NCBI GenBank assembly: GCA_002337545.1
Contig: DDGE01000024.1
Coordinates: 52,359-96,944, forward strand
Source: Phycisphaerales bacterium UBA1910
GTDB lineage: Bacteria; Planctomycetota; Phycisphaerae; Phycisphaerales; UBA1924
Direction: 5' to 3'
Length of the DNA: 44,586 bases
Shown: piece after piece, positions 1 through 44,586 of the stretch
Layout of the letters: every line of letters begins with the position of its first letter
How positions within the stretch are numbered: position 1 is the stretch's first letter
The notes under the pieces: model-generated
What the model was told of the DNA's origin: nothing
What the model saw: only the letters and a program-made list of their open reading frames with translations
Databases searched by the model: none
Made by a program: the position numbers and the translations under genes

Positions 1-102
1 TACAACGCGATGGATCCTGTCGCGGACTTCAATGGCGACGGCATGTTTAACTTCTTCGATGTCTCGGCATTCCTGTCCGCATTCAATGCAGGCTGCCCGT
101 AA
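1..102 (+). CDS. C-terminal end of a secreted protein with dockerin-like tail (partial)
   Basis: Only the last 33 codons are in the window; the reading frame is open from base 1 to the TAA at 100-102. The visible tail contains DFNGDGMFNFFDVSAF, an EF-hand-like calcium loop (DxNxDG) followed by a second hydrophobic helix, and it ends in AGCP. Tails of this type, one dockerin-like half with a Gly-Cys near the end, are common at the C-terminus of secreted Phycisphaerae proteins. They are thought to serve in anchoring or sorting. The main domain of the protein, and hence its function, lies outside the window. A strong terminator follows 42 bases after the stop. Confidence 0.7.
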   Translation, partial: YNAMDPVADFNGDGMFNFFDVSAFLSAFNAGCP

Positions 103-144
103 TCGAAACTGACGCAACCCTTTTATGGGTTTGAATACTGATCG

Positions 145-182
145 GGCGTCCGTGCCCAACCGCGCGGACGCCTTTTTCTTTA
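145..182 (+). terminator. Rho-independent terminator
   Basis: GGCGTCCG (145-152) pairs perfectly with CGGACGCC (165-172) around a 12-base loop, and the 3' arm runs directly into TTTTTCTTT. It ends the transcript of the partial gene at the window start. Confidence 0.85.
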
Positions 183-243
183 CTCTGATCGAACTGGTCC
201 GATAGGATACGGTCGAATGAATCACCCCGGATAGGAGTCTGTC

Positions 244-1533
244 GTGCAAGCAAGGCCGCGAATCTGCACCGTTATTGTTCTGATCCAGATGTGTCTGATG
301 TCTGCGATGAGCTGGGCCCAGGATATGGTCAAGCCCGAGTCGCTTGAGCAGGGTTTCGTGCTTGTTGTCAAGGACCTGTCTGGCAAAGCGAACAAGGACA
401 ACCCGATCTACTTTGCATCGAGCATCAACGGGTGGAATCCTGCTGATCCGGAGTATCTGCTCTCGGGTCGTTCGGATACGCGCTGGCAAGTTGTGATCGA
501 TGAGGATCTCGATGGCGTGAGTGTTCAGTTTAAGTTCACGCAGGGCGGCTGGGATCGTGAGGAGCTTGACGCTGAGGGGAACGCGGTGCCGAACCGCTCG
601 CTCCCGCTGATCGATGCGTCCAAGCTTGAGGATGGTGAACGCCCGATCATCGAGCTGGAGATCGTGGACTTCCGCGTCCCGATGTCGCTCGCGGATCAGG
701 TCCGTGAATCGGGCTTTTATCGAGAACTCAATGTGACCGGTGATGTTCATCGCATGCAGGTTCAGAGCGGGAGCGGCGCTTCGGAAGCGGTCACGCGGGA
801 CTTGCTCATCTGGACGCCGCCGGGCTATGACGATCCGAAGAATGCGAAGAAAAGCTACCCGGTTCTTTACATGTTCGATGGTCAGAATATCTTCGAGCAG
901 CTCCCGGGTGTTCCTGGTGAATGGCATGCGGACGAGACGGCGATGAAGTTGATTGAGTCCGGCGAGATCGAGCCGCTGATCATCGTCGGCATCCCGCACG
1001 GCGGGGTCAACCGGCTTGAGGAGTATCTCCCCTTCGGATCGTACCGTGGCATTGAGGGGCGCGGTGAGGAAACGATGGATTGGGTTCTTCGTGAGGTGAA
1101 GCCGAAGATTGAGCGTGCTTTCCGTGTCAAGGGTGATCGTGGATCTACAGCGATCGGCGGTGCGTCACTCGGCGGTGCTATGGCGCTCTATGGTGCGACT
1201 GCGTATCCGGAACACTTTGGCATGGCGATCGTTGAGAGCCTGCCGATGATGGGTGACGAGGGTGCATCTGCTGAACGGTATATCAAGTCGGTCCACCGTT
1301 GGCCGGACAAGATCTTCATCGGCATGGGGGGGCACGAAGTCGGCCATGATGATGCGGATGAGGATCGGAATGAGATGTATCAAGACTGGGCGAAGCGGGT
1401 CGATCGGCTGGCTGAGCGGGCTGGTGTTTCTGGGCGGGATCGCAAGCTGATGATTGTTCCTGATGCCAGCCACACCGAGGATGCGTGGGCGGAGCGGTTT
1501 GGGCACGCGTTGCGCTTCTTGTTTGCTGAGTAG
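244..1533 (+). CDS. Secreted putative esterase with starch-binding-like N-terminal domain
   Basis: A 429-aa protein with a GTG start, chosen because AGGAG lies at 233-237. Residues 1-25 form a Sec signal peptide (hydrophobic run ending SAMSWAQ), so the product is exported. Residues about 35-125 resemble a CBM20/CBM48-like beta-sandwich (IYFASSINGWNPADPEYLL, then WQVVI and FKFTQGGWD). The rest is an esterase-D type alpha/beta hydrolase (PF00756): YPVLYMFDGQNIF, then the nucleophile elbow GASLGG with Ser308, and a C-terminal His410 in DASHTEDAW. Related domain combinations occur in enterobactin-esterase-like and feruloyl/acetyl-xylan-esterase-like proteins. The substrate cannot be told from sequence; an ester of a polysaccharide or siderophore is possible. 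The next gene is 86 bases downstream on the same strand. Confidence 0.8.
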   Translation: MQARPRICTVIVLIQMCLMSAMSWAQDMVKPESLEQGFVLVVKDLSGKANKDNPIYFASSINGWNPADPEYLLSGRSDTRWQVVIDEDLDGVSVQFKFTQGGWDREELDAEGNAVPNRSLPLIDASKLEDGERPIIELEIVDFRVPMSLADQVRESGFYRELNVTGDVHRMQVQSGSGASEAVTRDLLIWTPPGYDDPKNAKKSYPVLYMFDGQNIFEQLPGVPGEWHADETAMKLIESGEIEPLIIVGIPHGGVNRLEEYLPFGSYRGIEGRGEETMDWVLREVKPKIERAFRVKGDRGSTAIGGASLGGAMALYGATAYPEHFGMAIVESLPMMGDEGASAERYIKSVHRWPDKIFIGMGGHEVGHDDADEDRNEMYQDWAKRVDRLAERAGVSGRDRKLMIVPDASHTEDAWAERFGHALRFLFAE

Positions 1534-1571
1534 GATCTCGTTTCCCGATCTATGTTCTGACCATACTGCAG

Positions 1572-1613
1572 CCTCCGTGCCGATGAGATATGATGCTCTC
1601 AACGACACGGAGG
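1572..1613 (+). promoter_or_regulatory. Hairpin that can sequester the ribosome binding site of the next gene
   Basis: CCTCCGTG (1572-1579) is perfectly complementary to CACGGAGG (1606-1613), and the 3' arm contains the GGAGG Shine-Dalgarno of the gene starting at 1620. The 26-base loop would be free to bind another RNA or protein. The fold is visible in the sequence; translational control is inferred. Confidence 0.45.
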
Positions 1614-1619
1614 TTGTGC

Positions 1620-2858
1620 ATGTCAAACACGCTTATTCTGCGTTTGCTTCTGGTATTTACCCTGTTCTCAGGTAGCGGTTGTTCGATCGATCTGGGGCAT
1701 GCCCGTGCAGATCGGTTGGGCAACTCTGTGCTCACTCAGGATCTGTTTGGTCTTTGGGTTACCCGTTGGGATTTTCAAACGGCTGATGATGTGCGGGCGA
1801 TCATTGCTGATGCTCGGGCTACGGGTGTGACTGATATTTTCTGGCAGGTCCGCGGTCAGGGGGATGCGTATTACGATTCGCCTTATGAGCCGTGGGGCGA
1901 GGACCTGACGCTCAGGCATGATGAGCAGAATAAGCCGATCCGTGATCGTTCACGAACGCTCAATCCCGGGTTTGATCCGTTGCGTCTTGCGATCTCTGAA
2001 TCGCACGCCAATGGGATCAAGCTCCACGCGTGGGTGAATGTGATGCCTCTGTGGAAAGGCACGGAAGAGCCGATCGATGTTCGGCATCCATTGCTTTCTC
2101 ATCCCGAGTGGCGGCTTCGAGATGAGACAGGAACGGCGCAGCCATTGAGTGAAGGGTATGTCGTCGTTAATCCGGTGCTCGATGAAGTGCAAGATCACAT
2201 CGTTCGGGTCGTGGAGGATCTCGCGGACAGGTACGATATCGACGGCTTGCATCTGGATTACATTCGGTTCCTGAGCGATGAACTGGGCGATGACAAGTTG
2301 TACCCGGGCGATGCCCGCTCCCTCTCGCTCTATAACAGGCAGGTTGGGGATCGGGCCACGATTGGTCAGTTGAATCGCACTCGATATCGCGAGTGGATTC
2401 GTGATCGTATCTCGACGCTGGTCGAGCGGATTGCTGATGAGTCGCTCGATGGGCATGAAGATGTGGTGTATTCTGCCGCGGTCTGGCGTCGCCCGGATCT
2501 TGCGAAAAATCGATACCTTCAGGATGCCCCACGCTGGGTGAACGATGGGATTGTTGATCTGATCATGCCGATGATCTATACCGAGGACGATGGTCAGTTT
2601 ACGAGTGATCTGCAGGCATGGTATAGCGTCGTGGATCGCAGACGGGTGGTGCCGGGAATTGGGGCGTACAAGCACAAGGGTGCGAGCCAGACGATCACTC
2701 AGGCGTCGCTCGGTCATCCGCGCCGCTTCTTGGTGTTTGCGTACTCGACGCTGTTCGAGTCTGTGAATCCCGGGCAGGACCGTACTTCAACCGTGATGAG
2801 GGACCGAGAACAGAAGCGGACCGCGTTGACGCAGTTTATCGAGCGTGTCGGGAACTGA
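1620..2858 (+). CDS. GHL10-type glycoside-hydrolase-like lipoprotein
   Basis: A 412-aa predicted lipoprotein. I chose the ATG at 1620 over the in-frame ATG at 1590 because GGAGG sits at 1609-1613 and because the resulting N-terminus is a clean type II signal peptide with lipobox SGSGC (Cys21). The mature part begins with FGLWVTRWDFQTADDVRAII and continues with FWQVRGQGDAYYDSP, HAWVNVMPLW, DIDGLHLDYIRF and DLIMPMIY. This is the TIM-barrel pattern of the GHL10/DUF187 family (PF02638; YngK-like). The conserved acidic residues in DGLHLDYIRF would sit at the barrel mouth. Members are presumed glycan or peptidoglycan-sugar hydrolases. The ROK-type kinase starts 3 bases after the stop, so the two are probably co-translated in one sugar-use unit. 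Confidence 0.8.
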   Translation: MSNTLILRLLLVFTLFSGSGCSIDLGHARADRLGNSVLTQDLFGLWVTRWDFQTADDVRAIIADARATGVTDIFWQVRGQGDAYYDSPYEPWGEDLTLRHDEQNKPIRDRSRTLNPGFDPLRLAISESHANGIKLHAWVNVMPLWKGTEEPIDVRHPLLSHPEWRLRDETGTAQPLSEGYVVVNPVLDEVQDHIVRVVEDLADRYDIDGLHLDYIRFLSDELGDDKLYPGDARSLSLYNRQVGDRATIGQLNRTRYREWIRDRISTLVERIADESLDGHEDVVYSAAVWRRPDLAKNRYLQDAPRWVNDGIVDLIMPMIYTEDDGQFTSDLQAWYSVVDRRRVVPGIGAYKHKGASQTITQASLGHPRRFLVFAYSTLFESVNPGQDRTSTVMRDREQKRTALTQFIERVGN

Positions 2859-2861
2859 TGC

Positions 2862-3728
2862 GTGCGTTCGCTCGGCATCGATATCGGCGGTACAAGCGTC
2901 AAGGTGGCGCTCCGGGATGGGGCGTTGACAAACACTGCCCGGAGCGAGCAGTACCGCTGTCCTGATCGAGCATCGTTGATTGATGCCCTGCGCGGTGCGA
3001 TCGGTTTGATAGATTCGTCCATCGACAGCTCGGTTCCTCTGGGGCTGTGCCTTCCCGGGCGAATCAACGAGTCAGAAACAGCGATTGAGCGGTCGTTGAA
3101 CCTGCCTTGCCTCGAGGGGTGGTTGTTTGATGATTTGCTGCGCTCGGTGCTTGGGTTCAGACCGGCGTGCTTTCGTGTCGTGAGCGATATGTGTGCGACT
3201 ACGCATGAGATTGTCCGCTCCCAAGGGCTTGAGGGTCGGGTTGCGGTTCTTGCGATCGGAACTGGTGTAGGGCTGGGGGTGTACGAACACGGTCAGATGT
3301 GCTCGATTGGTTCGCGCGGCATCGGCCATATCGGACAGATTGATGTGGGGCGCATTGGAGAAGCTGATGTTGTGGGGCGTGATGGTTCGCTCAATACGCT
3401 TGAGTCGTATGTTGGGTTGCCGGCGTTGCGGTCGAGACTCGGCGGCGCGAATGAAGAAGAGCTGCTGCGATTTATGGGATCACTCCCGTCAGAAGATCCA
3501 GCGCTGCGCGCGTTAGTGCATGCGATGCGGGTGGTGCACGCGATTTATGTTCCAGACACGATTGTGCTCGCGGGTGGTGTAGGGCTTGCGTTGCAACCGA
3601 GCGGCGAGGCGATTCGCGATCGCGTCAATGAAGGGTTGACTTCACTCGCCAACCCGAACTGGTCGCTGGGCTTTGCGGACTCGCTCTATCACGCGGCATC
3701 GGGAGCGGCGATGCTCGCCTTCGACTGA
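2862..3728 (+). CDS. ROK/BadF-type sugar kinase
   Basis: A 288-aa cytoplasmic kinase with a GTG start 3 bases after the preceding stop. SLGIDIGGTSVKVAL at the N-terminus is the phosphate-1 loop of the ASKHA fold. GLCLPGRI is the phosphate-2/ROK-type segment, and VLAIGTGVGLGVY with VLAGGVG near the C-terminus form the adenosine-binding part. The Cys-rich zinc motif of classical ROK glucokinases (CxCGxxGC) is absent, so it is a divergent member. The sugar substrate is unknown; the neighbouring hydrolase-like lipoprotein suggests a glycan-derived sugar. The last 40 bases overlap tail-to-tail with the symporter gene on the other strand. Confidence 0.75.
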   Translation: MRSLGIDIGGTSVKVALRDGALTNTARSEQYRCPDRASLIDALRGAIGLIDSSIDSSVPLGLCLPGRINESETAIERSLNLPCLEGWLFDDLLRSVLGFRPACFRVVSDMCATTHEIVRSQGLEGRVAVLAIGTGVGLGVYEHGQMCSIGSRGIGHIGQIDVGRIGEADVVGRDGSLNTLESYVGLPALRSRLGGANEEELLRFMGSLPSEDPALRALVHAMRVVHAIYVPDTIVLAGGVGLALQPSGEAIRDRVNEGLTSLANPNWSLGFADSLYHAASGAAMLAFD

Positions 3729-5305
3729 CGAGACCCGGCGGCACAGACACTCGTCGACAGCAGCACCCCGATGGTGAGCTTCCAGGTGAAGTTGATGCCA
3801 TAAAAGTATTCAATCCGAGGCGAATGAATCATCGGGACTGCGTCGTAGATGAATCGTTGAGTGATGAACATCCACACGAAGCCGACGATCAGCGCTGCGA
3901 TAACCGAGGCTGACGAGCCGCGTTTGGTGAGCAGCGCGCAGAAGAAGACACCGATCAGACCTGCGTACGCAAAACTCATCACGCTGAGGGCGAAGACGAT
4001 CAGGGTGTCGCCGTTCATCTGCTTCCAATAAATGCACACACACGCGAACACGGCGAGCACAATACCCCAGGCGATGACGCCGATCCGCCCAACGCGCACC
4101 AGGTGTTGCTCGGAGAGCGGTGCGCTGCGGCGGCGGTTCATCATGGGCTTGTACAGGTCGCTGATAAACGCGGCGCTCATCGCGTTGATGGCGCTGTTCA
4201 GACTGGAGAGCCCGGCTGCGAAGAGCCCGGCCATCATGAGCCCGCGCACACCAGGGGGGATCTGTGTCAGGATGTAGTGGAGGAAGATTGTCATCGATTC
4301 CTCCGGCGGGACAGTGTTCTCCACTGAGGTGAGCTCGGGGCGTTGGTAGAGCACCCAGAGCATCAGCCCGAGCGTGAGAAAGATCGTCACGCTGGGGATA
4401 CCCAGCAGGATACCCACGATCACGGATCGGGCGCCTTGCTTTGCGTCTTTGCATGTGAGCATGCGCTGGGCGAGGTCCTGGTCTGTGCCGTAGGAGCCGA
4501 TACCCAGCAGGGTGAAGCCGATGATGCACGCTGGGAGCGTGAACGGTGCTTGCCAGTCGAAGCTGAGATCAATTAGTGTGAGCTTCGACTGGCCATTGTT
4601 CGCTCCGGTTTTCAGTTCATGCAGCACCGTATCCAGCGGGGAATTGATTGTGCTGGCAATCACGACGATGGCACAGATTGCGGCACCGATGAGGATTGCG
4701 AACTGGATGACATCTGACCAGATTACGGATTTGATCCCGCCAGCCAAGGTATAGACGATGCCGACGATCGCCAGCACCGCGATCGCTCCCATGAGGTATA
4801 GGGGTTGGTTCCCGCGTTCAAATCCGAAAAGTACAATCGCCGCGGGGATGGCGCCTGCGTAGACGCGGGCACCGGATGCGAGCACACGGCCGATGAGAAA
4901 GGTGATGCTGGCGCTCTTGCGAGCGGCAGGGCCGAATCGCTCTTCAAGCAGTTCGTAGATAGAGGCCGATCCCGAACGATAGAACGCGGGGATAAACACC
5001 AGCGCGATCACGAACGCGGCCAGCACCATGCCGATATTGGTCGCGAGATAGGTCAGGTCGCCTTTGTAGGCTTGTTCGGGTGCACCGATGAAGGTGACCG
5101 CTGAGAGCGAGGTCGCGACGATGGAGATCGCGACGGCCCAACTCGGCATCGAACGAGAGCCAAGGAAGTAGTCTCTGCTATTCTTGGCCGACTGTCGAGA
5201 GAAGAGTGCGCCCGTGACCGCGAGCAAGAGGAAGTATCCTGCGACGACCGTGAGATCGATGAGCCCGAAGCCGGTTGTTCCAGAACTTTGCGCGGTTGTC
5301 AGCAC
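3689..5305 (-). CDS. Sodium:solute symporter (SSS family)
   Basis: A 538-aa integral membrane protein with about 13 hydrophobic segments. The N-terminal region (DLTVVAGYFLLLAVTGALFS, then SRDYFLGSRSMPSWAVAISI and SLSAVTFIGAPEQAY) matches the SSS/SLC5 family, which takes up sugars, amino acids, vitamins or polyol-like solutes with Na+. The start is GTG at 5305. No good Shine-Dalgarno is visible, but the first membrane segment begins about 15 residues later, so a start further in is unlikely. It lies 44 bases downstream of agmatinase on the same strand and may be co-transcribed with speA and speB, which would hint at an amine or amino-acid substrate. It also converges on a sugar-kinase gene, which hints at a sugar. 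The sequence does not settle this. Confidence 0.85.
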   Translation of the reverse strand: MLTTAQSSGTTGFGLIDLTVVAGYFLLLAVTGALFSRQSAKNSRDYFLGSRSMPSWAVAISIVATSLSAVTFIGAPEQAYKGDLTYLATNIGMVLAAFVIALVFIPAFYRSGSASIYELLEERFGPAARKSASITFLIGRVLASGARVYAGAIPAAIVLFGFERGNQPLYLMGAIAVLAIVGIVYTLAGGIKSVIWSDVIQFAILIGAAICAIVVIASTINSPLDTVLHELKTGANNGQSKLTLIDLSFDWQAPFTLPACIIGFTLLGIGSYGTDQDLAQRMLTCKDAKQGARSVIVGILLGIPSVTIFLTLGLMLWVLYQRPELTSVENTVPPEESMTIFLHYILTQIPPGVRGLMMAGLFAAGLSSLNSAINAMSAAFISDLYKPMMNRRRSAPLSEQHLVRVGRIGVIAWGIVLAVFACVCIYWKQMNGDTLIVFALSVMSFAYAGLIGVFFCALLTKRGSSASVIAALIVGFVWMFITQRFIYDAVPMIHSPRIEYFYGINFTWKLTIGVLLSTSVCAAGSRQSKASIAAPDAA

Positions 5306-5320
5306 CCGATGTACATCGGG
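5305..5320 (-). promoter_or_regulatory. Perfect 16-base palindrome at the symporter start codon
   Basis: CCCGATGTACATCGGG is a perfect palindrome whose edge touches the GTG start of the symporter gene. It could be an operator or a translational hairpin. No spaced -35/-10 pair is obvious around it. Confidence 0.35.
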
Positions 5321-5328
5321 CTGACGCG

Positions 5329-5347
5329 TGATTCTCGATCAGAATCA
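5329..5347 (-). terminator. Hairpin after agmatinase, possible weak terminator or processing site
   Basis: TGATTCT (5329-5335) pairs with AGAATCA (5341-5347) around a 5-base loop, 2 bases beyond the agmatinase stop. There is no U-tract, so readthrough into the symporter gene is likely. Confidence 0.35.
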
Positions 5348-5349
5348 GG

Positions 5350-6216
5350 TTACTTCTGGGCGGCGAGAACTTCGCTCATGACACGATACACCAGCTTGGC
5401 GGCGATGAAATCCGAGGCATGGTGATTTGGGTTGGGGCACAGCTCGACGACATCGAAGGCGACGATCGTGCGCTGTTGTGCCACACGCCGCACGAGTTCA
5501 TTGACGGTGAACCAGTCCATGCCTCCCGGCTCCGGGGTGCCGGTTGAGGGAAGAATCGATGGGTCAAACGCGTCGAGGTCGATTGTCAGATACACCCGGT
5601 CTTCGAGTTTCGATATCGCGCGATCCATCCAGCTTGTGTCGTTGGCACGGGTCCAAGCGTCGATCTGGTGACCGAAGAAGACCCGATCGCTGTCCATGCC
5701 CTCGAGTTCCTCGGCATCGATCGCTCTGATTCCGACCTGGACGATTGACGCATGCTCGCGGGCTCTGGCCATAACGCACGCGTGGTTGTGGGTCATGCCG
5801 TGGTAATTATCGCGAGTGTCACCGTGGGCATCGATTTGTAGAACTGATATCGGGCCGCAACAAGCCGCGGCAGCTTCGATGGCTCCGATGGAAACCGAAT
5901 GTTCGCCCCCCAACACGATTGGAAGCTGGTCGTTTCGGATTGCGGTGGTGACGCGTTCCTTAACGAGCGGGGCGAGTTTGACTGGGTCGTGCGCATCACA
6001 CAGCACAGGTTCCTGTGTATGGATGCCTTGCTCGTAGTGTTCGCTCTGCGTCTCGATGTCGTACCATTCGACCTGTGCGGATGCCTCGATCATTGCCTCG
6101 GGGCCCAGGTCTGCGCCCTTGCGATAGGTCGAGGTCGCATCGTATGGGACGGGGATGACCTGAACCCTGGCTTCGGGGCGTGTGTATTCATCTGGGATGT
6201 CGAGGAATCCTGGCAT
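5350..6216 (-). CDS. speB: Agmatinase
   Basis: A 288-aa manganese enzyme of the ureohydrolase family that hydrolyses agmatine to putrescine and urea in the cytoplasm. The metal-binding motifs are all visible: GGEHS (residues 103-107), DAHGD (129-133) and TIDLDAFDPS (211-220), followed by STGTPEPGG, which is typical of agmatinase-type members. The start at 6216 was chosen over a longer frame running to 6360 because an AGGGAG box precedes it and because the longer frame would overlap speA by over 100 bases. It lies 23 bases downstream of speA, so the pair forms the arginine to agmatine to putrescine route. Arginase or another guanidino-hydrolase is the alternative; the speA neighbour favours agmatinase. 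Confidence 0.88.
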   Translation of the reverse strand: MPGFLDIPDEYTRPEARVQVIPVPYDATSTYRKGADLGPEAMIEASAQVEWYDIETQSEHYEQGIHTQEPVLCDAHDPVKLAPLVKERVTTAIRNDQLPIVLGGEHSVSIGAIEAAAACCGPISVLQIDAHGDTRDNYHGMTHNHACVMARAREHASIVQVGIRAIDAEELEGMDSDRVFFGHQIDAWTRANDTSWMDRAISKLEDRVYLTIDLDAFDPSILPSTGTPEPGGMDWFTVNELVRRVAQQRTIVAFDVVELCPNPNHHASDFIAAKLVYRVMSEVLAAQK

Positions 6217-6239
6217 GGTCACTCCCTGCGGTGCTGGGG

Positions 6240-8237
6240 TCAGGTGAGCTGGTCGTCGATATTGAGGTATGTATATCCGCTCAATCCCGACTCGTAGAAC
6301 TGGGTCAGGGTGCGGGATTCGCGCACGCTCATGTCTTTGCGTTTGACGGCCCGCTCGCACTCCTTCTCAAGCGATCGTGCGAGTTTTTCAGGTTCGAACT
6401 GTACATAGGACAGGACTTCCGAGATTGAGTCGCCCTTGACGATCTCTGTGATAGACCAGTCATCGTCTTCGATCGCGATATGGACCGCATGGGGGTCACC
6501 GAAGAGGTTGTGGAGATCGCCGAGGGTTTCCTGGTACGCACCAACGAGGAACACGCCGAAGTAGTACGGCTCATCACCTCGTATGTCGTGCACCGCGAGG
6601 GTGTGTTCTGCTTCACCAGTTTCAGAGATGAACAGATCGATCTTTCCGTCGGAGTCGCATGTGATGTCAGCAAATACAGCCCGATGCTCGGGTGCCTCGT
6701 TCAGTCGATGGATTGGCATGATCGGGAAGAGCTGATCGATTGCCCATGTGTCAGGGAGTGACTGGAACAACGAGAAGTTCGCGAAGTAGGTCTCGCTCAT
6801 AAGGTCGTCGAGGCCCTGCAGCGGTTCTGGAACCTCGTCGAGTTCCCATACTGCGCGCTGCAGAAGTGAGCAGTTCGTCCAGAAGATTCTCTCGATCTCG
6901 GCTCGGTGCTCAAGCGTGAGATACCCGAGTGAGAAGAGCGACATCGCGTCCTCGCGTGCGCGGGTGGTATCATGCAGGATTTCTACGAGACGGGGTTTCT
7001 TTTCCCGGAGTGAGTTGAGCGCATGTCGGAGATCACGCAGCGGCTGAGGGGCGTCTGGGTCGTCATCGGGAACGACAAACTCGTGATCGACGAGATCACT
7101 GGGTCCTGTGGAGCCGAGCACATTGAATATGAGAACGGAGGAATACGCGACCATGGCCCGCCCGCACTCTGTGACTACGGTCGGATGATTGATTCCCTTT
7201 GAGTCGCAGACGGAAGAGATGCGATAGATGACATCCGAAGCGTATTCATCCAGCGAGTAGTTCATGGATGATGGTCGGTCGGAGACTGAGCCCTGATAGT
7301 CGACCCCGAGACCACCGCCGATATCGATGTATTTCAGGTTGGCACCTTGGTCATGCATCTGCGTGAAAACATGCGCTAGCTCGGTGATGGCCATTTTGAT
7401 GGTTGTTATATCTTGGTGCTGACTTCCGGAATGGCAGTGGAGGAGTTGAAGGCAGTCGAGCATATCGTGTCGCTTGAGTGTGCCGATCGCTCGGAGGAGT
7501 TCTGCGATAGTGAGCCCGAACTTGCTCTTGATGCCGACTGATGTTGCCCAACGCCCGGAACCGGATGCAGCAAGTTTGACGCGAACGCCGATGCGTGGGC
7601 GCACGGCATACTTTTCTGCGAAGTTGATGATGAGCATCAGCTCCTTGAGATTCTCGACGACCGGGATAATGGTTCGTCCGAGCTTGTGGGCGAGGATGAC
7701 AGCTTCGATGTATTGTGCGTCCTTGAAGCCGTTGCAGATAATGAGCTGATCTGGCGTCTCAATGGTCATTGCCATGACGGCCAGCAGCTCTGGTTTGGAA
7801 CCGACCTCGAGCCCATATCCAAGCTTGTGCCCATATCGCGCGATTTCTTCAACAACATGGTGCTGTTGATTGACCTTGATGGGGTAGGCCGCGAGATAGT
7901 TGCCTTTGTAGTTGTTCTCCTCGATCGCGATTTGAAACGCATCGCGTATCGCGCGGAGACGGTGATCGACGATATCGGTGAATCGGAGCAGCACCGGAGT
8001 ATCGATTCCGCGTTCGCTCAACCCCTCGACGATCTCGTGTAGATCGATGCTTGGGCCGTCGGGCCCGAGCGGGTTGGTGTGGAGGTTCCCATCCTCATTG
8101 ATGCGGAAGTAGCCTTGGCCCCATCTTTGGGTGCGGTAGGTCTTTTCTGAATGCTCATGGCTCCACGCCCCCCCCTTCGCGGTGCTGGGGAGGTCAGAGG
8201 GGTGTGGAAGTTCGGTGGTGGTGGTGGGGGAGGGCAT
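6240..8237 (-). CDS. speA: Biosynthetic arginine decarboxylase
   Basis: A 665-aa PLP enzyme that decarboxylates arginine to agmatine, the first step of putrescine synthesis. The length matches the SpeA family. Residues 33-56 (TYRTQRWGQGYFRINEDG) are the typical N-terminus, YPIKVNQQ carries the PLP lysine (Lys121), HCHSGSQ and YIDIGGGLGVDYQG are the alanine-racemase-fold barrel motifs, and VTECGRAMVAYSSVL lies in the second half. The ATG at 8237 has no clear Shine-Dalgarno. A TATACA -10-like box (minus strand, 8245-8250) lies only 7 bases upstream, so a leaderless transcript is possible. It is divergent from the deoxyhypusine-synthase-like gene and followed by speB. Confidence 0.92.
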   Translation of the reverse strand: MPSPTTTTELPHPSDLPSTAKGGAWSHEHSEKTYRTQRWGQGYFRINEDGNLHTNPLGPDGPSIDLHEIVEGLSERGIDTPVLLRFTDIVDHRLRAIRDAFQIAIEENNYKGNYLAAYPIKVNQQHHVVEEIARYGHKLGYGLEVGSKPELLAVMAMTIETPDQLIICNGFKDAQYIEAVILAHKLGRTIIPVVENLKELMLIINFAEKYAVRPRIGVRVKLAASGSGRWATSVGIKSKFGLTIAELLRAIGTLKRHDMLDCLQLLHCHSGSQHQDITTIKMAITELAHVFTQMHDQGANLKYIDIGGGLGVDYQGSVSDRPSSMNYSLDEYASDVIYRISSVCDSKGINHPTVVTECGRAMVAYSSVLIFNVLGSTGPSDLVDHEFVVPDDDPDAPQPLRDLRHALNSLREKKPRLVEILHDTTRAREDAMSLFSLGYLTLEHRAEIERIFWTNCSLLQRAVWELDEVPEPLQGLDDLMSETYFANFSLFQSLPDTWAIDQLFPIMPIHRLNEAPEHRAVFADITCDSDGKIDLFISETGEAEHTLAVHDIRGDEPYYFGVFLVGAYQETLGDLHNLFGDPHAVHIAIEDDDWSITEIVKGDSISEVLSYVQFEPEKLARSLEKECERAVKRKDMSVRESRTLTQFYESGLSGYTYLNIDDQLT

Positions 8238-8264
8238 TCTGAATTGTATAGCCCATCGAGAATC

Positions 8265-8287
8265 ACTCGATCCATGTCGAGTATGAT
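8265..8287 (+). promoter_or_regulatory. Operator-like inverted repeat and -10 box in the divergent speA / DHS-like promoter region
   Basis: ACTCGA (8265-8270) and TCGAGT (8277-8282) form a perfect 6-base inverted repeat with a 6-base spacer, directly joined to a TATGAT -10-like box (8282-8287) pointing to the DHS-like gene. A further TCGAG half occurs at 8256-8260. The repeat also overlaps the -35 position expected for the speA -10 box at 8245-8250. A regulator bound here could control both polyamine genes. No good -35 consensus is present for either promoter. Confidence 0.4.
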
Positions 8288-8347
8288 TTTCTTTCCAGCA
8301 GGAACGGGCGGCGATAGAAACCCTTCACACCCTCACCGGAGTCACAC

Positions 8348-9313
8348 ATGAATATTCGTGCCTTCATGGACGAGCACTTTCGTCACTTTAATGCAGCGGC
8401 GGCCCTCGATGCCGCAAAGGGGTACGAGGACCATCTCGCTGAAGGTGGGAAGATGCTCGTGGCGATGGCAGGGGCGATGAGCACGGCTGAACTTGGGCGT
8501 TCACTTGCGGAGATGATCCGTCAGGGCAAGGTCCACGCGATCTCGTGCACCGGGGCAAATCTGGAGGAGGATGTCTACAACCTCATTGCCCACGACCATT
8601 ACGAGCGGATCCCCAAGTACCGCGACCTGACCCCCGCCGACGAGCAGGCACTGCTGGAACGCCACCTCAACCGGGTCACCGATACCTGCATCCCCGAGGA
8701 AGAGGCGTTCCGCAAGCTCGGGCACCTGCTGATCGGGAAGTGGAAGGCCGCGGCTGAGTCGGGCGATCGCAAGTTCCCGCACGAGTACCTCTACGAGATC
8801 CTCAACGAGGGGCTTCTGGAGGACGAGTATCAGGCGGACCCCAAGAACTCCTGGCTGCTGGCGGCTGCCGAGAAGAACCTGCCCATGGTTGTCCCGGGTT
8901 GGGAGGACTCGACGAGCGGCAATATCTTCGCGGCGGAGGTGCTCAGCGGGAATGTGAAGTCGGCATCGGCCGTCAAGTCGGGCATTGAGTACATGATGGA
9001 CTTCACGGGGTGGTACAAGGAAGCCTCGGCCAAGTCGAGTATCGGGTTCTTCCAGATCGGCGGCGGCATCGCTGGCGACTTCCCGATCTGTGCCGTGCCC
9101 CTGATGCGACAGGACATGGAGCTGAATGTGCCGCTGTGGGGGTACTTCTGCCAGATCAGCGACTCGACGACCAGTTATGGGTCGTATTCCGGGGCGGTGC
9201 CCAATGAGAAGATCACCTGGGAGAAGCTGGCGGTCGATACCCCCAGTTTCATCGTCGAATCCGACGCGACGATTGTTGCCCCGCTGATCTTTGGGTATGT
9301 CCTTGGTTGGTAA
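8348..9313 (+). CDS. Deoxyhypusine-synthase-like protein
   Basis: A 321-aa cytoplasmic protein with GGAG at 8338-8341. It has the deoxyhypusine synthase Rossmann-like fold signatures: MLVAMAGAMSTAELGRSLAEM and AISCTGANLEEDVYNLIAHDHY near the N-terminus, and DATIVAPLIFGYVLGW at the C-terminus. Eukaryotic and archaeal enzymes transfer the aminobutyl group of spermidine to eIF5A through a catalytic lysine in a GxVKHH-like motif. Here the aligned segment reads GGGIAGDFPICAVPLM, without that lysine. Bacteria have no eIF5A; relatives of DHS act as homospermidine synthases or have unknown roles. The divergent speA-speB pair makes a polyamine-related reaction likely, but the product is not known. Confidence 0.85.
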   Translation: MNIRAFMDEHFRHFNAAAALDAAKGYEDHLAEGGKMLVAMAGAMSTAELGRSLAEMIRQGKVHAISCTGANLEEDVYNLIAHDHYERIPKYRDLTPADEQALLERHLNRVTDTCIPEEEAFRKLGHLLIGKWKAAAESGDRKFPHEYLYEILNEGLLEDEYQADPKNSWLLAAAEKNLPMVVPGWEDSTSGNIFAAEVLSGNVKSASAVKSGIEYMMDFTGWYKEASAKSSIGFFQIGGGIAGDFPICAVPLMRQDMELNVPLWGYFCQISDSTTSYGSYSGAVPNEKITWEKLAVDTPSFIVESDATIVAPLIFGYVLGW

Positions 9314-9322
9314 AAAGTGGGG

Positions 9323-9350
9323 ATGACTTCGCCCGATTTGGGCCTATACT
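9323..9350 (+). promoter_or_regulatory. Promoter of tRNA-Ser
   Basis: A TATACT -10 box (9345-9350) lies 16 bases after ATGACT (9323-9328), a partial match to TTGACA, and 12 bases before the mature tRNA. Confidence 0.5.
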
Positions 9351-9362
9351 TTCTCCCCACCT

Positions 9363-9449
9363 GGAGAGGTGGCAGAGCGGTTGAATGCGCTGGATTCGAA
9401 ATCCAGTATGGCCTTCGGGTCATCGGGGGTTCGAATCCCCCCCTCTCCG
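9363..9449 (+). tRNA. tRNA-Ser (anticodon CGA)
   Basis: The acceptor arms GGAGAGG (9363-9369) and CCTCTCC (9442-9448) pair perfectly, with discriminator G9449. The anticodon stem-loop CTGGATTCGAAATCCAG gives anticodon CGA. A long variable arm as in class II tRNAs is present, and the T arm is GGGGG-TTCGAAT-CCCCC. CCA is not encoded. The 87-base length fits tRNA-Ser. Its 3' end is repeated at 28549-28565, so it is the integration target of the island that follows. Confidence 0.96.
9433..9449 (+). repeat. Attachment-site direct repeat, left copy (attL core)
   Basis: The 17 bases GAATCCCCCCCTCTCCG form the 3' end of tRNA-Ser and recur identically at 28549-28565. Integration at the 3' end of a tRNA, leaving the gene intact, is the usual result of tyrosine-integrase insertion. 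Confidence 0.8.
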
Positions 9450-9456
9450 TTTGAAT

Positions 9457-9517
9457 AAGACCGCGTTGCTCAAACACCCGTATATACAGGGGTTTGCGAG
9501 CAACGCGGTCTTTTCAT
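9457..9517 (+). terminator. Strong terminator after tRNA-Ser
   Basis: A 15-base perfect stem (9457-9471 with 9498-9512; AAGACCGCGTTGCTC and its complement), with additional inner pairing, is followed by TTTTC. It ends the tRNA transcript just inside the island end. Confidence 0.85.
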
Positions 9518-9526
9518 TTTGCCCTA

Positions 9527-9542
9527 CTGTCCTAGATTTGCC
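9527..9542 (+). repeat. Island-end repeat, candidate integrase arm-type site (left)
   Basis: CTGTCCTAGATTTGCC recurs with one mismatch at 28414-28429, and its core CTGKCCTAGATY recurs at 28654-28665, in the same orientation each time. It lies 78 bases from the att core and is flanked by two copies of GCCCTAC (9521-9527 and 9540-9546). Confidence 0.5.
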
Positions 9543-9554
9543 CTACAATCATGA

Positions 9555-12281
9555 GTGCTTCCTGAGCGAGAGCAGATCCCAGATATTAGTGAGCACAGCG
9601 AGTTGCTCAATGAGCTCGTTGGTGATGTAGTGCGCTGCTGGCGCCCAGAGATCCTGCACCGACTCATACCGGAGATGTTCTTCCAACCAGATTCGTTCGA
9701 GGATGAGGTGGCCCAGCGGCTACACAGGCTCCAAGACGCGATGGGTGCCGACCGATATCGCGCTGAGGTTCATAGCCTCCTGCTCACGTACAGAGCAGCC
9801 GCAGAGCGACAATTGCGCAAGCGTTTATGGGACGCCCTTGAGAATGATTTTTTAGGGTTGACGGAATCGACAATTCAGTCGATCTGCGGCGAACTTCCTA
9901 TTCAATTGGGCCTCGATGAACGGGCTCGGTATGTCCAAGACTGGAGTGACAAGCATGGAATTTCAAATCTAGACCTCAGACAAGCTTCTGCCGTCGCATC
10001 AGTCCATCCCCACACGCTCGTGACTGCCAGAGCAGGCAGCGGCAAGACAAGGACCATAGTCGCCCGGACACTTTTCCTAGTCAGCCACTGTGGTGTATCG
10101 CCGTCTCAGATTCTGATTCTTGTTTTCAACCGAAAGGCTGCTGAGGAAGTCCGCGAGCGGCTTCGGATGGCTGGCGTTGATTGTCCGCATGTCATGACAT
10201 TTCATGCCTTGGCTTATGCAGTAGCTCACCCTGAAGAGACTCTTGTCATCGATGAACCGAATGATGGCGAGATGCAGCGTTCAGCGCTTACGCAACGTGT
10301 CGTCAATGACTTCCTGTCCAAGCCCGGAAGCGAGGAGAGAGTCCGCTCTGTAATGTCGCGACACTTCAAGCGTGACTGGGACAACATCATCACGAGTGGC
10401 GCCGCTCTATCTCAAAAGGATGGGCTCCTTCTACGCAGATCGCTTGAGCGAGAGGCAATCGACGGCACAAGGGTCAAGTCGTTCGGCGAGAAGGTCATTT
10501 CAAACTTCTTGTTCGAGCATGATGTCCGCTACGGATACGAGCGTAACCACTGGTGGGGTGATCGCAACTACAGGCCGGACTTCTCGCTCACTGGCCGTAA
10601 GATTGTCATCGAGTACTTTGGCATGGCGAGCGATCCCGACTATGACAAGGAGATGATCGCAAAGCGAGAGTACTGGGAGAACAAACAAGACTGGACGCTG
10701 ATTGAGTACGGCCCGCGCATCCTTACAGTAGAGGGAGAAGATGGGCTACGTAACACCCTACAGGCTGACCTCCTCAAGCATGGCATTCCATTGCGGCGGC
10801 TCCCAGAGGAAGAGATTTGGCGTCGTGTTCAGGACCGCCATCTCACTCGGTTCGCTGAAGTACTTACTGGGCTGGTTGGCAGATCGCGAAAATCGCTCTT
10901 GACGCCAGCAGAGTTGGACGAGCGTGTTCGGCATCACACGCCTCTCGATGATACTGAGCGTGATGTCTTGGCGATTCTGCAAGAAGTCTACACCGCTTAT
11001 CTAGACCGAATGGCAGCGGAAGGACTAGAAGACTTCGATGGATTGATGCAGAGGGCTGCTGCAGCTATCGCGAAAGGTCGGACTACCTTTGACCGTAAGT
11101 CGGGAGCGGGTAACCTCGCTTCAATGCGTTACATCATGGTGGATGAGTACCAGGACTTCTCGCCACTCTTCGACCTTCTCCTTAGCGCAGTGCTGGAGCA
11201 AACAGGAGACAGGGCTCAAGCCTTTGGAGTCGGAGATGACTGGCAGGCGATCAATGCCTTTGCGGGCTCCGACTTGGCATTCTTCCACGAGTTCACAAAG
11301 CGACATTCGCCATCGAGCCAACTTGGAGTCACAACAAACTACCGCTCATCAAAGGCAGTGGTTGAACTCGGAAACAGGATCATGTCCCAATTCGGGGCCC
11401 CAGCAAAGTCTCGCCCTGATGCGGAGCGCGGCCTCGTCGAGATTGTTGATCTAGCGAAGTTTCGTCCTGATACAGCAGAACGCAGCACCTGGGAAGGCGA
11501 CCTGATTACACCCGCTATACGCCGCCTTATCAGAGCGCCTCTGGAGTCTGGCAAGTCTGTAGCTATCCTCGGCAGGCAGCGCTACTTGCCGTTCCAGGTA
11601 GTTACGCCATCCACCGGCAGCTACCCGAGAGACGACCTCGGACGGCTTGCCGTACTGCTTCGGCATGGGCTTGACGATGCGGCTCGAAAACAACTGCACG
11701 TTGGGACGGTGCACCAATACAAGGGTAGAGAAGCTGATGTGGTGATCATCGCTGACGCAGTCGAGCGGCGTTATCCGAAACTCCACCCCGACTGGGTTTT
11801 TGGCCGGATTTTTGGAGACGAACCCCAAAAGCTGATCGACGATGAACGCCGCTTGTTCTATGTCGGCTGCTCACGGGCCGTAGAGAGACTGATCATCGTC
11901 ACTGACAGCCAGCGACTGTCGCCATTCCTGGATGAAGTCCAGCAGCATCTCACACAACTCCAGATTGAGCGGCTAGCTCCATTCTGCCCTGACGATGGCG
12001 ACTGGATTCTGATTGTCGGAAACGCCGACGGACGAGGCGTTGAGCCCACAGTACAGAGGGCCGAGGTCTTGAAGGAGAGCCAGTACTCCTACCACGGTGG
12101 ACAGTCGCCGCACTGGGCCAAGAGGATCCCGAAGAAGCACAGCATCGAATCGATTGTTGAGAATCTGCACAAGGCACCTTGGTTCGTTGGCCCGGACGGA
12201 CTCCTCATCAGTATCTGCAGAAGCGACGGCAAAGTCTTGGTGACGGGTGAGATCTCTGGCAGCAAGTTTCATCCAACATGA
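9555..12281 (+). CDS. UvrD/helicase IV-like SF1 helicase with nuclease-like insertion
   Basis: A 908-aa protein with a GTG start at 9555 by frame; no convincing Shine-Dalgarno is seen, so the start is uncertain. After about 140 unrecognised residues comes the SF1A helicase core: Walker A ARAGSGKTRT (about 157-166), MTFHALAY, Walker B MVDEYQDFS (about 528), GDDWQAINAFAGSD, TTNYRSS, GTVHQYKGREADVVII and ERRLFYVGCSRA. Between motifs Ic and II sits an insertion (about 305-385) with FLFEHDVRYGYERN, YRPDFSL and KIVIEYFG. This matches the PD-(D/E)XK-like nuclease fold of helicase IV-type proteins, with candidate active-site residues PD and E in IEYFG. The protein probably unwinds and possibly cuts DNA. 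It lies between the attachment site and the recombination module and may be a defence gene. Confidence 0.82.
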   Translation: MLPEREQIPDISEHSELLNELVGDVVRCWRPEILHRLIPEMFFQPDSFEDEVAQRLHRLQDAMGADRYRAEVHSLLLTYRAAAERQLRKRLWDALENDFLGLTESTIQSICGELPIQLGLDERARYVQDWSDKHGISNLDLRQASAVASVHPHTLVTARAGSGKTRTIVARTLFLVSHCGVSPSQILILVFNRKAAEEVRERLRMAGVDCPHVMTFHALAYAVAHPEETLVIDEPNDGEMQRSALTQRVVNDFLSKPGSEERVRSVMSRHFKRDWDNIITSGAALSQKDGLLLRRSLEREAIDGTRVKSFGEKVISNFLFEHDVRYGYERNHWWGDRNYRPDFSLTGRKIVIEYFGMASDPDYDKEMIAKREYWENKQDWTLIEYGPRILTVEGEDGLRNTLQADLLKHGIPLRRLPEEEIWRRVQDRHLTRFAEVLTGLVGRSRKSLLTPAELDERVRHHTPLDDTERDVLAILQEVYTAYLDRMAAEGLEDFDGLMQRAAAAIAKGRTTFDRKSGAGNLASMRYIMVDEYQDFSPLFDLLLSAVLEQTGDRAQAFGVGDDWQAINAFAGSDLAFFHEFTKRHSPSSQLGVTTNYRSSKAVVELGNRIMSQFGAPAKSRPDAERGLVEIVDLAKFRPDTAERSTWEGDLITPAIRRLIRAPLESGKSVAILGRQRYLPFQVVTPSTGSYPRDDLGRLAVLLRHGLDDAARKQLHVGTVHQYKGREADVVIIADAVERRYPKLHPDWVFGRIFGDEPQKLIDDERRLFYVGCSRAVERLIIVTDSQRLSPFLDEVQQHLTQLQIERLAPFCPDDGDWILIVGNADGRGVEPTVQRAEVLKESQYSYHGGQSPHWAKRIPKKHSIESIVENLHKAPWFVGPDGLLISICRSDGKVLVTGEISGSKFHPT

Positions 12282-12362
12282 TGGAAAATGGGTTTGATTT
12301 TAATCATGCCTGATTCTTTATCAATGAGTTGCTGCCTACATTGCGGCGTAAGCGGAATTCGG

Positions 12363-12911
12363 TCATCCATGTGCTTTGAGCTTCGTCCACTCCTCGCCCG
12401 CCTTTCGAACAAATCCGCGATCAATCGATCGGGTGAATGTCGCTCGGGAGTGTTTGAGCATTCCTCGCTCGCAGAAGAACCTCGTCGAGACGCGCAGCCA
12501 GTACACCGGGGGCTCGTAGCCGAGGATCCCAGCGACTGATTCTCGGATCTGTTCGAACTTCTGAGACTCAGGCCCTGCGCTGATCACTTTCGCGACCGCG
12601 TCGTAGGCGAACTTGGGGCAATGGAACGCCGCCGCGCCGGTCGATCGGTGCTCGGCGAGTGCTGGTCCCTTGCGGCTGGGCTCGATGGTGTATCCCGTGA
12701 CCGATTTGGCGGCTTTGGGCTTCTTTCTCGGGGCGTACCCACGGCGCTCGGCGAGGCGGATCTGCTCTTCGAACTCCGATCCAAGCCGATCAACGAGCTT
12801 CCGAGCGGCTGCAAGCTGCCTTTTGGCGTTCGGGCATCGGTCTTCCAGCTTCTGGAGGGCCTGAGCGAGCTCTTCGAGGGTCTGGACTGGATCACCCTTG
12901 GGTTTTGGCAT
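12363..12911 (-). CDS. Unknown protein, recombination-module family A (paralogue 1 of 3)
   Basis: A 182-aa protein of unknown function. The N-terminal half is charged and probably helical. The middle has KAAKSVTGYTIEPSRKGPAL, and the C-terminal half (FEQIRESVAGILGYEPPVYW, LRVSTRFFCERGMLKHSRATFTR) has the helix pattern and final beta-wing expected of a winged-helix DNA-binding domain. Two homologues lie at 28725-29261 and 31543-32124, each on the minus strand beside a tyrosine recombinase. The family shares the pattern Y-x-[VI]-E-x-S-R-x-G-P-A-L and RVSxRFxxxxGxxxHxxAxFTR. It is transcribed divergently from the excisionase-like gene. A repressor or accessory DNA-binding role is inferred from position only. 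Confidence 0.7.
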   Translation of the reverse strand: MPKPKGDPVQTLEELAQALQKLEDRCPNAKRQLAAARKLVDRLGSEFEEQIRLAERRGYAPRKKPKAAKSVTGYTIEPSRKGPALAEHRSTGAAAFHCPKFAYDAVAKVISAGPESQKFEQIRESVAGILGYEPPVYWLRVSTRFFCERGMLKHSRATFTRSIDRGFVRKAGEEWTKLKAHG

Positions 12912-12928
12912 GTCCTATTCTACACGAT

Positions 12929-12981
12929 TTGACTCGTTTGGGTGGCGTGGTATACTTCTACCGAAAGCGGTTTGTTTCGGT
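12929..12981 (+). promoter_or_regulatory. Sigma-70 promoter and operator-like repeat of recombination module 1
   Basis: TTGACT (12929-12934) and TATACT (12951-12956) are separated by 16 bases, a good sigma-70 promoter. The inverted repeat ACCGAAA (12960-12966) / TTTCGGT (12975-12981) begins about where transcription should start, as expected for a repressor operator. Genes 13070-18232 could be read from here. Confidence 0.65.
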
Positions 12982-13069
12982 AATCCATGATCAACACACA
13001 GACCATCCCGATCTCACGCAAACGCCCGGTCCGTACCGGGCAGGCGACCACGAGTGGCAACCAGCTTCT

Positions 13070-13294
13070 ATGGCCACAATCACTCGTGAACAAGCTCGTG
13101 TCGCCGCTGAGACGGCCGACCTCCCCCTCGTCCTGACGCTCGAAGAAGCGGCGGCCATCGCTCGCCGCGCACCGGGCACACTCAAACGCTTGGTCAGCGA
13201 AGGACGCTTCCCTAAGAGTGCTAAGCGCGGAAAGCCGCTCTTGTTCTGGCGCGATGCGTTCCTCATCGAGCTGATGCGGGACAACGACGCATGA
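13070..13294 (+). CDS. Excisionase-like HTH protein, module 1
   Basis: A 74-aa DNA-binding protein. The ATG at 13070 begins the segment that aligns with its homologue at 30045-30404. The core LTLEEAAAIARRAPGTLKRL, then VSEGRFPKSAKRGKPLLFWR, is the MerR/excisionase-type HTH (PF12728-like) with a wing. Such proteins usually direct the integrase toward excision and may repress its gene. The frame is open further upstream, but the promoter at 12929-12956 limits the start. A 49-codon frame beginning at ATG 12988 overlaps in another phase, and I cannot exclude that it is translated. The stop overlaps the integrase start by four bases (ATGA), so the two are translationally coupled. Confidence 0.8.
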   Translation: MATITREQARVAAETADLPLVLTLEEAAAIARRAPGTLKRLVSEGRFPKSAKRGKPLLFWRDAFLIELMRDNDA

Positions 13295-14457
13295 AGCTGG
13301 TTGGACGCCAACCAGTCGATGGGACCGAGCGCCCTGTGATCTACATCGGCAAGCGGGTGTGGAAGGACAGCACCGGGAAAGTGCGGACCGCCAAGCCCTA
13401 CACCGCTGAGTACTTCCTCGAAGGCAAGCAGCAGTACCGTTCGCTGAAGCTGACGAACAAGGTCGCCGCGATCCAGGCGGCCCACGAGCTTCACCGCTCG
13501 ATCCGTTTGGGCGAGCCCACAGCTGCGCCTGCTGAGATCCGGCTGGAAGAGATGGCCCAGCGTTACCTCGCTACCGTGCGGGGGATGGGTCGAGCCCCAA
13601 GGACGCTGCAGAAGTACGAGCTTGTGTGTGATCAGCTCTTGCGATTCTGCACAGAGCAGAGACTGGTCTACGCCAACCGATTCAGCGAAGAGCTGTTCTG
13701 GGCTTTTGCCGAGAGCATGAATCACCTGAGCGAGAAGACCAGGCACGATCGGCTGATCGTGGTCCAGCAGCTCTTCAAATGGGGCTGTGAGCGGGCGGAG
13801 CTGATCACCAAGAACCCGATCCGCAAAGTGCGCGTCCGCAAGCCACCTCCAACCGAGCAGCCCTGCTTCACTCCCGAGCAGGTCGCGACCCTGCTCGCTA
13901 ATGCCGATGGGATCCTTCGTCCACGGTTCGCGGCACTCGCCTACACAGGGATGCGGTTCGGTGAACTCCGTGATCTGCGATGGGCGGATGTTCATATGGA
14001 TGGTCCCAATGGGGGCTTCATCCACATCAAACGGGGTGGGGCTCAGACGACCAAGGGCCGAAAGACACGACGGGTCCCAATCCACGGGGAACTGCGTCCA
14101 CTGCTCGAAGCTCTGCCTCGTCATTGCGAATTGGTATTCCCCGCTGGTCGATCAGCGAAGCACCCGAATGGTGACGGTCCGATGGATGAGCGCCGACTCC
14201 TCAGGTCACTGAAACGATTGTGTACCCGCTGCGGGTTCGACAATCCGGAGCAATATAAACTGCATACTTTCCGTCACGCATTCGCGAGCATGCTCGCACG
14301 AAGCAACATCGGCTACAGGTACGCGCTTGCCTTCATGGGTCAGTCGTCGAGTGCAATTCTGGACTTGTATTACACGATGTTTGACGACGATGCGGCGGCC
14401 GCGATCGCGTCGATTGAGTTCCCGCCAGCTGCGGAAGACACACAATGTGGTGGTTGA
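13291..14457 (+). CDS. Tyrosine recombinase (integrase), module 1
   Basis: A 388-aa phage-type integrase. The N-terminal 75 residues (an arm-binding-like domain with EYFLEGKQQYRSLKL) are followed by a core-binding domain (about 80-180) and the catalytic domain. Catalytic residues visible: Arg in TGMRFGELRDL, Lys in KGRKTRRVPI, HxxR in LHTFRHAFASML and the Tyr nucleophile in DLYYTM. The second His/Trp of the family, normally in LGHSS, is Gln here (FMGQSSS). The homologue at 30401-31561 keeps His (LVGHSSS). A CxxC (LCTRCGF) just before HxxR is shared by both. It is the likely integrase for the tRNA-Ser site, though the Gln could weaken it. The start overlaps the HTH gene by four bases. Confidence 0.88.
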   Translation: MKLVGRQPVDGTERPVIYIGKRVWKDSTGKVRTAKPYTAEYFLEGKQQYRSLKLTNKVAAIQAAHELHRSIRLGEPTAAPAEIRLEEMAQRYLATVRGMGRAPRTLQKYELVCDQLLRFCTEQRLVYANRFSEELFWAFAESMNHLSEKTRHDRLIVVQQLFKWGCERAELITKNPIRKVRVRKPPPTEQPCFTPEQVATLLANADGILRPRFAALAYTGMRFGELRDLRWADVHMDGPNGGFIHIKRGGAQTTKGRKTRRVPIHGELRPLLEALPRHCELVFPAGRSAKHPNGDGPMDERRLLRSLKRLCTRCGFDNPEQYKLHTFRHAFASMLARSNIGYRYALAFMGQSSSAILDLYYTMFDDDAAAAIASIEFPPAAEDTQCGG

Positions 14458-14543
14458 ATCATGAAATGTGGCTGCATTTCTTCGGTTTAATTCCGAGCCG
14501 CACATAATTCTCACAAAATTACTCCTCTTTCGGTGGATCGCGC

Positions 14544-14571
14544 TTGATTTTTCTCTTCTGGGTGTTGTACT
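14544..14571 (+). promoter_or_regulatory. Possible internal promoter
   Basis: TTGATT (14544-14549) and TGTACT (14566-14571) with a 16-base spacer precede the ribosome binding site at 14605. The match is fair, not strong. Confidence 0.35.
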
Positions 14572-14616
14572 CGGCCAGCGTGCATGCCGTACGCGAGAAC
14601 CACAAGGAGTTCAAAG

Positions 14617-15048
14617 GTGAACAACGAAACAACGAACGACATCACCGGACAGGAAGCACTCGACACCAAGCACGCCGTGCTCAAGGAGGTCGCGACGATC
14701 GGGCTGGAGCAGATGGTGGGCGCGATGGTCATTGGTGCGGTGCTCCCGCCCCACATGGATCAGAGCGAGATCCAGCGGTGCGAGAGCATCGGCTCAGCAC
14801 CGACGCTGATGCCCCGCGGATTCGCGCTTGTCTCCCCTGATGACGAAGAACACTGGTCTCGATTGGCGCTGTTGCTCGCATCGGCGAAGGTCCAGATCGA
14901 TGGGCTGATCGAGCACTATCGCGATCAGCACCCCGATGAGTTTGGGGATGCTCTCACATCCGCGTACCGAATCCTGCGGGAACACAGTGAGCCCACGATG
15001 CGGCTGATCCCGGTGCCTCTGAACCCGTGGTCACCCGAGAAGAACTGA
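14617..15048 (+). CDS. Unknown small protein of recombination module 1
   Basis: A 143-aa protein. The GTG at 14617 was chosen because AAGGAG lies 7 bases upstream; an in-frame ATG at 14584 has no such site. It is acidic, with no membrane segment or recognised motif. It contains LKEVATIGLEQMVGAMVIGA and, further on, helical stretches such as LALLLASAKVQIDGLIEHY. It occupies the same position as the two small genes 32340-32699 and 32783-33196 in module 2, between tyrosine and serine recombinase, but any similarity is weak by eye. The function is unknown. Confidence 0.6.
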   Translation: MNNETTNDITGQEALDTKHAVLKEVATIGLEQMVGAMVIGAVLPPHMDQSEIQRCESIGSAPTLMPRGFALVSPDDEEHWSRLALLLASAKVQIDGLIEHYRDQHPDEFGDALTSAYRILREHSEPTMRLIPVPLNPWSPEKN

Positions 15049-15073
15049 TTCTCAAAGACAAAAGAAGGACTCT

Positions 15074-15313
15074 ATGGGTACGCACAGAAGAGAGAACAGT
15101 GGAGCACCACGCTCCGACACCGACCGCCACGACGGCGACCGCGTTGGTCACCGAAACGGAGGCCGAGGTGCTCGGAGCGTGGGCATCCATGTCGTCCGCG
15201 GACGGCTGACGCACCGAGAGCAGCGTCTGTTCGAGGAAGCGGTGATGCTCTTGCTTTTGGGTTCAGCCCATCGGCATCTCACCGCACATAAGGAGAGAGA
15301 TCATGATTCATGA
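15074..15313 (+). CDS. Small ORF overlapping the serine recombinase, module 1
   Basis: A 79-aa frame that ends inside the first codons of the serine recombinase (stop 15311-15313, recombinase ATG 15303). It is basic in the first half, with THREQRLFEEAVMLLLLGSA in the second. The matching place in module 2 holds a 76-aa ORF (33268-33498) with a similar second half (PEEEQQCNDALRLLLASMVR) and the same start overlap. Conservation of size, place and overlap supports translation; the function is unknown. It may serve for translational coupling of the recombinase. Confidence 0.5.
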   Translation: MGTHRRENSGAPRSDTDRHDGDRVGHRNGGRGARSVGIHVVRGRLTHREQRLFEEAVMLLLLGSAHRHLTAHKERDHDS

Positions 15314-17300
15314 CTCTTACATCAACGGCAAGCAGTACTTGCCATACGCTCGGTGCTCGACCAAGGCACAAGGCGACAACAGCGTGGAACAGCAGCTCGG
15401 AGCGATTCTCAGCTTCGGAACTGAGCGAGGGGCAACGGCCACGAAGCCGATCGTGCGTGTGGGCGTGTCCGCATCCGTTGAATGGAATGTTGACGAGTTT
15501 GTGCGTGAGGTCAAGGAGCGGCTAGATCGCGGTGAGCAGTTCGATTTCGTCTTTGTCTTCGACGAGAGCCGATTGACGCGTGGCGGCCCGCTGCACTCAT
15601 CGAAGGTGCGGTACGACCTGCTCGCGATGGGGGTCGATGTCATCGGTGTTACTCGGTACATCGAAGACCCACGGACGCGCCAGATGATCACGACTTTTGA
15701 TGCGATGGCTGCCCAGGCGCACGCTGAAGCGATCGCGACCAACGCATCGCGCGGAGCGCAGCAGAGCCTCGAAGACGGAAGGCGGGCGCACTGTGCCTTT
15801 CCTCCATACGGAATCGACAAGCTGATCACGACCAGCGAAGGCGAAGCCCTGTGGATCCTGCGGCATCTCGCGGATGGATCCCAAGAGCAGTACAATGCGA
15901 AGACGAAAGAGCTGATCCGCACCTACAAGCCCAATGATGGGCGTGGTGGGTCCACGCATTACATCAAGTCACGGCAAGAGCGAGCAACACTGTGCCCAGG
16001 CATGGCTTCATTGCACGCCCATGTGGTGCGGATGTTCACAGCATTCGACATCGAAAAGATGAGCTGCGAGCAGATCGCGAAGGAGTCCAACGACGCGATG
16101 ATTCCGAGCCCTAGTGGTGGCCGATGGAATGCGTCTGCGGTCCACAGTATCTTGCATAACCCCACCTACTTGGGCAAGGGGTATGCGAACCAGAGATCAA
16201 GTGCTCTGAAAGTCAAACGCAGTCGCAACGCCCCTGAGCGTGTGACACGATCACAAATCGAGATGATGGGCCGCAAGAGTCCCCCGATGGAGTTTCGCCC
16301 GCGCGAGAATTGGGTTGAAATCGAGTACCCGCTGCTGAGCGAGTATCTGCAATCCCCTCTCCGTGATATCGCGGAACAGCGCATCGAGATGCATCTCAAA
16401 GCCAAGGCAAAAGGCCACACACCCACCATGCGCCAGCGGAGTCCTGTCGCAGCGAGCTACCTGCTCAGCGGCATCATCCGGTCAAAGCAACTCAACTTGA
16501 CCATGCGCGGCCACAGCGGTGGGACGAAATCCGTCTATAGGTACTATGTGGTCCAAGGAAGGAAGAAGTACAACCGTGATAGCGAGCGGTACCTGCGCAA
16601 AAGCGTGCCCGCCGAGCCCATTGAGTCGGCTGTGCTGAGTGCGTTGCAGAACACGCTCTGCGGCATGCCCGCTCTGATGGATGAGTACCTGTCCGCACTG
16701 CAAAACGAACGAAAAATAATTTTCGCGGACAATGAAATCGACCAGCTTCGCGCGCGAGAAGAGAAGCTGCTCAGCACCATCGACTGGCTCACACAGAGCT
16801 TCGAGGCGAAGCGGCGCGACTACTTCACCGAACGGCTCGAAGCCGCGATGGCTGAACTCGATGATGTGCGCGAGCAGCTAGGTACTGCGGATATCGCCGA
16901 GCCACCTACCGATGACGAACTTCGGTCTTGGGCCCAAGCCGTTCGGAACGGCGCGGACCTCTTGGCCGACGCGACATTCGCCGAGAAGCGACGGCTCGTG
17001 GAGTTGTTCGTCAAGGACTGTGTCATCGACATGAAGACGCTCGAATGCGAGATTACGCTTGCGATGCCCGATTGGAAGGCTGTGGCCGACGACGGAGTTG
17101 GTCTGTCATCCACACTTGCATGCAGAGTTGGATGGTGGACCAAACTGCCTCAGATGGCCTGGAAGGCCGACTATGAGGTTCGCGTGCCATCACCTTGCCT
17201 CAGCGCCAAACGGAAGCAGCCCGAGCTGCTTGGGTGCGGTGCCTGTCGACGCAAGTCCCGCATGAACCGCTCTGACCACTCTGACCGCAAGGCAGCCTAG
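15303..17300 (+). CDS. Large serine recombinase, module 1
   Basis: A 665-aa protein. Residues 12-165 form a resolvase domain: YARCSTKAQGD carries the nucleophile Ser19, and FVFDESRLTRGG is the conserved SRLxR segment. The recombinase domain (about 235-300) has MSCEQIAKESND and GRWNASAVHSILHNPTYLGK. After it, large serine integrases normally carry a zinc ribbon (CxxC...C). Here the segment LLSGIIRSKQLNLTMRGHS has no cysteines. A coiled coil follows (about 465-525), and the C-terminus carries C-x(n)-GCGACRRK. Module 2 shows the same loss and the same C-terminal GCxxCRR. The protein probably cuts and rejoins DNA, but whether it integrates, resolves or regulates is unknown. It is co-directional with the tyrosine recombinase. 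Confidence 0.85.
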   Translation: MIHDSYINGKQYLPYARCSTKAQGDNSVEQQLGAILSFGTERGATATKPIVRVGVSASVEWNVDEFVREVKERLDRGEQFDFVFVFDESRLTRGGPLHSSKVRYDLLAMGVDVIGVTRYIEDPRTRQMITTFDAMAAQAHAEAIATNASRGAQQSLEDGRRAHCAFPPYGIDKLITTSEGEALWILRHLADGSQEQYNAKTKELIRTYKPNDGRGGSTHYIKSRQERATLCPGMASLHAHVVRMFTAFDIEKMSCEQIAKESNDAMIPSPSGGRWNASAVHSILHNPTYLGKGYANQRSSALKVKRSRNAPERVTRSQIEMMGRKSPPMEFRPRENWVEIEYPLLSEYLQSPLRDIAEQRIEMHLKAKAKGHTPTMRQRSPVAASYLLSGIIRSKQLNLTMRGHSGGTKSVYRYYVVQGRKKYNRDSERYLRKSVPAEPIESAVLSALQNTLCGMPALMDEYLSALQNERKIIFADNEIDQLRAREEKLLSTIDWLTQSFEAKRRDYFTERLEAAMAELDDVREQLGTADIAEPPTDDELRSWAQAVRNGADLLADATFAEKRRLVELFVKDCVIDMKTLECEITLAMPDWKAVADDGVGLSSTLACRVGWWTKLPQMAWKADYEVRVPSPCLSAKRKQPELLGCGACRRKSRMNRSDHSDRKAA

Positions 17301-17333
17301 CTCCCAGCCGAGGCTCTTGAGCCTTGCCGAGGC

Positions 17334-17357
17334 CGCCGCGATCGAGAGATCGCGGCG
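17334..17357 (+). promoter_or_regulatory. Leader hairpin before the conserved downstream gene, module 1
   Basis: CGCCGCGATC (17334-17343) pairs perfectly with GATCGCGGCG (17348-17357) around a GAGA tetraloop. There is no U-tract. It lies between the serine recombinase stop and the GGAGG (17374-17378) of the next gene. Module 2 has a hairpin of different sequence at the same place (35514-35532). Confidence 0.55.
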
Positions 17358-17386
17358 TGCCATTCGCCCACATGGAGGTCCACAAC

Positions 17387-18232
17387 ATGAATCCAGCCGA
17401 GCAACGCATCCTCAGCCGCATCGAACGACTTCTTTGCAATGGTTCTCTTCCCGCGTTAGAGAAAGCCGCGGGGCTCATCCTCAAGCATTCCGACCTTCTG
17501 AACCTGGGCAGGCCGTTCCAGATTTCGCTGATGCGTCGGATGGGACAATGGCGTCAGCAGTACGACATCATCCAGACGAACATCGAGCGCATGGACGACG
17601 GGGCGTCGGGCATGCTCTACCGGATGACCGAGGTTCCTGATTACCAAGTGTGGATGCATCCGCGCCAGCATGAACCGGAACAAACGCCCAAGCGCGTCAC
17701 ACCGAGCCGCTGCACTGGTACGCCCGAAGAAGATATCTCTGATGGTGAAATCAGCGAGTTTCTCGAACTGGTTGATTCTCAGGGGCTCGAAAAAATTTTC
17801 GCGAACGGCGCAGACATCATCAACGGTACGCTGGTGATGTATCCGCTCATCACGCTCGGCGAGCGAGTGATTGAGTACGGCCCGGTCGCGGCGATGTATG
17901 CGGAGAATGGTATCGAGCGACCATGGGACCCCAGCAAGCGGAAGCCGTTTATCGCGATGGCGTTCGACTTGAGTCTGCTCTCAGCGATGGTGGCCAAGCG
18001 ATGGACATACCGAGTGTGGGATGACGCATTCTCTCGGCTTCCCGAAACTCACCAGTACTACCCAAAGAACGGAAAGCGACCGGGGTGGAACCGAACCACA
18101 AAAATCATGGAACTCCGTGAACTCATTGAACGCCCCGCTGCACGGACTTGGCACCTGACCGTAACTGGGCAAGAAATCGCATCCGCTCAGATTGCCCCTG
18201 CGTGGTCTGCACTGGGCAAGACTCTTTCCTGA
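17387..18232 (+). CDS. Unknown conserved protein of recombination module (family B), module 1
   Basis: A 281-aa protein of no recognised family. The ATG at 17387 is preceded by GGAGG with 8-base spacing. The N-terminal 80 residues are helical, a polar linker follows, and the C-terminal part is conserved with the gene at 35550-36398. Shared blocks are an acidic stretch (ISDGEISEFLELVDSQGLEK here), PLITLGERVIEYGPVAAMY, RPWDPSKRKPFIAMAFDLSL and RPGWN...LIERPAARTWHLT. The last block looks like a winged-helix end. There is no signal peptide or membrane segment. It always follows the serine recombinase with a hairpin leader, so it could be a partner of that enzyme. Confidence 0.65.
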   Translation: MNPAEQRILSRIERLLCNGSLPALEKAAGLILKHSDLLNLGRPFQISLMRRMGQWRQQYDIIQTNIERMDDGASGMLYRMTEVPDYQVWMHPRQHEPEQTPKRVTPSRCTGTPEEDISDGEISEFLELVDSQGLEKIFANGADIINGTLVMYPLITLGERVIEYGPVAAMYAENGIERPWDPSKRKPFIAMAFDLSLLSAMVAKRWTYRVWDDAFSRLPETHQYYPKNGKRPGWNRTTKIMELRELIERPAARTWHLTVTGQEIASAQIAPAWSALGKTLS

Positions 18233-18258
18233 TACGATGAAGACGACGGAGCTTTGCG

Positions 18259-18618
18259 ATGGCCAAACGAATGATCACCAAAGAAGCATTCCTCACCGCG
18301 ATGGAATGCACGACGCAAGGCTGGTACCTGTTGAGTGATAAAGGCGGCACGCCCACGCCCGGTGAGCAACTCCGCATGGAAGAGGGGAAGGAAGTCCATC
18401 GCCGAGCGCAAAGCCTTCACCAGAACAGCGTCTACGCGGGCAAGGTCGAAAGAACGAAACAGCTGATTCTCGATTCGGCCATCGAAGTCATCTTCGAGGC
18501 TGCGTTCGAGGTGGATGGGTACGCGGCCCGCGCCGACTGGATTCGCCGGACTCAGGGTGGCTGGATCATCGGAGATATGAAGTCAAGTACTTTCAACCAA
18601 GTCGGTTTCAGGACATGA
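18259..18618 (+). pseudogene. Truncated RecB/Cas4-like PD-(D/E)XK nuclease
   Basis: A 119-aa remnant with a GGAG site before the ATG. It begins ITKEAFLTAMECTTQGWYLL and continues ARADWIRRTQGGWIIGDMKSST. This is the N-terminal domain and first catalytic half (D...DxK) of RecB/Cas4/DUF2779-type nucleases, which are usually several hundred residues long. After KSST the sequence changes to FNQVGFRT and stops, so homology ends at about 18590. I found no continuation elsewhere in the window. The simplest reading is that the methyltransferase-to-Z1 cassette (18790-28228) was inserted into or next to this gene, deleting its 3' part. A functional short protein is unlikely because the rest of the active site is missing. 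Confidence 0.6.
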
Positions 18619-18789
18619 CAAAAACCTTGAGATCTCGCATTCACCGTGGCGGTGGCCTAATGATCTGAGTTGCTCGTCAACTGCTGCAAACAAATGCCCA
18701 AGAACCTCGAAGGCGGGTGAGCTCTATTGGAACTAGAATAACGCTTCTCAAACCCCGGTTTTTATTCTCAACCCACGAATTGGACACTG

Positions 18790-20382
18790 ATGATCATGAT
18801 CGATCCTGACCGCATTCCAGTCCTCGACCTCTTCGCAGGTCCAGGTGGGTTGGGCGAGGGGTTCACTCGATGTCGGGTAGGCAATCGCCGACCATTCTCA
18901 ATCGCTATGTCTGTCGAGAAAGAGCGAAATGCTCATCGCACGCTGCGACTCCGCAGCTTCTATCGGCAGTACGCCAGTCCGAGTAAGGTCCCCCAGGCGT
19001 TCTACAGAGTGTTGCTCGGCGAGACACCTCCCGAAGCGTTGGCGGATGCGTGTCCGGACACTTGGCAGCTTGCCGAAGAGGAAGCGCTGCAGGCCGAGCT
19101 GGGTGACGATTCCGGAAACGAGGCCGTGGATGCACGGATCCGGACCCTGAAAAGGCAGGCAAAAGAAAAGGCGTTCGTGATGATCGGCGGTCCACCCTGT
19201 CAAGCGTATTCGCTGGTCGGACGGGCTCGACAGCGAGGCATCGAGGGATTCGGCAAGGATCCGAGGCACATTCTCTATCTGCAGTACCTTCGCATTATCG
19301 CCAACACTTGGCCTGCGGCATTCGTCATGGAAAATGTGAAGGGTATCCTGTCTTCTAAGCTTGGGAATGAGCGGATCTTCCCGCGGATCCTTGAAGATCT
19401 GCACGACCCTGCGAAGTCACTTGACAAGAATGTGAGATCTCGCAATTCTCGCCGTTATCGTCTCGTGCCTGTCGCGACGCCAGTTGATGATACAGATCTG
19501 TTTGGGCACTCGGGTATCAATCCGCGTGACTATGTCGTCAGGTGTGAGGATTATGGCGTGCCTCAAAAACGCCACCGGGTCTTCATCGTGGGTCTTCGCG
19601 AAGATCTGTCGGGCCACTTTGAACCGCTCACTCCATCGCACAGGATAACCGTCCGCGATGTCATAGGGGGCATGCCCGAGTTGCGTAGCGGCTTGTCTCC
19701 ACGCGAAGCAACAGGGGACTGGCAGCACGCGATACGCTCCGGCGTCAGCGATTCAATACTTCGAAGCGTAACCGAAACAGCGGGATTAAGCGTCAGCACA
19801 CTCATGCGTCAAGCTTTAGAGTCGATCGCTGGGGCAGATCGCACGCGAGGTAGCGAGTTTGTGGCGGGACAAGGCAGCGACATTAATGACGAGTGTATAC
19901 GGCGATGGATCATCGATGAGAGGCTCAACGGTTTCTGCAATCACAGCGCTCGTTCACACATGCGGTCCGATCTTGTTCGATATCTCTTTGCAGCCTGCTA
20001 TTCTTTGAACGCGGGCCACTCGCCGACGCTCGCAGAGTTTCCCGCAGATCTGATGCCCAACCACAAGAACGCACAGGTGGCGGCCAATGACCGATCGCTC
20101 TTCGCAGATCGGTTCCGCGTGCAGGTATGGGACCGACCGTCAACGACAATCACCTCGCATATCTCCAAAGACGGGCACTACTTCATCCACCCTGATCCGG
20201 AGCAATGCCGCAGCCTGACTGTCAGAGAAGCGGCTCGGCTTCAGACCTTCCCGGACAACTACTTTTTCTGCGGCCCCCGCACCTCTCAATATGTCCAGGT
20301 CGGCAACGCCGTGCCACCGCTCGTTGCGTCTAGGATCGCTGCGTCGGTTTATGGCTTCCTGATTGACTCGGGGGTCGTCTAA
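18790..20382 (+). CDS. DNA (cytosine-5) methyltransferase
   Basis: A 530-aa enzyme that transfers a methyl group from S-adenosylmethionine to C5 of cytosine in a target site. Motif I VLDLFAGPGGLGEGF, motif IV GGPPCQAYS with the catalytic Cys, motif VI FVMENVKG, motif VIII RHRVFIVGLRED and motifs IX-X LTVREAARLQTFPDNYFF and VQVGNAVPP are all present, so it should be active. The target-recognition domain lies between VIII and IX (about 285-440) and the site cannot be read. Either ATG 18790 or ATG 18796 may be used. The Vsr gene follows with a one-base overlap. It probably protects the host DNA from the operon at 20925-28228. Confidence 0.92.
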   Translation: MIMIDPDRIPVLDLFAGPGGLGEGFTRCRVGNRRPFSIAMSVEKERNAHRTLRLRSFYRQYASPSKVPQAFYRVLLGETPPEALADACPDTWQLAEEEALQAELGDDSGNEAVDARIRTLKRQAKEKAFVMIGGPPCQAYSLVGRARQRGIEGFGKDPRHILYLQYLRIIANTWPAAFVMENVKGILSSKLGNERIFPRILEDLHDPAKSLDKNVRSRNSRRYRLVPVATPVDDTDLFGHSGINPRDYVVRCEDYGVPQKRHRVFIVGLREDLSGHFEPLTPSHRITVRDVIGGMPELRSGLSPREATGDWQHAIRSGVSDSILRSVTETAGLSVSTLMRQALESIAGADRTRGSEFVAGQGSDINDECIRRWIIDERLNGFCNHSARSHMRSDLVRYLFAACYSLNAGHSPTLAEFPADLMPNHKNAQVAANDRSLFADRFRVQVWDRPSTTITSHISKDGHYFIHPDPEQCRSLTVREAARLQTFPDNYFFCGPRTSQYVQVGNAVPPLVASRIAASVYGFLIDSGVV

Positions 20383-20789
20383 TGACCGATGTCCTCACGC
20401 CCGAGCAACGCAGCCTTAATATGTCGCGTATCCGCGGGAAGGACACGAAACCCGAGCTGATCGTGCGAAGTACATTGCATCGGCTCGGCTACCGCTTCCG
20501 GCTTCATCGCAAAGAGCTCCCAGGCAATCCGGACATCGTGCTGCCCAAGCACAACATGGTCATCTTCGTCCATGGATGCTACTGGCACCGACACCGATGT
20601 CGATTTGGCCGAGTGGTCCCCGCCACGCGAACTGACTTCTGGATGGAGAAATTTTCTGCGAATATTGCACGCGATCGGCGGAATCAGCAACAACTCATAA
20701 AACACGGCTGGCGCGTTGCCACGATCTGGGAGTGCCAAACGACCGATCTGCTAAAGTTGACCGACAGAATCAGGAACATTCTCCTCTGA
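20382..20789 (+). CDS. vsr: Very-short-patch-repair endonuclease Vsr
   Basis: A 135-aa nuclease that nicks at T:G mismatches arising from deaminated 5-methylcytosine. Compared with E. coli Vsr, the catalytic Glu (KPEL), Asp (NPDIV) and two His residues (VHGCYWHRHRC) are present, as are the zinc ligands (GC, H, C and the Cys of WEC). The Thr just before the first His is Val here. The length is normal. The ATG overlaps the methyltransferase stop by one base, so the two are coupled. In this context it is both a repair partner of the methylase and a typical marker of this kind of restriction cassette. Confidence 0.92.
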   Translation: MTDVLTPEQRSLNMSRIRGKDTKPELIVRSTLHRLGYRFRLHRKELPGNPDIVLPKHNMVIFVHGCYWHRHRCRFGRVVPATRTDFWMEKFSANIARDRRNQQQLIKHGWRVATIWECQTTDLLKLTDRIRNILL

Positions 20790-20924
20790 TCGTCGATTAG
20801 CTTTTGTCAGTCAAGGTGAGCTAACTTCAGAACCACTAAGAGGCATCAACAGCAAGACTCTCGTAGCGACAGTTCAATTAGCACTCCTGCTGTGCCTCGT
20901 TTCTCGCGCTGGAGGGCGGCACCG

Positions 20925-21701
20925 TCAATCGAGCATCCGCTCGAGATTGGCGGCTACGATGGTCCGCAACACGTCACGCTTGACGTCCTCGGACAAGGCC
21001 GTCAGGCTGGCGATGGGCATCATCTGTCGGATTTCGAGCAATGTACGACGCACAAGCGTCTGGAAATTGAACTGCCGCGAAGACTCTCGACGCGCAGCCG
21101 TCAGCTCGGAAGCGGTGTGACGGGCCAGCGTCCAGTCGGCCCATACAGCCGGCCGTTCGAAGATCTGGACCAGCGCATCCTCCGGCAGCTGGTTCATCAA
21201 GTGCCACTGATCATCTGCATCGCGGTCCCGGAGAATGGTCGCTCGTAGCCAGAGCCGCTGCAGAGCGTTGCGCTGGCCACCAAGGTAACGGGCTTCGCCG
21301 CTCTCAGGGAATCGCCAACGCACCACGTCCGGGAATACCACGCAGGCGAGGAAATTCCACACTTCGCGGTCCATGGCCACCCTTGGTGTGAGCGGCAACA
21401 GGTCGGCGAGCGCGACAGCGATCAGCAGATCGGCCCGGCGCCGCCCCGCGGCGTCTGACTCGCGCGGGAAGTCGGTGTTCGAGAGCGCTTCCATCACGCC
21501 GGCACGCACACGCGACAGCTCATCTTCGCTCACCCTCCTACCGCCGACGGGCGGGTAGACAGCCTGAGGATGATCGTACGCGCTGGCGGTGGCGAGCTCG
21601 GCCGGCGCCTGCGTGAGAATCTCCCCGACAAGTTTGCGGGCCACGGTCCGCGGCAATGTTGGCAGGAGCCGAGCCTCGATGGAGCCGCGATCTTTAGTCA
21701 T
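20925..21701 (-). CDS. Unknown protein, last gene of the Z1/GHKL operon (possibly DUF6339-like)
   Basis: A 258-aa soluble protein. The start at 21701 overlaps the preceding gene by 8 bases; a longer frame upstream is only a shadow of that gene. It contains VAMDREVWNFLACVVFPDVV, RWRFPESGEARYLGGQRNAL and QRLWLRATILRDRD, a Trp- and Arg-rich core, then a helical C-terminus (LRTIVAANLERMLD). This resembles, from memory, the DUF6339 family found in similar Z1/PD-(D/E)XK clusters; the match needs checking. No catalytic motif is evident. As the last gene of a tightly overlapped operon it is probably a required part of the defence system. Confidence 0.65.
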   Translation of the reverse strand: MTKDRGSIEARLLPTLPRTVARKLVGEILTQAPAELATASAYDHPQAVYPPVGGRRVSEDELSRVRAGVMEALSNTDFPRESDAAGRRRADLLIAVALADLLPLTPRVAMDREVWNFLACVVFPDVVRWRFPESGEARYLGGQRNALQRLWLRATILRDRDADDQWHLMNQLPEDALVQIFERPAVWADWTLARHTASELTAARRESSRQFNFQTLVRRTLLEIRQMMPIASLTALSEDVKRDVLRTIVAANLERMLD

Positions 21702-22587
21702 GGAACAGCTCCAAGGCCGACCTAAGGCTCGTCTCGAACTCGGCGGGGCGATGACGTGCATCCTCGGCCAGATCACGGAGCGACCAGCCGGGGAATAGAC
21801 TCTCGGCGAGGTTCCGCACAACGCCTCCGAGAGACTTCCGATCGAACGATTCCGCCTGTTCGGCAAAACCCTTCCTCGGAAGGATGGTCGTGAGGAGCAC
21901 CCTCGCAACGTCGTACCGTACGATCGCAGAAATGTGCGGGTGCTGCTCGTACTCGCGCATGATTTCATGACCCGAGTTGATGTACAGACGGATCGCCCTG
22001 AGCACGGGCTCCTCGAGATCGACGTCACATTCGAGTTCCACGTGCCATGGCGCGTTGGAGCCGGATATCCAAGGCATTTCCGCAAAGTCTCCCGACTCAA
22101 TGGGGAACTGGCTGCCGGCGCCCTCCACCTCGATGGAGAACTCGTCGCTCCAGAGCACACAACCGGGACCGGGGGGAGCGAACACATCGGTGGAGCGCAC
22201 GGCGCCGCTCGTCACAAGTTCGGTACAAAGCACGACTTCGCCCGCCGTCTGACTTCCGATCAGTAGGCACTCGACCTGCATGGGATGCCGCCCCGATCCG
22301 ATGATCTCGGTCCGGTACAGACATTCACGCACGCCGGCATCGCGCGACCACACGGTCACCGCCAGCGAGATCGAGTCCGACTCGAGCAGGCGGCACGCGT
22401 CCCGCACCTCGTCAGAGTGGATTACACAAGTGCGCTGTATCCTGAGATCCATGGCGGGATCCCATCCCGGCAATTCGGGACCGAGTTCCGTCCAGCTCTC
22501 GTTCGCGGGGTCGAACCGGGTCCACGGCTCGGTCTCAATCGCATCGGGAGCTGCAATGCGGTACGGCCTACTGAACAGGTCACTCAT
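21694..22587 (-). CDS. Unknown protein of the Z1/GHKL operon
   Basis: A 297-aa protein. The ATG at 22587 was chosen for its GGAGG box (minus strand) and for the 8-base overlap with the ATPase gene, the same spacing as the next junction. The first 200 residues look beta-rich (SISLAVTVWSRDAGVRECLY, VECLLIGSQTAGEVVLCTEL, VDLEEPVLRAIRLYINSGHE). The last 90 are helical (VARVLLTTILPRKGF, FPGWSLRDLAEDA). I do not recognise the family. There is no transmembrane segment or nuclease motif. Its fixed place between the GHKL ATPase and the last gene suggests a structural or sensor subunit. Confidence 0.65.
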   Translation of the reverse strand: MSDLFSRPYRIAAPDAIETEPWTRFDPANESWTELGPELPGWDPAMDLRIQRTCVIHSDEVRDACRLLESDSISLAVTVWSRDAGVRECLYRTEIIGSGRHPMQVECLLIGSQTAGEVVLCTELVTSGAVRSTDVFAPPGPGCVLWSDEFSIEVEGAGSQFPIESGDFAEMPWISGSNAPWHVELECDVDLEEPVLRAIRLYINSGHEIMREYEQHPHISAIVRYDVARVLLTTILPRKGFAEQAESFDRKSLGGVVRNLAESLFPGWSLRDLAEDARHRPAEFETSLRSALELFHD

Positions 22588-24532
22588 GGAGATCCTCCCC
22601 GCTGTCATCCTGCTGACCATTCGCGGATGCAGGAGACGCGGCGGAATCGCCCTCGGGTCTCCGGGCCGTGACGCGGAGGTCGACCGCACACCGATCCGGC
22701 ATCGATACCGCCACGACGATTTCACCTCTGTAACCCATCGGTACTCTGATTTCCGCACCGTCCGTGCTCTCTCCGTCCTCCAGGATCCACCGGAGGACTA
22801 CCGGGCGAGCTCCCGATGCGGTGGCTTTCTCACGACCACCCTCGATCACCACGGAAGGCTGACCGGTCACTAGCGGGGCCGCCTCGTTTTCGCACCTGAG
22901 TTGGAACCGGAACAGCGCGGCGGGGGCGCCGTCGATGACCTGTAGGTCGAACGGCTGAGGCTGCCGTAGGTCCCAAGGCTGACGCCTGCGTTTCACAGTG
23001 CCCTGAGCCGACTTATGACGCTTCTTCCCTCGCTTCTTTTTCACGCCTACACGTCGACCGGCAGGGCCGCCGATGATCAGCCCTCCGAGGTAGTCGGAGA
23101 GCGCCGACACCGCCACACGATCCCCGACGCCTTCGTTCGATCCACGTTTCCAGCCAATGTACTCCTCAGTGGATTCGCGGATCCGCCTGAGTCCCACGCG
23201 CACGAGTGTGGCCTCCCGCTTCTCGAGCCCATCCGGGATCCAGTCGTCGTGCGCCGGCGGCTCCGAACGCGCGTACGCACTCTCAACATCGGGGTCGGCG
23301 ATGAACACGCCGGCGTACTCCATAGCGTCCGTTTCGAGGGCCGGACCGGGCAAGTATCGCACGACCAGTTCCGCCGGTCTCATGAGGGCTATGTGGTGCG
23401 ACCGCTCCCAAATTGTTTTGGCAATCCCGTCAGTGCACTCTCCATTTCGCTTCTTCCGGAGCCCACGCTTCAGGCCAATCAGTCCGAGGAGCTGCTTCGG
23501 TCGCTGACACTCGATCCTGTGGACATCGTCGCTTTCCTCGGGGTGCGATGAGGCGGTCGCTCCCACCGACCGCTTCATCGCCCTGTATGCCTCGACATAG
23601 AGGTGCAGGGGTGGGACGGATTCCGGCGATCGCACAGGATACTCGACACCGTCGAGCATCAGCTCGAAGTCCATGCCGCTGGATTCCGGGCCGGGCGCGA
23701 CCATCTTCGGCCAGAAGTTGAACAGCAGCGACTGCTCGAGGCGTGCCATGATCTCTGTATCAGAGTCCGACTCGATGTCGGGAGCGATGATCCAGATCGT
23801 CGTTCCGCTCTGCCCCCCGTCGCGTGCCGGCATTCCAAGATCCGACGCGAGACGCACCGCCTCTTGACCCTCGAGCGGTTCCACAACACTGTCGTCGGCA
23901 ACCCTACCCCACCAATGACGCCCAGTGTAGTGACCCGCGGCGGAGCCAGAATTGTTCGTGTACTGCGGTGAGAGATGGCACCCGATGAACCGCTCGACGG
24001 GATGGCCCGCGCATTTCGCTCTCGAATGCACCAAGATCGTTGCGCAAGCGCTGGCACGATAGAGGGATGACTTGCCGTAGCCGTAGGTGCCTCCGCCCAT
24101 TGCGGTATCGCGAGCTGAACCGATGTTGCGGATAAAGTCCGCGAAGTCAGTCGGCTCGTGGCCGGCCGTGACCACATCAGCCCTCGAGGGACCACCCAGA
24201 CCGCTCGTGCCGAAGTCTGCGATCTCGAGCACTCGAAGTCCCTTGTCACGCCCGAGGATTTTGCTGAGGTTCCCGTGGTGCATTGAGCCCGCGGGCAGAT
24301 CGGCGAAGACCGAGTTGCGGATAAAGTCTTGGGTTCTAGAATCGAGTGTCCGCAAGTGCATCCGGAAGGTCGCCCGCCGATCGTCTAGCGCCGCGTCCCA
24401 CGAGTTCTGCACGGATTCACGCACCACCACGCTCAGTGGGTCGAGTGCGGGGGTTCCGAGTACCTTTGAAAGGCCCTCACCGGAGATATTGCCGAGCGGC
24501 GAGTACGGTTCGCTAAACAATTGAAGCATCAT
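22580..24532 (-). CDS. MutL/MORC-like GHKL ATPase of a restriction cassette
   Basis: A 650-aa protein. The N-terminal Bergerat ATP-binding fold shows the N box VRESVQNSWDAALDD (about 37-51), G1 LEIADFGTSGLGG, G2 GGGTYGYGKSSLYRAS and G3 GQSGTTIWII. The middle (about 250-480) should be the S5-like transducer domain. A basic stretch, VKKKRGKKRHKSAQGTVKRR, precedes a beta-rich C-terminal domain (FRFQLRCENEAAPLVTG). ATPases of this group act as ATP-gated DNA clamps and were described in restriction systems together with Z1, PD-(D/E)XK, methylase and Vsr genes, as bacterial relatives of eukaryotic MORC proteins. The start overlaps the preceding gene by four bases (ATGA). Confidence 0.8.
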   Translation of the reverse strand: MMLQLFSEPYSPLGNISGEGLSKVLGTPALDPLSVVVRESVQNSWDAALDDRRATFRMHLRTLDSRTQDFIRNSVFADLPAGSMHHGNLSKILGRDKGLRVLEIADFGTSGLGGPSRADVVTAGHEPTDFADFIRNIGSARDTAMGGGTYGYGKSSLYRASACATILVHSRAKCAGHPVERFIGCHLSPQYTNNSGSAAGHYTGRHWWGRVADDSVVEPLEGQEAVRLASDLGMPARDGGQSGTTIWIIAPDIESDSDTEIMARLEQSLLFNFWPKMVAPGPESSGMDFELMLDGVEYPVRSPESVPPLHLYVEAYRAMKRSVGATASSHPEESDDVHRIECQRPKQLLGLIGLKRGLRKKRNGECTDGIAKTIWERSHHIALMRPAELVVRYLPGPALETDAMEYAGVFIADPDVESAYARSEPPAHDDWIPDGLEKREATLVRVGLRRIRESTEEYIGWKRGSNEGVGDRVAVSALSDYLGGLIIGGPAGRRVGVKKKRGKKRHKSAQGTVKRRRQPWDLRQPQPFDLQVIDGAPAALFRFQLRCENEAAPLVTGQPSVVIEGGREKATASGARPVVLRWILEDGESTDGAEIRVPMGYRGEIVVAVSMPDRCAVDLRVTARRPEGDSAASPASANGQQDDSGEDLHE

Positions 24533-25557
24533 CCCCGCCCTCCGAGGTGGAATGTAGCGAAGAGCTTACGTGCCTGCCCTTCGTTCAGGAGAAACTCGGA
24601 GGCGTGCGATAGGTTCAATCGGTACGCGACATCATGTACGCCGGAGGGTACGTCTCCTTGCACGAGGTCGTGACGCGTGAGGCACGGGAACCCGGTGCAT
24701 ACACGGTGAACCTGCTCATGCAGCACGGTGAATCGACGACCGGAACCGCGTTCGTGCATGTCCTCGTCGTACCCGACCGCCCGGAGCAGGGGCCAAAGCT
24801 CCTCGCCCCGCACACCGGTATCGAGGACGGCGTCGATCACGGACCTCACGGAACGGCCGGAGCCGCTGTCGAGCTCGGCCGCAATCGACACTAGATGCAG
24901 AGGCGCCGTTTTCGGGGGCTCCAGCTGATCGAGTGACGCGATCGCCACGGCTGCGAAATCGCGGTCGCGTGTGGTCTTGACCTCGATTGCACCGTGGGGG
25001 CCCTTGAAATCCCATCGTTCCCCGAGCGGCCCCGTCCAGTCGCGCACGGCATCGGGAGCTGTCGATGCGAGCCGCTCGAGGACCACTAACTCGCCAAAGA
25101 GCCCGAGCTCTTGCTCCATCTTAAGCAATCGATCCCCGTCGGTCCTCAGCAGGTCACGGAACTCGCCGATGGCACCGACCACCGCATCAGCTCCGCGTGT
25201 GCCCGCGCACATGCGGGCGACGATGCCTGTGGCCAGCAGTGCGAAGACCTCGTTCAGACGCGGCTGCGAGCACCTGAGCTGCATGGCTGACCGCGGCTCG
25301 CTGTCGATCTCCAGCAGACGTTCCTCAATGAGCACGCTTCTGGTGGCGTGCTGCTTCAGTGATGGCGTCACCGGGATGTCCAAGAGCAGCCCACGGCAGT
25401 CCTGATCCAGTGTGAGACGCACCACCACACCGACCACATCCCGCAATTCGACGCGCTGTGTCCTGACCCCTCCACCCGAGCCGCTGCCCGAACCGGCAAG
25501 GTCGATCCACCCGAGCCGAAGGGTCTCGAGGATAGACTCACTCACCTTTTTCTCCAT
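24529..25557 (-). CDS. PD-(D/E)XK motif protein (DUF4420-like)
   Basis: A 342-aa probable nuclease. The centre has LFGELVVLERL, then WTGPLGERWDFKGPHGAIEV directly followed by KTTRD. WDF supplies the Asp and EVK the Glu-x-Lys of the PD-(D/E)XK active site, as in the PF14390/DUF4420 family. The N-terminal half is beta-rich with a conserved VVRLTLDQDCRGLLLDIP. The C-terminal part (VHRVCTGFPCLTRHDLVQG, VHDVAYRLNLSHASEF) has the aromatic/basic pattern seen in that family. It is the candidate DNA-cutting subunit of the system. The start overlaps the Z1 gene by 20 bases. Confidence 0.8.
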   Translation of the reverse strand: MEKKVSESILETLRLGWIDLAGSGSGSGGGVRTQRVELRDVVGVVVRLTLDQDCRGLLLDIPVTPSLKQHATRSVLIEERLLEIDSEPRSAMQLRCSQPRLNEVFALLATGIVARMCAGTRGADAVVGAIGEFRDLLRTDGDRLLKMEQELGLFGELVVLERLASTAPDAVRDWTGPLGERWDFKGPHGAIEVKTTRDRDFAAVAIASLDQLEPPKTAPLHLVSIAAELDSGSGRSVRSVIDAVLDTGVRGEELWPLLRAVGYDEDMHERGSGRRFTVLHEQVHRVCTGFPCLTRHDLVQGDVPSGVHDVAYRLNLSHASEFLLNEGQARKLFATFHLGGRG

Positions 25558-28228
25558 TGCTCATTTCCCTGCTTTCGTCGATTAGTCCGAGCTCTTCGTC
25601 CTCGATCTCGTCGTCGAAGTGTTCTACGGCGTGAGCCCCCACCGGCGCCACGACGTACTCGACGGTCACGGGGTGGTCGGTTTCTGGGAAGACCAGCCCG
25701 ATTCCAAGCACATCACGGACCGCTCCGAGTTCATGGCGTGTGGAACGTCTAGGCTTCGAATTTCCGTCGCCGCCGGTGCCGTCGTCCCCGCTCGTTCTCG
25801 GTGCCGACTCGCGATCCACGAGATACAACAGCAGCAAGGGTTCCTCGACGGCTCGCTCCCGGTCATGCGTCCGGGGACCACGAGCTCTTTTCAGATCCGG
25901 CCACAGGGCCTTCGGTCCGCTGAAAGCGATGTCGAAGTCGATGGTCGCGTGCGATCGTGTCAGAAGCACACCGATGTCCTTGCCGTGCGAATCGAGATCC
26001 TCCCGGGCGCTGCGTCGGACCATCGGGACATCCTGCAGCGGTCCAAACGGACCGTGCGATCGAGCGGTCTTGGCCCCCGAGACCACGACACCGACATTCC
26101 ACTTGCCGAGCTGGCCGTATCCGAGCTGCTGCTCAACGTAGTCCCTTATCTCGTCACCCGAAAACTCGTGGTGCTGACTGTGGATGCTGTAGGACTCGAG
26201 AAACCGACGTACCGCCTGCCAAGGGACGGATCGGAACAGGTGACCGGCACCATTCACGAACTCGGGCTCGCCACCCGCCTCGCGGGAGTCGTGCAGGAGC
26301 GAGGCGCCCGCCTCCAGGTTCTGCTCCAGCCACGCCTCGTCCTTCGTCCGGAACCTTGTGGTCTGCAGCACGCGCCCGTCGAACGACCGCCGGCCGATCG
26401 TCCTCGCCGTACGCTGCTTCAGCCTCGCGGTGACCTCCATGCGGGGATGGAGCCTCACCCGAACGCCGAGGTCCTCGGGGGTAACGGTACCGTCCTCGCT
26501 GTACCGCGCGATGTCTTGGCGGATCTCGTGTTCGACGGTCGCCAAGTCGCGGAAGTCTGAAGCCATTGCGGCGGGCATCCAAACGCGCGGGAGATCCTCG
26601 TAGTTCACGCGGTAGCCGAACCACCGCCCCATCTGCATCAGGGAGTCGTATAGCGTAGCGGTCCGGACGAAGAAACTACACACCAATCCCTCGATCGTCA
26701 GCCCACGCGCCAGAACATTGCCCCCAATGACAATCGCGGGGCCCTCGAAGAGCTCGAGGCGCTGATCGCTCGACCCGTTCTCCACAAAGTACTGCATCTC
26801 GCTGATCGTCGCGGGTAGCACTTCAAGCAGCTCGTCGAATCCAACAGCCGCTCGACCGAACTCGCTGGCAGGCACTGCTTCCAACTCATCGGACCATTGC
26901 TCACGCAGCGTGTCGAGAAGCGAGCTCTCACCGGCGACTAGGGAGCGCCCCAATCCCTCTATGAACTGCATGACCGGACGCCTGGAGTTCAGGTGCGCCG
27001 CGGCGTAATGCGTGGTGTGGATGAGCAACGCGCAAGGCTTCTCGGCGTCCCCCCGGACGCGTCTGGCCGCTGCGGCCATCACAAAATACTGAAGACATTC
27101 CTGGAGCGATTCCGTGATCGGAAGCGCCCATGTATCCTTCTCGGATCGTGTTGGTCGAAGCTCGCTTTCTTCAGACTCCGGCACCTCGCGGATCATGTCG
27201 AGTCCATCATCGGTGCCCTCATCGTCGAGATCGGACTCAAGCTGGCGACGACCGAACAGCCGCTCGGCACCGAAGTAAGCGGGCGGCTTCGGGAGGTCAA
27301 TGATAAAGTCACGTGGATAGAGGTCCTCGGGCTGGTTGGGATCGATCAACACGTTCGCGTAGGGCGTCGCGGTGTATCCGACATAAGCCACTTTGGGAAG
27401 CAGATCAAGCAGATCGACCAGAAGCTGATTAATGGCGGTCCGCTCCCGCTCGAGTCGCGCCGAGTTGACGCTTGCCTGGTCACACTCGTCGTCGATGATC
27501 AGGACCGGGCAGTTCGCCAGCACGAGCTCGCTTGATCCTCTGAGCATGTTGATCAAACGCCGCAGCCTGTATGAGTTCTTCTTCACGATCGCGAGGTTAC
27601 GAGCCAACTGCTGAGACAGAAGTGCATCAGCGCTAATCGGGATCTCGCCGATGTCGTCCTCAATTGTGGTCCACCGCAACCAACGCTTGGGGACCAAACT
27701 GATCAGATCCGTTTCCATACGTTCCTGGGTCTGCCGTCGGAGAGAGTTGGTCAGCCCTGATAGCACTATAATCAGTCGGTAGCCCTCATCGGCCGCCTTG
27801 GAAATGACGCCAGTGAAATTCGCGGTCTTACCGCTCTGCACATACCCGAGCACGAGCCCTCGCCCATCGAATTTAGGGCTTCCGGGAAAAGGGAGCTGGC
27901 CCACGACCTTGCTGGAGGCCTTATCGATCGCCCCGACGGTCTCGGGATCCCATCCCTTTTCCTCAAGCAGGTAGCGTTTGAGCGGCGGCCAGAACACATG
28001 GTCATCTTTAGGCCCTGGATACCACGGCTCAAAACGCCGCTGCCGAACGGCAGTCGGATCGCGCAGATCCTCTATCAGGCCAATCTCGCGACGTATGAGC
28101 TGCTTCGCATCCTTGACGAGTGTGTCATTTTGAACAAATCGCTTGGACCACTCTGCGGCCTGCTCAAGAGTAATCAGTGAGGAGGACATCTGCGATCTGA
28201 TAAGTTGAACGACATCCTCGATGTTCAT
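25538..28228 (-). CDS. Z1-domain SF2-type ATPase, first gene of the operon
   Basis: An 896-aa protein with AGGAG before the ATG. The Z1 domain (PF10593) is plain: Walker A LVLGYVQSGKTANFTGVI (about 126-143), LSGLTNSLRRQTQERM, Walker B VLIIDDECDQAS (about 247), YVGYTATPYANVLID and VIGGNVLARGLTIEGLV, with FVRTATLYDSLMQMGRWFGY resembling SF2 helicase motifs V-VI. The last 250 residues form a separate domain ending in a strongly acidic tail (EHFDDEIEDEELG). Z1 proteins are presumed translocases or helicases in restriction systems. It opens a five-gene operon with overlapping junctions and has its own promoter upstream. Confidence 0.88.
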   Translation of the reverse strand: MNIEDVVQLIRSQMSSSLITLEQAAEWSKRFVQNDTLVKDAKQLIRREIGLIEDLRDPTAVRQRRFEPWYPGPKDDHVFWPPLKRYLLEEKGWDPETVGAIDKASSKVVGQLPFPGSPKFDGRGLVLGYVQSGKTANFTGVISKAADEGYRLIIVLSGLTNSLRRQTQERMETDLISLVPKRWLRWTTIEDDIGEIPISADALLSQQLARNLAIVKKNSYRLRRLINMLRGSSELVLANCPVLIIDDECDQASVNSARLERERTAINQLLVDLLDLLPKVAYVGYTATPYANVLIDPNQPEDLYPRDFIIDLPKPPAYFGAERLFGRRQLESDLDDEGTDDGLDMIREVPESEESELRPTRSEKDTWALPITESLQECLQYFVMAAAARRVRGDAEKPCALLIHTTHYAAAHLNSRRPVMQFIEGLGRSLVAGESSLLDTLREQWSDELEAVPASEFGRAAVGFDELLEVLPATISEMQYFVENGSSDQRLELFEGPAIVIGGNVLARGLTIEGLVCSFFVRTATLYDSLMQMGRWFGYRVNYEDLPRVWMPAAMASDFRDLATVEHEIRQDIARYSEDGTVTPEDLGVRVRLHPRMEVTARLKQRTARTIGRRSFDGRVLQTTRFRTKDEAWLEQNLEAGASLLHDSREAGGEPEFVNGAGHLFRSVPWQAVRRFLESYSIHSQHHEFSGDEIRDYVEQQLGYGQLGKWNVGVVVSGAKTARSHGPFGPLQDVPMVRRSAREDLDSHGKDIGVLLTRSHATIDFDIAFSGPKALWPDLKRARGPRTHDRERAVEEPLLLLYLVDRESAPRTSGDDGTGGDGNSKPRRSTRHELGAVRDVLGIGLVFPETDHPVTVEYVVAPVGAHAVEHFDDEIEDEELGLIDESREMSNGEKGE

Positions 28229-28317
28229 GGGTTTCTCCTAAGTGCACAGTTCATTTTAGCTGGGATGCTGGTGTGCGGAACGCCCACCCCCCAGTTCGGC
28301 TCATTATGCAACTGATT

Positions 28318-28346
28318 ATTATACTGAATATTGCAGATGATCTTGA
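28318..28346 (-). promoter_or_regulatory. Promoter of the Z1 operon
   Basis: On the minus strand a perfect TATAAT (28318-28323) lies 17 bases after TCAAGA (28341-28346; three matches to TTGACA). The leader to the Z1 ATG is about 80 bases. Confidence 0.5.
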
Positions 28347-28413
28347 CCTGCCCCACAAACCGATCCATCTTGGGTCTCATTACGGGCCAAGGTGAGTCAG
28401 AACTGCTCTAGTT

Positions 28414-28429
28414 CTGTCCTAGATTCGCC
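28414..28429 (+). repeat. Island-end repeat, candidate integrase arm-type site (right end of island 1)
   Basis: CTGTCCTAGATTCGCC matches 9527-9542 at 15 of 16 positions in the same orientation. It lies 119 bases inside the att core. Confidence 0.5.
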
Positions 28430-28548
28430 GTCACAAGCCGCCATCATCCGGCACGAATCGAATCGAGCCGCTATTGCTATCTATCAATGAAATCAGTGTT
28501 TGTAGATTGCATTTGCGAATCTGAGTATTCACGTCGCAACCCCCGAAA

Positions 28549-28565
28549 GAATCCCCCCCTCTCCG
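28549..28565 (+). repeat. Attachment-site direct repeat, second copy
   Basis: GAATCCCCCCCTCTCCG is identical to the 3' end of tRNA-Ser at 9433-9449. The identity stops directly upstream (AAA instead of GTTC), so only the core is duplicated. It marks the right end of island 1 and the left end of island 2. Confidence 0.8.
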
Positions 28566-28572
28566 CTTCGAT

Positions 28573-28603
28573 AAGACCCTGCATTTGCAGGGTCTTGTTT
28601 TTT
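28573..28603 (+). terminator. Rho-independent terminator at the island junction
   Basis: AAGACCCTGC (28573-28582) pairs perfectly with GCAGGGTCTT (28587-28596) around ATTT, followed by GTTTTTT. It sits just behind the att core, as the terminator behind the true tRNA-Ser does, and would insulate the island end. Confidence 0.85.
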
Positions 28604-28653
28604 AGGGGTTTACGACGGAGCACTCCGAGACGTTTGACCCTGTTGGCCTTGAA

Positions 28654-28665
28654 CTGGCCTAGATC
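28654..28665 (+). repeat. Third copy of the arm-like motif (left end of island 2)
   Basis: CTGGCCTAGATC matches the core CTGKCCTAGATY of the two island 1 repeats, in the same orientation and 89 bases from the att core. The corresponding distance at the left end of island 1 is 78. Confidence 0.4.
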
Positions 28666-28724
28666 AGCGACGCGACGATGCCGCGAGCTCGGCGGATACG
28701 TGCCTGAGCGTTTGTCGGCGAGCG

Positions 28725-29261
28725 TTAGCTTTCAGCTTCGAGCCGCTTCCATGCCTTAGTGGCTTGCGACTTCAGCGAGCCGGCCTTGGCTGGGCTGAAC
28801 ATCGCCCGCTCATGGCGTATGAGCTGCTCGTGCTTCATCCACCTCAGGGCGGTCCGGATGTGGTAGTCGGGCACCCGCTCGCCGAGTGCTTTCTGCACGG
28901 CCTCGTGCAGGTCGACGAACTTGCACTGCTCGAGGTCGCGCACCGCGTCGGCGGTTGCGAGCACAATGTCCTTTGGACAGCGGAACGGCTCCGCGTCGGT
29001 GCTCCGGTACTCGGCCAAGACTGCCGGCCGCGATGGGAACTTCTCGACCTTGTAGTCCTCGACCGTCTTGGCGGCCTTCGGACCGCGGCGGCGTGCCGTC
29101 GGCCTTTCGCCGGCGTCCGCGATGAGCTCGCGTTCAAGTGACTGCAATGCGGCCAGTGCCTTCGCGATCCGGGCACCCGACGACGGGCACTCGCCCAGCA
29201 CTCCGGTGAGCTCCTCTCGGGCGATGTCGATCTGTCGAAGGGCGTAGGCGGCGTCAGGCAT
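28725..29261 (-). CDS. Unknown protein, recombination-module family A (paralogue 2 of 3)
   Basis: A 178-aa homologue of the proteins at 12363-12911 and 31543-32124. Shared parts are KAAKTVEDYKVEKFPSRPAV, LAEYRSTDAEPFRCPK (compare LAEHRSTGAAAFHCPK in paralogue 1) and the C-terminal YHIRTALRWMKHEQLIRHER followed by AMFSPAKAG. The N-terminus is helical. The C-terminal third looks like a winged-helix domain. Its FRCPK/FHCPK segment makes it closer to paralogue 1 than to paralogue 3. It is divergent from the gene at 29362, in the same place relative to the integrase operon as paralogue 1. It is therefore a candidate repressor, by position only. Confidence 0.7.
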   Translation of the reverse strand: MPDAAYALRQIDIAREELTGVLGECPSSGARIAKALAALQSLERELIADAGERPTARRRGPKAAKTVEDYKVEKFPSRPAVLAEYRSTDAEPFRCPKDIVLATADAVRDLEQCKFVDLHEAVQKALGERVPDYHIRTALRWMKHEQLIRHERAMFSPAKAGSLKSQATKAWKRLEAES

Positions 29262-29305
29262 TGAACCAACTGTACCACAACCTCACGGTTTTTTCTAGGT
29301 GGGCG

Positions 29306-29334
29306 TTGACGGATCATCCAAGGCGAGCTACTCT
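29306..29334 (+). promoter_or_regulatory. Sigma-70 promoter of recombination module 2
   Basis: TTGACG (29306-29311) and TACTCT (29329-29334) with a 17-base spacer. AGAGG and the ATG at 29362 follow. It probably drives 29362-31561 as one transcript, because these genes overlap. Confidence 0.6.
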
Positions 29335-29361
29335 CGGTGGATTTCTGTAGAGGTCTGCCAT

Positions 29362-30045
29362 ATGAAAGAGACGCAAAGCCTAGCCGCACTGCTCACCTCG
29401 GTCACCCGGGGGCACCTCATCATCGCGCTGGAGTACCTCGCCGAGCTCTCCGCAAATGGGATGGTCACATCCGAGGTGGTCGACGCGATCGACGAGGAGC
29501 TGCCCGCACACGGAGGTGTCGCGACTTCCGCCGTGGTCGAGCACGCCCGGGCACTCGGGCTGATTTCAGCCACGATCGACAGCGACGGTTTCGCGAAGTT
29601 CTTCATCCACGCTGCCGCGTTGGACCTGCTGGGCCTTGACATCGAGGCCGTGCACGGAAGTGAAGAGGCAGAGTTACAGGTGTTGGCGGGCGTCTTCGCC
29701 TGCTACCAGCGTGACGCCGCTGGCAACAAAGGTCGCGCCTGGCGAGCAGCGGCTTCCCTCATGCTGCTCTTGGAAGCCGAGGTCGGACCTGAACAAATCG
29801 CCCGGCTCAGCGAGCGGGCGGTGGGCAACCAACGGGGCCCGAGCACCGCGAAGGCGTTCTGGCTCGCCGAGTCGCAGCTCGGTCTTCAAGTTGCCAAGGC
29901 CGAGGGCTTCATCGATGAGCCCACCGACGGATCCCTTCGGATCACGGATTACACGCTGACCGACCGCGGCAGAGCATGGCTGACCAGGGACGGCTCACCG
30001 ATCGCGGCGAGCGTCCGCAACATCGAGCTGAGGGGGGTGCTGTGA
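29362..30045 (+). CDS. Unknown helical protein at the head of the module 2 integrase operon
   Basis: A 227-aa protein. The ATG at 29362 was preferred over an upstream in-frame ATG at 29299, which lies before the promoter. It is almost wholly helical: SLAALLTSVTRGHLIIALEY, ATSAVVEHARALGLIS and GRAWRAAASLMLLLEAEVG. The last 50 residues, LQVAKAEGFIDEP...YTLTDRGRAWL, look like the recognition helix and wing of a winged-helix domain. No family is recognised, and module 1 has no counterpart. The TGA overlaps the next ATG (TGATG), so the HTH gene is coupled to it. A regulator is likely. Confidence 0.6.
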   Translation: MKETQSLAALLTSVTRGHLIIALEYLAELSANGMVTSEVVDAIDEELPAHGGVATSAVVEHARALGLISATIDSDGFAKFFIHAAALDLLGLDIEAVHGSEEAELQVLAGVFACYQRDAAGNKGRAWRAAASLMLLLEAEVGPEQIARLSERAVGNQRGPSTAKAFWLAESQLGLQVAKAEGFIDEPTDGSLRITDYTLTDRGRAWLTRDGSPIAASVRNIELRGVL

Positions 30046-30404
30046 TGCCCGCGATGAGGTCTCTCATCCTCCGATCCGCCCGAGCGTCCTGGCTTTTTGC
30101 CCGCCGCGCCGGCTTCGTCCGTGGGCGCACCGTCCGCATCCCCCGCACCGAGCCCACTTTCCCAAGCTCGCGTCGTCTCATCGGACTCAACATTCCGCTG
30201 CACGAAGCTCGGGCGTTGGCTGAGGAGTACGAGTTGCCGCCCATCATCACGCTTGACGAGGCCGCCAAGGTCGCCCGGCGGTCACCGTTCACCGTCAAGC
30301 GGCTCGTGTCGGAGGGGCGGTTCCCGAAGTCGGCCAAGCCTGGTAAGCCCCTGCTGTTCCTCCGCGATCGGTTCATCCAGGAGCTCATGAAGGAGCACGG
30401 GTGA
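30045..30404 (+). CDS. Excisionase-like HTH protein, module 2
   Basis: A 119-aa protein whose C-terminal 70 residues match the module 1 protein closely: ITLDEAAKVARRSPFTVKRL, then VSEGRFPKSAKPGKPLLFLR. It has a basic 45-residue N-terminal extension (SLILRSARASWLFARRAG and VRGRTVRIPR) that the module 1 protein lacks from its likely start. The HTH is of the MerR/excisionase type. The start at 30045 overlaps the stop of the previous gene, and the stop overlaps the integrase start, so all three are translated together. Confidence 0.8.
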   Translation: MPAMRSLILRSARASWLFARRAGFVRGRTVRIPRTEPTFPSSRRLIGLNIPLHEARALAEEYELPPIITLDEAAKVARRSPFTVKRLVSEGRFPKSAKPGKPLLFLRDRFIQELMKEHG

Positions 30405-31561
30405 TGCTGGCCAACCGGTTCGAGGTCGAGGGCACGAGCAACCCCATCATCCACGTGGGGCACAAGTCGTACCGAAAGAAGGACGGCACGTCGGCACGCA
30501 CCAAGACCTACTACGCGGAGTGGAGCCTCGGCAATAAGCAGCAACGCCGGAGCCTGAAGACCAAGAACAAAACGGCCGCGATCAACGCGGCCCATGCCTT
30601 GCACGACAAGATCTGCAACGGCGAACGCCTCGAAGCCCCCAAGGAATACACCGTCGACGAGGCGGTGAAGCTGTACCTCGACACCTGCCGGGCCCGGCGG
30701 CTCAAGCCGAGGACCATGGCGGCGTACGAGCACACGCTCGGCAAGCTCAAGGACTTCTGCAAAGACCGGTCCATCGTCTACCTCGGTCGGTTCGGACAGG
30801 TCGAGTTCTGGGCGTTTGTGAACACGATGAATCACTTGTCGAAGAAGACGGTCTACGACCGCATGGTGATCGTTCAGCAGCTCTTCAAGTGGTGCTGCGA
30901 GGTTGCTGAGATCCTCGCGAAGAACCCGATCCGCAAGCTCAAGCTGAAGAAGCCGGCGTCGAAGAAACAGCCGTGCTTCACCCCTGAGCAGATCCGCACA
31001 ATGATCGACACCGCGGACGACAATCTCCGGCCCATCATTGTGTTCCTCGCCTACACCGGGTGCCGCGTCGGTGAGATGCGGGACCTGCTGTGGGAGGATG
31101 TCCACCTCGACGCCAACGGCAACGGCGTGCTCGACATCCGGCACGGGGGCTCCGACGACGAGACAAAGGGGAAGGAGTCGCGTCGGATCCCGATTCACTC
31201 CGAGCTGCGGCCGTACTTGGAGTCGATGCCGCGGATCGACGAGCGGGTTTTCCATTCTCATCCGTCAAAGCGGTATCCCCGCGGAAACGGAAAGCTCGTT
31301 GATACGCGGCTGCTGGATCAGGTGAAGGCGTTGTGTAAAAAGTGCGGCTTCGAGAATCCCACGCAATACAAAGTGCACACGTTTCGACACGCGTTCGTCT
31401 CGATGCTGGCCCGGCAAAATGTGTCGTATCGATACGCGTTGCAGCTCGTCGGGCACTCGTCGAGCAAGATCCTTGATCTGTACTTCTCCGTCTATGACGA
31501 AGACGCGGCGAGAGCGATCGAGTCGATCGAGCTCCCGCCCGGTCAACCTTCCGACGATTGA
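30401..31561 (+). CDS. Tyrosine recombinase (integrase), module 2
   Basis: A 386-aa integrase, a clear homologue of 13291-14457 over the full length (for example the shared VIVQQLFKWCCE/VVQQLFKWGCE region and FTPEQ). Catalytic residues: Arg in TGCRVGEMRDL, Lys in the KGKESRRIPI hairpin, HxxR in VHTFRHAFVSML, His in LVGHSSS and the Tyr nucleophile in DLYFSV. Unlike module 1 the set is complete, so this copy should be active. A LCKKCGF CxxC lies just before HxxR. GTG 30401 (four-base overlap with the HTH gene) or ATG 30404 may be the start. The 3' end overlaps the gene on the other strand by 19 bases. Confidence 0.9.
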   Translation: MMLANRFEVEGTSNPIIHVGHKSYRKKDGTSARTKTYYAEWSLGNKQQRRSLKTKNKTAAINAAHALHDKICNGERLEAPKEYTVDEAVKLYLDTCRARRLKPRTMAAYEHTLGKLKDFCKDRSIVYLGRFGQVEFWAFVNTMNHLSKKTVYDRMVIVQQLFKWCCEVAEILAKNPIRKLKLKKPASKKQPCFTPEQIRTMIDTADDNLRPIIVFLAYTGCRVGEMRDLLWEDVHLDANGNGVLDIRHGGSDDETKGKESRRIPIHSELRPYLESMPRIDERVFHSHPSKRYPRGNGKLVDTRLLDQVKALCKKCGFENPTQYKVHTFRHAFVSMLARQNVSYRYALQLVGHSSSKILDLYFSVYDEDAARAIESIELPPGQPSDD

Positions 31562-32124
31562 TCAGGACCGACTTCGAAGGGCTCACGCTGCAAGCTCGTC
31601 CAGGCTTCCCGGGTTGCTCGTGTAAACCCGGCCTTAGTGCCGACGCGGGTGAACCGTGCACCTTCATGATGGACGAGACCTGAGGCGGACCAGAATCGCA
31701 GCGAGACGCGGGCGGCGTAGTCGGGCAGCTCCTCTCCAAGCCGGCGGCTCGCGGCGGCCTTGATGGTGGCGAAGAGTTGTGGCTCCGCGGTGGACGCGAC
31801 CTCGGTGGCAACCGCCCTGTAGTACGGCAGCGGCACCTTGTACGGTTTCGCCGCTGCGCCTGGGCGGATCTCAATGAGGGCGGGGCCGCGGCGTGACTCT
31901 TCGACGGTGTAGGTGGCGGCCCGCACACGGGCACGGGGGCCGATGATCCGCCGACGACGGGCGTCGTTCAGGTTGTTAATCTCACCGGTGACCGCGGAGT
32001 CAAGTTCGTTGAGCTTGCGGAGTAGTTTCGAGCGGCCTGTACCCGTGCGCGACGCGAGCTCGCGTACCTCATCAAGCACATCTCGCCATGACTGACTTGG
32101 TGTACCTGCTCGCGGCATGAGCAT
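31543..32124 (-). CDS. Unknown protein, recombination-module family A (paralogue 3 of 3)
   Basis: A 193-aa homologue of the two other family A proteins. ATYTVEESRRGPALIEIRPG and ARVSLRFWSASGLVHHEGAR, then FTRVGTKAGF, match the same blocks in paralogue 1 (YTIEPSRKGPAL, LRVSTRFFCERGMLKH). The N-terminus has a helical stretch, WRDVLDEVRELASRTGTGRS. Its C-terminal codons overlap the integrase gene tail-to-tail. The starts at 32124 and 32118 are both possible; neither has a good Shine-Dalgarno. It is divergent from the small-gene/serine recombinase unit across an intergenic region with two inverted repeats. It may thus control the serine half of the module, as paralogue 2 may control the tyrosine half. 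Confidence 0.7.
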   Translation of the reverse strand: MLMPRAGTPSQSWRDVLDEVRELASRTGTGRSKLLRKLNELDSAVTGEINNLNDARRRRIIGPRARVRAATYTVEESRRGPALIEIRPGAAAKPYKVPLPYYRAVATEVASTAEPQLFATIKAAASRRLGEELPDYAARVSLRFWSASGLVHHEGARFTRVGTKAGFTRATREAWTSLQREPFEVGPDQSSEG

Positions 32125-32187
32125 GATGGTACGCCGGATCTGCGAGTTGGCGTCTATACCCGCGTACCCGAGATACCGCGATTCCCG

Positions 32188-32220
32188 TCAGGATCCATAC
32201 CGGTTTGGGCTGGATCCTGA
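32188..32220. promoter_or_regulatory. Inverted repeat in the divergent intergenic region of module 2
   Basis: TCAGGATCCA (32188-32197) and TGGATCCTGA (32211-32220) are perfect complements with a 13-base spacer. It lies 64 bases upstream of the minus-strand family A gene. It could be an operator or an RNA hairpin. Confidence 0.45.
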
Positions 32221-32295
32221 TGCGCCTCCGATTCCGTGTTGAAATTGTCGAGTTCACCGCGGACGGATCCTTGCCTTCCGTCCAAGTCACCGCTA

Positions 32296-32324
32296 TGTAC
32301 GCCGTATTGACCCATTGGCGTACA
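32296..32324. promoter_or_regulatory. Second operator-like inverted repeat of module 2
   Basis: TGTACGCC (32296-32303) and GGCGTACA (32317-32324) are perfect complements with a 13-base spacer, the same spacing as the repeat at 32188-32220. A TTGACC (32307-32312) lies in the spacer. The ATG of the next gene is 16 bases downstream. Confidence 0.45.
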
Positions 32325-32339
32325 CAAGCGGAGCATCGG

Positions 32340-32699
32340 ATGACGGACGAGAACACCCACACGGCGGACGAGATCACAGCGGCGGCGGACGGCCTGCTCG
32401 CATGGGCCAAGGAGCACGGGAGCGTGCTCGCGGTGGCGGCGACGCTTGGGGAGGACAGCGATGGCCCGTTTCCCGCGGCGCGGCCGGAGGCGTTGGTGGC
32501 TGGGGCGGTCGGGGCTCTCAACGAGGTGGAGGTCGCAGTACTTCTCGCGCAGCTCGATGTCGCGGTGCTCATGGTGTTGTCGCAGATGGCAGCGGGCGCG
32601 GAGATGGGCGAGGAGGCCTTCCGCGAGCTCGTAAACCAGGCACGGCGCAAGATGCTCGATGCGGCGGGGCTCGACCTGTGCGATGACTGCGGTGGATGA
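32340..32699 (+). CDS. Unknown small protein of recombination module 2
   Basis: A 119-aa acidic, alanine-rich helical protein, with GGAG about 6 bases before the ATG. It contains VAAATLGEDSDGPFPAARPE, VAVLLAQLDVAVLMVLSQMA and a C-terminal LCDDCGG, a CxxC that could bind metal with partners. No family is recognised. It takes the place held by the 143-aa gene in module 1. Confidence 0.55.
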   Translation: MTDENTHTADEITAAADGLLAWAKEHGSVLAVAATLGEDSDGPFPAARPEALVAGAVGALNEVEVAVLLAQLDVAVLMVLSQMAAGAEMGEEAFRELVNQARRKMLDAAGLDLCDDCGG

Positions 32700-32782
32700 G
32701 GGCGGAGGGGAGAGAGGCTCGCCGTGGGGCTAACGCCTCGCGGCGGGTTTGGTGGTTCAGTCCTTTAGTGAGAGGTACGGCG

Positions 32783-33196
32783 ATGACAACAACGCACACG
32801 TTCAACGGCCCGGATGGGATGGCGAGGAAGATCAGGCTGCTCGCGAGCAACTGCGAGGCAGCGACGGCGGGGTTGTCTCGCACCCTGCTCATCGCGGTGA
32901 GCGCGCCGGATCCGGTGGGCACCCTGGACTGTGAACACGCGGACCTGCGTGGGATCCGGATCCAGACGCTCGACAAGGGCATGACGAGCACAGATATCGC
33001 AACCTTGATGGGTGTCGTCTATGGCATGCTCGATGTGATCGAGGACGGGTACGCGCGAGAGTTCGGAGAAGGCTTCCGCGAAGCGGTAGACGAGGCGCGC
33101 GGCACACACGGGCACGGTCAGCGGATGGCCGTGGTGCCGGTTGTTCCCATGGACACCAAGCCGTGGCGGGCACGCGTGAGTGAGCGCAGAAGCTGA
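32783..33196 (+). CDS. Unknown small protein of recombination module 2
   Basis: A 137-aa protein with GAGAGG before the ATG at 32783. It contains MARKIRLLASNCEAATAGLS, RTLLIAVSAPDP and IATLMGVVYGMLDVIEDGYA, then REFGEGFREAVDEARG. It is soluble and alpha/beta in appearance, with no recognised motif. The helical second half bears a faint likeness to the 143-aa protein of module 1 (LALLLASAKVQIDGLIEHY, then DEFGDALTSAYRIL). That likeness would make the two counterparts, but it is weak. Confidence 0.55.
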   Translation: MTTTHTFNGPDGMARKIRLLASNCEAATAGLSRTLLIAVSAPDPVGTLDCEHADLRGIRIQTLDKGMTSTDIATLMGVVYGMLDVIEDGYAREFGEGFREAVDEARGTHGHGQRMAVVPVVPMDTKPWRARVSERRS

Positions 33197-33267
33197 GAAA
33201 CCTGCAAATCGGAGCGGTCGCGCCCGTCAATACCAAGAAAACTGGCGCGCGAGGGAGGAGTCGTTGC

Positions 33268-33498
33268 ATGACTTGTGGAAATGAGAAGGGCGAACCACAC
33301 CTGACGCAATCCGGCGGCGGCCAATGCGGCGAGATCGTTTCTCGTCGTCGCGGCCGTCCGCCGCGGCAGGTTCCGGTTTCCGTCTCGTATATACGGCAGA
33401 ACCCGGAGGAGGAACAGCAATGCAACGACGCCCTTCGACTTCTACTTGCCTCCATGGTCCGCAGGCGAATGGGCGGACATGAGGAGGAAGAGACATGA
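33268..33498 (+). CDS. Small ORF overlapping the serine recombinase, module 2
   Basis: A 76-aa frame with a strong GAGGAG before its ATG and a four-base ATGA overlap with the serine recombinase. It is basic in the middle (VSRRRGRPPRQVPVSVSYIR) and then PEEEQQCNDALRLLLASMVR. The module 1 frame at 15074-15313 has the same size, place and C-terminal pattern. Coupled translation of the recombinase is likely; a function of its own is unknown. Confidence 0.55.
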   Translation: MTCGNEKGEPHLTQSGGGQCGEIVSRRRGRPPRQVPVSVSYIRQNPEEEQQCNDALRLLLASMVRRRMGGHEEEET

Positions 33499-35426
33499 AA
33501 CGGAAGTCTCGACTCAACGGAAAACGAGCGGTCCCCATGCCGCGATGCAGTACGATGGAGCAGGCCGATACCTCCATCGACGATCAGATGAACTCCATGG
33601 AGTACTTCGCGGAGGAGTACGACATGGAGCTCGCCGACGCCTTGCAACTTGTCGGCAAGTCCGGCAGCATCAAGGCCAATCTTGAAGCGGCGATGGACGA
33701 GATCATCGCGCGCAAGCGGTCGGGCGAGCGGATCGATGTCGTCCTGTTCTATGACCAAAGCCGGTTCGGGCGTTCGGGGCCGCTCCATTTTGGGGCTCTG
33801 GCCGATCGCCTCTTGGACGAGGGCATCGAGATCGCCGAGACTGACGCGTTCATGGAGGATGCCAACAACGCCACCATGGTCCGCATGATGAAAGCGATGA
33901 TCGCTCAGCAGACCGCCCGCGGCATCGCAGACAACTCGGCCAGGGGGTCGCAACAGGCGCTCCGCGAGGGGCGTCGCAGTCATGCGAGCAAGGGGGCGTA
34001 CGGCATCGACCGTCTCTATATGACCGAAGACGACGAGCCGATCTGTATCATCCGCTTGCTCCCGGATGGAACGCGGCTCAACCTGGATCCCAAGACCAAG
34101 GAGGTCCGCCTCCGGTACGAGCCGGGCAAGTTGGGGTTCAAGAAGGAGAAGAAGGACAAAGTCACGCTGATCCCGGGCGACCCGGAGCATCAGGCGGTCG
34201 TCATCCGAATCTTTGCGATGCGGCACGAGCGGGGCTTCGCGGGTACACGTATTGCGCGCGTCCTCAATGATGAAGAGATCCCGTCGCCCAACGGCAAAAG
34301 ATGGACCAAGACCGTCATCGACGCGATGCTGCGCAACGAGACCTACTGCGGCGTTGGCTATGCCAACCGGCATTCCTCTGCTCTCTATTTCAACCAAGCA
34401 GAAGGACGCCCGGAGCCGCTGCCCCGCGAGCAAGGTCGTCGCATCCGCGGCATCCGGCCCGAGAGTTCATGGTACTTGATCGCATACCCGAAACTCCGCG
34501 ACTATCTGCCCGAACATCTGCGGCCCGCGGCGATGGCCGAGCAGGCCGAGCATCGCGCCAAGATCAAGTCGGGCTGGATCAAGGATCCGGCCCGCCGCAA
34601 CGGCCGGACGACCCATCTCCTATCTGACATCCTCGTCGAGCCGACAACCGGCAAGCGGCTCATCGCAAAGCGAAGCCGCGGGCGGATTTACTACGGGCTC
34701 AACAAAAGCGTCGATATGCCTGCGAAGGGATCGCAGCGTCGGAGATGGTTGGCGTCAGGGCCGCTGCATCGCGCGGTCTTGGAAGAGATCGAGGCGTTGA
34801 TCTGCTCGCTCCCTGATCTCCGCGAACGGATCATTAAAGAGATCGGCGAGCAAGACAAGCAGCGTCGGGGCGAATCGGGCGAGGCCGAGCAACTCCTGGC
34901 AAACCTCGACAAGCTGAAGGCGCGCCTGAAATCGCAGGTCCGTCGTCTCGGCGGCGACGACGATGACATCGTCAACGATGCGATCGACGAGACGACCAGG
35001 CAGATCCGCGTTATCGAGGACAAGCTCGCCGGCATGAACGGCGGGCCCGCGTTGACCGAGAAGGACATCGCCGCGATCACCGATGGAGTTATCAAGGATC
35101 TCTCCGCCATGCTCCAGGCGTTGGCGGAGGAGGGCGAGACCTCGCTCCGCAAGCTCGCGGAGACCCTGATCAGTTCCGCGGTTGCGAATCTTGATGAGAA
35201 CGAGGTCGACTTCGAGTTCGCGATCCCGGCAGAACTGATCGAGCAGCGGAATGTACGCCTAGCGGCTCGTAACGGACCCGCTCCATGCCGCCAGGCGTAC
35301 AAATGGCGGCCCATCCCCCTTGATGCCGTAACCGTTGACATTCCAAAGCGTTGCAGCGGCGACTGCTGGGAGCCGTTCGAGCCATCGGGCTGCGATGACT
35401 GCCGTCGCCAACCCAAAGCTGCATGA
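33495..35426 (+). CDS. Large serine recombinase, module 2
   Basis: A 643-aa homologue of 15303-17300. The resolvase domain starts at PMPRCSTMEQADTSIDDQM, with the nucleophile Ser19 at the same number as in module 1; LFYDQSRFGRSGPLHFG matches FDESRLTRGGPLHSS. The recombinase domain has FAGTRIARVLNDEEIPSPNG and MLRNETYCGVGYANRHSS. The zinc-ribbon segment again lacks cysteines (THLLSDILVEPTTGKRLIA). A coiled coil (about 455-525) and a C-terminal CSGDCWEPFEPSGCDDCRR follow. The two copies are clearly related but well diverged, so they are not a recent duplication. The role is unknown, as in module 1. Confidence 0.87.
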   Translation: MKRKSRLNGKRAVPMPRCSTMEQADTSIDDQMNSMEYFAEEYDMELADALQLVGKSGSIKANLEAAMDEIIARKRSGERIDVVLFYDQSRFGRSGPLHFGALADRLLDEGIEIAETDAFMEDANNATMVRMMKAMIAQQTARGIADNSARGSQQALREGRRSHASKGAYGIDRLYMTEDDEPICIIRLLPDGTRLNLDPKTKEVRLRYEPGKLGFKKEKKDKVTLIPGDPEHQAVVIRIFAMRHERGFAGTRIARVLNDEEIPSPNGKRWTKTVIDAMLRNETYCGVGYANRHSSALYFNQAEGRPEPLPREQGRRIRGIRPESSWYLIAYPKLRDYLPEHLRPAAMAEQAEHRAKIKSGWIKDPARRNGRTTHLLSDILVEPTTGKRLIAKRSRGRIYYGLNKSVDMPAKGSQRRRWLASGPLHRAVLEEIEALICSLPDLRERIIKEIGEQDKQRRGESGEAEQLLANLDKLKARLKSQVRRLGGDDDDIVNDAIDETTRQIRVIEDKLAGMNGGPALTEKDIAAITDGVIKDLSAMLQALAEEGETSLRKLAETLISSAVANLDENEVDFEFAIPAELIEQRNVRLAARNGPAPCRQAYKWRPIPLDAVTVDIPKRCSGDCWEPFEPSGCDDCRRQPKAA

Positions 35427-35453
35427 GGATCCCGGCCTAAGCGGCCGGATCCT
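35426..35453 (+). terminator. Strong hairpin at the serine recombinase stop codon
   Basis: AGGATCCCGGCC (35426-35437) pairs with GGCCGGATCCT (35443-35453) with one bulged C; the stem begins at the last base of the TGA. There is no U-tract, so it could be an attenuator or processing site instead. Confidence 0.4.
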
Positions 35454-35513
35454 GTGATGTCTTCGCCGCCCTCGACCAAACGGCCGGGGGCGGCCTTCAG
35501 AAAAAAAATTTCG

Positions 35514-35532
35514 TCGACGGCGGAGCCGTCGA
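35514..35532 (+). promoter_or_regulatory. Leader hairpin before the conserved downstream gene, module 2
   Basis: TCGACGGC (35514-35521) pairs perfectly with GCCGTCGA (35525-35532) around GGA, just after an A8 run and before CGGAG and the ATG at 35550. It corresponds in place to the hairpin at 17334-17357. Confidence 0.5.
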
Positions 35533-35549
35533 GCATACCGGAGACCCCC

Positions 35550-36398
35550 ATGGACGAGAAACTCACCGACATTGAGAGAGCATGGCTGGTGTCGCTCGAT
35601 GCCCTGCTCGTGCAGACCACAGTGGACGCACACGGGGCGGTCGCCGGTCGGTTCATCGATCTTTGGGACAGTGGCGGCCCGACCTTCCGGGCCGAGCTTG
35701 CCAAGCGGGCGTCGCTTTGGCGACAGCGGCATGTCAAGGTGCAACAACTCATCCTGAACAGCCACGGTGCGTGCGAGCGACTCGTCCGGCTCATGGGTGA
35801 CCCCGAGCCTCCGCAACGGAAGCCGGTGAAGACCAAGTCAAAGCCTCCACGGGATCGAGTTGTGCCGAGCCGCCGGAAGCACGCCCCGGTGCAGGAGATC
35901 ACCGAGGATGAGGCCGCCAAGTTCATGGCGATGCTCGATGCTGAAGGCATTGCCGAGGTGTTCGACCCCGGCGTCAGCATTCTCGATGACAAGCTGTACC
36001 GGCCGCCGTTGATCATCCTCAACAAGGTGAGCGTGTTCTACGAGGACATCGCACCGGCGTACGAGCGTGAAGCGATCGATCGGCGGTGGGATCCCGTTGA
36101 GCGTGAGCCGGCGATCGCATTGGCGTTCGACCTCGCGTTACTCGTCACGCTTCGGGAGAGTCGGTGGACCTGGGTGATCTCCGATCGGCACTTTGGCCGA
36201 CTCCCATGGGGACACCCGTGCAAGGTCACGCCGGAGGGGCGGCCGGGGTGGAAGCTGATCACCGGACTGCTTGATCGAGCCGGGCTCATCGAACGGCGGA
36301 CCGGGCAGACGTGGCGGCTCACTCGCGAGGCACGCCCTGTCATCGCCAACCATCTAATGCCGGCCTGGGTTGCTGTCGCAGCATCTGGTCGAGACTGA
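35550..36398 (+). CDS. Unknown conserved protein of recombination module (family B), module 2
   Basis: A 282-aa homologue of 17387-18232. The ATG at 35550 has CGGAG upstream; an open frame reaching 35454 has no such site and crosses the hairpin. Conserved blocks: ITEDEAAKFMAMLDAEGIAE, PLIILNKVSVFYEDIAPAYE, RRWDPVEREPAIALAFDLAL and RPGWKLITGLLDRAGLIERR with TWRLT. The basic linker (about 85-115; KPVKTKSKPPRDRVVPSRRK) could contact DNA. No enzyme motif is recognised. The order serine recombinase, hairpin leader, family B protein is the same in both modules. Confidence 0.65.
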   Translation: MDEKLTDIERAWLVSLDALLVQTTVDAHGAVAGRFIDLWDSGGPTFRAELAKRASLWRQRHVKVQQLILNSHGACERLVRLMGDPEPPQRKPVKTKSKPPRDRVVPSRRKHAPVQEITEDEAAKFMAMLDAEGIAEVFDPGVSILDDKLYRPPLIILNKVSVFYEDIAPAYEREAIDRRWDPVEREPAIALAFDLALLVTLRESRWTWVISDRHFGRLPWGHPCKVTPEGRPGWKLITGLLDRAGLIERRTGQTWRLTREARPVIANHLMPAWVAVAASGRD

Positions 36399-36418
36399 CG
36401 TAGCATTAAGCATCGATG

Positions 36419-36440
36419 GCGTCGTGAACCGTCACGACGC
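36419..36440 (+). terminator. Hairpin at the end of recombination module 2
   Basis: GCGTCGTGA (36419-36427) pairs perfectly with TCACGACGC (36432-36440) around ACCG. There is no U-tract. It lies 20 bases after the family B stop. Confidence 0.4.
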
Positions 36441-36595
36441 ACAACACTATCTTACATCATTGCACTCATTTCGCCGAGTGCACGGATTTGAAGTGCGGCT
36501 GTCGAGTGTCAGCTTGAAGCAGTTATCGACAGCGTCAATGTCGGCCGCGAATTCGGACAGGGCTGACCTGCTGGGGCAACAGCCTCACTTCAGCC

Positions 36596-37534
36596 CTAGC
36601 TTCCGCTACCCGCCGGTTTGTTAGGTGAGTGATCAGTCACTAATCCAGAACTGAACATAGATACGGGAATGGGCTCGATCGTCACATGCTTGATGCCGTG
36701 GTCGCTCCCGAGCGATCGACGAACACGCTCGATGATATCGGAAGTCGCGGTGAGAGGGGACTCGTCGCGGATCGCGATCTGAGCTTCAAGGGAGACGGCA
36801 TGTTCGTCAATTGGCCAGACATGGAGATGGCCGACGTCCTGGACACCCTCAACCTCGCGGATGGTCGATGCGATTGCGTCGAGTGCGAGTTCGTCCGGGG
36901 TGCTCTGCATCAGAATCCGGATACACCGCTTCATAGGCGACCACGAGATCCACACGATGTAGACCGAGATTCCGATGGTCGCAACGATGTCGGTCCAGTA
37001 CCAGTCGAACAGGATGATCAGGGTGCCGGTGATAATGACCGCCACCGAGGCGAGAGCGTCCGCGACGTTGTGAAGGAACGCCGCCTTGATGTTCACGCTC
37101 TCCTTCGACATCGTGTAGGTCAGAACGGCCGTCGCGGCATCGACAACCAGTGCAATGCAGGCGATGATGACGACCATCCAGCCGTCGATCTCGGGACGGT
37201 CGAAGGTGCGGTTGATGGCCTCAATGAGCAGATAGCCCGCGATGACCATGATGGAGGTGAGGTTAATCAGGCCGCCGACCACCTCGGCTCGCCCGTAGCC
37301 GAAGGTGCGTTGCTCATCCGCGGGACGCCTGGAAATACGCCGAGCAATCAGGGCAAGGAGCAGTCCGGCTGCATCGCTGAAGTTATGCAGCGCGTCCGCG
37401 ATCAGCGAAAGGCTCCCGGAGAGCACGCCCCCGATGACCTGGGCCGCAGTGAGCAGCAGATTAATGGCGACGGCGATACCCAGCCGTTTCGATCCAATAT
37501 CAGCACCGTGATTGTGGTGGTTCGTCTGTGTCAT
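36596..37534 (-). CDS. czcD: Cation diffusion facilitator (CzcD/ZitB-like metal exporter)
   Basis: A 312-aa inner-membrane metal/proton antiporter. Six hydrophobic segments are visible. Site A ligands are in DALHNFSDA (TM2) and HNVADALAS (TM5), the HxxxD/HxxxD pattern of zinc-transporting members. The C-terminal cytoplasmic domain (VQDVGHLHVWPIDEHAVSLE) has the usual alpha/beta fold. It exports Zn2+, Co2+ or Cd2+ from the cytoplasm to the periplasm, where the CzcCBA pump can take over. The start overlaps the SRPBCC gene by four bases, making it the last gene of the metal operon. An AGGGCTGA/TCAGCCCT inverted repeat (36559-36566 and 36590-36597) spans its stop. Confidence 0.9.
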   Translation of the reverse strand: MTQTNHHNHGADIGSKRLGIAVAINLLLTAAQVIGGVLSGSLSLIADALHNFSDAAGLLLALIARRISRRPADEQRTFGYGRAEVVGGLINLTSIMVIAGYLLIEAINRTFDRPEIDGWMVVIIACIALVVDAATAVLTYTMSKESVNIKAAFLHNVADALASVAVIITGTLIILFDWYWTDIVATIGISVYIVWISWSPMKRCIRILMQSTPDELALDAIASTIREVEGVQDVGHLHVWPIDEHAVSLEAQIAIRDESPLTATSDIIERVRRSLGSDHGIKHVTIEPIPVSMFSSGLVTDHSPNKPAGSGS

Positions 37535-38043
37535 CGGCGCTCACCGCGGGCGATGCTTCCCTCCAGTCGCCCAGCGAAGTACTCGAGCTCGACGAGCGTG
37601 TGGCGGTAGGCGGCCGACCTGAATCGGAGTAGTGTGCCGATGACGCGCTCGATCACCCAGCCTACGAGGCCTTTCGGGAACTCGCCCCATACGCGATGGA
37701 CGAGCCGTACACCGTCGCCCTCGGGCTCGATCCGAAAGTCGCCGCCTTCCTTGACCCTGACACACATTCCAAACGGCTTGTAGATAGCCTCGCCGGTCCA
37801 AGAGAACGCACGACCCGGCCGCGTGTCGTGCACCGTCGCGGTGAGTTCGCCGGTCAAGGGACCGACACCTTCGCGTTGCCACCAGCGCAGGCCATCACGG
37901 AGGGGCTGTTTGGGCTCGGTCAGTACCTCGGTGCCCTTGTGCTCGGGGTTCGATGGCTCCCATTCGCCCTCGAAGTCCGAGATCAGTTCCCATGCTTCAG
38001 TTGCGGTTGCTTCGGCATGGACGTTTGCGGTCACATCGATCAT
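37531..38043 (-). CDS. SRPBCC-family protein
   Basis: A 170-aa soluble protein with the START/Bet v1-like fold pattern: VTANVHAEATATEAWELISD, PGRAFSWTGEAIYKPFG and FRIEPEGDGVRLVHRVWGEF, then a long C-terminal helix (RFRSAAYRHTLVELEYFAGR). The fold binds hydrophobic ligands. Its role in a metal-efflux operon is unclear. It is translationally coupled to czcD (ATGA) and starts 3 bases after the His-rich lipoprotein gene. Confidence 0.75.
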   Translation of the reverse strand: MIDVTANVHAEATATEAWELISDFEGEWEPSNPEHKGTEVLTEPKQPLRDGLRWWQREGVGPLTGELTATVHDTRPGRAFSWTGEAIYKPFGMCVRVKEGGDFRIEPEGDGVRLVHRVWGEFPKGLVGWVIERVIGTLLRFRSAAYRHTLVELEYFAGRLEGSIARGERR

Positions 38044-38046
38044 GGC

Positions 38047-38559
38047 TTATCCCTCAAGAGGCATCGAGCCGACAGTGCGATTTCCGTTGACGGACTCGAT
38101 CTCGATCCAGAGACTCGCACCGTCCATCGTCGAGGGCGATTCGGTCTGGCCGTGGAAATGGTCGTCGTGGGCGTCCGCCTTCGATTTCAGCGTGCCCGTC
38201 CCGGCCTCATCGCCGATCCAGAAACGCACGGTGGCGGGGATCGGCCCGGATTCGACTTCGAGATCGAGGTGCACCTCCGATGATGGTCGGATGTCGCTGG
38301 ACACTGAGACCGCCAGCTTCGTTCCGGCGATCGTCACGCTACCGAGAGACCGCATCTCACCGTGGTCATGATCGTCGTGTTCACCCTCGGCGTGGTCGTG
38401 CCCCTCATGGTCGTCGCCGTCACCAGCGTGATCATGACCGTCGTCCGCGGTGTGTGTCTCGGCGGACTTTGATTCTGAGGACTCCCCGCAGCCGGGTAAC
38501 GAGATCGAAAGCGCGACGGTCGTGCTGGCGGCGGCGAGAATCTTGAAAAGGTCGTTCAT
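38047..38559 (-). CDS. Histidine-rich lipoprotein of the metal-efflux operon
   Basis: A 170-aa predicted lipoprotein (lipobox SLPGC, Cys24). Residues about 35-68 are dense in His and Asp (repeated DDGHDHAGDGDDHEGHDH-type stretches), a probable divalent-metal-binding segment. A beta-rich domain follows (VTIAGTKLAVSVSSDIRPSS, VRFWIGDEAGTGTLKSKADA, HDDHFHGQ). It starts 2 bases after czcA and is part of the same transcript. It may act as a periplasmic metal buffer or chaperone delivering metal to the pump; this is inference. Confidence 0.75.
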   Translation of the reverse strand: MNDLFKILAAASTTVALSISLPGCGESSESKSAETHTADDGHDHAGDGDDHEGHDHAEGEHDDHDHGEMRSLGSVTIAGTKLAVSVSSDIRPSSEVHLDLEVESGPIPATVRFWIGDEAGTGTLKSKADAHDDHFHGQTESPSTMDGASLWIEIESVNGNRTVGSMPLEG

Positions 38560-38561
38560 GA

Positions 38562-41500
38562 TCAGGACTCCTTCGAGGTGATGGTCTTGGGTCGGCGGAA
38601 TATGCCCACGAGACGCGTGAGCACAGATGGGTGATCAGCGGGACGACGCTCAGGCTTGTGCCCAAAAACGAGCGAGTACCCCGCCGGAACAACGATCAGG
38701 TTCAGGAATGTGGAGGTCAACAGACCCCCGAGGGTGACGATGGCGAGGGGCGCGAGCAGTTCGCTGCCCGGTTCTCCCGCGGCGAGCGCCAGAGGGACAA
38801 GCCCGAGCGCCGCTGAGATCGCGGTCATCAGGATCGGCACAAGCCGTTCCATCGACCCCTGAACAATGGCTTCTCCGAGCGGCACACCTTCGTGCTGCAT
38901 CAGATGGTTGTAGTGGTTGATGAGCAGGATGCCATTACGGACCGCGATGCCGAAGAGGGTTATGAAACCAACAAGGCTGGCGATGGAGATCACCGGCGGG
39001 ATATACGGGCCCCCGATGCCGACGAGGGCGAGCGTGTTTGCGATCGGGCCGCCCCCCTCGCTGATGTAGATCGCGGCGATGCCGCCGATCAACGCGAGGG
39101 GCATGTTGAGCATGACGAGCACCGCCGCCCGCATCGACCCAGTGGAGATCTGGAGCAGCATGAGCATGATGAGTGCGACGGCAATGCCCGCGACGAGGAT
39201 CGTCCGTGACGCGGACTGCTGCGCTTCAAACTGACCTCCGTAGGACACGGTCATGCCAGCCCGCTGGACAATGGGATCGACACGCTCCTGCACCTGGGCG
39301 ACAAGGTCGCCCAGATTGGACCCCTCGGCCACATTGAGCGACACCACGGCTTTCCGTTGAGCGTTCTCGCGAGTGATCAGATTGCTTGATCGTTCCGGAC
39401 CGATATCAGCGACATCGCTCAAACGAACGGTGGCCCCTCCCCGGCCACGGAGAAGCAGGTCTCGGACCTGCCGGAACGACTCACGTTCCTCAGGTGCGAG
39501 CCGAACGACGAGATCATACTGCCGAACACCTTGGTTGACGGTGTCCACAACCTCGCCATAGAGGGCTTCGCGGACTTGCTCCGCGGCGTCGGCGGGGCTG
39601 AGACCGACCGCCGCGAGTTCCGCATGGCGGTAGCGGATTGGCAAAGAAGTGATCAATACCTCTCGGTTGGCGTTGACATCACGAGCGCCCCGCAGGCCTT
39701 GGAGTTCGGTCTCAATCGCCTTGGCGACATCACGAAGCTCGGTCAGATCCTCACCAAAGACATTGATTGCGATCGCAGCGGGCGTACCTGACAGCACATG
39801 GCTGAGCCGGTGCTCGATGGGCTGGCCGACCATCGTCGTGATGCCGGGGACAGCCCCAAGAATGCGATCGATCTGTTCTCGCACCTCGAATCTGTCGCTC
39901 CCCGCATCAACGGTGACCTCGATCTCGGAGTTACTGACCGGCTCGGCGTGCTCATCACGTTCGGCCCGGCCGGTACGCCGGGAGACGGAACGGACCCCGT
40001 CGATCTGGACGAGTTGCTTCTCGACCTCCGTCGCGAGCCGATCGCTCTCGACGATCGAAGTGCCGGGAGGAGCAAGCAGAAAGACCGTGAAGGTGCCCTC
40101 ATTGAACGACGGAAGGAACGAGCTGCCGAACGTGCTCGCGAGCAGGAGTGCGCCGGCGGTCACGGCACCGGCGGTGCCGAGCACCCACGCCCGGTACCGA
40201 ATGGCCGCTCGGAGTGAAGGCTCGTACGCCCTTTTCAGAAGGCGGACCAGGAATCCGTCTCGGTCCTCGTGCTTGCCTCCGAGTTTGCCCTTGAGAAGGA
40301 ACCGGCACATCGCGGGCACGACCGTCAGGGCCACGACCAGCGACGCAAGGATCGAGATCATGTAAGTAAGTGCCAAGGGCTGGAAAAACCGGCCTTCGAG
40401 CCCCTGCAGGAAGAGAAGCGGCACGAACACCATGACGATGATGACCGTCGCGAAGACCATCGCCGGTCGGATTTCGTTGCTGGCGTCGAAGATGACCTCA
40501 GTAAACGGACGCCGATCCGCCTCGGGGAAGGCCCGGTTCTGCTTCAAGCGGCGGAAAACATTCTCAACATCGATGATTGCGTCGTCGACGAGCACGCCGA
40601 TCGCCACAGTGAGCCCTCCGAGAGTCATGACATTCAGCCCGAGATTCAACGCATCCATCATCAAGAGGCCAACGGCCAGTGAGATCGGGATTGCGGTAAG
40701 TGTGATGAGCGTTGTCCGCAGATTCATCAGAAACAGAACGAGCACGACGAGCACGATGATGACCGCCTCGCCGAGCACCTTGGTCACATTGTGGACCGCC
40801 CGGTCGATGAAGTGCGACTGTCGGACGACATCTCGGTTGAGCACGACGCCCTCGGGCAGTGTCGGCTCGATCTGATCAAAGAGCGCATCAAGACTGTCGG
40901 TCAGGGCGAGCGTGTTCGTGCCCGGTGACTTCTGGATAGACAGCACGACAGCGGGTTCGCCCCCCTCAGAAGCCGTGCCCCGCTTGATCGCCGGCCCGAG
41001 GATAACCTCGGCAACCTGACCGATCGTCACGGGCACGCCCTCGTGATACTTGATGATCGTGTTGGCGATGTCCTCCGGGCGCGTCACCCGGCTCTGCTGA
41101 CGGATCGGGATCTCGAAGTTGTCCACATTCACCAAGTAGCCGCCGCTCGCGGTGCTGTGCGCGCCGCCCGCGGCCTCGACCACATCCGTGATGGTCAGGT
41201 CGTAGAGCCTCAGCCGCTCCTGATCGACATTGACCTGATACTCTGGTAGCTCGCCGCCGATCGCGACGACTTGGGCGACACCGGGCACCGCGAGGATTTT
41301 GTTACGCAGCTCGAACTCGCCGTAGGAGCGGAGTTGCATGGGGTTGGCCGAGCCGTCGGGCGACGACAGGGAGATCAGCATGATCTCGCCCGCGATAGAC
41401 GTAATCGGTGTGATGAATGGTTCGACCTCATCGGGAAGGTTTTCGCGAGCGGTGACGAGCCGCTCAGAGACGAGCTGTCGGGCATCGTAGAGGTCGGTGC

Positions 41501-41798
41501 CCCATTCAAGGTCCACCCAGACGATTCCCAGCCCGATGGCGCTTGCGCTTCGGACACGGCGGACACCCGTCATACCGTTGACGGCGGTCTCAATGGGGAA
41601 AGTGACATACTGCTCGACCTCGTCGGCGGCGAGCCCTCCGGACTCGGCCATGATCGTGACGGTCGGCGCGTTAAGTTCGGGGAACACATCGACGCTCATC
41701 CTCGGCAAGCGATAGCCGGCGTAGCCGACGATCATGACCGCCGCGATGAGCACGAGCGTGGAATAGCGGAGCGAGAAGCGGATAACGGCTTTCAACAT
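38562..41798 (-). CDS. czcA: RND-type heavy-metal efflux pump, inner-membrane subunit
   Basis: A 1078-aa proton-driven metal exporter of the HME-RND family. The N-terminus VIRFSLRYSTLVLIAAVMIV with LPRMSVDVFPELNAPTVTIM is typical. The TM4 acidic residues are in VAIGVLVDDAIIDVENVF (about residue 403), and two large periplasmic loops and twelve membrane segments can be traced. The length matches CzcA/CusA. The exact metal cannot be read from the motif. It forms a tripartite complex with CzcB and CzcC. It starts 3 bases after czcB ends. Confidence 0.93.
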   Translation of the reverse strand: MLKAVIRFSLRYSTLVLIAAVMIVGYAGYRLPRMSVDVFPELNAPTVTIMAESGGLAADEVEQYVTFPIETAVNGMTGVRRVRSASAIGLGIVWVDLEWGTDLYDARQLVSERLVTARENLPDEVEPFITPITSIAGEIMLISLSSPDGSANPMQLRSYGEFELRNKILAVPGVAQVVAIGGELPEYQVNVDQERLRLYDLTITDVVEAAGGAHSTASGGYLVNVDNFEIPIRQQSRVTRPEDIANTIIKYHEGVPVTIGQVAEVILGPAIKRGTASEGGEPAVVLSIQKSPGTNTLALTDSLDALFDQIEPTLPEGVVLNRDVVRQSHFIDRAVHNVTKVLGEAVIIVLVVLVLFLMNLRTTLITLTAIPISLAVGLLMMDALNLGLNVMTLGGLTVAIGVLVDDAIIDVENVFRRLKQNRAFPEADRRPFTEVIFDASNEIRPAMVFATVIIVMVFVPLLFLQGLEGRFFQPLALTYMISILASLVVALTVVPAMCRFLLKGKLGGKHEDRDGFLVRLLKRAYEPSLRAAIRYRAWVLGTAGAVTAGALLLASTFGSSFLPSFNEGTFTVFLLAPPGTSIVESDRLATEVEKQLVQIDGVRSVSRRTGRAERDEHAEPVSNSEIEVTVDAGSDRFEVREQIDRILGAVPGITTMVGQPIEHRLSHVLSGTPAAIAINVFGEDLTELRDVAKAIETELQGLRGARDVNANREVLITSLPIRYRHAELAAVGLSPADAAEQVREALYGEVVDTVNQGVRQYDLVVRLAPEERESFRQVRDLLLRGRGGATVRLSDVADIGPERSSNLITRENAQRKAVVSLNVAEGSNLGDLVAQVQERVDPIVQRAGMTVSYGGQFEAQQSASRTILVAGIAVALIMLMLLQISTGSMRAAVLVMLNMPLALIGGIAAIYISEGGGPIANTLALVGIGGPYIPPVISIASLVGFITLFGIAVRNGILLINHYNHLMQHEGVPLGEAIVQGSMERLVPILMTAISAALGLVPLALAAGEPGSELLAPLAIVTLGGLLTSTFLNLIVVPAGYSLVFGHKPERRPADHPSVLTRLVGIFRRPKTITSKES

Positions 41799-41801
41799 GG
41801 C

Positions 41802-43277
41802 TCAATCCTCCCCTTCGTGGAATGTGCCATCGGAGTGGAAGTGGCCACCCTTCTGGATCGACCCGCTGGTGGCGAGCATGAGCTGAAAAGCACCGTCGAG
41901 GACGACCTCATCGCCGTCACGAAGCCCGCTGAGCAGGGCGACCCATCGCCCGTCGTCGAGACCGAGGTCGGCCTCCATGCGGATCGCCTCGTTCGGGTTG
42001 CTCGGGTTGCGACGGAAGATGACGGGCGAGAGCCCATCGCGCTGCACCGCGGCGAGAGGGATGGCGAGTTCGGGCGAAGCCGTGGCGTCGGTCACGATTT
42101 CGAGTTGAGCCGAGACGCCCGGTCGGGCCCAGGGCTTGAGTTCATCGGGTACGACGAACAGTTCGAGCGTGCGGTCGTTTGGGTCGCCTGCCAGCCCGAG
42201 CGAGATGGTGCCGTCCATCGTCGCGGTCAGAGGCACGGCGCGTCCCGCGGCGGTCGGCGTCGGGGGGACGATCCGAGCCGTGAGCCCGTCCCGCAGCACG
42301 CCCAGGTCGCTTTGGAGCCCGGACGCTCGGAAACGGAGCCGATCGGGCTGCACGACGGTGACGACGGGTGTCTTCTCGTCCGCCCACGAGCCGTTGGTCA
42401 GGCCCAACATCTCCACGACGCCGGCTTCAGACGCAGTGACCTCGATTGCGGCGATCGTGGCCCAAACAGGCTCGGTCCCATGAGGCGTCTCGACGGTTCG
42501 GGCGAGTTCGTCCCTCGAACGGGAAACGACGGAGGAGGCGGCGTCGAGCAGATAGTCCAGGCGTGACCGGGCCGCACGAAGATCAGCAACGGTCTGCTGC
42601 CGGTCCGCTCCAAGTTCCGCCTTCTTCTCCATCACGTTGGCAAGGTCAGCGCGAGTGCTCGCGAGTGCTGCCCGGGCTTGGGCGAACTCATCGACGCGGC
42701 CGCCGCCCGCCTCACGGACCGACTGCAACTGTTCGACCCGCTCGTTCCAGACTGCGACACTCTCGTGGAGGCTGTCCTCGTGCTGCTGGTGCGCTGCGAG
42801 CAGCGGCTCAAAGGTCTCAAGACGTGCACCCAGCCGCTCGATCTGTGACTCGGCGTCGGCCAGTTGCTGCTGCATCTCCCGCCACGCCGGCGAATCGAGC
42901 CGGTAGAGCGGTTGGCCCGCTTGGACCCGGTCGAACTGCTCGACGAGCAGCTCAACACGACCGGGGACGGCGGTCCGGTACTCGCGTCGCGCCGTGGGCA
43001 GATACTCGAACCGACCCGGCACGCGGAGGGTCTGCTCAACCCGCCGGCGCTCGACCTTGACGAAGCTGATGCCGAGGTTCGACCGCACCGCGGCCGGGAT
43101 CGCGACACGGTCGGACCCGGTTGCCTCGGCCTCGGCCTCTGACGAGTGGTCGTGCCCATCCGCCTCGCCGTGCTCGGCCTCGCCGGATGTCTTCGGAGAT
43201 CCGCCATCGCAGGCGGCCAGTGTCAGCGGCAGAACTGCCGCGAGGGCGATCGCGATCGCCCGTTCCATGATGTTCAT
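41802..43277 (-). CDS. czcB: Periplasmic adaptor (membrane fusion protein) of the metal pump
   Basis: A 491-aa predicted lipoprotein (LAAC at about residue 23) with a His/Asp/Glu-rich segment after the signal (AEHGEADGHDHSSEAEAEAT). The lipoyl/barrel-sandwich halves are seen at VPGRVELLVEQFDRVQAGQP and ASEAGVVEMLGLTNGSWADE, separated by a long alpha-hairpin (about 125-245). Beta-barrel and proximal domains follow. The C-terminal KGGHFHSDGTFHEGED has further His. It links CzcA to CzcC and may bind periplasmic metal. It overlaps the czcC stop by four bases. Confidence 0.9.
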   Translation of the reverse strand: MNIMERAIAIALAAVLPLTLAACDGGSPKTSGEAEHGEADGHDHSSEAEAEATGSDRVAIPAAVRSNLGISFVKVERRRVEQTLRVPGRFEYLPTARREYRTAVPGRVELLVEQFDRVQAGQPLYRLDSPAWREMQQQLADAESQIERLGARLETFEPLLAAHQQHEDSLHESVAVWNERVEQLQSVREAGGGRVDEFAQARAALASTRADLANVMEKKAELGADRQQTVADLRAARSRLDYLLDAASSVVSRSRDELARTVETPHGTEPVWATIAAIEVTASEAGVVEMLGLTNGSWADEKTPVVTVVQPDRLRFRASGLQSDLGVLRDGLTARIVPPTPTAAGRAVPLTATMDGTISLGLAGDPNDRTLELFVVPDELKPWARPGVSAQLEIVTDATASPELAIPLAAVQRDGLSPVIFRRNPSNPNEAIRMEADLGLDDGRWVALLSGLRDGDEVVLDGAFQLMLATSGSIQKGGHFHSDGTFHEGED

Positions 43278-44586
43278 CGGGATGCCTCCTCGGCGGGCGT
43301 GTCGCCTCGCGCCGCGGTGTGTGGTGTGGTTAAGGATGTGGTGTCATCGTCGGTCGCGGGCTCGACAGCAGCCGGCATTTCCGGCTCGTCCGGGCCGAGC
43401 AGGCGAGTGATCTCAATCGCCGCGTCGGTCTCGGCCAGACGAAGATCGAGCAGACGGCTCTTGGCCTCGAACCGTCGCGTGACGGTTTCGAGCAAGAGCA
43501 GCGTGTTGACCTCGCCAAGGTCGATCAGTTGCTCAACTTCGGATGCCTGCTCGTCGAGCATCGGCACAAGGTCACGCTCGAACGCATCTCGCTGCGTTCG
43601 CGAGGCGTCGTACGCGGCACGGGCCATCGAGAGCTCGCGAGTCAGGCGCTCGAAGGTGGTCTCCGCCGCGGCCCGAGCCACCTCGCGGCGAGCCTTTGCT
43701 TCCGCGATGCCCGCCCGGTTGGCGTTGAGAATCGGTATCGGAATCGACACGCCAAGCAAGAGTCGGTCGTCGTTGTCCTCGCTCCCATAGCCCGTGCCGA
43801 TGGTGATGTCCGGATACTGCTTGCGGACTTCCAGGCGGAGTGTCTCCTCGGCGACCTGATACTCGGCCCGCCGCACCGCGAGGGTGGTGTTCGCCTCGAT
43901 GAGTCGCTCGATCGCATCGGCGATCTCGGCGATCGACGCGGGCGGAAGCGCCGGCAGCAACTCCACCGGGGCGTCCGGCGGAAGCCCCATCAAACCGAGA
44001 AGTTCGACACGGGCCCGGGCTTCTGCGAACACCGCCTCGGCGACATCCGCACGGGTCTCGACCAACTCGGCCCGCAGGAGCCGAGCCTCGACCCGCGTGA
44101 GTTCTCCCGCCGTCTCCAGCCGGTCGGTTATGGCGGATATCCGCTCGACCTGACCGATCACCTCTCGCAGCAGGCGGAGCCGCTCGGATTCCGCGGACCA
44201 GGATGCCCAGGCCGAGCGAACCGCGGCCCGCGTGCTCCACTCGGCGTCCACGATCCGGCGGAGCTCGGCCTCGTACGCCGCTCCGGCCCGATCCTTCTCG
44301 ACGCCGAGCCGACCCGAAATCGGGATCGTCAGGCTCAGCGTGAGTCCGTATTCGAACGGCCCCGACGGCGAGAGGATTTCCGCCCCGTCGAAACCGAACT
44401 GCGGGTCCTCCCACAGCCCCGCCGTCTCGAAGGTCGCGAGTGCGACACCGGCATCGAGGCGAGCGAGCCGGAGGTCGGGGTTATAGAACAGGGCGAGCAC
44501 TTCGCCCTCGGCGGGTGAGAGCCCGTCGTTCGGGTCGAACCGCTCCGGCACCTGGTTGCCGGCCTCGGAGAGCCGCTCAACGAAAT
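43274..44586 (-). CDS. czcC: Outer-membrane efflux protein of the metal pump (partial)
   Basis: The frame is open to the window edge, so the N-terminus and signal peptide are missing. About 437 residues are visible. The TolC/OEP pattern is present twice: PAEGEVLALFYNPDLRLARL (start of the first repeat) with FEYGLTLSLTIPISG, and EEANTTLAVRR-like ERLIEANTTLAVRRAEYQVA with LLGVSIPIPILNANRAG in the second. Long helices with heptads lie between. It forms the outer-membrane channel. The C-terminal 40 residues are Pro/Thr/Asp-rich. It is the first visible gene of the minus-strand operon czcC-czcB-czcA-lipoprotein-SRPBCC-czcD. The promoter lies beyond the window. Confidence 0.9.
   Translation of the reverse strand, partial: FVERLSEAGNQVPERFDPNDGLSPAEGEVLALFYNPDLRLARLDAGVALATFETAGLWEDPQFGFDGAEILSPSGPFEYGLTLSLTIPISGRLGVEKDRAGAAYEAELRRIVDAEWSTRAAVRSAWASWSAESERLRLLREVIGQVERISAITDRLETAGELTRVEARLLRAELVETRADVAEAVFAEARARVELLGLMGLPPDAPVELLPALPPASIAEIADAIERLIEANTTLAVRRAEYQVAEETLRLEVRKQYPDITIGTGYGSEDNDDRLLLGVSIPIPILNANRAGIAEAKARREVARAAAETTFERLTRELSMARAAYDASRTQRDAFERDLVPMLDEQASEVEQLIDLGEVNTLLLLETVTRRFEAKSRLLDLRLAETDAAIEITRLLGPDEPEMPAAVEPATDDDTTSLTTPHTAARGDTPAEEASR

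Follow-up and report, generated by a model that had tools for sequence, protein, structure and literature searches.

Tandem tRNA-Ser islands of a Phycisphaerales bacterium that carry two recombinases, one with a candidate attP site inside its own gene

The DNA analysed here, a window of 44,586 nucleotides from the Phycisphaerales bacterium UBA1910, contains two diverged modules that each encode both a tyrosine recombinase (Y) and a large serine recombinase (S), and it raises the question of whether these two enzymes work together or separately. The original prediction placed both modules correctly in position and strand: a minus-strand family A gene, an excisionase-like gene (H) that overlaps Y by 4 nt, small genes, an ORF of 76–79 amino acids (s) that overlaps S, and a family B gene. 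In blastp comparisons between the modules the H proteins are 61% identical (over 70), Y 51% (over 381), A 34% (9e-19, 71 bits), B 32% (2e-43), S 28% (1e-74) and, marginally, s 30% (E=0.003). The common gene order thus holds for the core, but not all of the small genes are shared; o1b has no significant blastp match to o2a or o2b (E 0.24), and only element 2 has the extra ORF x and a second family A gene, m, which is a slightly closer match to A1 (36%, 79 bits) than A2 is (34%, 71 bits). Pfam assigns Y to Phage_integrase, S to Resolvase plus Recombinase, and H, just below the cut-off, to HTH_17. The conserved R, HxxR and Y region of Y1 presumably contains its catalytic residues. H is likely an excisionase. 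Families A and B, to judge from predicted folds only, are probably DNA-binding regulators. A hairpin leader between S and B is conserved in element 2 and its relatives (5/23 predicted pairs have changed on both sides), but in element 1 the hairpin is seen by eye only. The Y, S and B arrangement recurs elsewhere, in agreement with the prediction of a family of mobile elements rather than a recent duplication.

The start points and order given for the modules are right, but the spans were too short, as att repeats bound two whole elements with their cargo. These are complete islands, in tandem at a single tRNA-Ser gene, and each contains one recombinase module (Table 1). The tRNA 3' end is duplicated at the far end of element 1, as in tRNA-integrated islands; the two repeats are identical at 17/17 positions (27/30 over 30 nt), and two such sites were found in 0/100 shuffles. 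A third repeat (15/17) lies at the right end of element 2, at window-equivalent 53845-53861 (numbering carried on past the window end), and similarity of this element to genomes G490, G494 and G406 breaks off at 53861-53863. Element 2 and its relatives are 92–99% identical over most stretches and 84–90% in some cargo segments (G406, G489). The right flanks of G000, G490, G494 and G406 share only short or distant matching stretches, so element 2 occupies different sites. Y, a tyrosine integrase with an HTH partner near the tRNA and att end of the island, is the likely tRNA integrase. The cargo may include an Mza defence system; profiles for MzaC, MzaD, methylase and Vsr matched, as did PDC-M33A. 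No relaxase or conjugation genes were found among the larger ORFs scanned, with element 2 partly masked and small ORFs covered in part.

Table 1. Coordinates of the two elements and their features, as positions in the 44,586-nt window
Feature	Position	Strand	Basis or remark
tRNA-Ser(CGA), integration target of element 1	9362..9450	+	ARAGORN + Rfam
Element 1	9433-28565		bounded by att repeats
Left att repeat of element 1 (tRNA 3' end)	9433..9449	+	exact 17-mer repeat
UvrD-like helicase, left-end gene of element 1	9555..12281	+	Pfam UvrD-helicase 9e-35
A1, family A	12363..12911	-	winged helix suggested by fold of relative m2
H1, excisionase-like HTH	12905..13294	+	HTH_17 9e-6, below Pfam cut-off
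Y1, tyrosine recombinase	13291..14457	+	Phage_integrase 1e-16; conserved R, HxxR and Y region
s1, 79-aa ORF overlapping S1	15074..15313	+	E 0.003 to s2
S1, large serine recombinase	15303..17300	+	Resolvase 8e-11, Recombinase 2e-11
Palindrome in S1, candidate attP	17093..17148	+	centre 179.5 nt upstream of gene end; weakest in the set
B1	17324..18232	+	32% identical to B2
Truncated DUF2779-type protein	18259..18618	+	119 of ~481 aa; relatives 481-487 aa, DUF2779 in one
Element 2	28549 to window-equivalent 53861, past window end		bounded by att repeats
Right att of element 1 = left att of element 2	28549..28565	+	direct repeat
A2, family A	28725..29261	-	match to A1
x2, ORF of element 2	29299..30045	+	without Pfam match; homologues in L008, L009, L013, L038
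H2, excisionase-like HTH	29976..30404	+	HTH_17 7e-6, below cut-off
Y2, tyrosine recombinase, likely tRNA integrase	30401..31561	+	Phage_integrase 9e-18; PHROG integrase 6e-48
m2, second family A gene	31543..32124	-	winged-helix fold (predicted)
o2a + o2b, small chassis genes	32205..33196	+	order conserved in relatives
s2, 76-aa ORF overlapping S2	33268..33498	+	
S2, large serine recombinase	33495..35426	+	allele exchanged between conserved flanks
Palindrome in S2, candidate attP	35249..35304	+	centre 35276/35277; G406 crossover here
S2 palindrome arms	35252-35266 and 35287-35301		14/15 complementary
Leader between S2 and B2	35427..35545	+	two conserved hairpins
B2	35454..36398	+	helical N-terminal part, C-terminal winged helix (predicted fold)
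Cation + RND efflux cargo of element 2	36596..44551	-	runs on to window-equivalent 53861

S has the features of a large serine recombinase: a Resolvase catalytic domain followed by a Recombinase domain in both S1 and S2 (Pfam), a PHROG integrase match, and PDB profile matches to the SPbeta and TP901-1 integrases (Zn_ribbon_recom scores below the cut-off in S1 and is not reported by Pfam for S2). R17, S19, R90 and R93 are invariant in a 16-sequence alignment, and the serine and R..R residues that we take to be catalytic are kept in 13/13 complete N-termini. Across relatives, o2a and B are mostly 78–97% identical, whereas S, which lies between them, is 33–53% identical, and co-resident elements carry different S alleles together with different palindromes (below). 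S therefore behaves, as judged by these comparisons, as a cassette that is swapped with its embedded attP within a conserved slot, probably by homologous recombination in the flanks. L012 and element 2 have the first ~360 bases of S in common, so the exchange is sometimes mosaic.

Near the 3' end of the S coding region lies an imperfect palindrome of about 50 bp, present in 10/10 alleles examined. Its centre is precisely 149.5 nt upstream of the gene end in all eight alleles of similar length, and in the other two (S1, at 179.5, and G475, at 98.5) it was located by looking near the gene end. The sequence is specific to the allele: base types vary, and 83/90 outer-arm pairs among the ten alleles are Watson-Crick, with one G-T. 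The summed score at 149.5 is 123/176, against a mean of 46 (sd 7.9) and 75 for the next-best centre; 200,000 random draws reached at most 78, and 2000 trials with synonymous codons reached at most 106, against 136 observed for nine alleles. Among 19 other large serine recombinase genes of the host family, the best centre is at 149.5 in none, and scores there are 3–10/22. Every one of these control genes does have a chance palindrome of 12–15/22 somewhere, so that for S1 (13/22, tied with one other centre) and L020 (14/22, tied) the single-gene evidence is weak and the case rests on position. In addition, L015 and L021 each have one better centre in a 19-pair score, and L012 does not reach significance in the synonymous-codon test taken alone (p=0.16). 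To judge from sequence, the attP of S most likely lies within the S gene itself.

A natural recombination event in a relative, G406, falls at this site. There, element 2 has recombined reciprocally with a host gene at the palindrome centre, and S is split between two contigs: C85 tracks element 2 to window position 35281, C1 picks it up at 35275, and their 7-nt overlap, GACCCGC, spans the centre. This is a single event in one metagenome-assembled genome, and it is the one case in which S was seen to be split; the ~50-bp imperfectly palindromic site with a central crossover is what is expected of the attP of a large serine recombinase. The interrupted gene encodes an HlyD-type membrane-fusion protein and adjoins an RND pump; the identification comes from its larger half, as Pfam gives nothing for the 85-aa N-terminal half. 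Both halves are contiguous in the homologues (38–45% identical overall) of 7/7 relatives examined. Each S2 half-site occurs once, within S, in six genomes, and in G406 solely on the two split contigs. The split leaves a 615-aa chimeric ORF with the N-terminal catalytic and Recombinase parts of S. Scanning the cargo of element 2 itself for the host site gave background only (27/44). In G000 no close copy of the disrupted gene was found; matches there are short, apart from one of 65% to the RND neighbour. By eye, the symmetry of the host site in G406 is weak.

Since C85 begins inside family A, integration of a circle, inversion, and insertion of a replicon into S fit the G406 contigs alike. In G406, a terminator-like hairpin lies past the right end of element 2, with NosD-like, ECF sigma and protein kinase genes after it. 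Such hairpins follow the att core at both left ends as well as in the right flanks, so this flank is probably, though not certainly, host DNA, and the event was thus probably not a plain integration of an excised circle. The first 83 bases of the flank resemble the left end of element 1 (81%), and from this resemblance a neighbouring element may follow there.

Are Y and S then parts of one machine? In a survey of 163 genomes of the host family, in which S scored >270 bits at 16 places, a tyrosine recombinase lies upstream in 12/12 loci where the contig reaches (the other four are cut by contig ends), as would be expected if it always accompanies S and B. At two of these (L010 and L015) it is an unrelated tyrosine recombinase at a tRNA-Arg gene. 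The original prediction had proposed congruence of the gene trees as its own test, and here there is strong disagreement: the S tree rejects the clade formed by the chassis genes (p=4e-50), while the B tree is compatible with it (p=0.38), which argues against co-inheritance of the pair. One could still imagine a cooperating machine in which Y integrates the element and S resolves, excises or handles tandem copies. The constant presence of a tyrosine recombinase upstream and the window itself, a tandem array at a single tRNA, speak for it; against it are the incongruent S tree, the replaceable Y, the fact that a host gene is the only partner seen for the attP-type palindrome, and the lack of a second copy of either S2 half-site (<=3 mismatches) in the six genomes searched, and we consider it improbable. 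The claim that the two recombinases form one system is unsupported as it was put, given the trees, the unrelated Y in 2/12 loci and the separate att sites. Rather, one chassis seems to house two separate integration systems, Y and S, as each appears to own its att site, the tRNA 3' end for Y and the in-gene palindrome for S.

A different role for S, as a cargo-capture recombinase whose site is a landing pad for circular DNA with a matching site, would have the G406 host region arrive as a large replicon. The topology of the two junctions fits DNA inserted between the S halves, but that insert would be at least ~98.8 kb (19.4 kb on C85 and 79.5 kb on C1) and would include an elongation factor G gene, and cargo in the examined loci sits after B, not at the S site; this reading, too, is unlikely. 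Less credible still is that the palindrome folds into a hairpin in S mRNA (for example to control B translation), with the G406 break a coincidence or assembly error: conserved RNA-like hairpins do lie just 3', between S and B, but only 1/90 outer-arm pairs is G-T, the 20-nt middle is not a usual hairpin-loop size, two reciprocal junctions fall at the palindrome centre, the host gene is continuous elsewhere, and size and central crossover resemble the 50-bp A118 attP as described in passages of PMC3556126.

We therefore regard it as likely that these are tRNA-integrating cargo islands with two separate site-specific systems, of which S carries an in-gene attP. Y, with H as its likely excisionase, would integrate the element at the 3' end of the tRNA-Ser gene. 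The S attP would be the ~50-bp imperfect palindrome with a central 2-bp core, and recombination there would replace the last ~45–50 residues of S with host-encoded sequence, while the S/attP cassette itself would be exchanged, probably through homologous recombination in conserved flanks. We infer that S catalysed the G406 event, and S would thereby offer the element a second integration route, the loss of its tail presumably locking the product. More tentatively, and with somewhat less than even confidence, we suggest a dual-integration family in which Y moves the element between tRNA genes, S can also insert the element, or rearrange DNA, at a host gene set by its allele, one-way and at the cost of splitting itself, and cassette replacement stops co-resident elements from recognising each other's sites.

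Several other readings were rejected. The junction after B (36442-36445) is not a serine att site; it is a break in the DUF2779 gene, and L013 and element 2 differ in where this break falls. B is unlikely to be an allele-specific directionality factor, as it stays mostly 78–93% identical while S falls to 33–53%, but it may be an allele-independent one. Its winged helix comes from a predicted fold and a second structure aligner, with Foldseek matching nothing at E<=0.001. A frameshift programmed into the S-B leader does not fit, as the length of the A-run varies, and with it the frame. Origin from a phage or plasmid finds no support: viral contigs, phages and plasmids contain no relative of B and S relatives at only 22–29%, and viral contigs no relative of Y2 (single-sequence query). 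Among whole genomes B occurs only within the host family (3/397 genomes of the class, all of that family), and in 12/163 genomes of the family when fragments are included.

How do these elements compare with known systems? Islander-type tRNA islands restore the tRNA 3' end, have direct-repeat att ends and carry a tyrosine integrase near the tRNA end. Both elements share these features, as well as tandem arrangement and defence and resistance cargo, but their backbone includes a second recombinase with its own att site. SCC elements have exchangeable ccr allotypes, and Ccr integrates at one gene; to our knowledge they have no tRNA integrase and no in-gene attP. The S cassette is like SCC in that diverged allotypes of a large serine recombinase occupy a conserved context. 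S shares domain order and catalytic motif with the A118, SPbeta and TP901-1 integrases; unlike them, it has its attP in its own reading frame, different for each allele, and its element also has a tyrosine recombinase. In the passages of PMC3556126 that treat the Listeria phage A118, attP is a ~50-bp imperfect palindrome with crossover in the central 2 bp, and attB has little symmetry; the S palindrome resembles this attP in size, imperfect symmetry and central crossover.

A close parallel is with the archaeal "suicidal" integrases (SSV1, pTN3, pT26-2). As described in parts of PMC8371274, these have the att site in the integrase gene, recombination splits the gene, and the enzyme together with its site makes up a compact unit, which could make exchange among elements easier, all of which resembles S. 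They are archaeal tyrosine recombinases with the catalytic domain in the C-terminal piece, however, whereas S is a serine recombinase in Planctomycetota in which the catalytic domain stays on the N-terminal piece and no more than the C-terminal tail is lost. By analogy, S most likely works like a suicidal integrase while standing outside that class, with inactivity of the split enzyme putative. Among openly licensed PubMed Central papers we found none that describes a serine integrase gene with an att site in it, or such a dual element in Planctomycetota. If our reading is true, S would be, within that literature, the first serine-class integrase, and the first bacterial one, to split itself, and self-splitting integration would have had an independent origin in a different recombinase superfamily and domain of life. 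Why an integrase should cut its own gene could then be tested in a bacterium, and the cassette would provide a natural series of serine integrases, each with an attP readable from the gene itself, that shows how integration specificity could change in one recombination step.

The most interesting feature of these islands is a candidate attachment site inside a recombinase gene, unseen in the original prediction, which had described two modules in the window that each pair a tyrosine recombinase (Y) with a large serine recombinase (S). The window belongs to contig C59 of a genome assembled from metagenome data (3.53 Mb); those of its relatives that have names are Phycisphaerales and other Planctomycetota. 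The 17-base 3' end of tRNA-Ser(CGA) is repeated exactly within the window (two such sites were found in 0 of 100 dinucleotide shuffles of the window), and a third copy lies beyond it; since the tRNA 3' end is thus present in three copies, elements 1 and 2 lie in tandem (see table). The two modules are confirmed and are the recombination cores of these elements, so that the tRNA 3'-end repeats enlarge what had been predicted to two whole tandem islands. Comparison bears out the right boundary of element 2, as similarity stops at 53861-53863 in the related genomes G490, G494 and G406; the right flanks of these three and of the window's own genome, G000, share short or non-corresponding matches only (the longest is 442 nt at 68% between G406 and G490, at 2.9 and 7.5 kb), with 1.7 kb available for comparison in G000 and 1.3 kb in G494.

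Coordinates of features (window positions unless a locus or contig is named)
Feature	Coordinates	Remark
tRNA-Ser(CGA)	9362-9450	
Element 1	9433-28565	bounded by tRNA 3'-end repeats
UvrD-like helicase gene	9555-12281	element 1
DUF2779-type gene	18259-18618	element 1
Exact tRNA 3'-end copy	28549-28565	
Element 2	28549-53861	bounded by tRNA 3'-end repeats
Genes o2a to s	32324-33397	element 2
S-B leader	35427-35545	element 2
Third tRNA 3'-end copy	53845-53861	2 mismatches; equivalent positions beyond window
o2a-B frame	L016:9572-10792	
Distant Y relatives	G000:C47:115304-118613	

Element 1 carries Mza-like methylation-linked defence and element 2 carries cation and RND efflux genes; the cargo of relatives includes type III restriction-type, TIR, helicase and methylase genes. 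A 908-aa UvrD-like helicase that matches the GajB and RTasHel profiles stands at the left end of element 1, outside the shared genes. In G490 element 2 lies directly behind another tRNA gene, tRNA-Ser(GGA), and in G489 a Y gene is on a contig whose flank is 75-76% identical to that G490 locus. Element 2 itself is little altered between genomes (mostly 92-99% identity, with parts of the cargo in G406 and G489 at 84-90%). Because nearly the same element occupies different sites, element 2 is a mobile element with tRNA-Ser 3' ends as its targets, and the gene position of Y, the att repeats and this relocation make Y the likely tRNA integrase.

In G406 element 2 is in two pieces. Contig C85 matches the window (98%) over 29051-35281 and then continues into the N-terminal half of a host gene, and contig C1 has the remainder of the same host gene followed by element 2 from 35275 on; the two overlap in GACCCGC. 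The interrupted gene encodes an HlyD-type membrane-fusion protein and adjoins an RND pump. Both halves of its homologues are contiguous in all seven relatives examined, so a single reciprocal exchange produced C85 and C1. The exchange creates a chimeric ORF of 615 aa, and recombination at this point, a palindrome in S, removes about the last 45-49 codons of the S frame. To the right of element 2 in G406 come a hairpin that resembles a terminator and genes for NosD-like, ECF sigma and kinase proteins, and this is probably host DNA; if so, the S site probably recombined while element 2 was at the tRNA, and the event would be a chromosomal rearrangement. A circle or another replicon inserted here is a possible source of the same junctions, since C85 starts inside element 2 and the left end of element 1 is 81% similar to the first 83 bases of the right flank. 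The half-sites of S2 (the S of element 2) are found once each, in S, in the six genomes searched (the G501 copy is in a partial S), and in G406 solely on the two split contigs.

In S2 the G406 overlap falls in a palindrome, TGTACGCCTAGCGGC - 20 nt - GCCGCCAGGCGTACA, and the exchange is at its centre; the palindrome spans 56 bp at 35249-35304, has AC as its central bases and prompted a test of other S alleles. A palindrome is centred exactly 149.5 nt before the gene end in all eight alleles whose genes have 1929-1974 bases. Scored over 22 pairs it is the best palindrome in the gene in seven and tied in one (L020); over 19 pairs it is best, in some cases tied, in six and second in two (L015 and L021). 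The summed score at 149.5 is 123 of 176, against a mean over centres of 46.4 (sd 7.9), a next best of 75 and a maximum of 78 in 200,000 random draws of centres. When synonymous codons were drawn from the same gene, the maximum in 2000 trials was 106 versus 136 observed for nine alleles; L012 alone was not significant in this test. Looking near the gene end located a weaker site at 179.5 in S1, the S of element 1, and one of 16/22 at 98.5 in the divergent G475. Among ten alleles, 90 pairs lie at distances of 16.5-24.5 bases from the palindrome centre, of which 83 are Watson-Crick and one is G-T; at eight of these nine arm positions the alleles differ, with two to four kinds of Watson-Crick pair. 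The 163 host-family genomes hold 25 further large serine recombinase places, all <=185 bits; 20 were retrieved as controls and 19 scored (one was incomplete), and their best palindromes reach 12-15 of 22 at scattered positions, with 3-10 of 22 at 149.5.

Fifteen further loci were collected from GTDB genomes through family B, the gene after S. As far as their contigs extend, these loci mostly run tRNA, [A, H, Y], m, o2a, o2b, s, S, B, where A and m are family-A genes, H is an excisionase-like HTH gene and o2a, o2b and s are small genes; we call this set the chassis. B and the family-A proteins are predicted winged-helix proteins and likely regulators. A DUF2779-type gene follows B in seven of the 15 (L010, L011, L012, L014, L015, L016 and L018); its element 1 product is cut down to 119 aa versus 481-487 aa in relatives, and in element 2 roughly its first codons are all that is left ahead of the efflux cargo. 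The o2a-s segment of element 2 is 80-94% identical to loci L008 and L009, against 97-100% for the adjoining Y and the greater part of S and B; this is a local replacement, probably through homologous recombination. In L016 o2a is apparently fused to B in one frame, with no S, s or o2b detected between them, and L010 has apparently lost an internal stretch running from o2b into S, which leaves S from residue 434 only and retains the palindrome. The S-B leader and its equivalents in L009-L021 have two conserved hairpins (both-sided change in 5 of 23 predicted pairs, 11 sequences), then an A-run of variable length and a third palindrome, and could possibly be an RNA regulator of B.

Whole-genome search found family B in 12 of the 163 host-family genomes, S (>270 bits) at 16 places, one partial, in 10 of them, and Y (>600 bits) at 12 places in nine. 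The proposal that Y and S act as one cooperating system has partial support only. Wherever the upstream region of S is on the contig (12 of 16 places) a tyrosine recombinase is there; nine are of the Y family, one is a divergent Y (41%, in G475, truncated where its contig begins) and two are of another kind, which, with the tree results below, speaks against inheritance of the two as a pair. The latter two, in L010 and L015, adjoin tRNA-Arg. The other four S places are cut by contig ends (G489:C18, G344:C7, G406:C3 and G406:C117); G489:C18 lacks the region upstream of S, and the Y of that genome is on contig C39. Conversely, S is on the same contig at nine of the 12 strong Y places, and at the other three the contig stops about 0.8-1.5 kb further downstream. 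A wider Y family exists without S, since the contigs of seven weaker Y places (171-276 bits) contain no family S. In L016 and L018 both B and a tyrosine recombinase are present, with no S detected. The Y genes of G490:C11 and G463:C127 each have one in-frame stop, which suggests immobilised copies. More distant Y relatives on G000:C47 possibly belong to another island family; they lie about 6 kb from where G000 matches the tRNA-Ser(GGA) locus that holds element 2 in G490.

S behaves as an exchangeable cassette within this chassis. Among element 2 and L008-L015 identities are 82-97% for o2a, 73-100% for o2b, 78-100% for B and 86-93% for DUF2779, but S is only 33-53% identical between element 2, L011, L012, L013 and L015. 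DNA identity falls near the S start (earlier in L015, within s) and recovers in the last ~50-100 bases of S; L012 has the first ~360 bases of S in common with element 2, which makes some of the exchanges mosaic. Alleles of S also cross chassis lineages, L011 and L019 being 74% identical in S versus 57% in B. The gene trees, whose congruence had been suggested as a check on the one-system proposal, disagree: in AU tests monophyly of the chassis group is rejected for S (delta lnL 514, p=4e-50) and not for B (p=0.38). Since S1 and L015 sit on long branches of the S tree, we put weight on the effect size and the DNA identity profile. Single assemblies contain differing S alleles, as in elements 1 and 2 here, L009/L013/L015, L011/L014/L017, and L010/L012 (plus L016, without S). 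Such diversity of S and its attP in a common chassis, with different alleles per genome, suggests selection against cross-recognition between co-resident elements.

S is most likely a second, active integrase, judging by its domains, its intact catalytic motif, an attP-like site of its own and a single natural recombination event that joined it to a host gene. The A118 integrase has a 50-bp attP with the crossover in the central 2 bp and an attB with little symmetry (PMC3556126), and the candidate attP in S resembles this attP in size, imperfect symmetry and central crossover. A large survey of serine recombinases retained candidates within 500 nt of their site (PMC10083194); in the portions of that paper available to us, we found no statement on sites within the recombinase gene. 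The archaeal 'suicidal' tyrosine integrases have att within their own gene, which is split on integration, and this compact module may favour exchange (PMC8371274). S appears to work the same way, with an in-gene att and a split gene, but it is not a member of that class, from which it differs in recombinase superfamily, in domain of life and in the part of the enzyme that is cut off.
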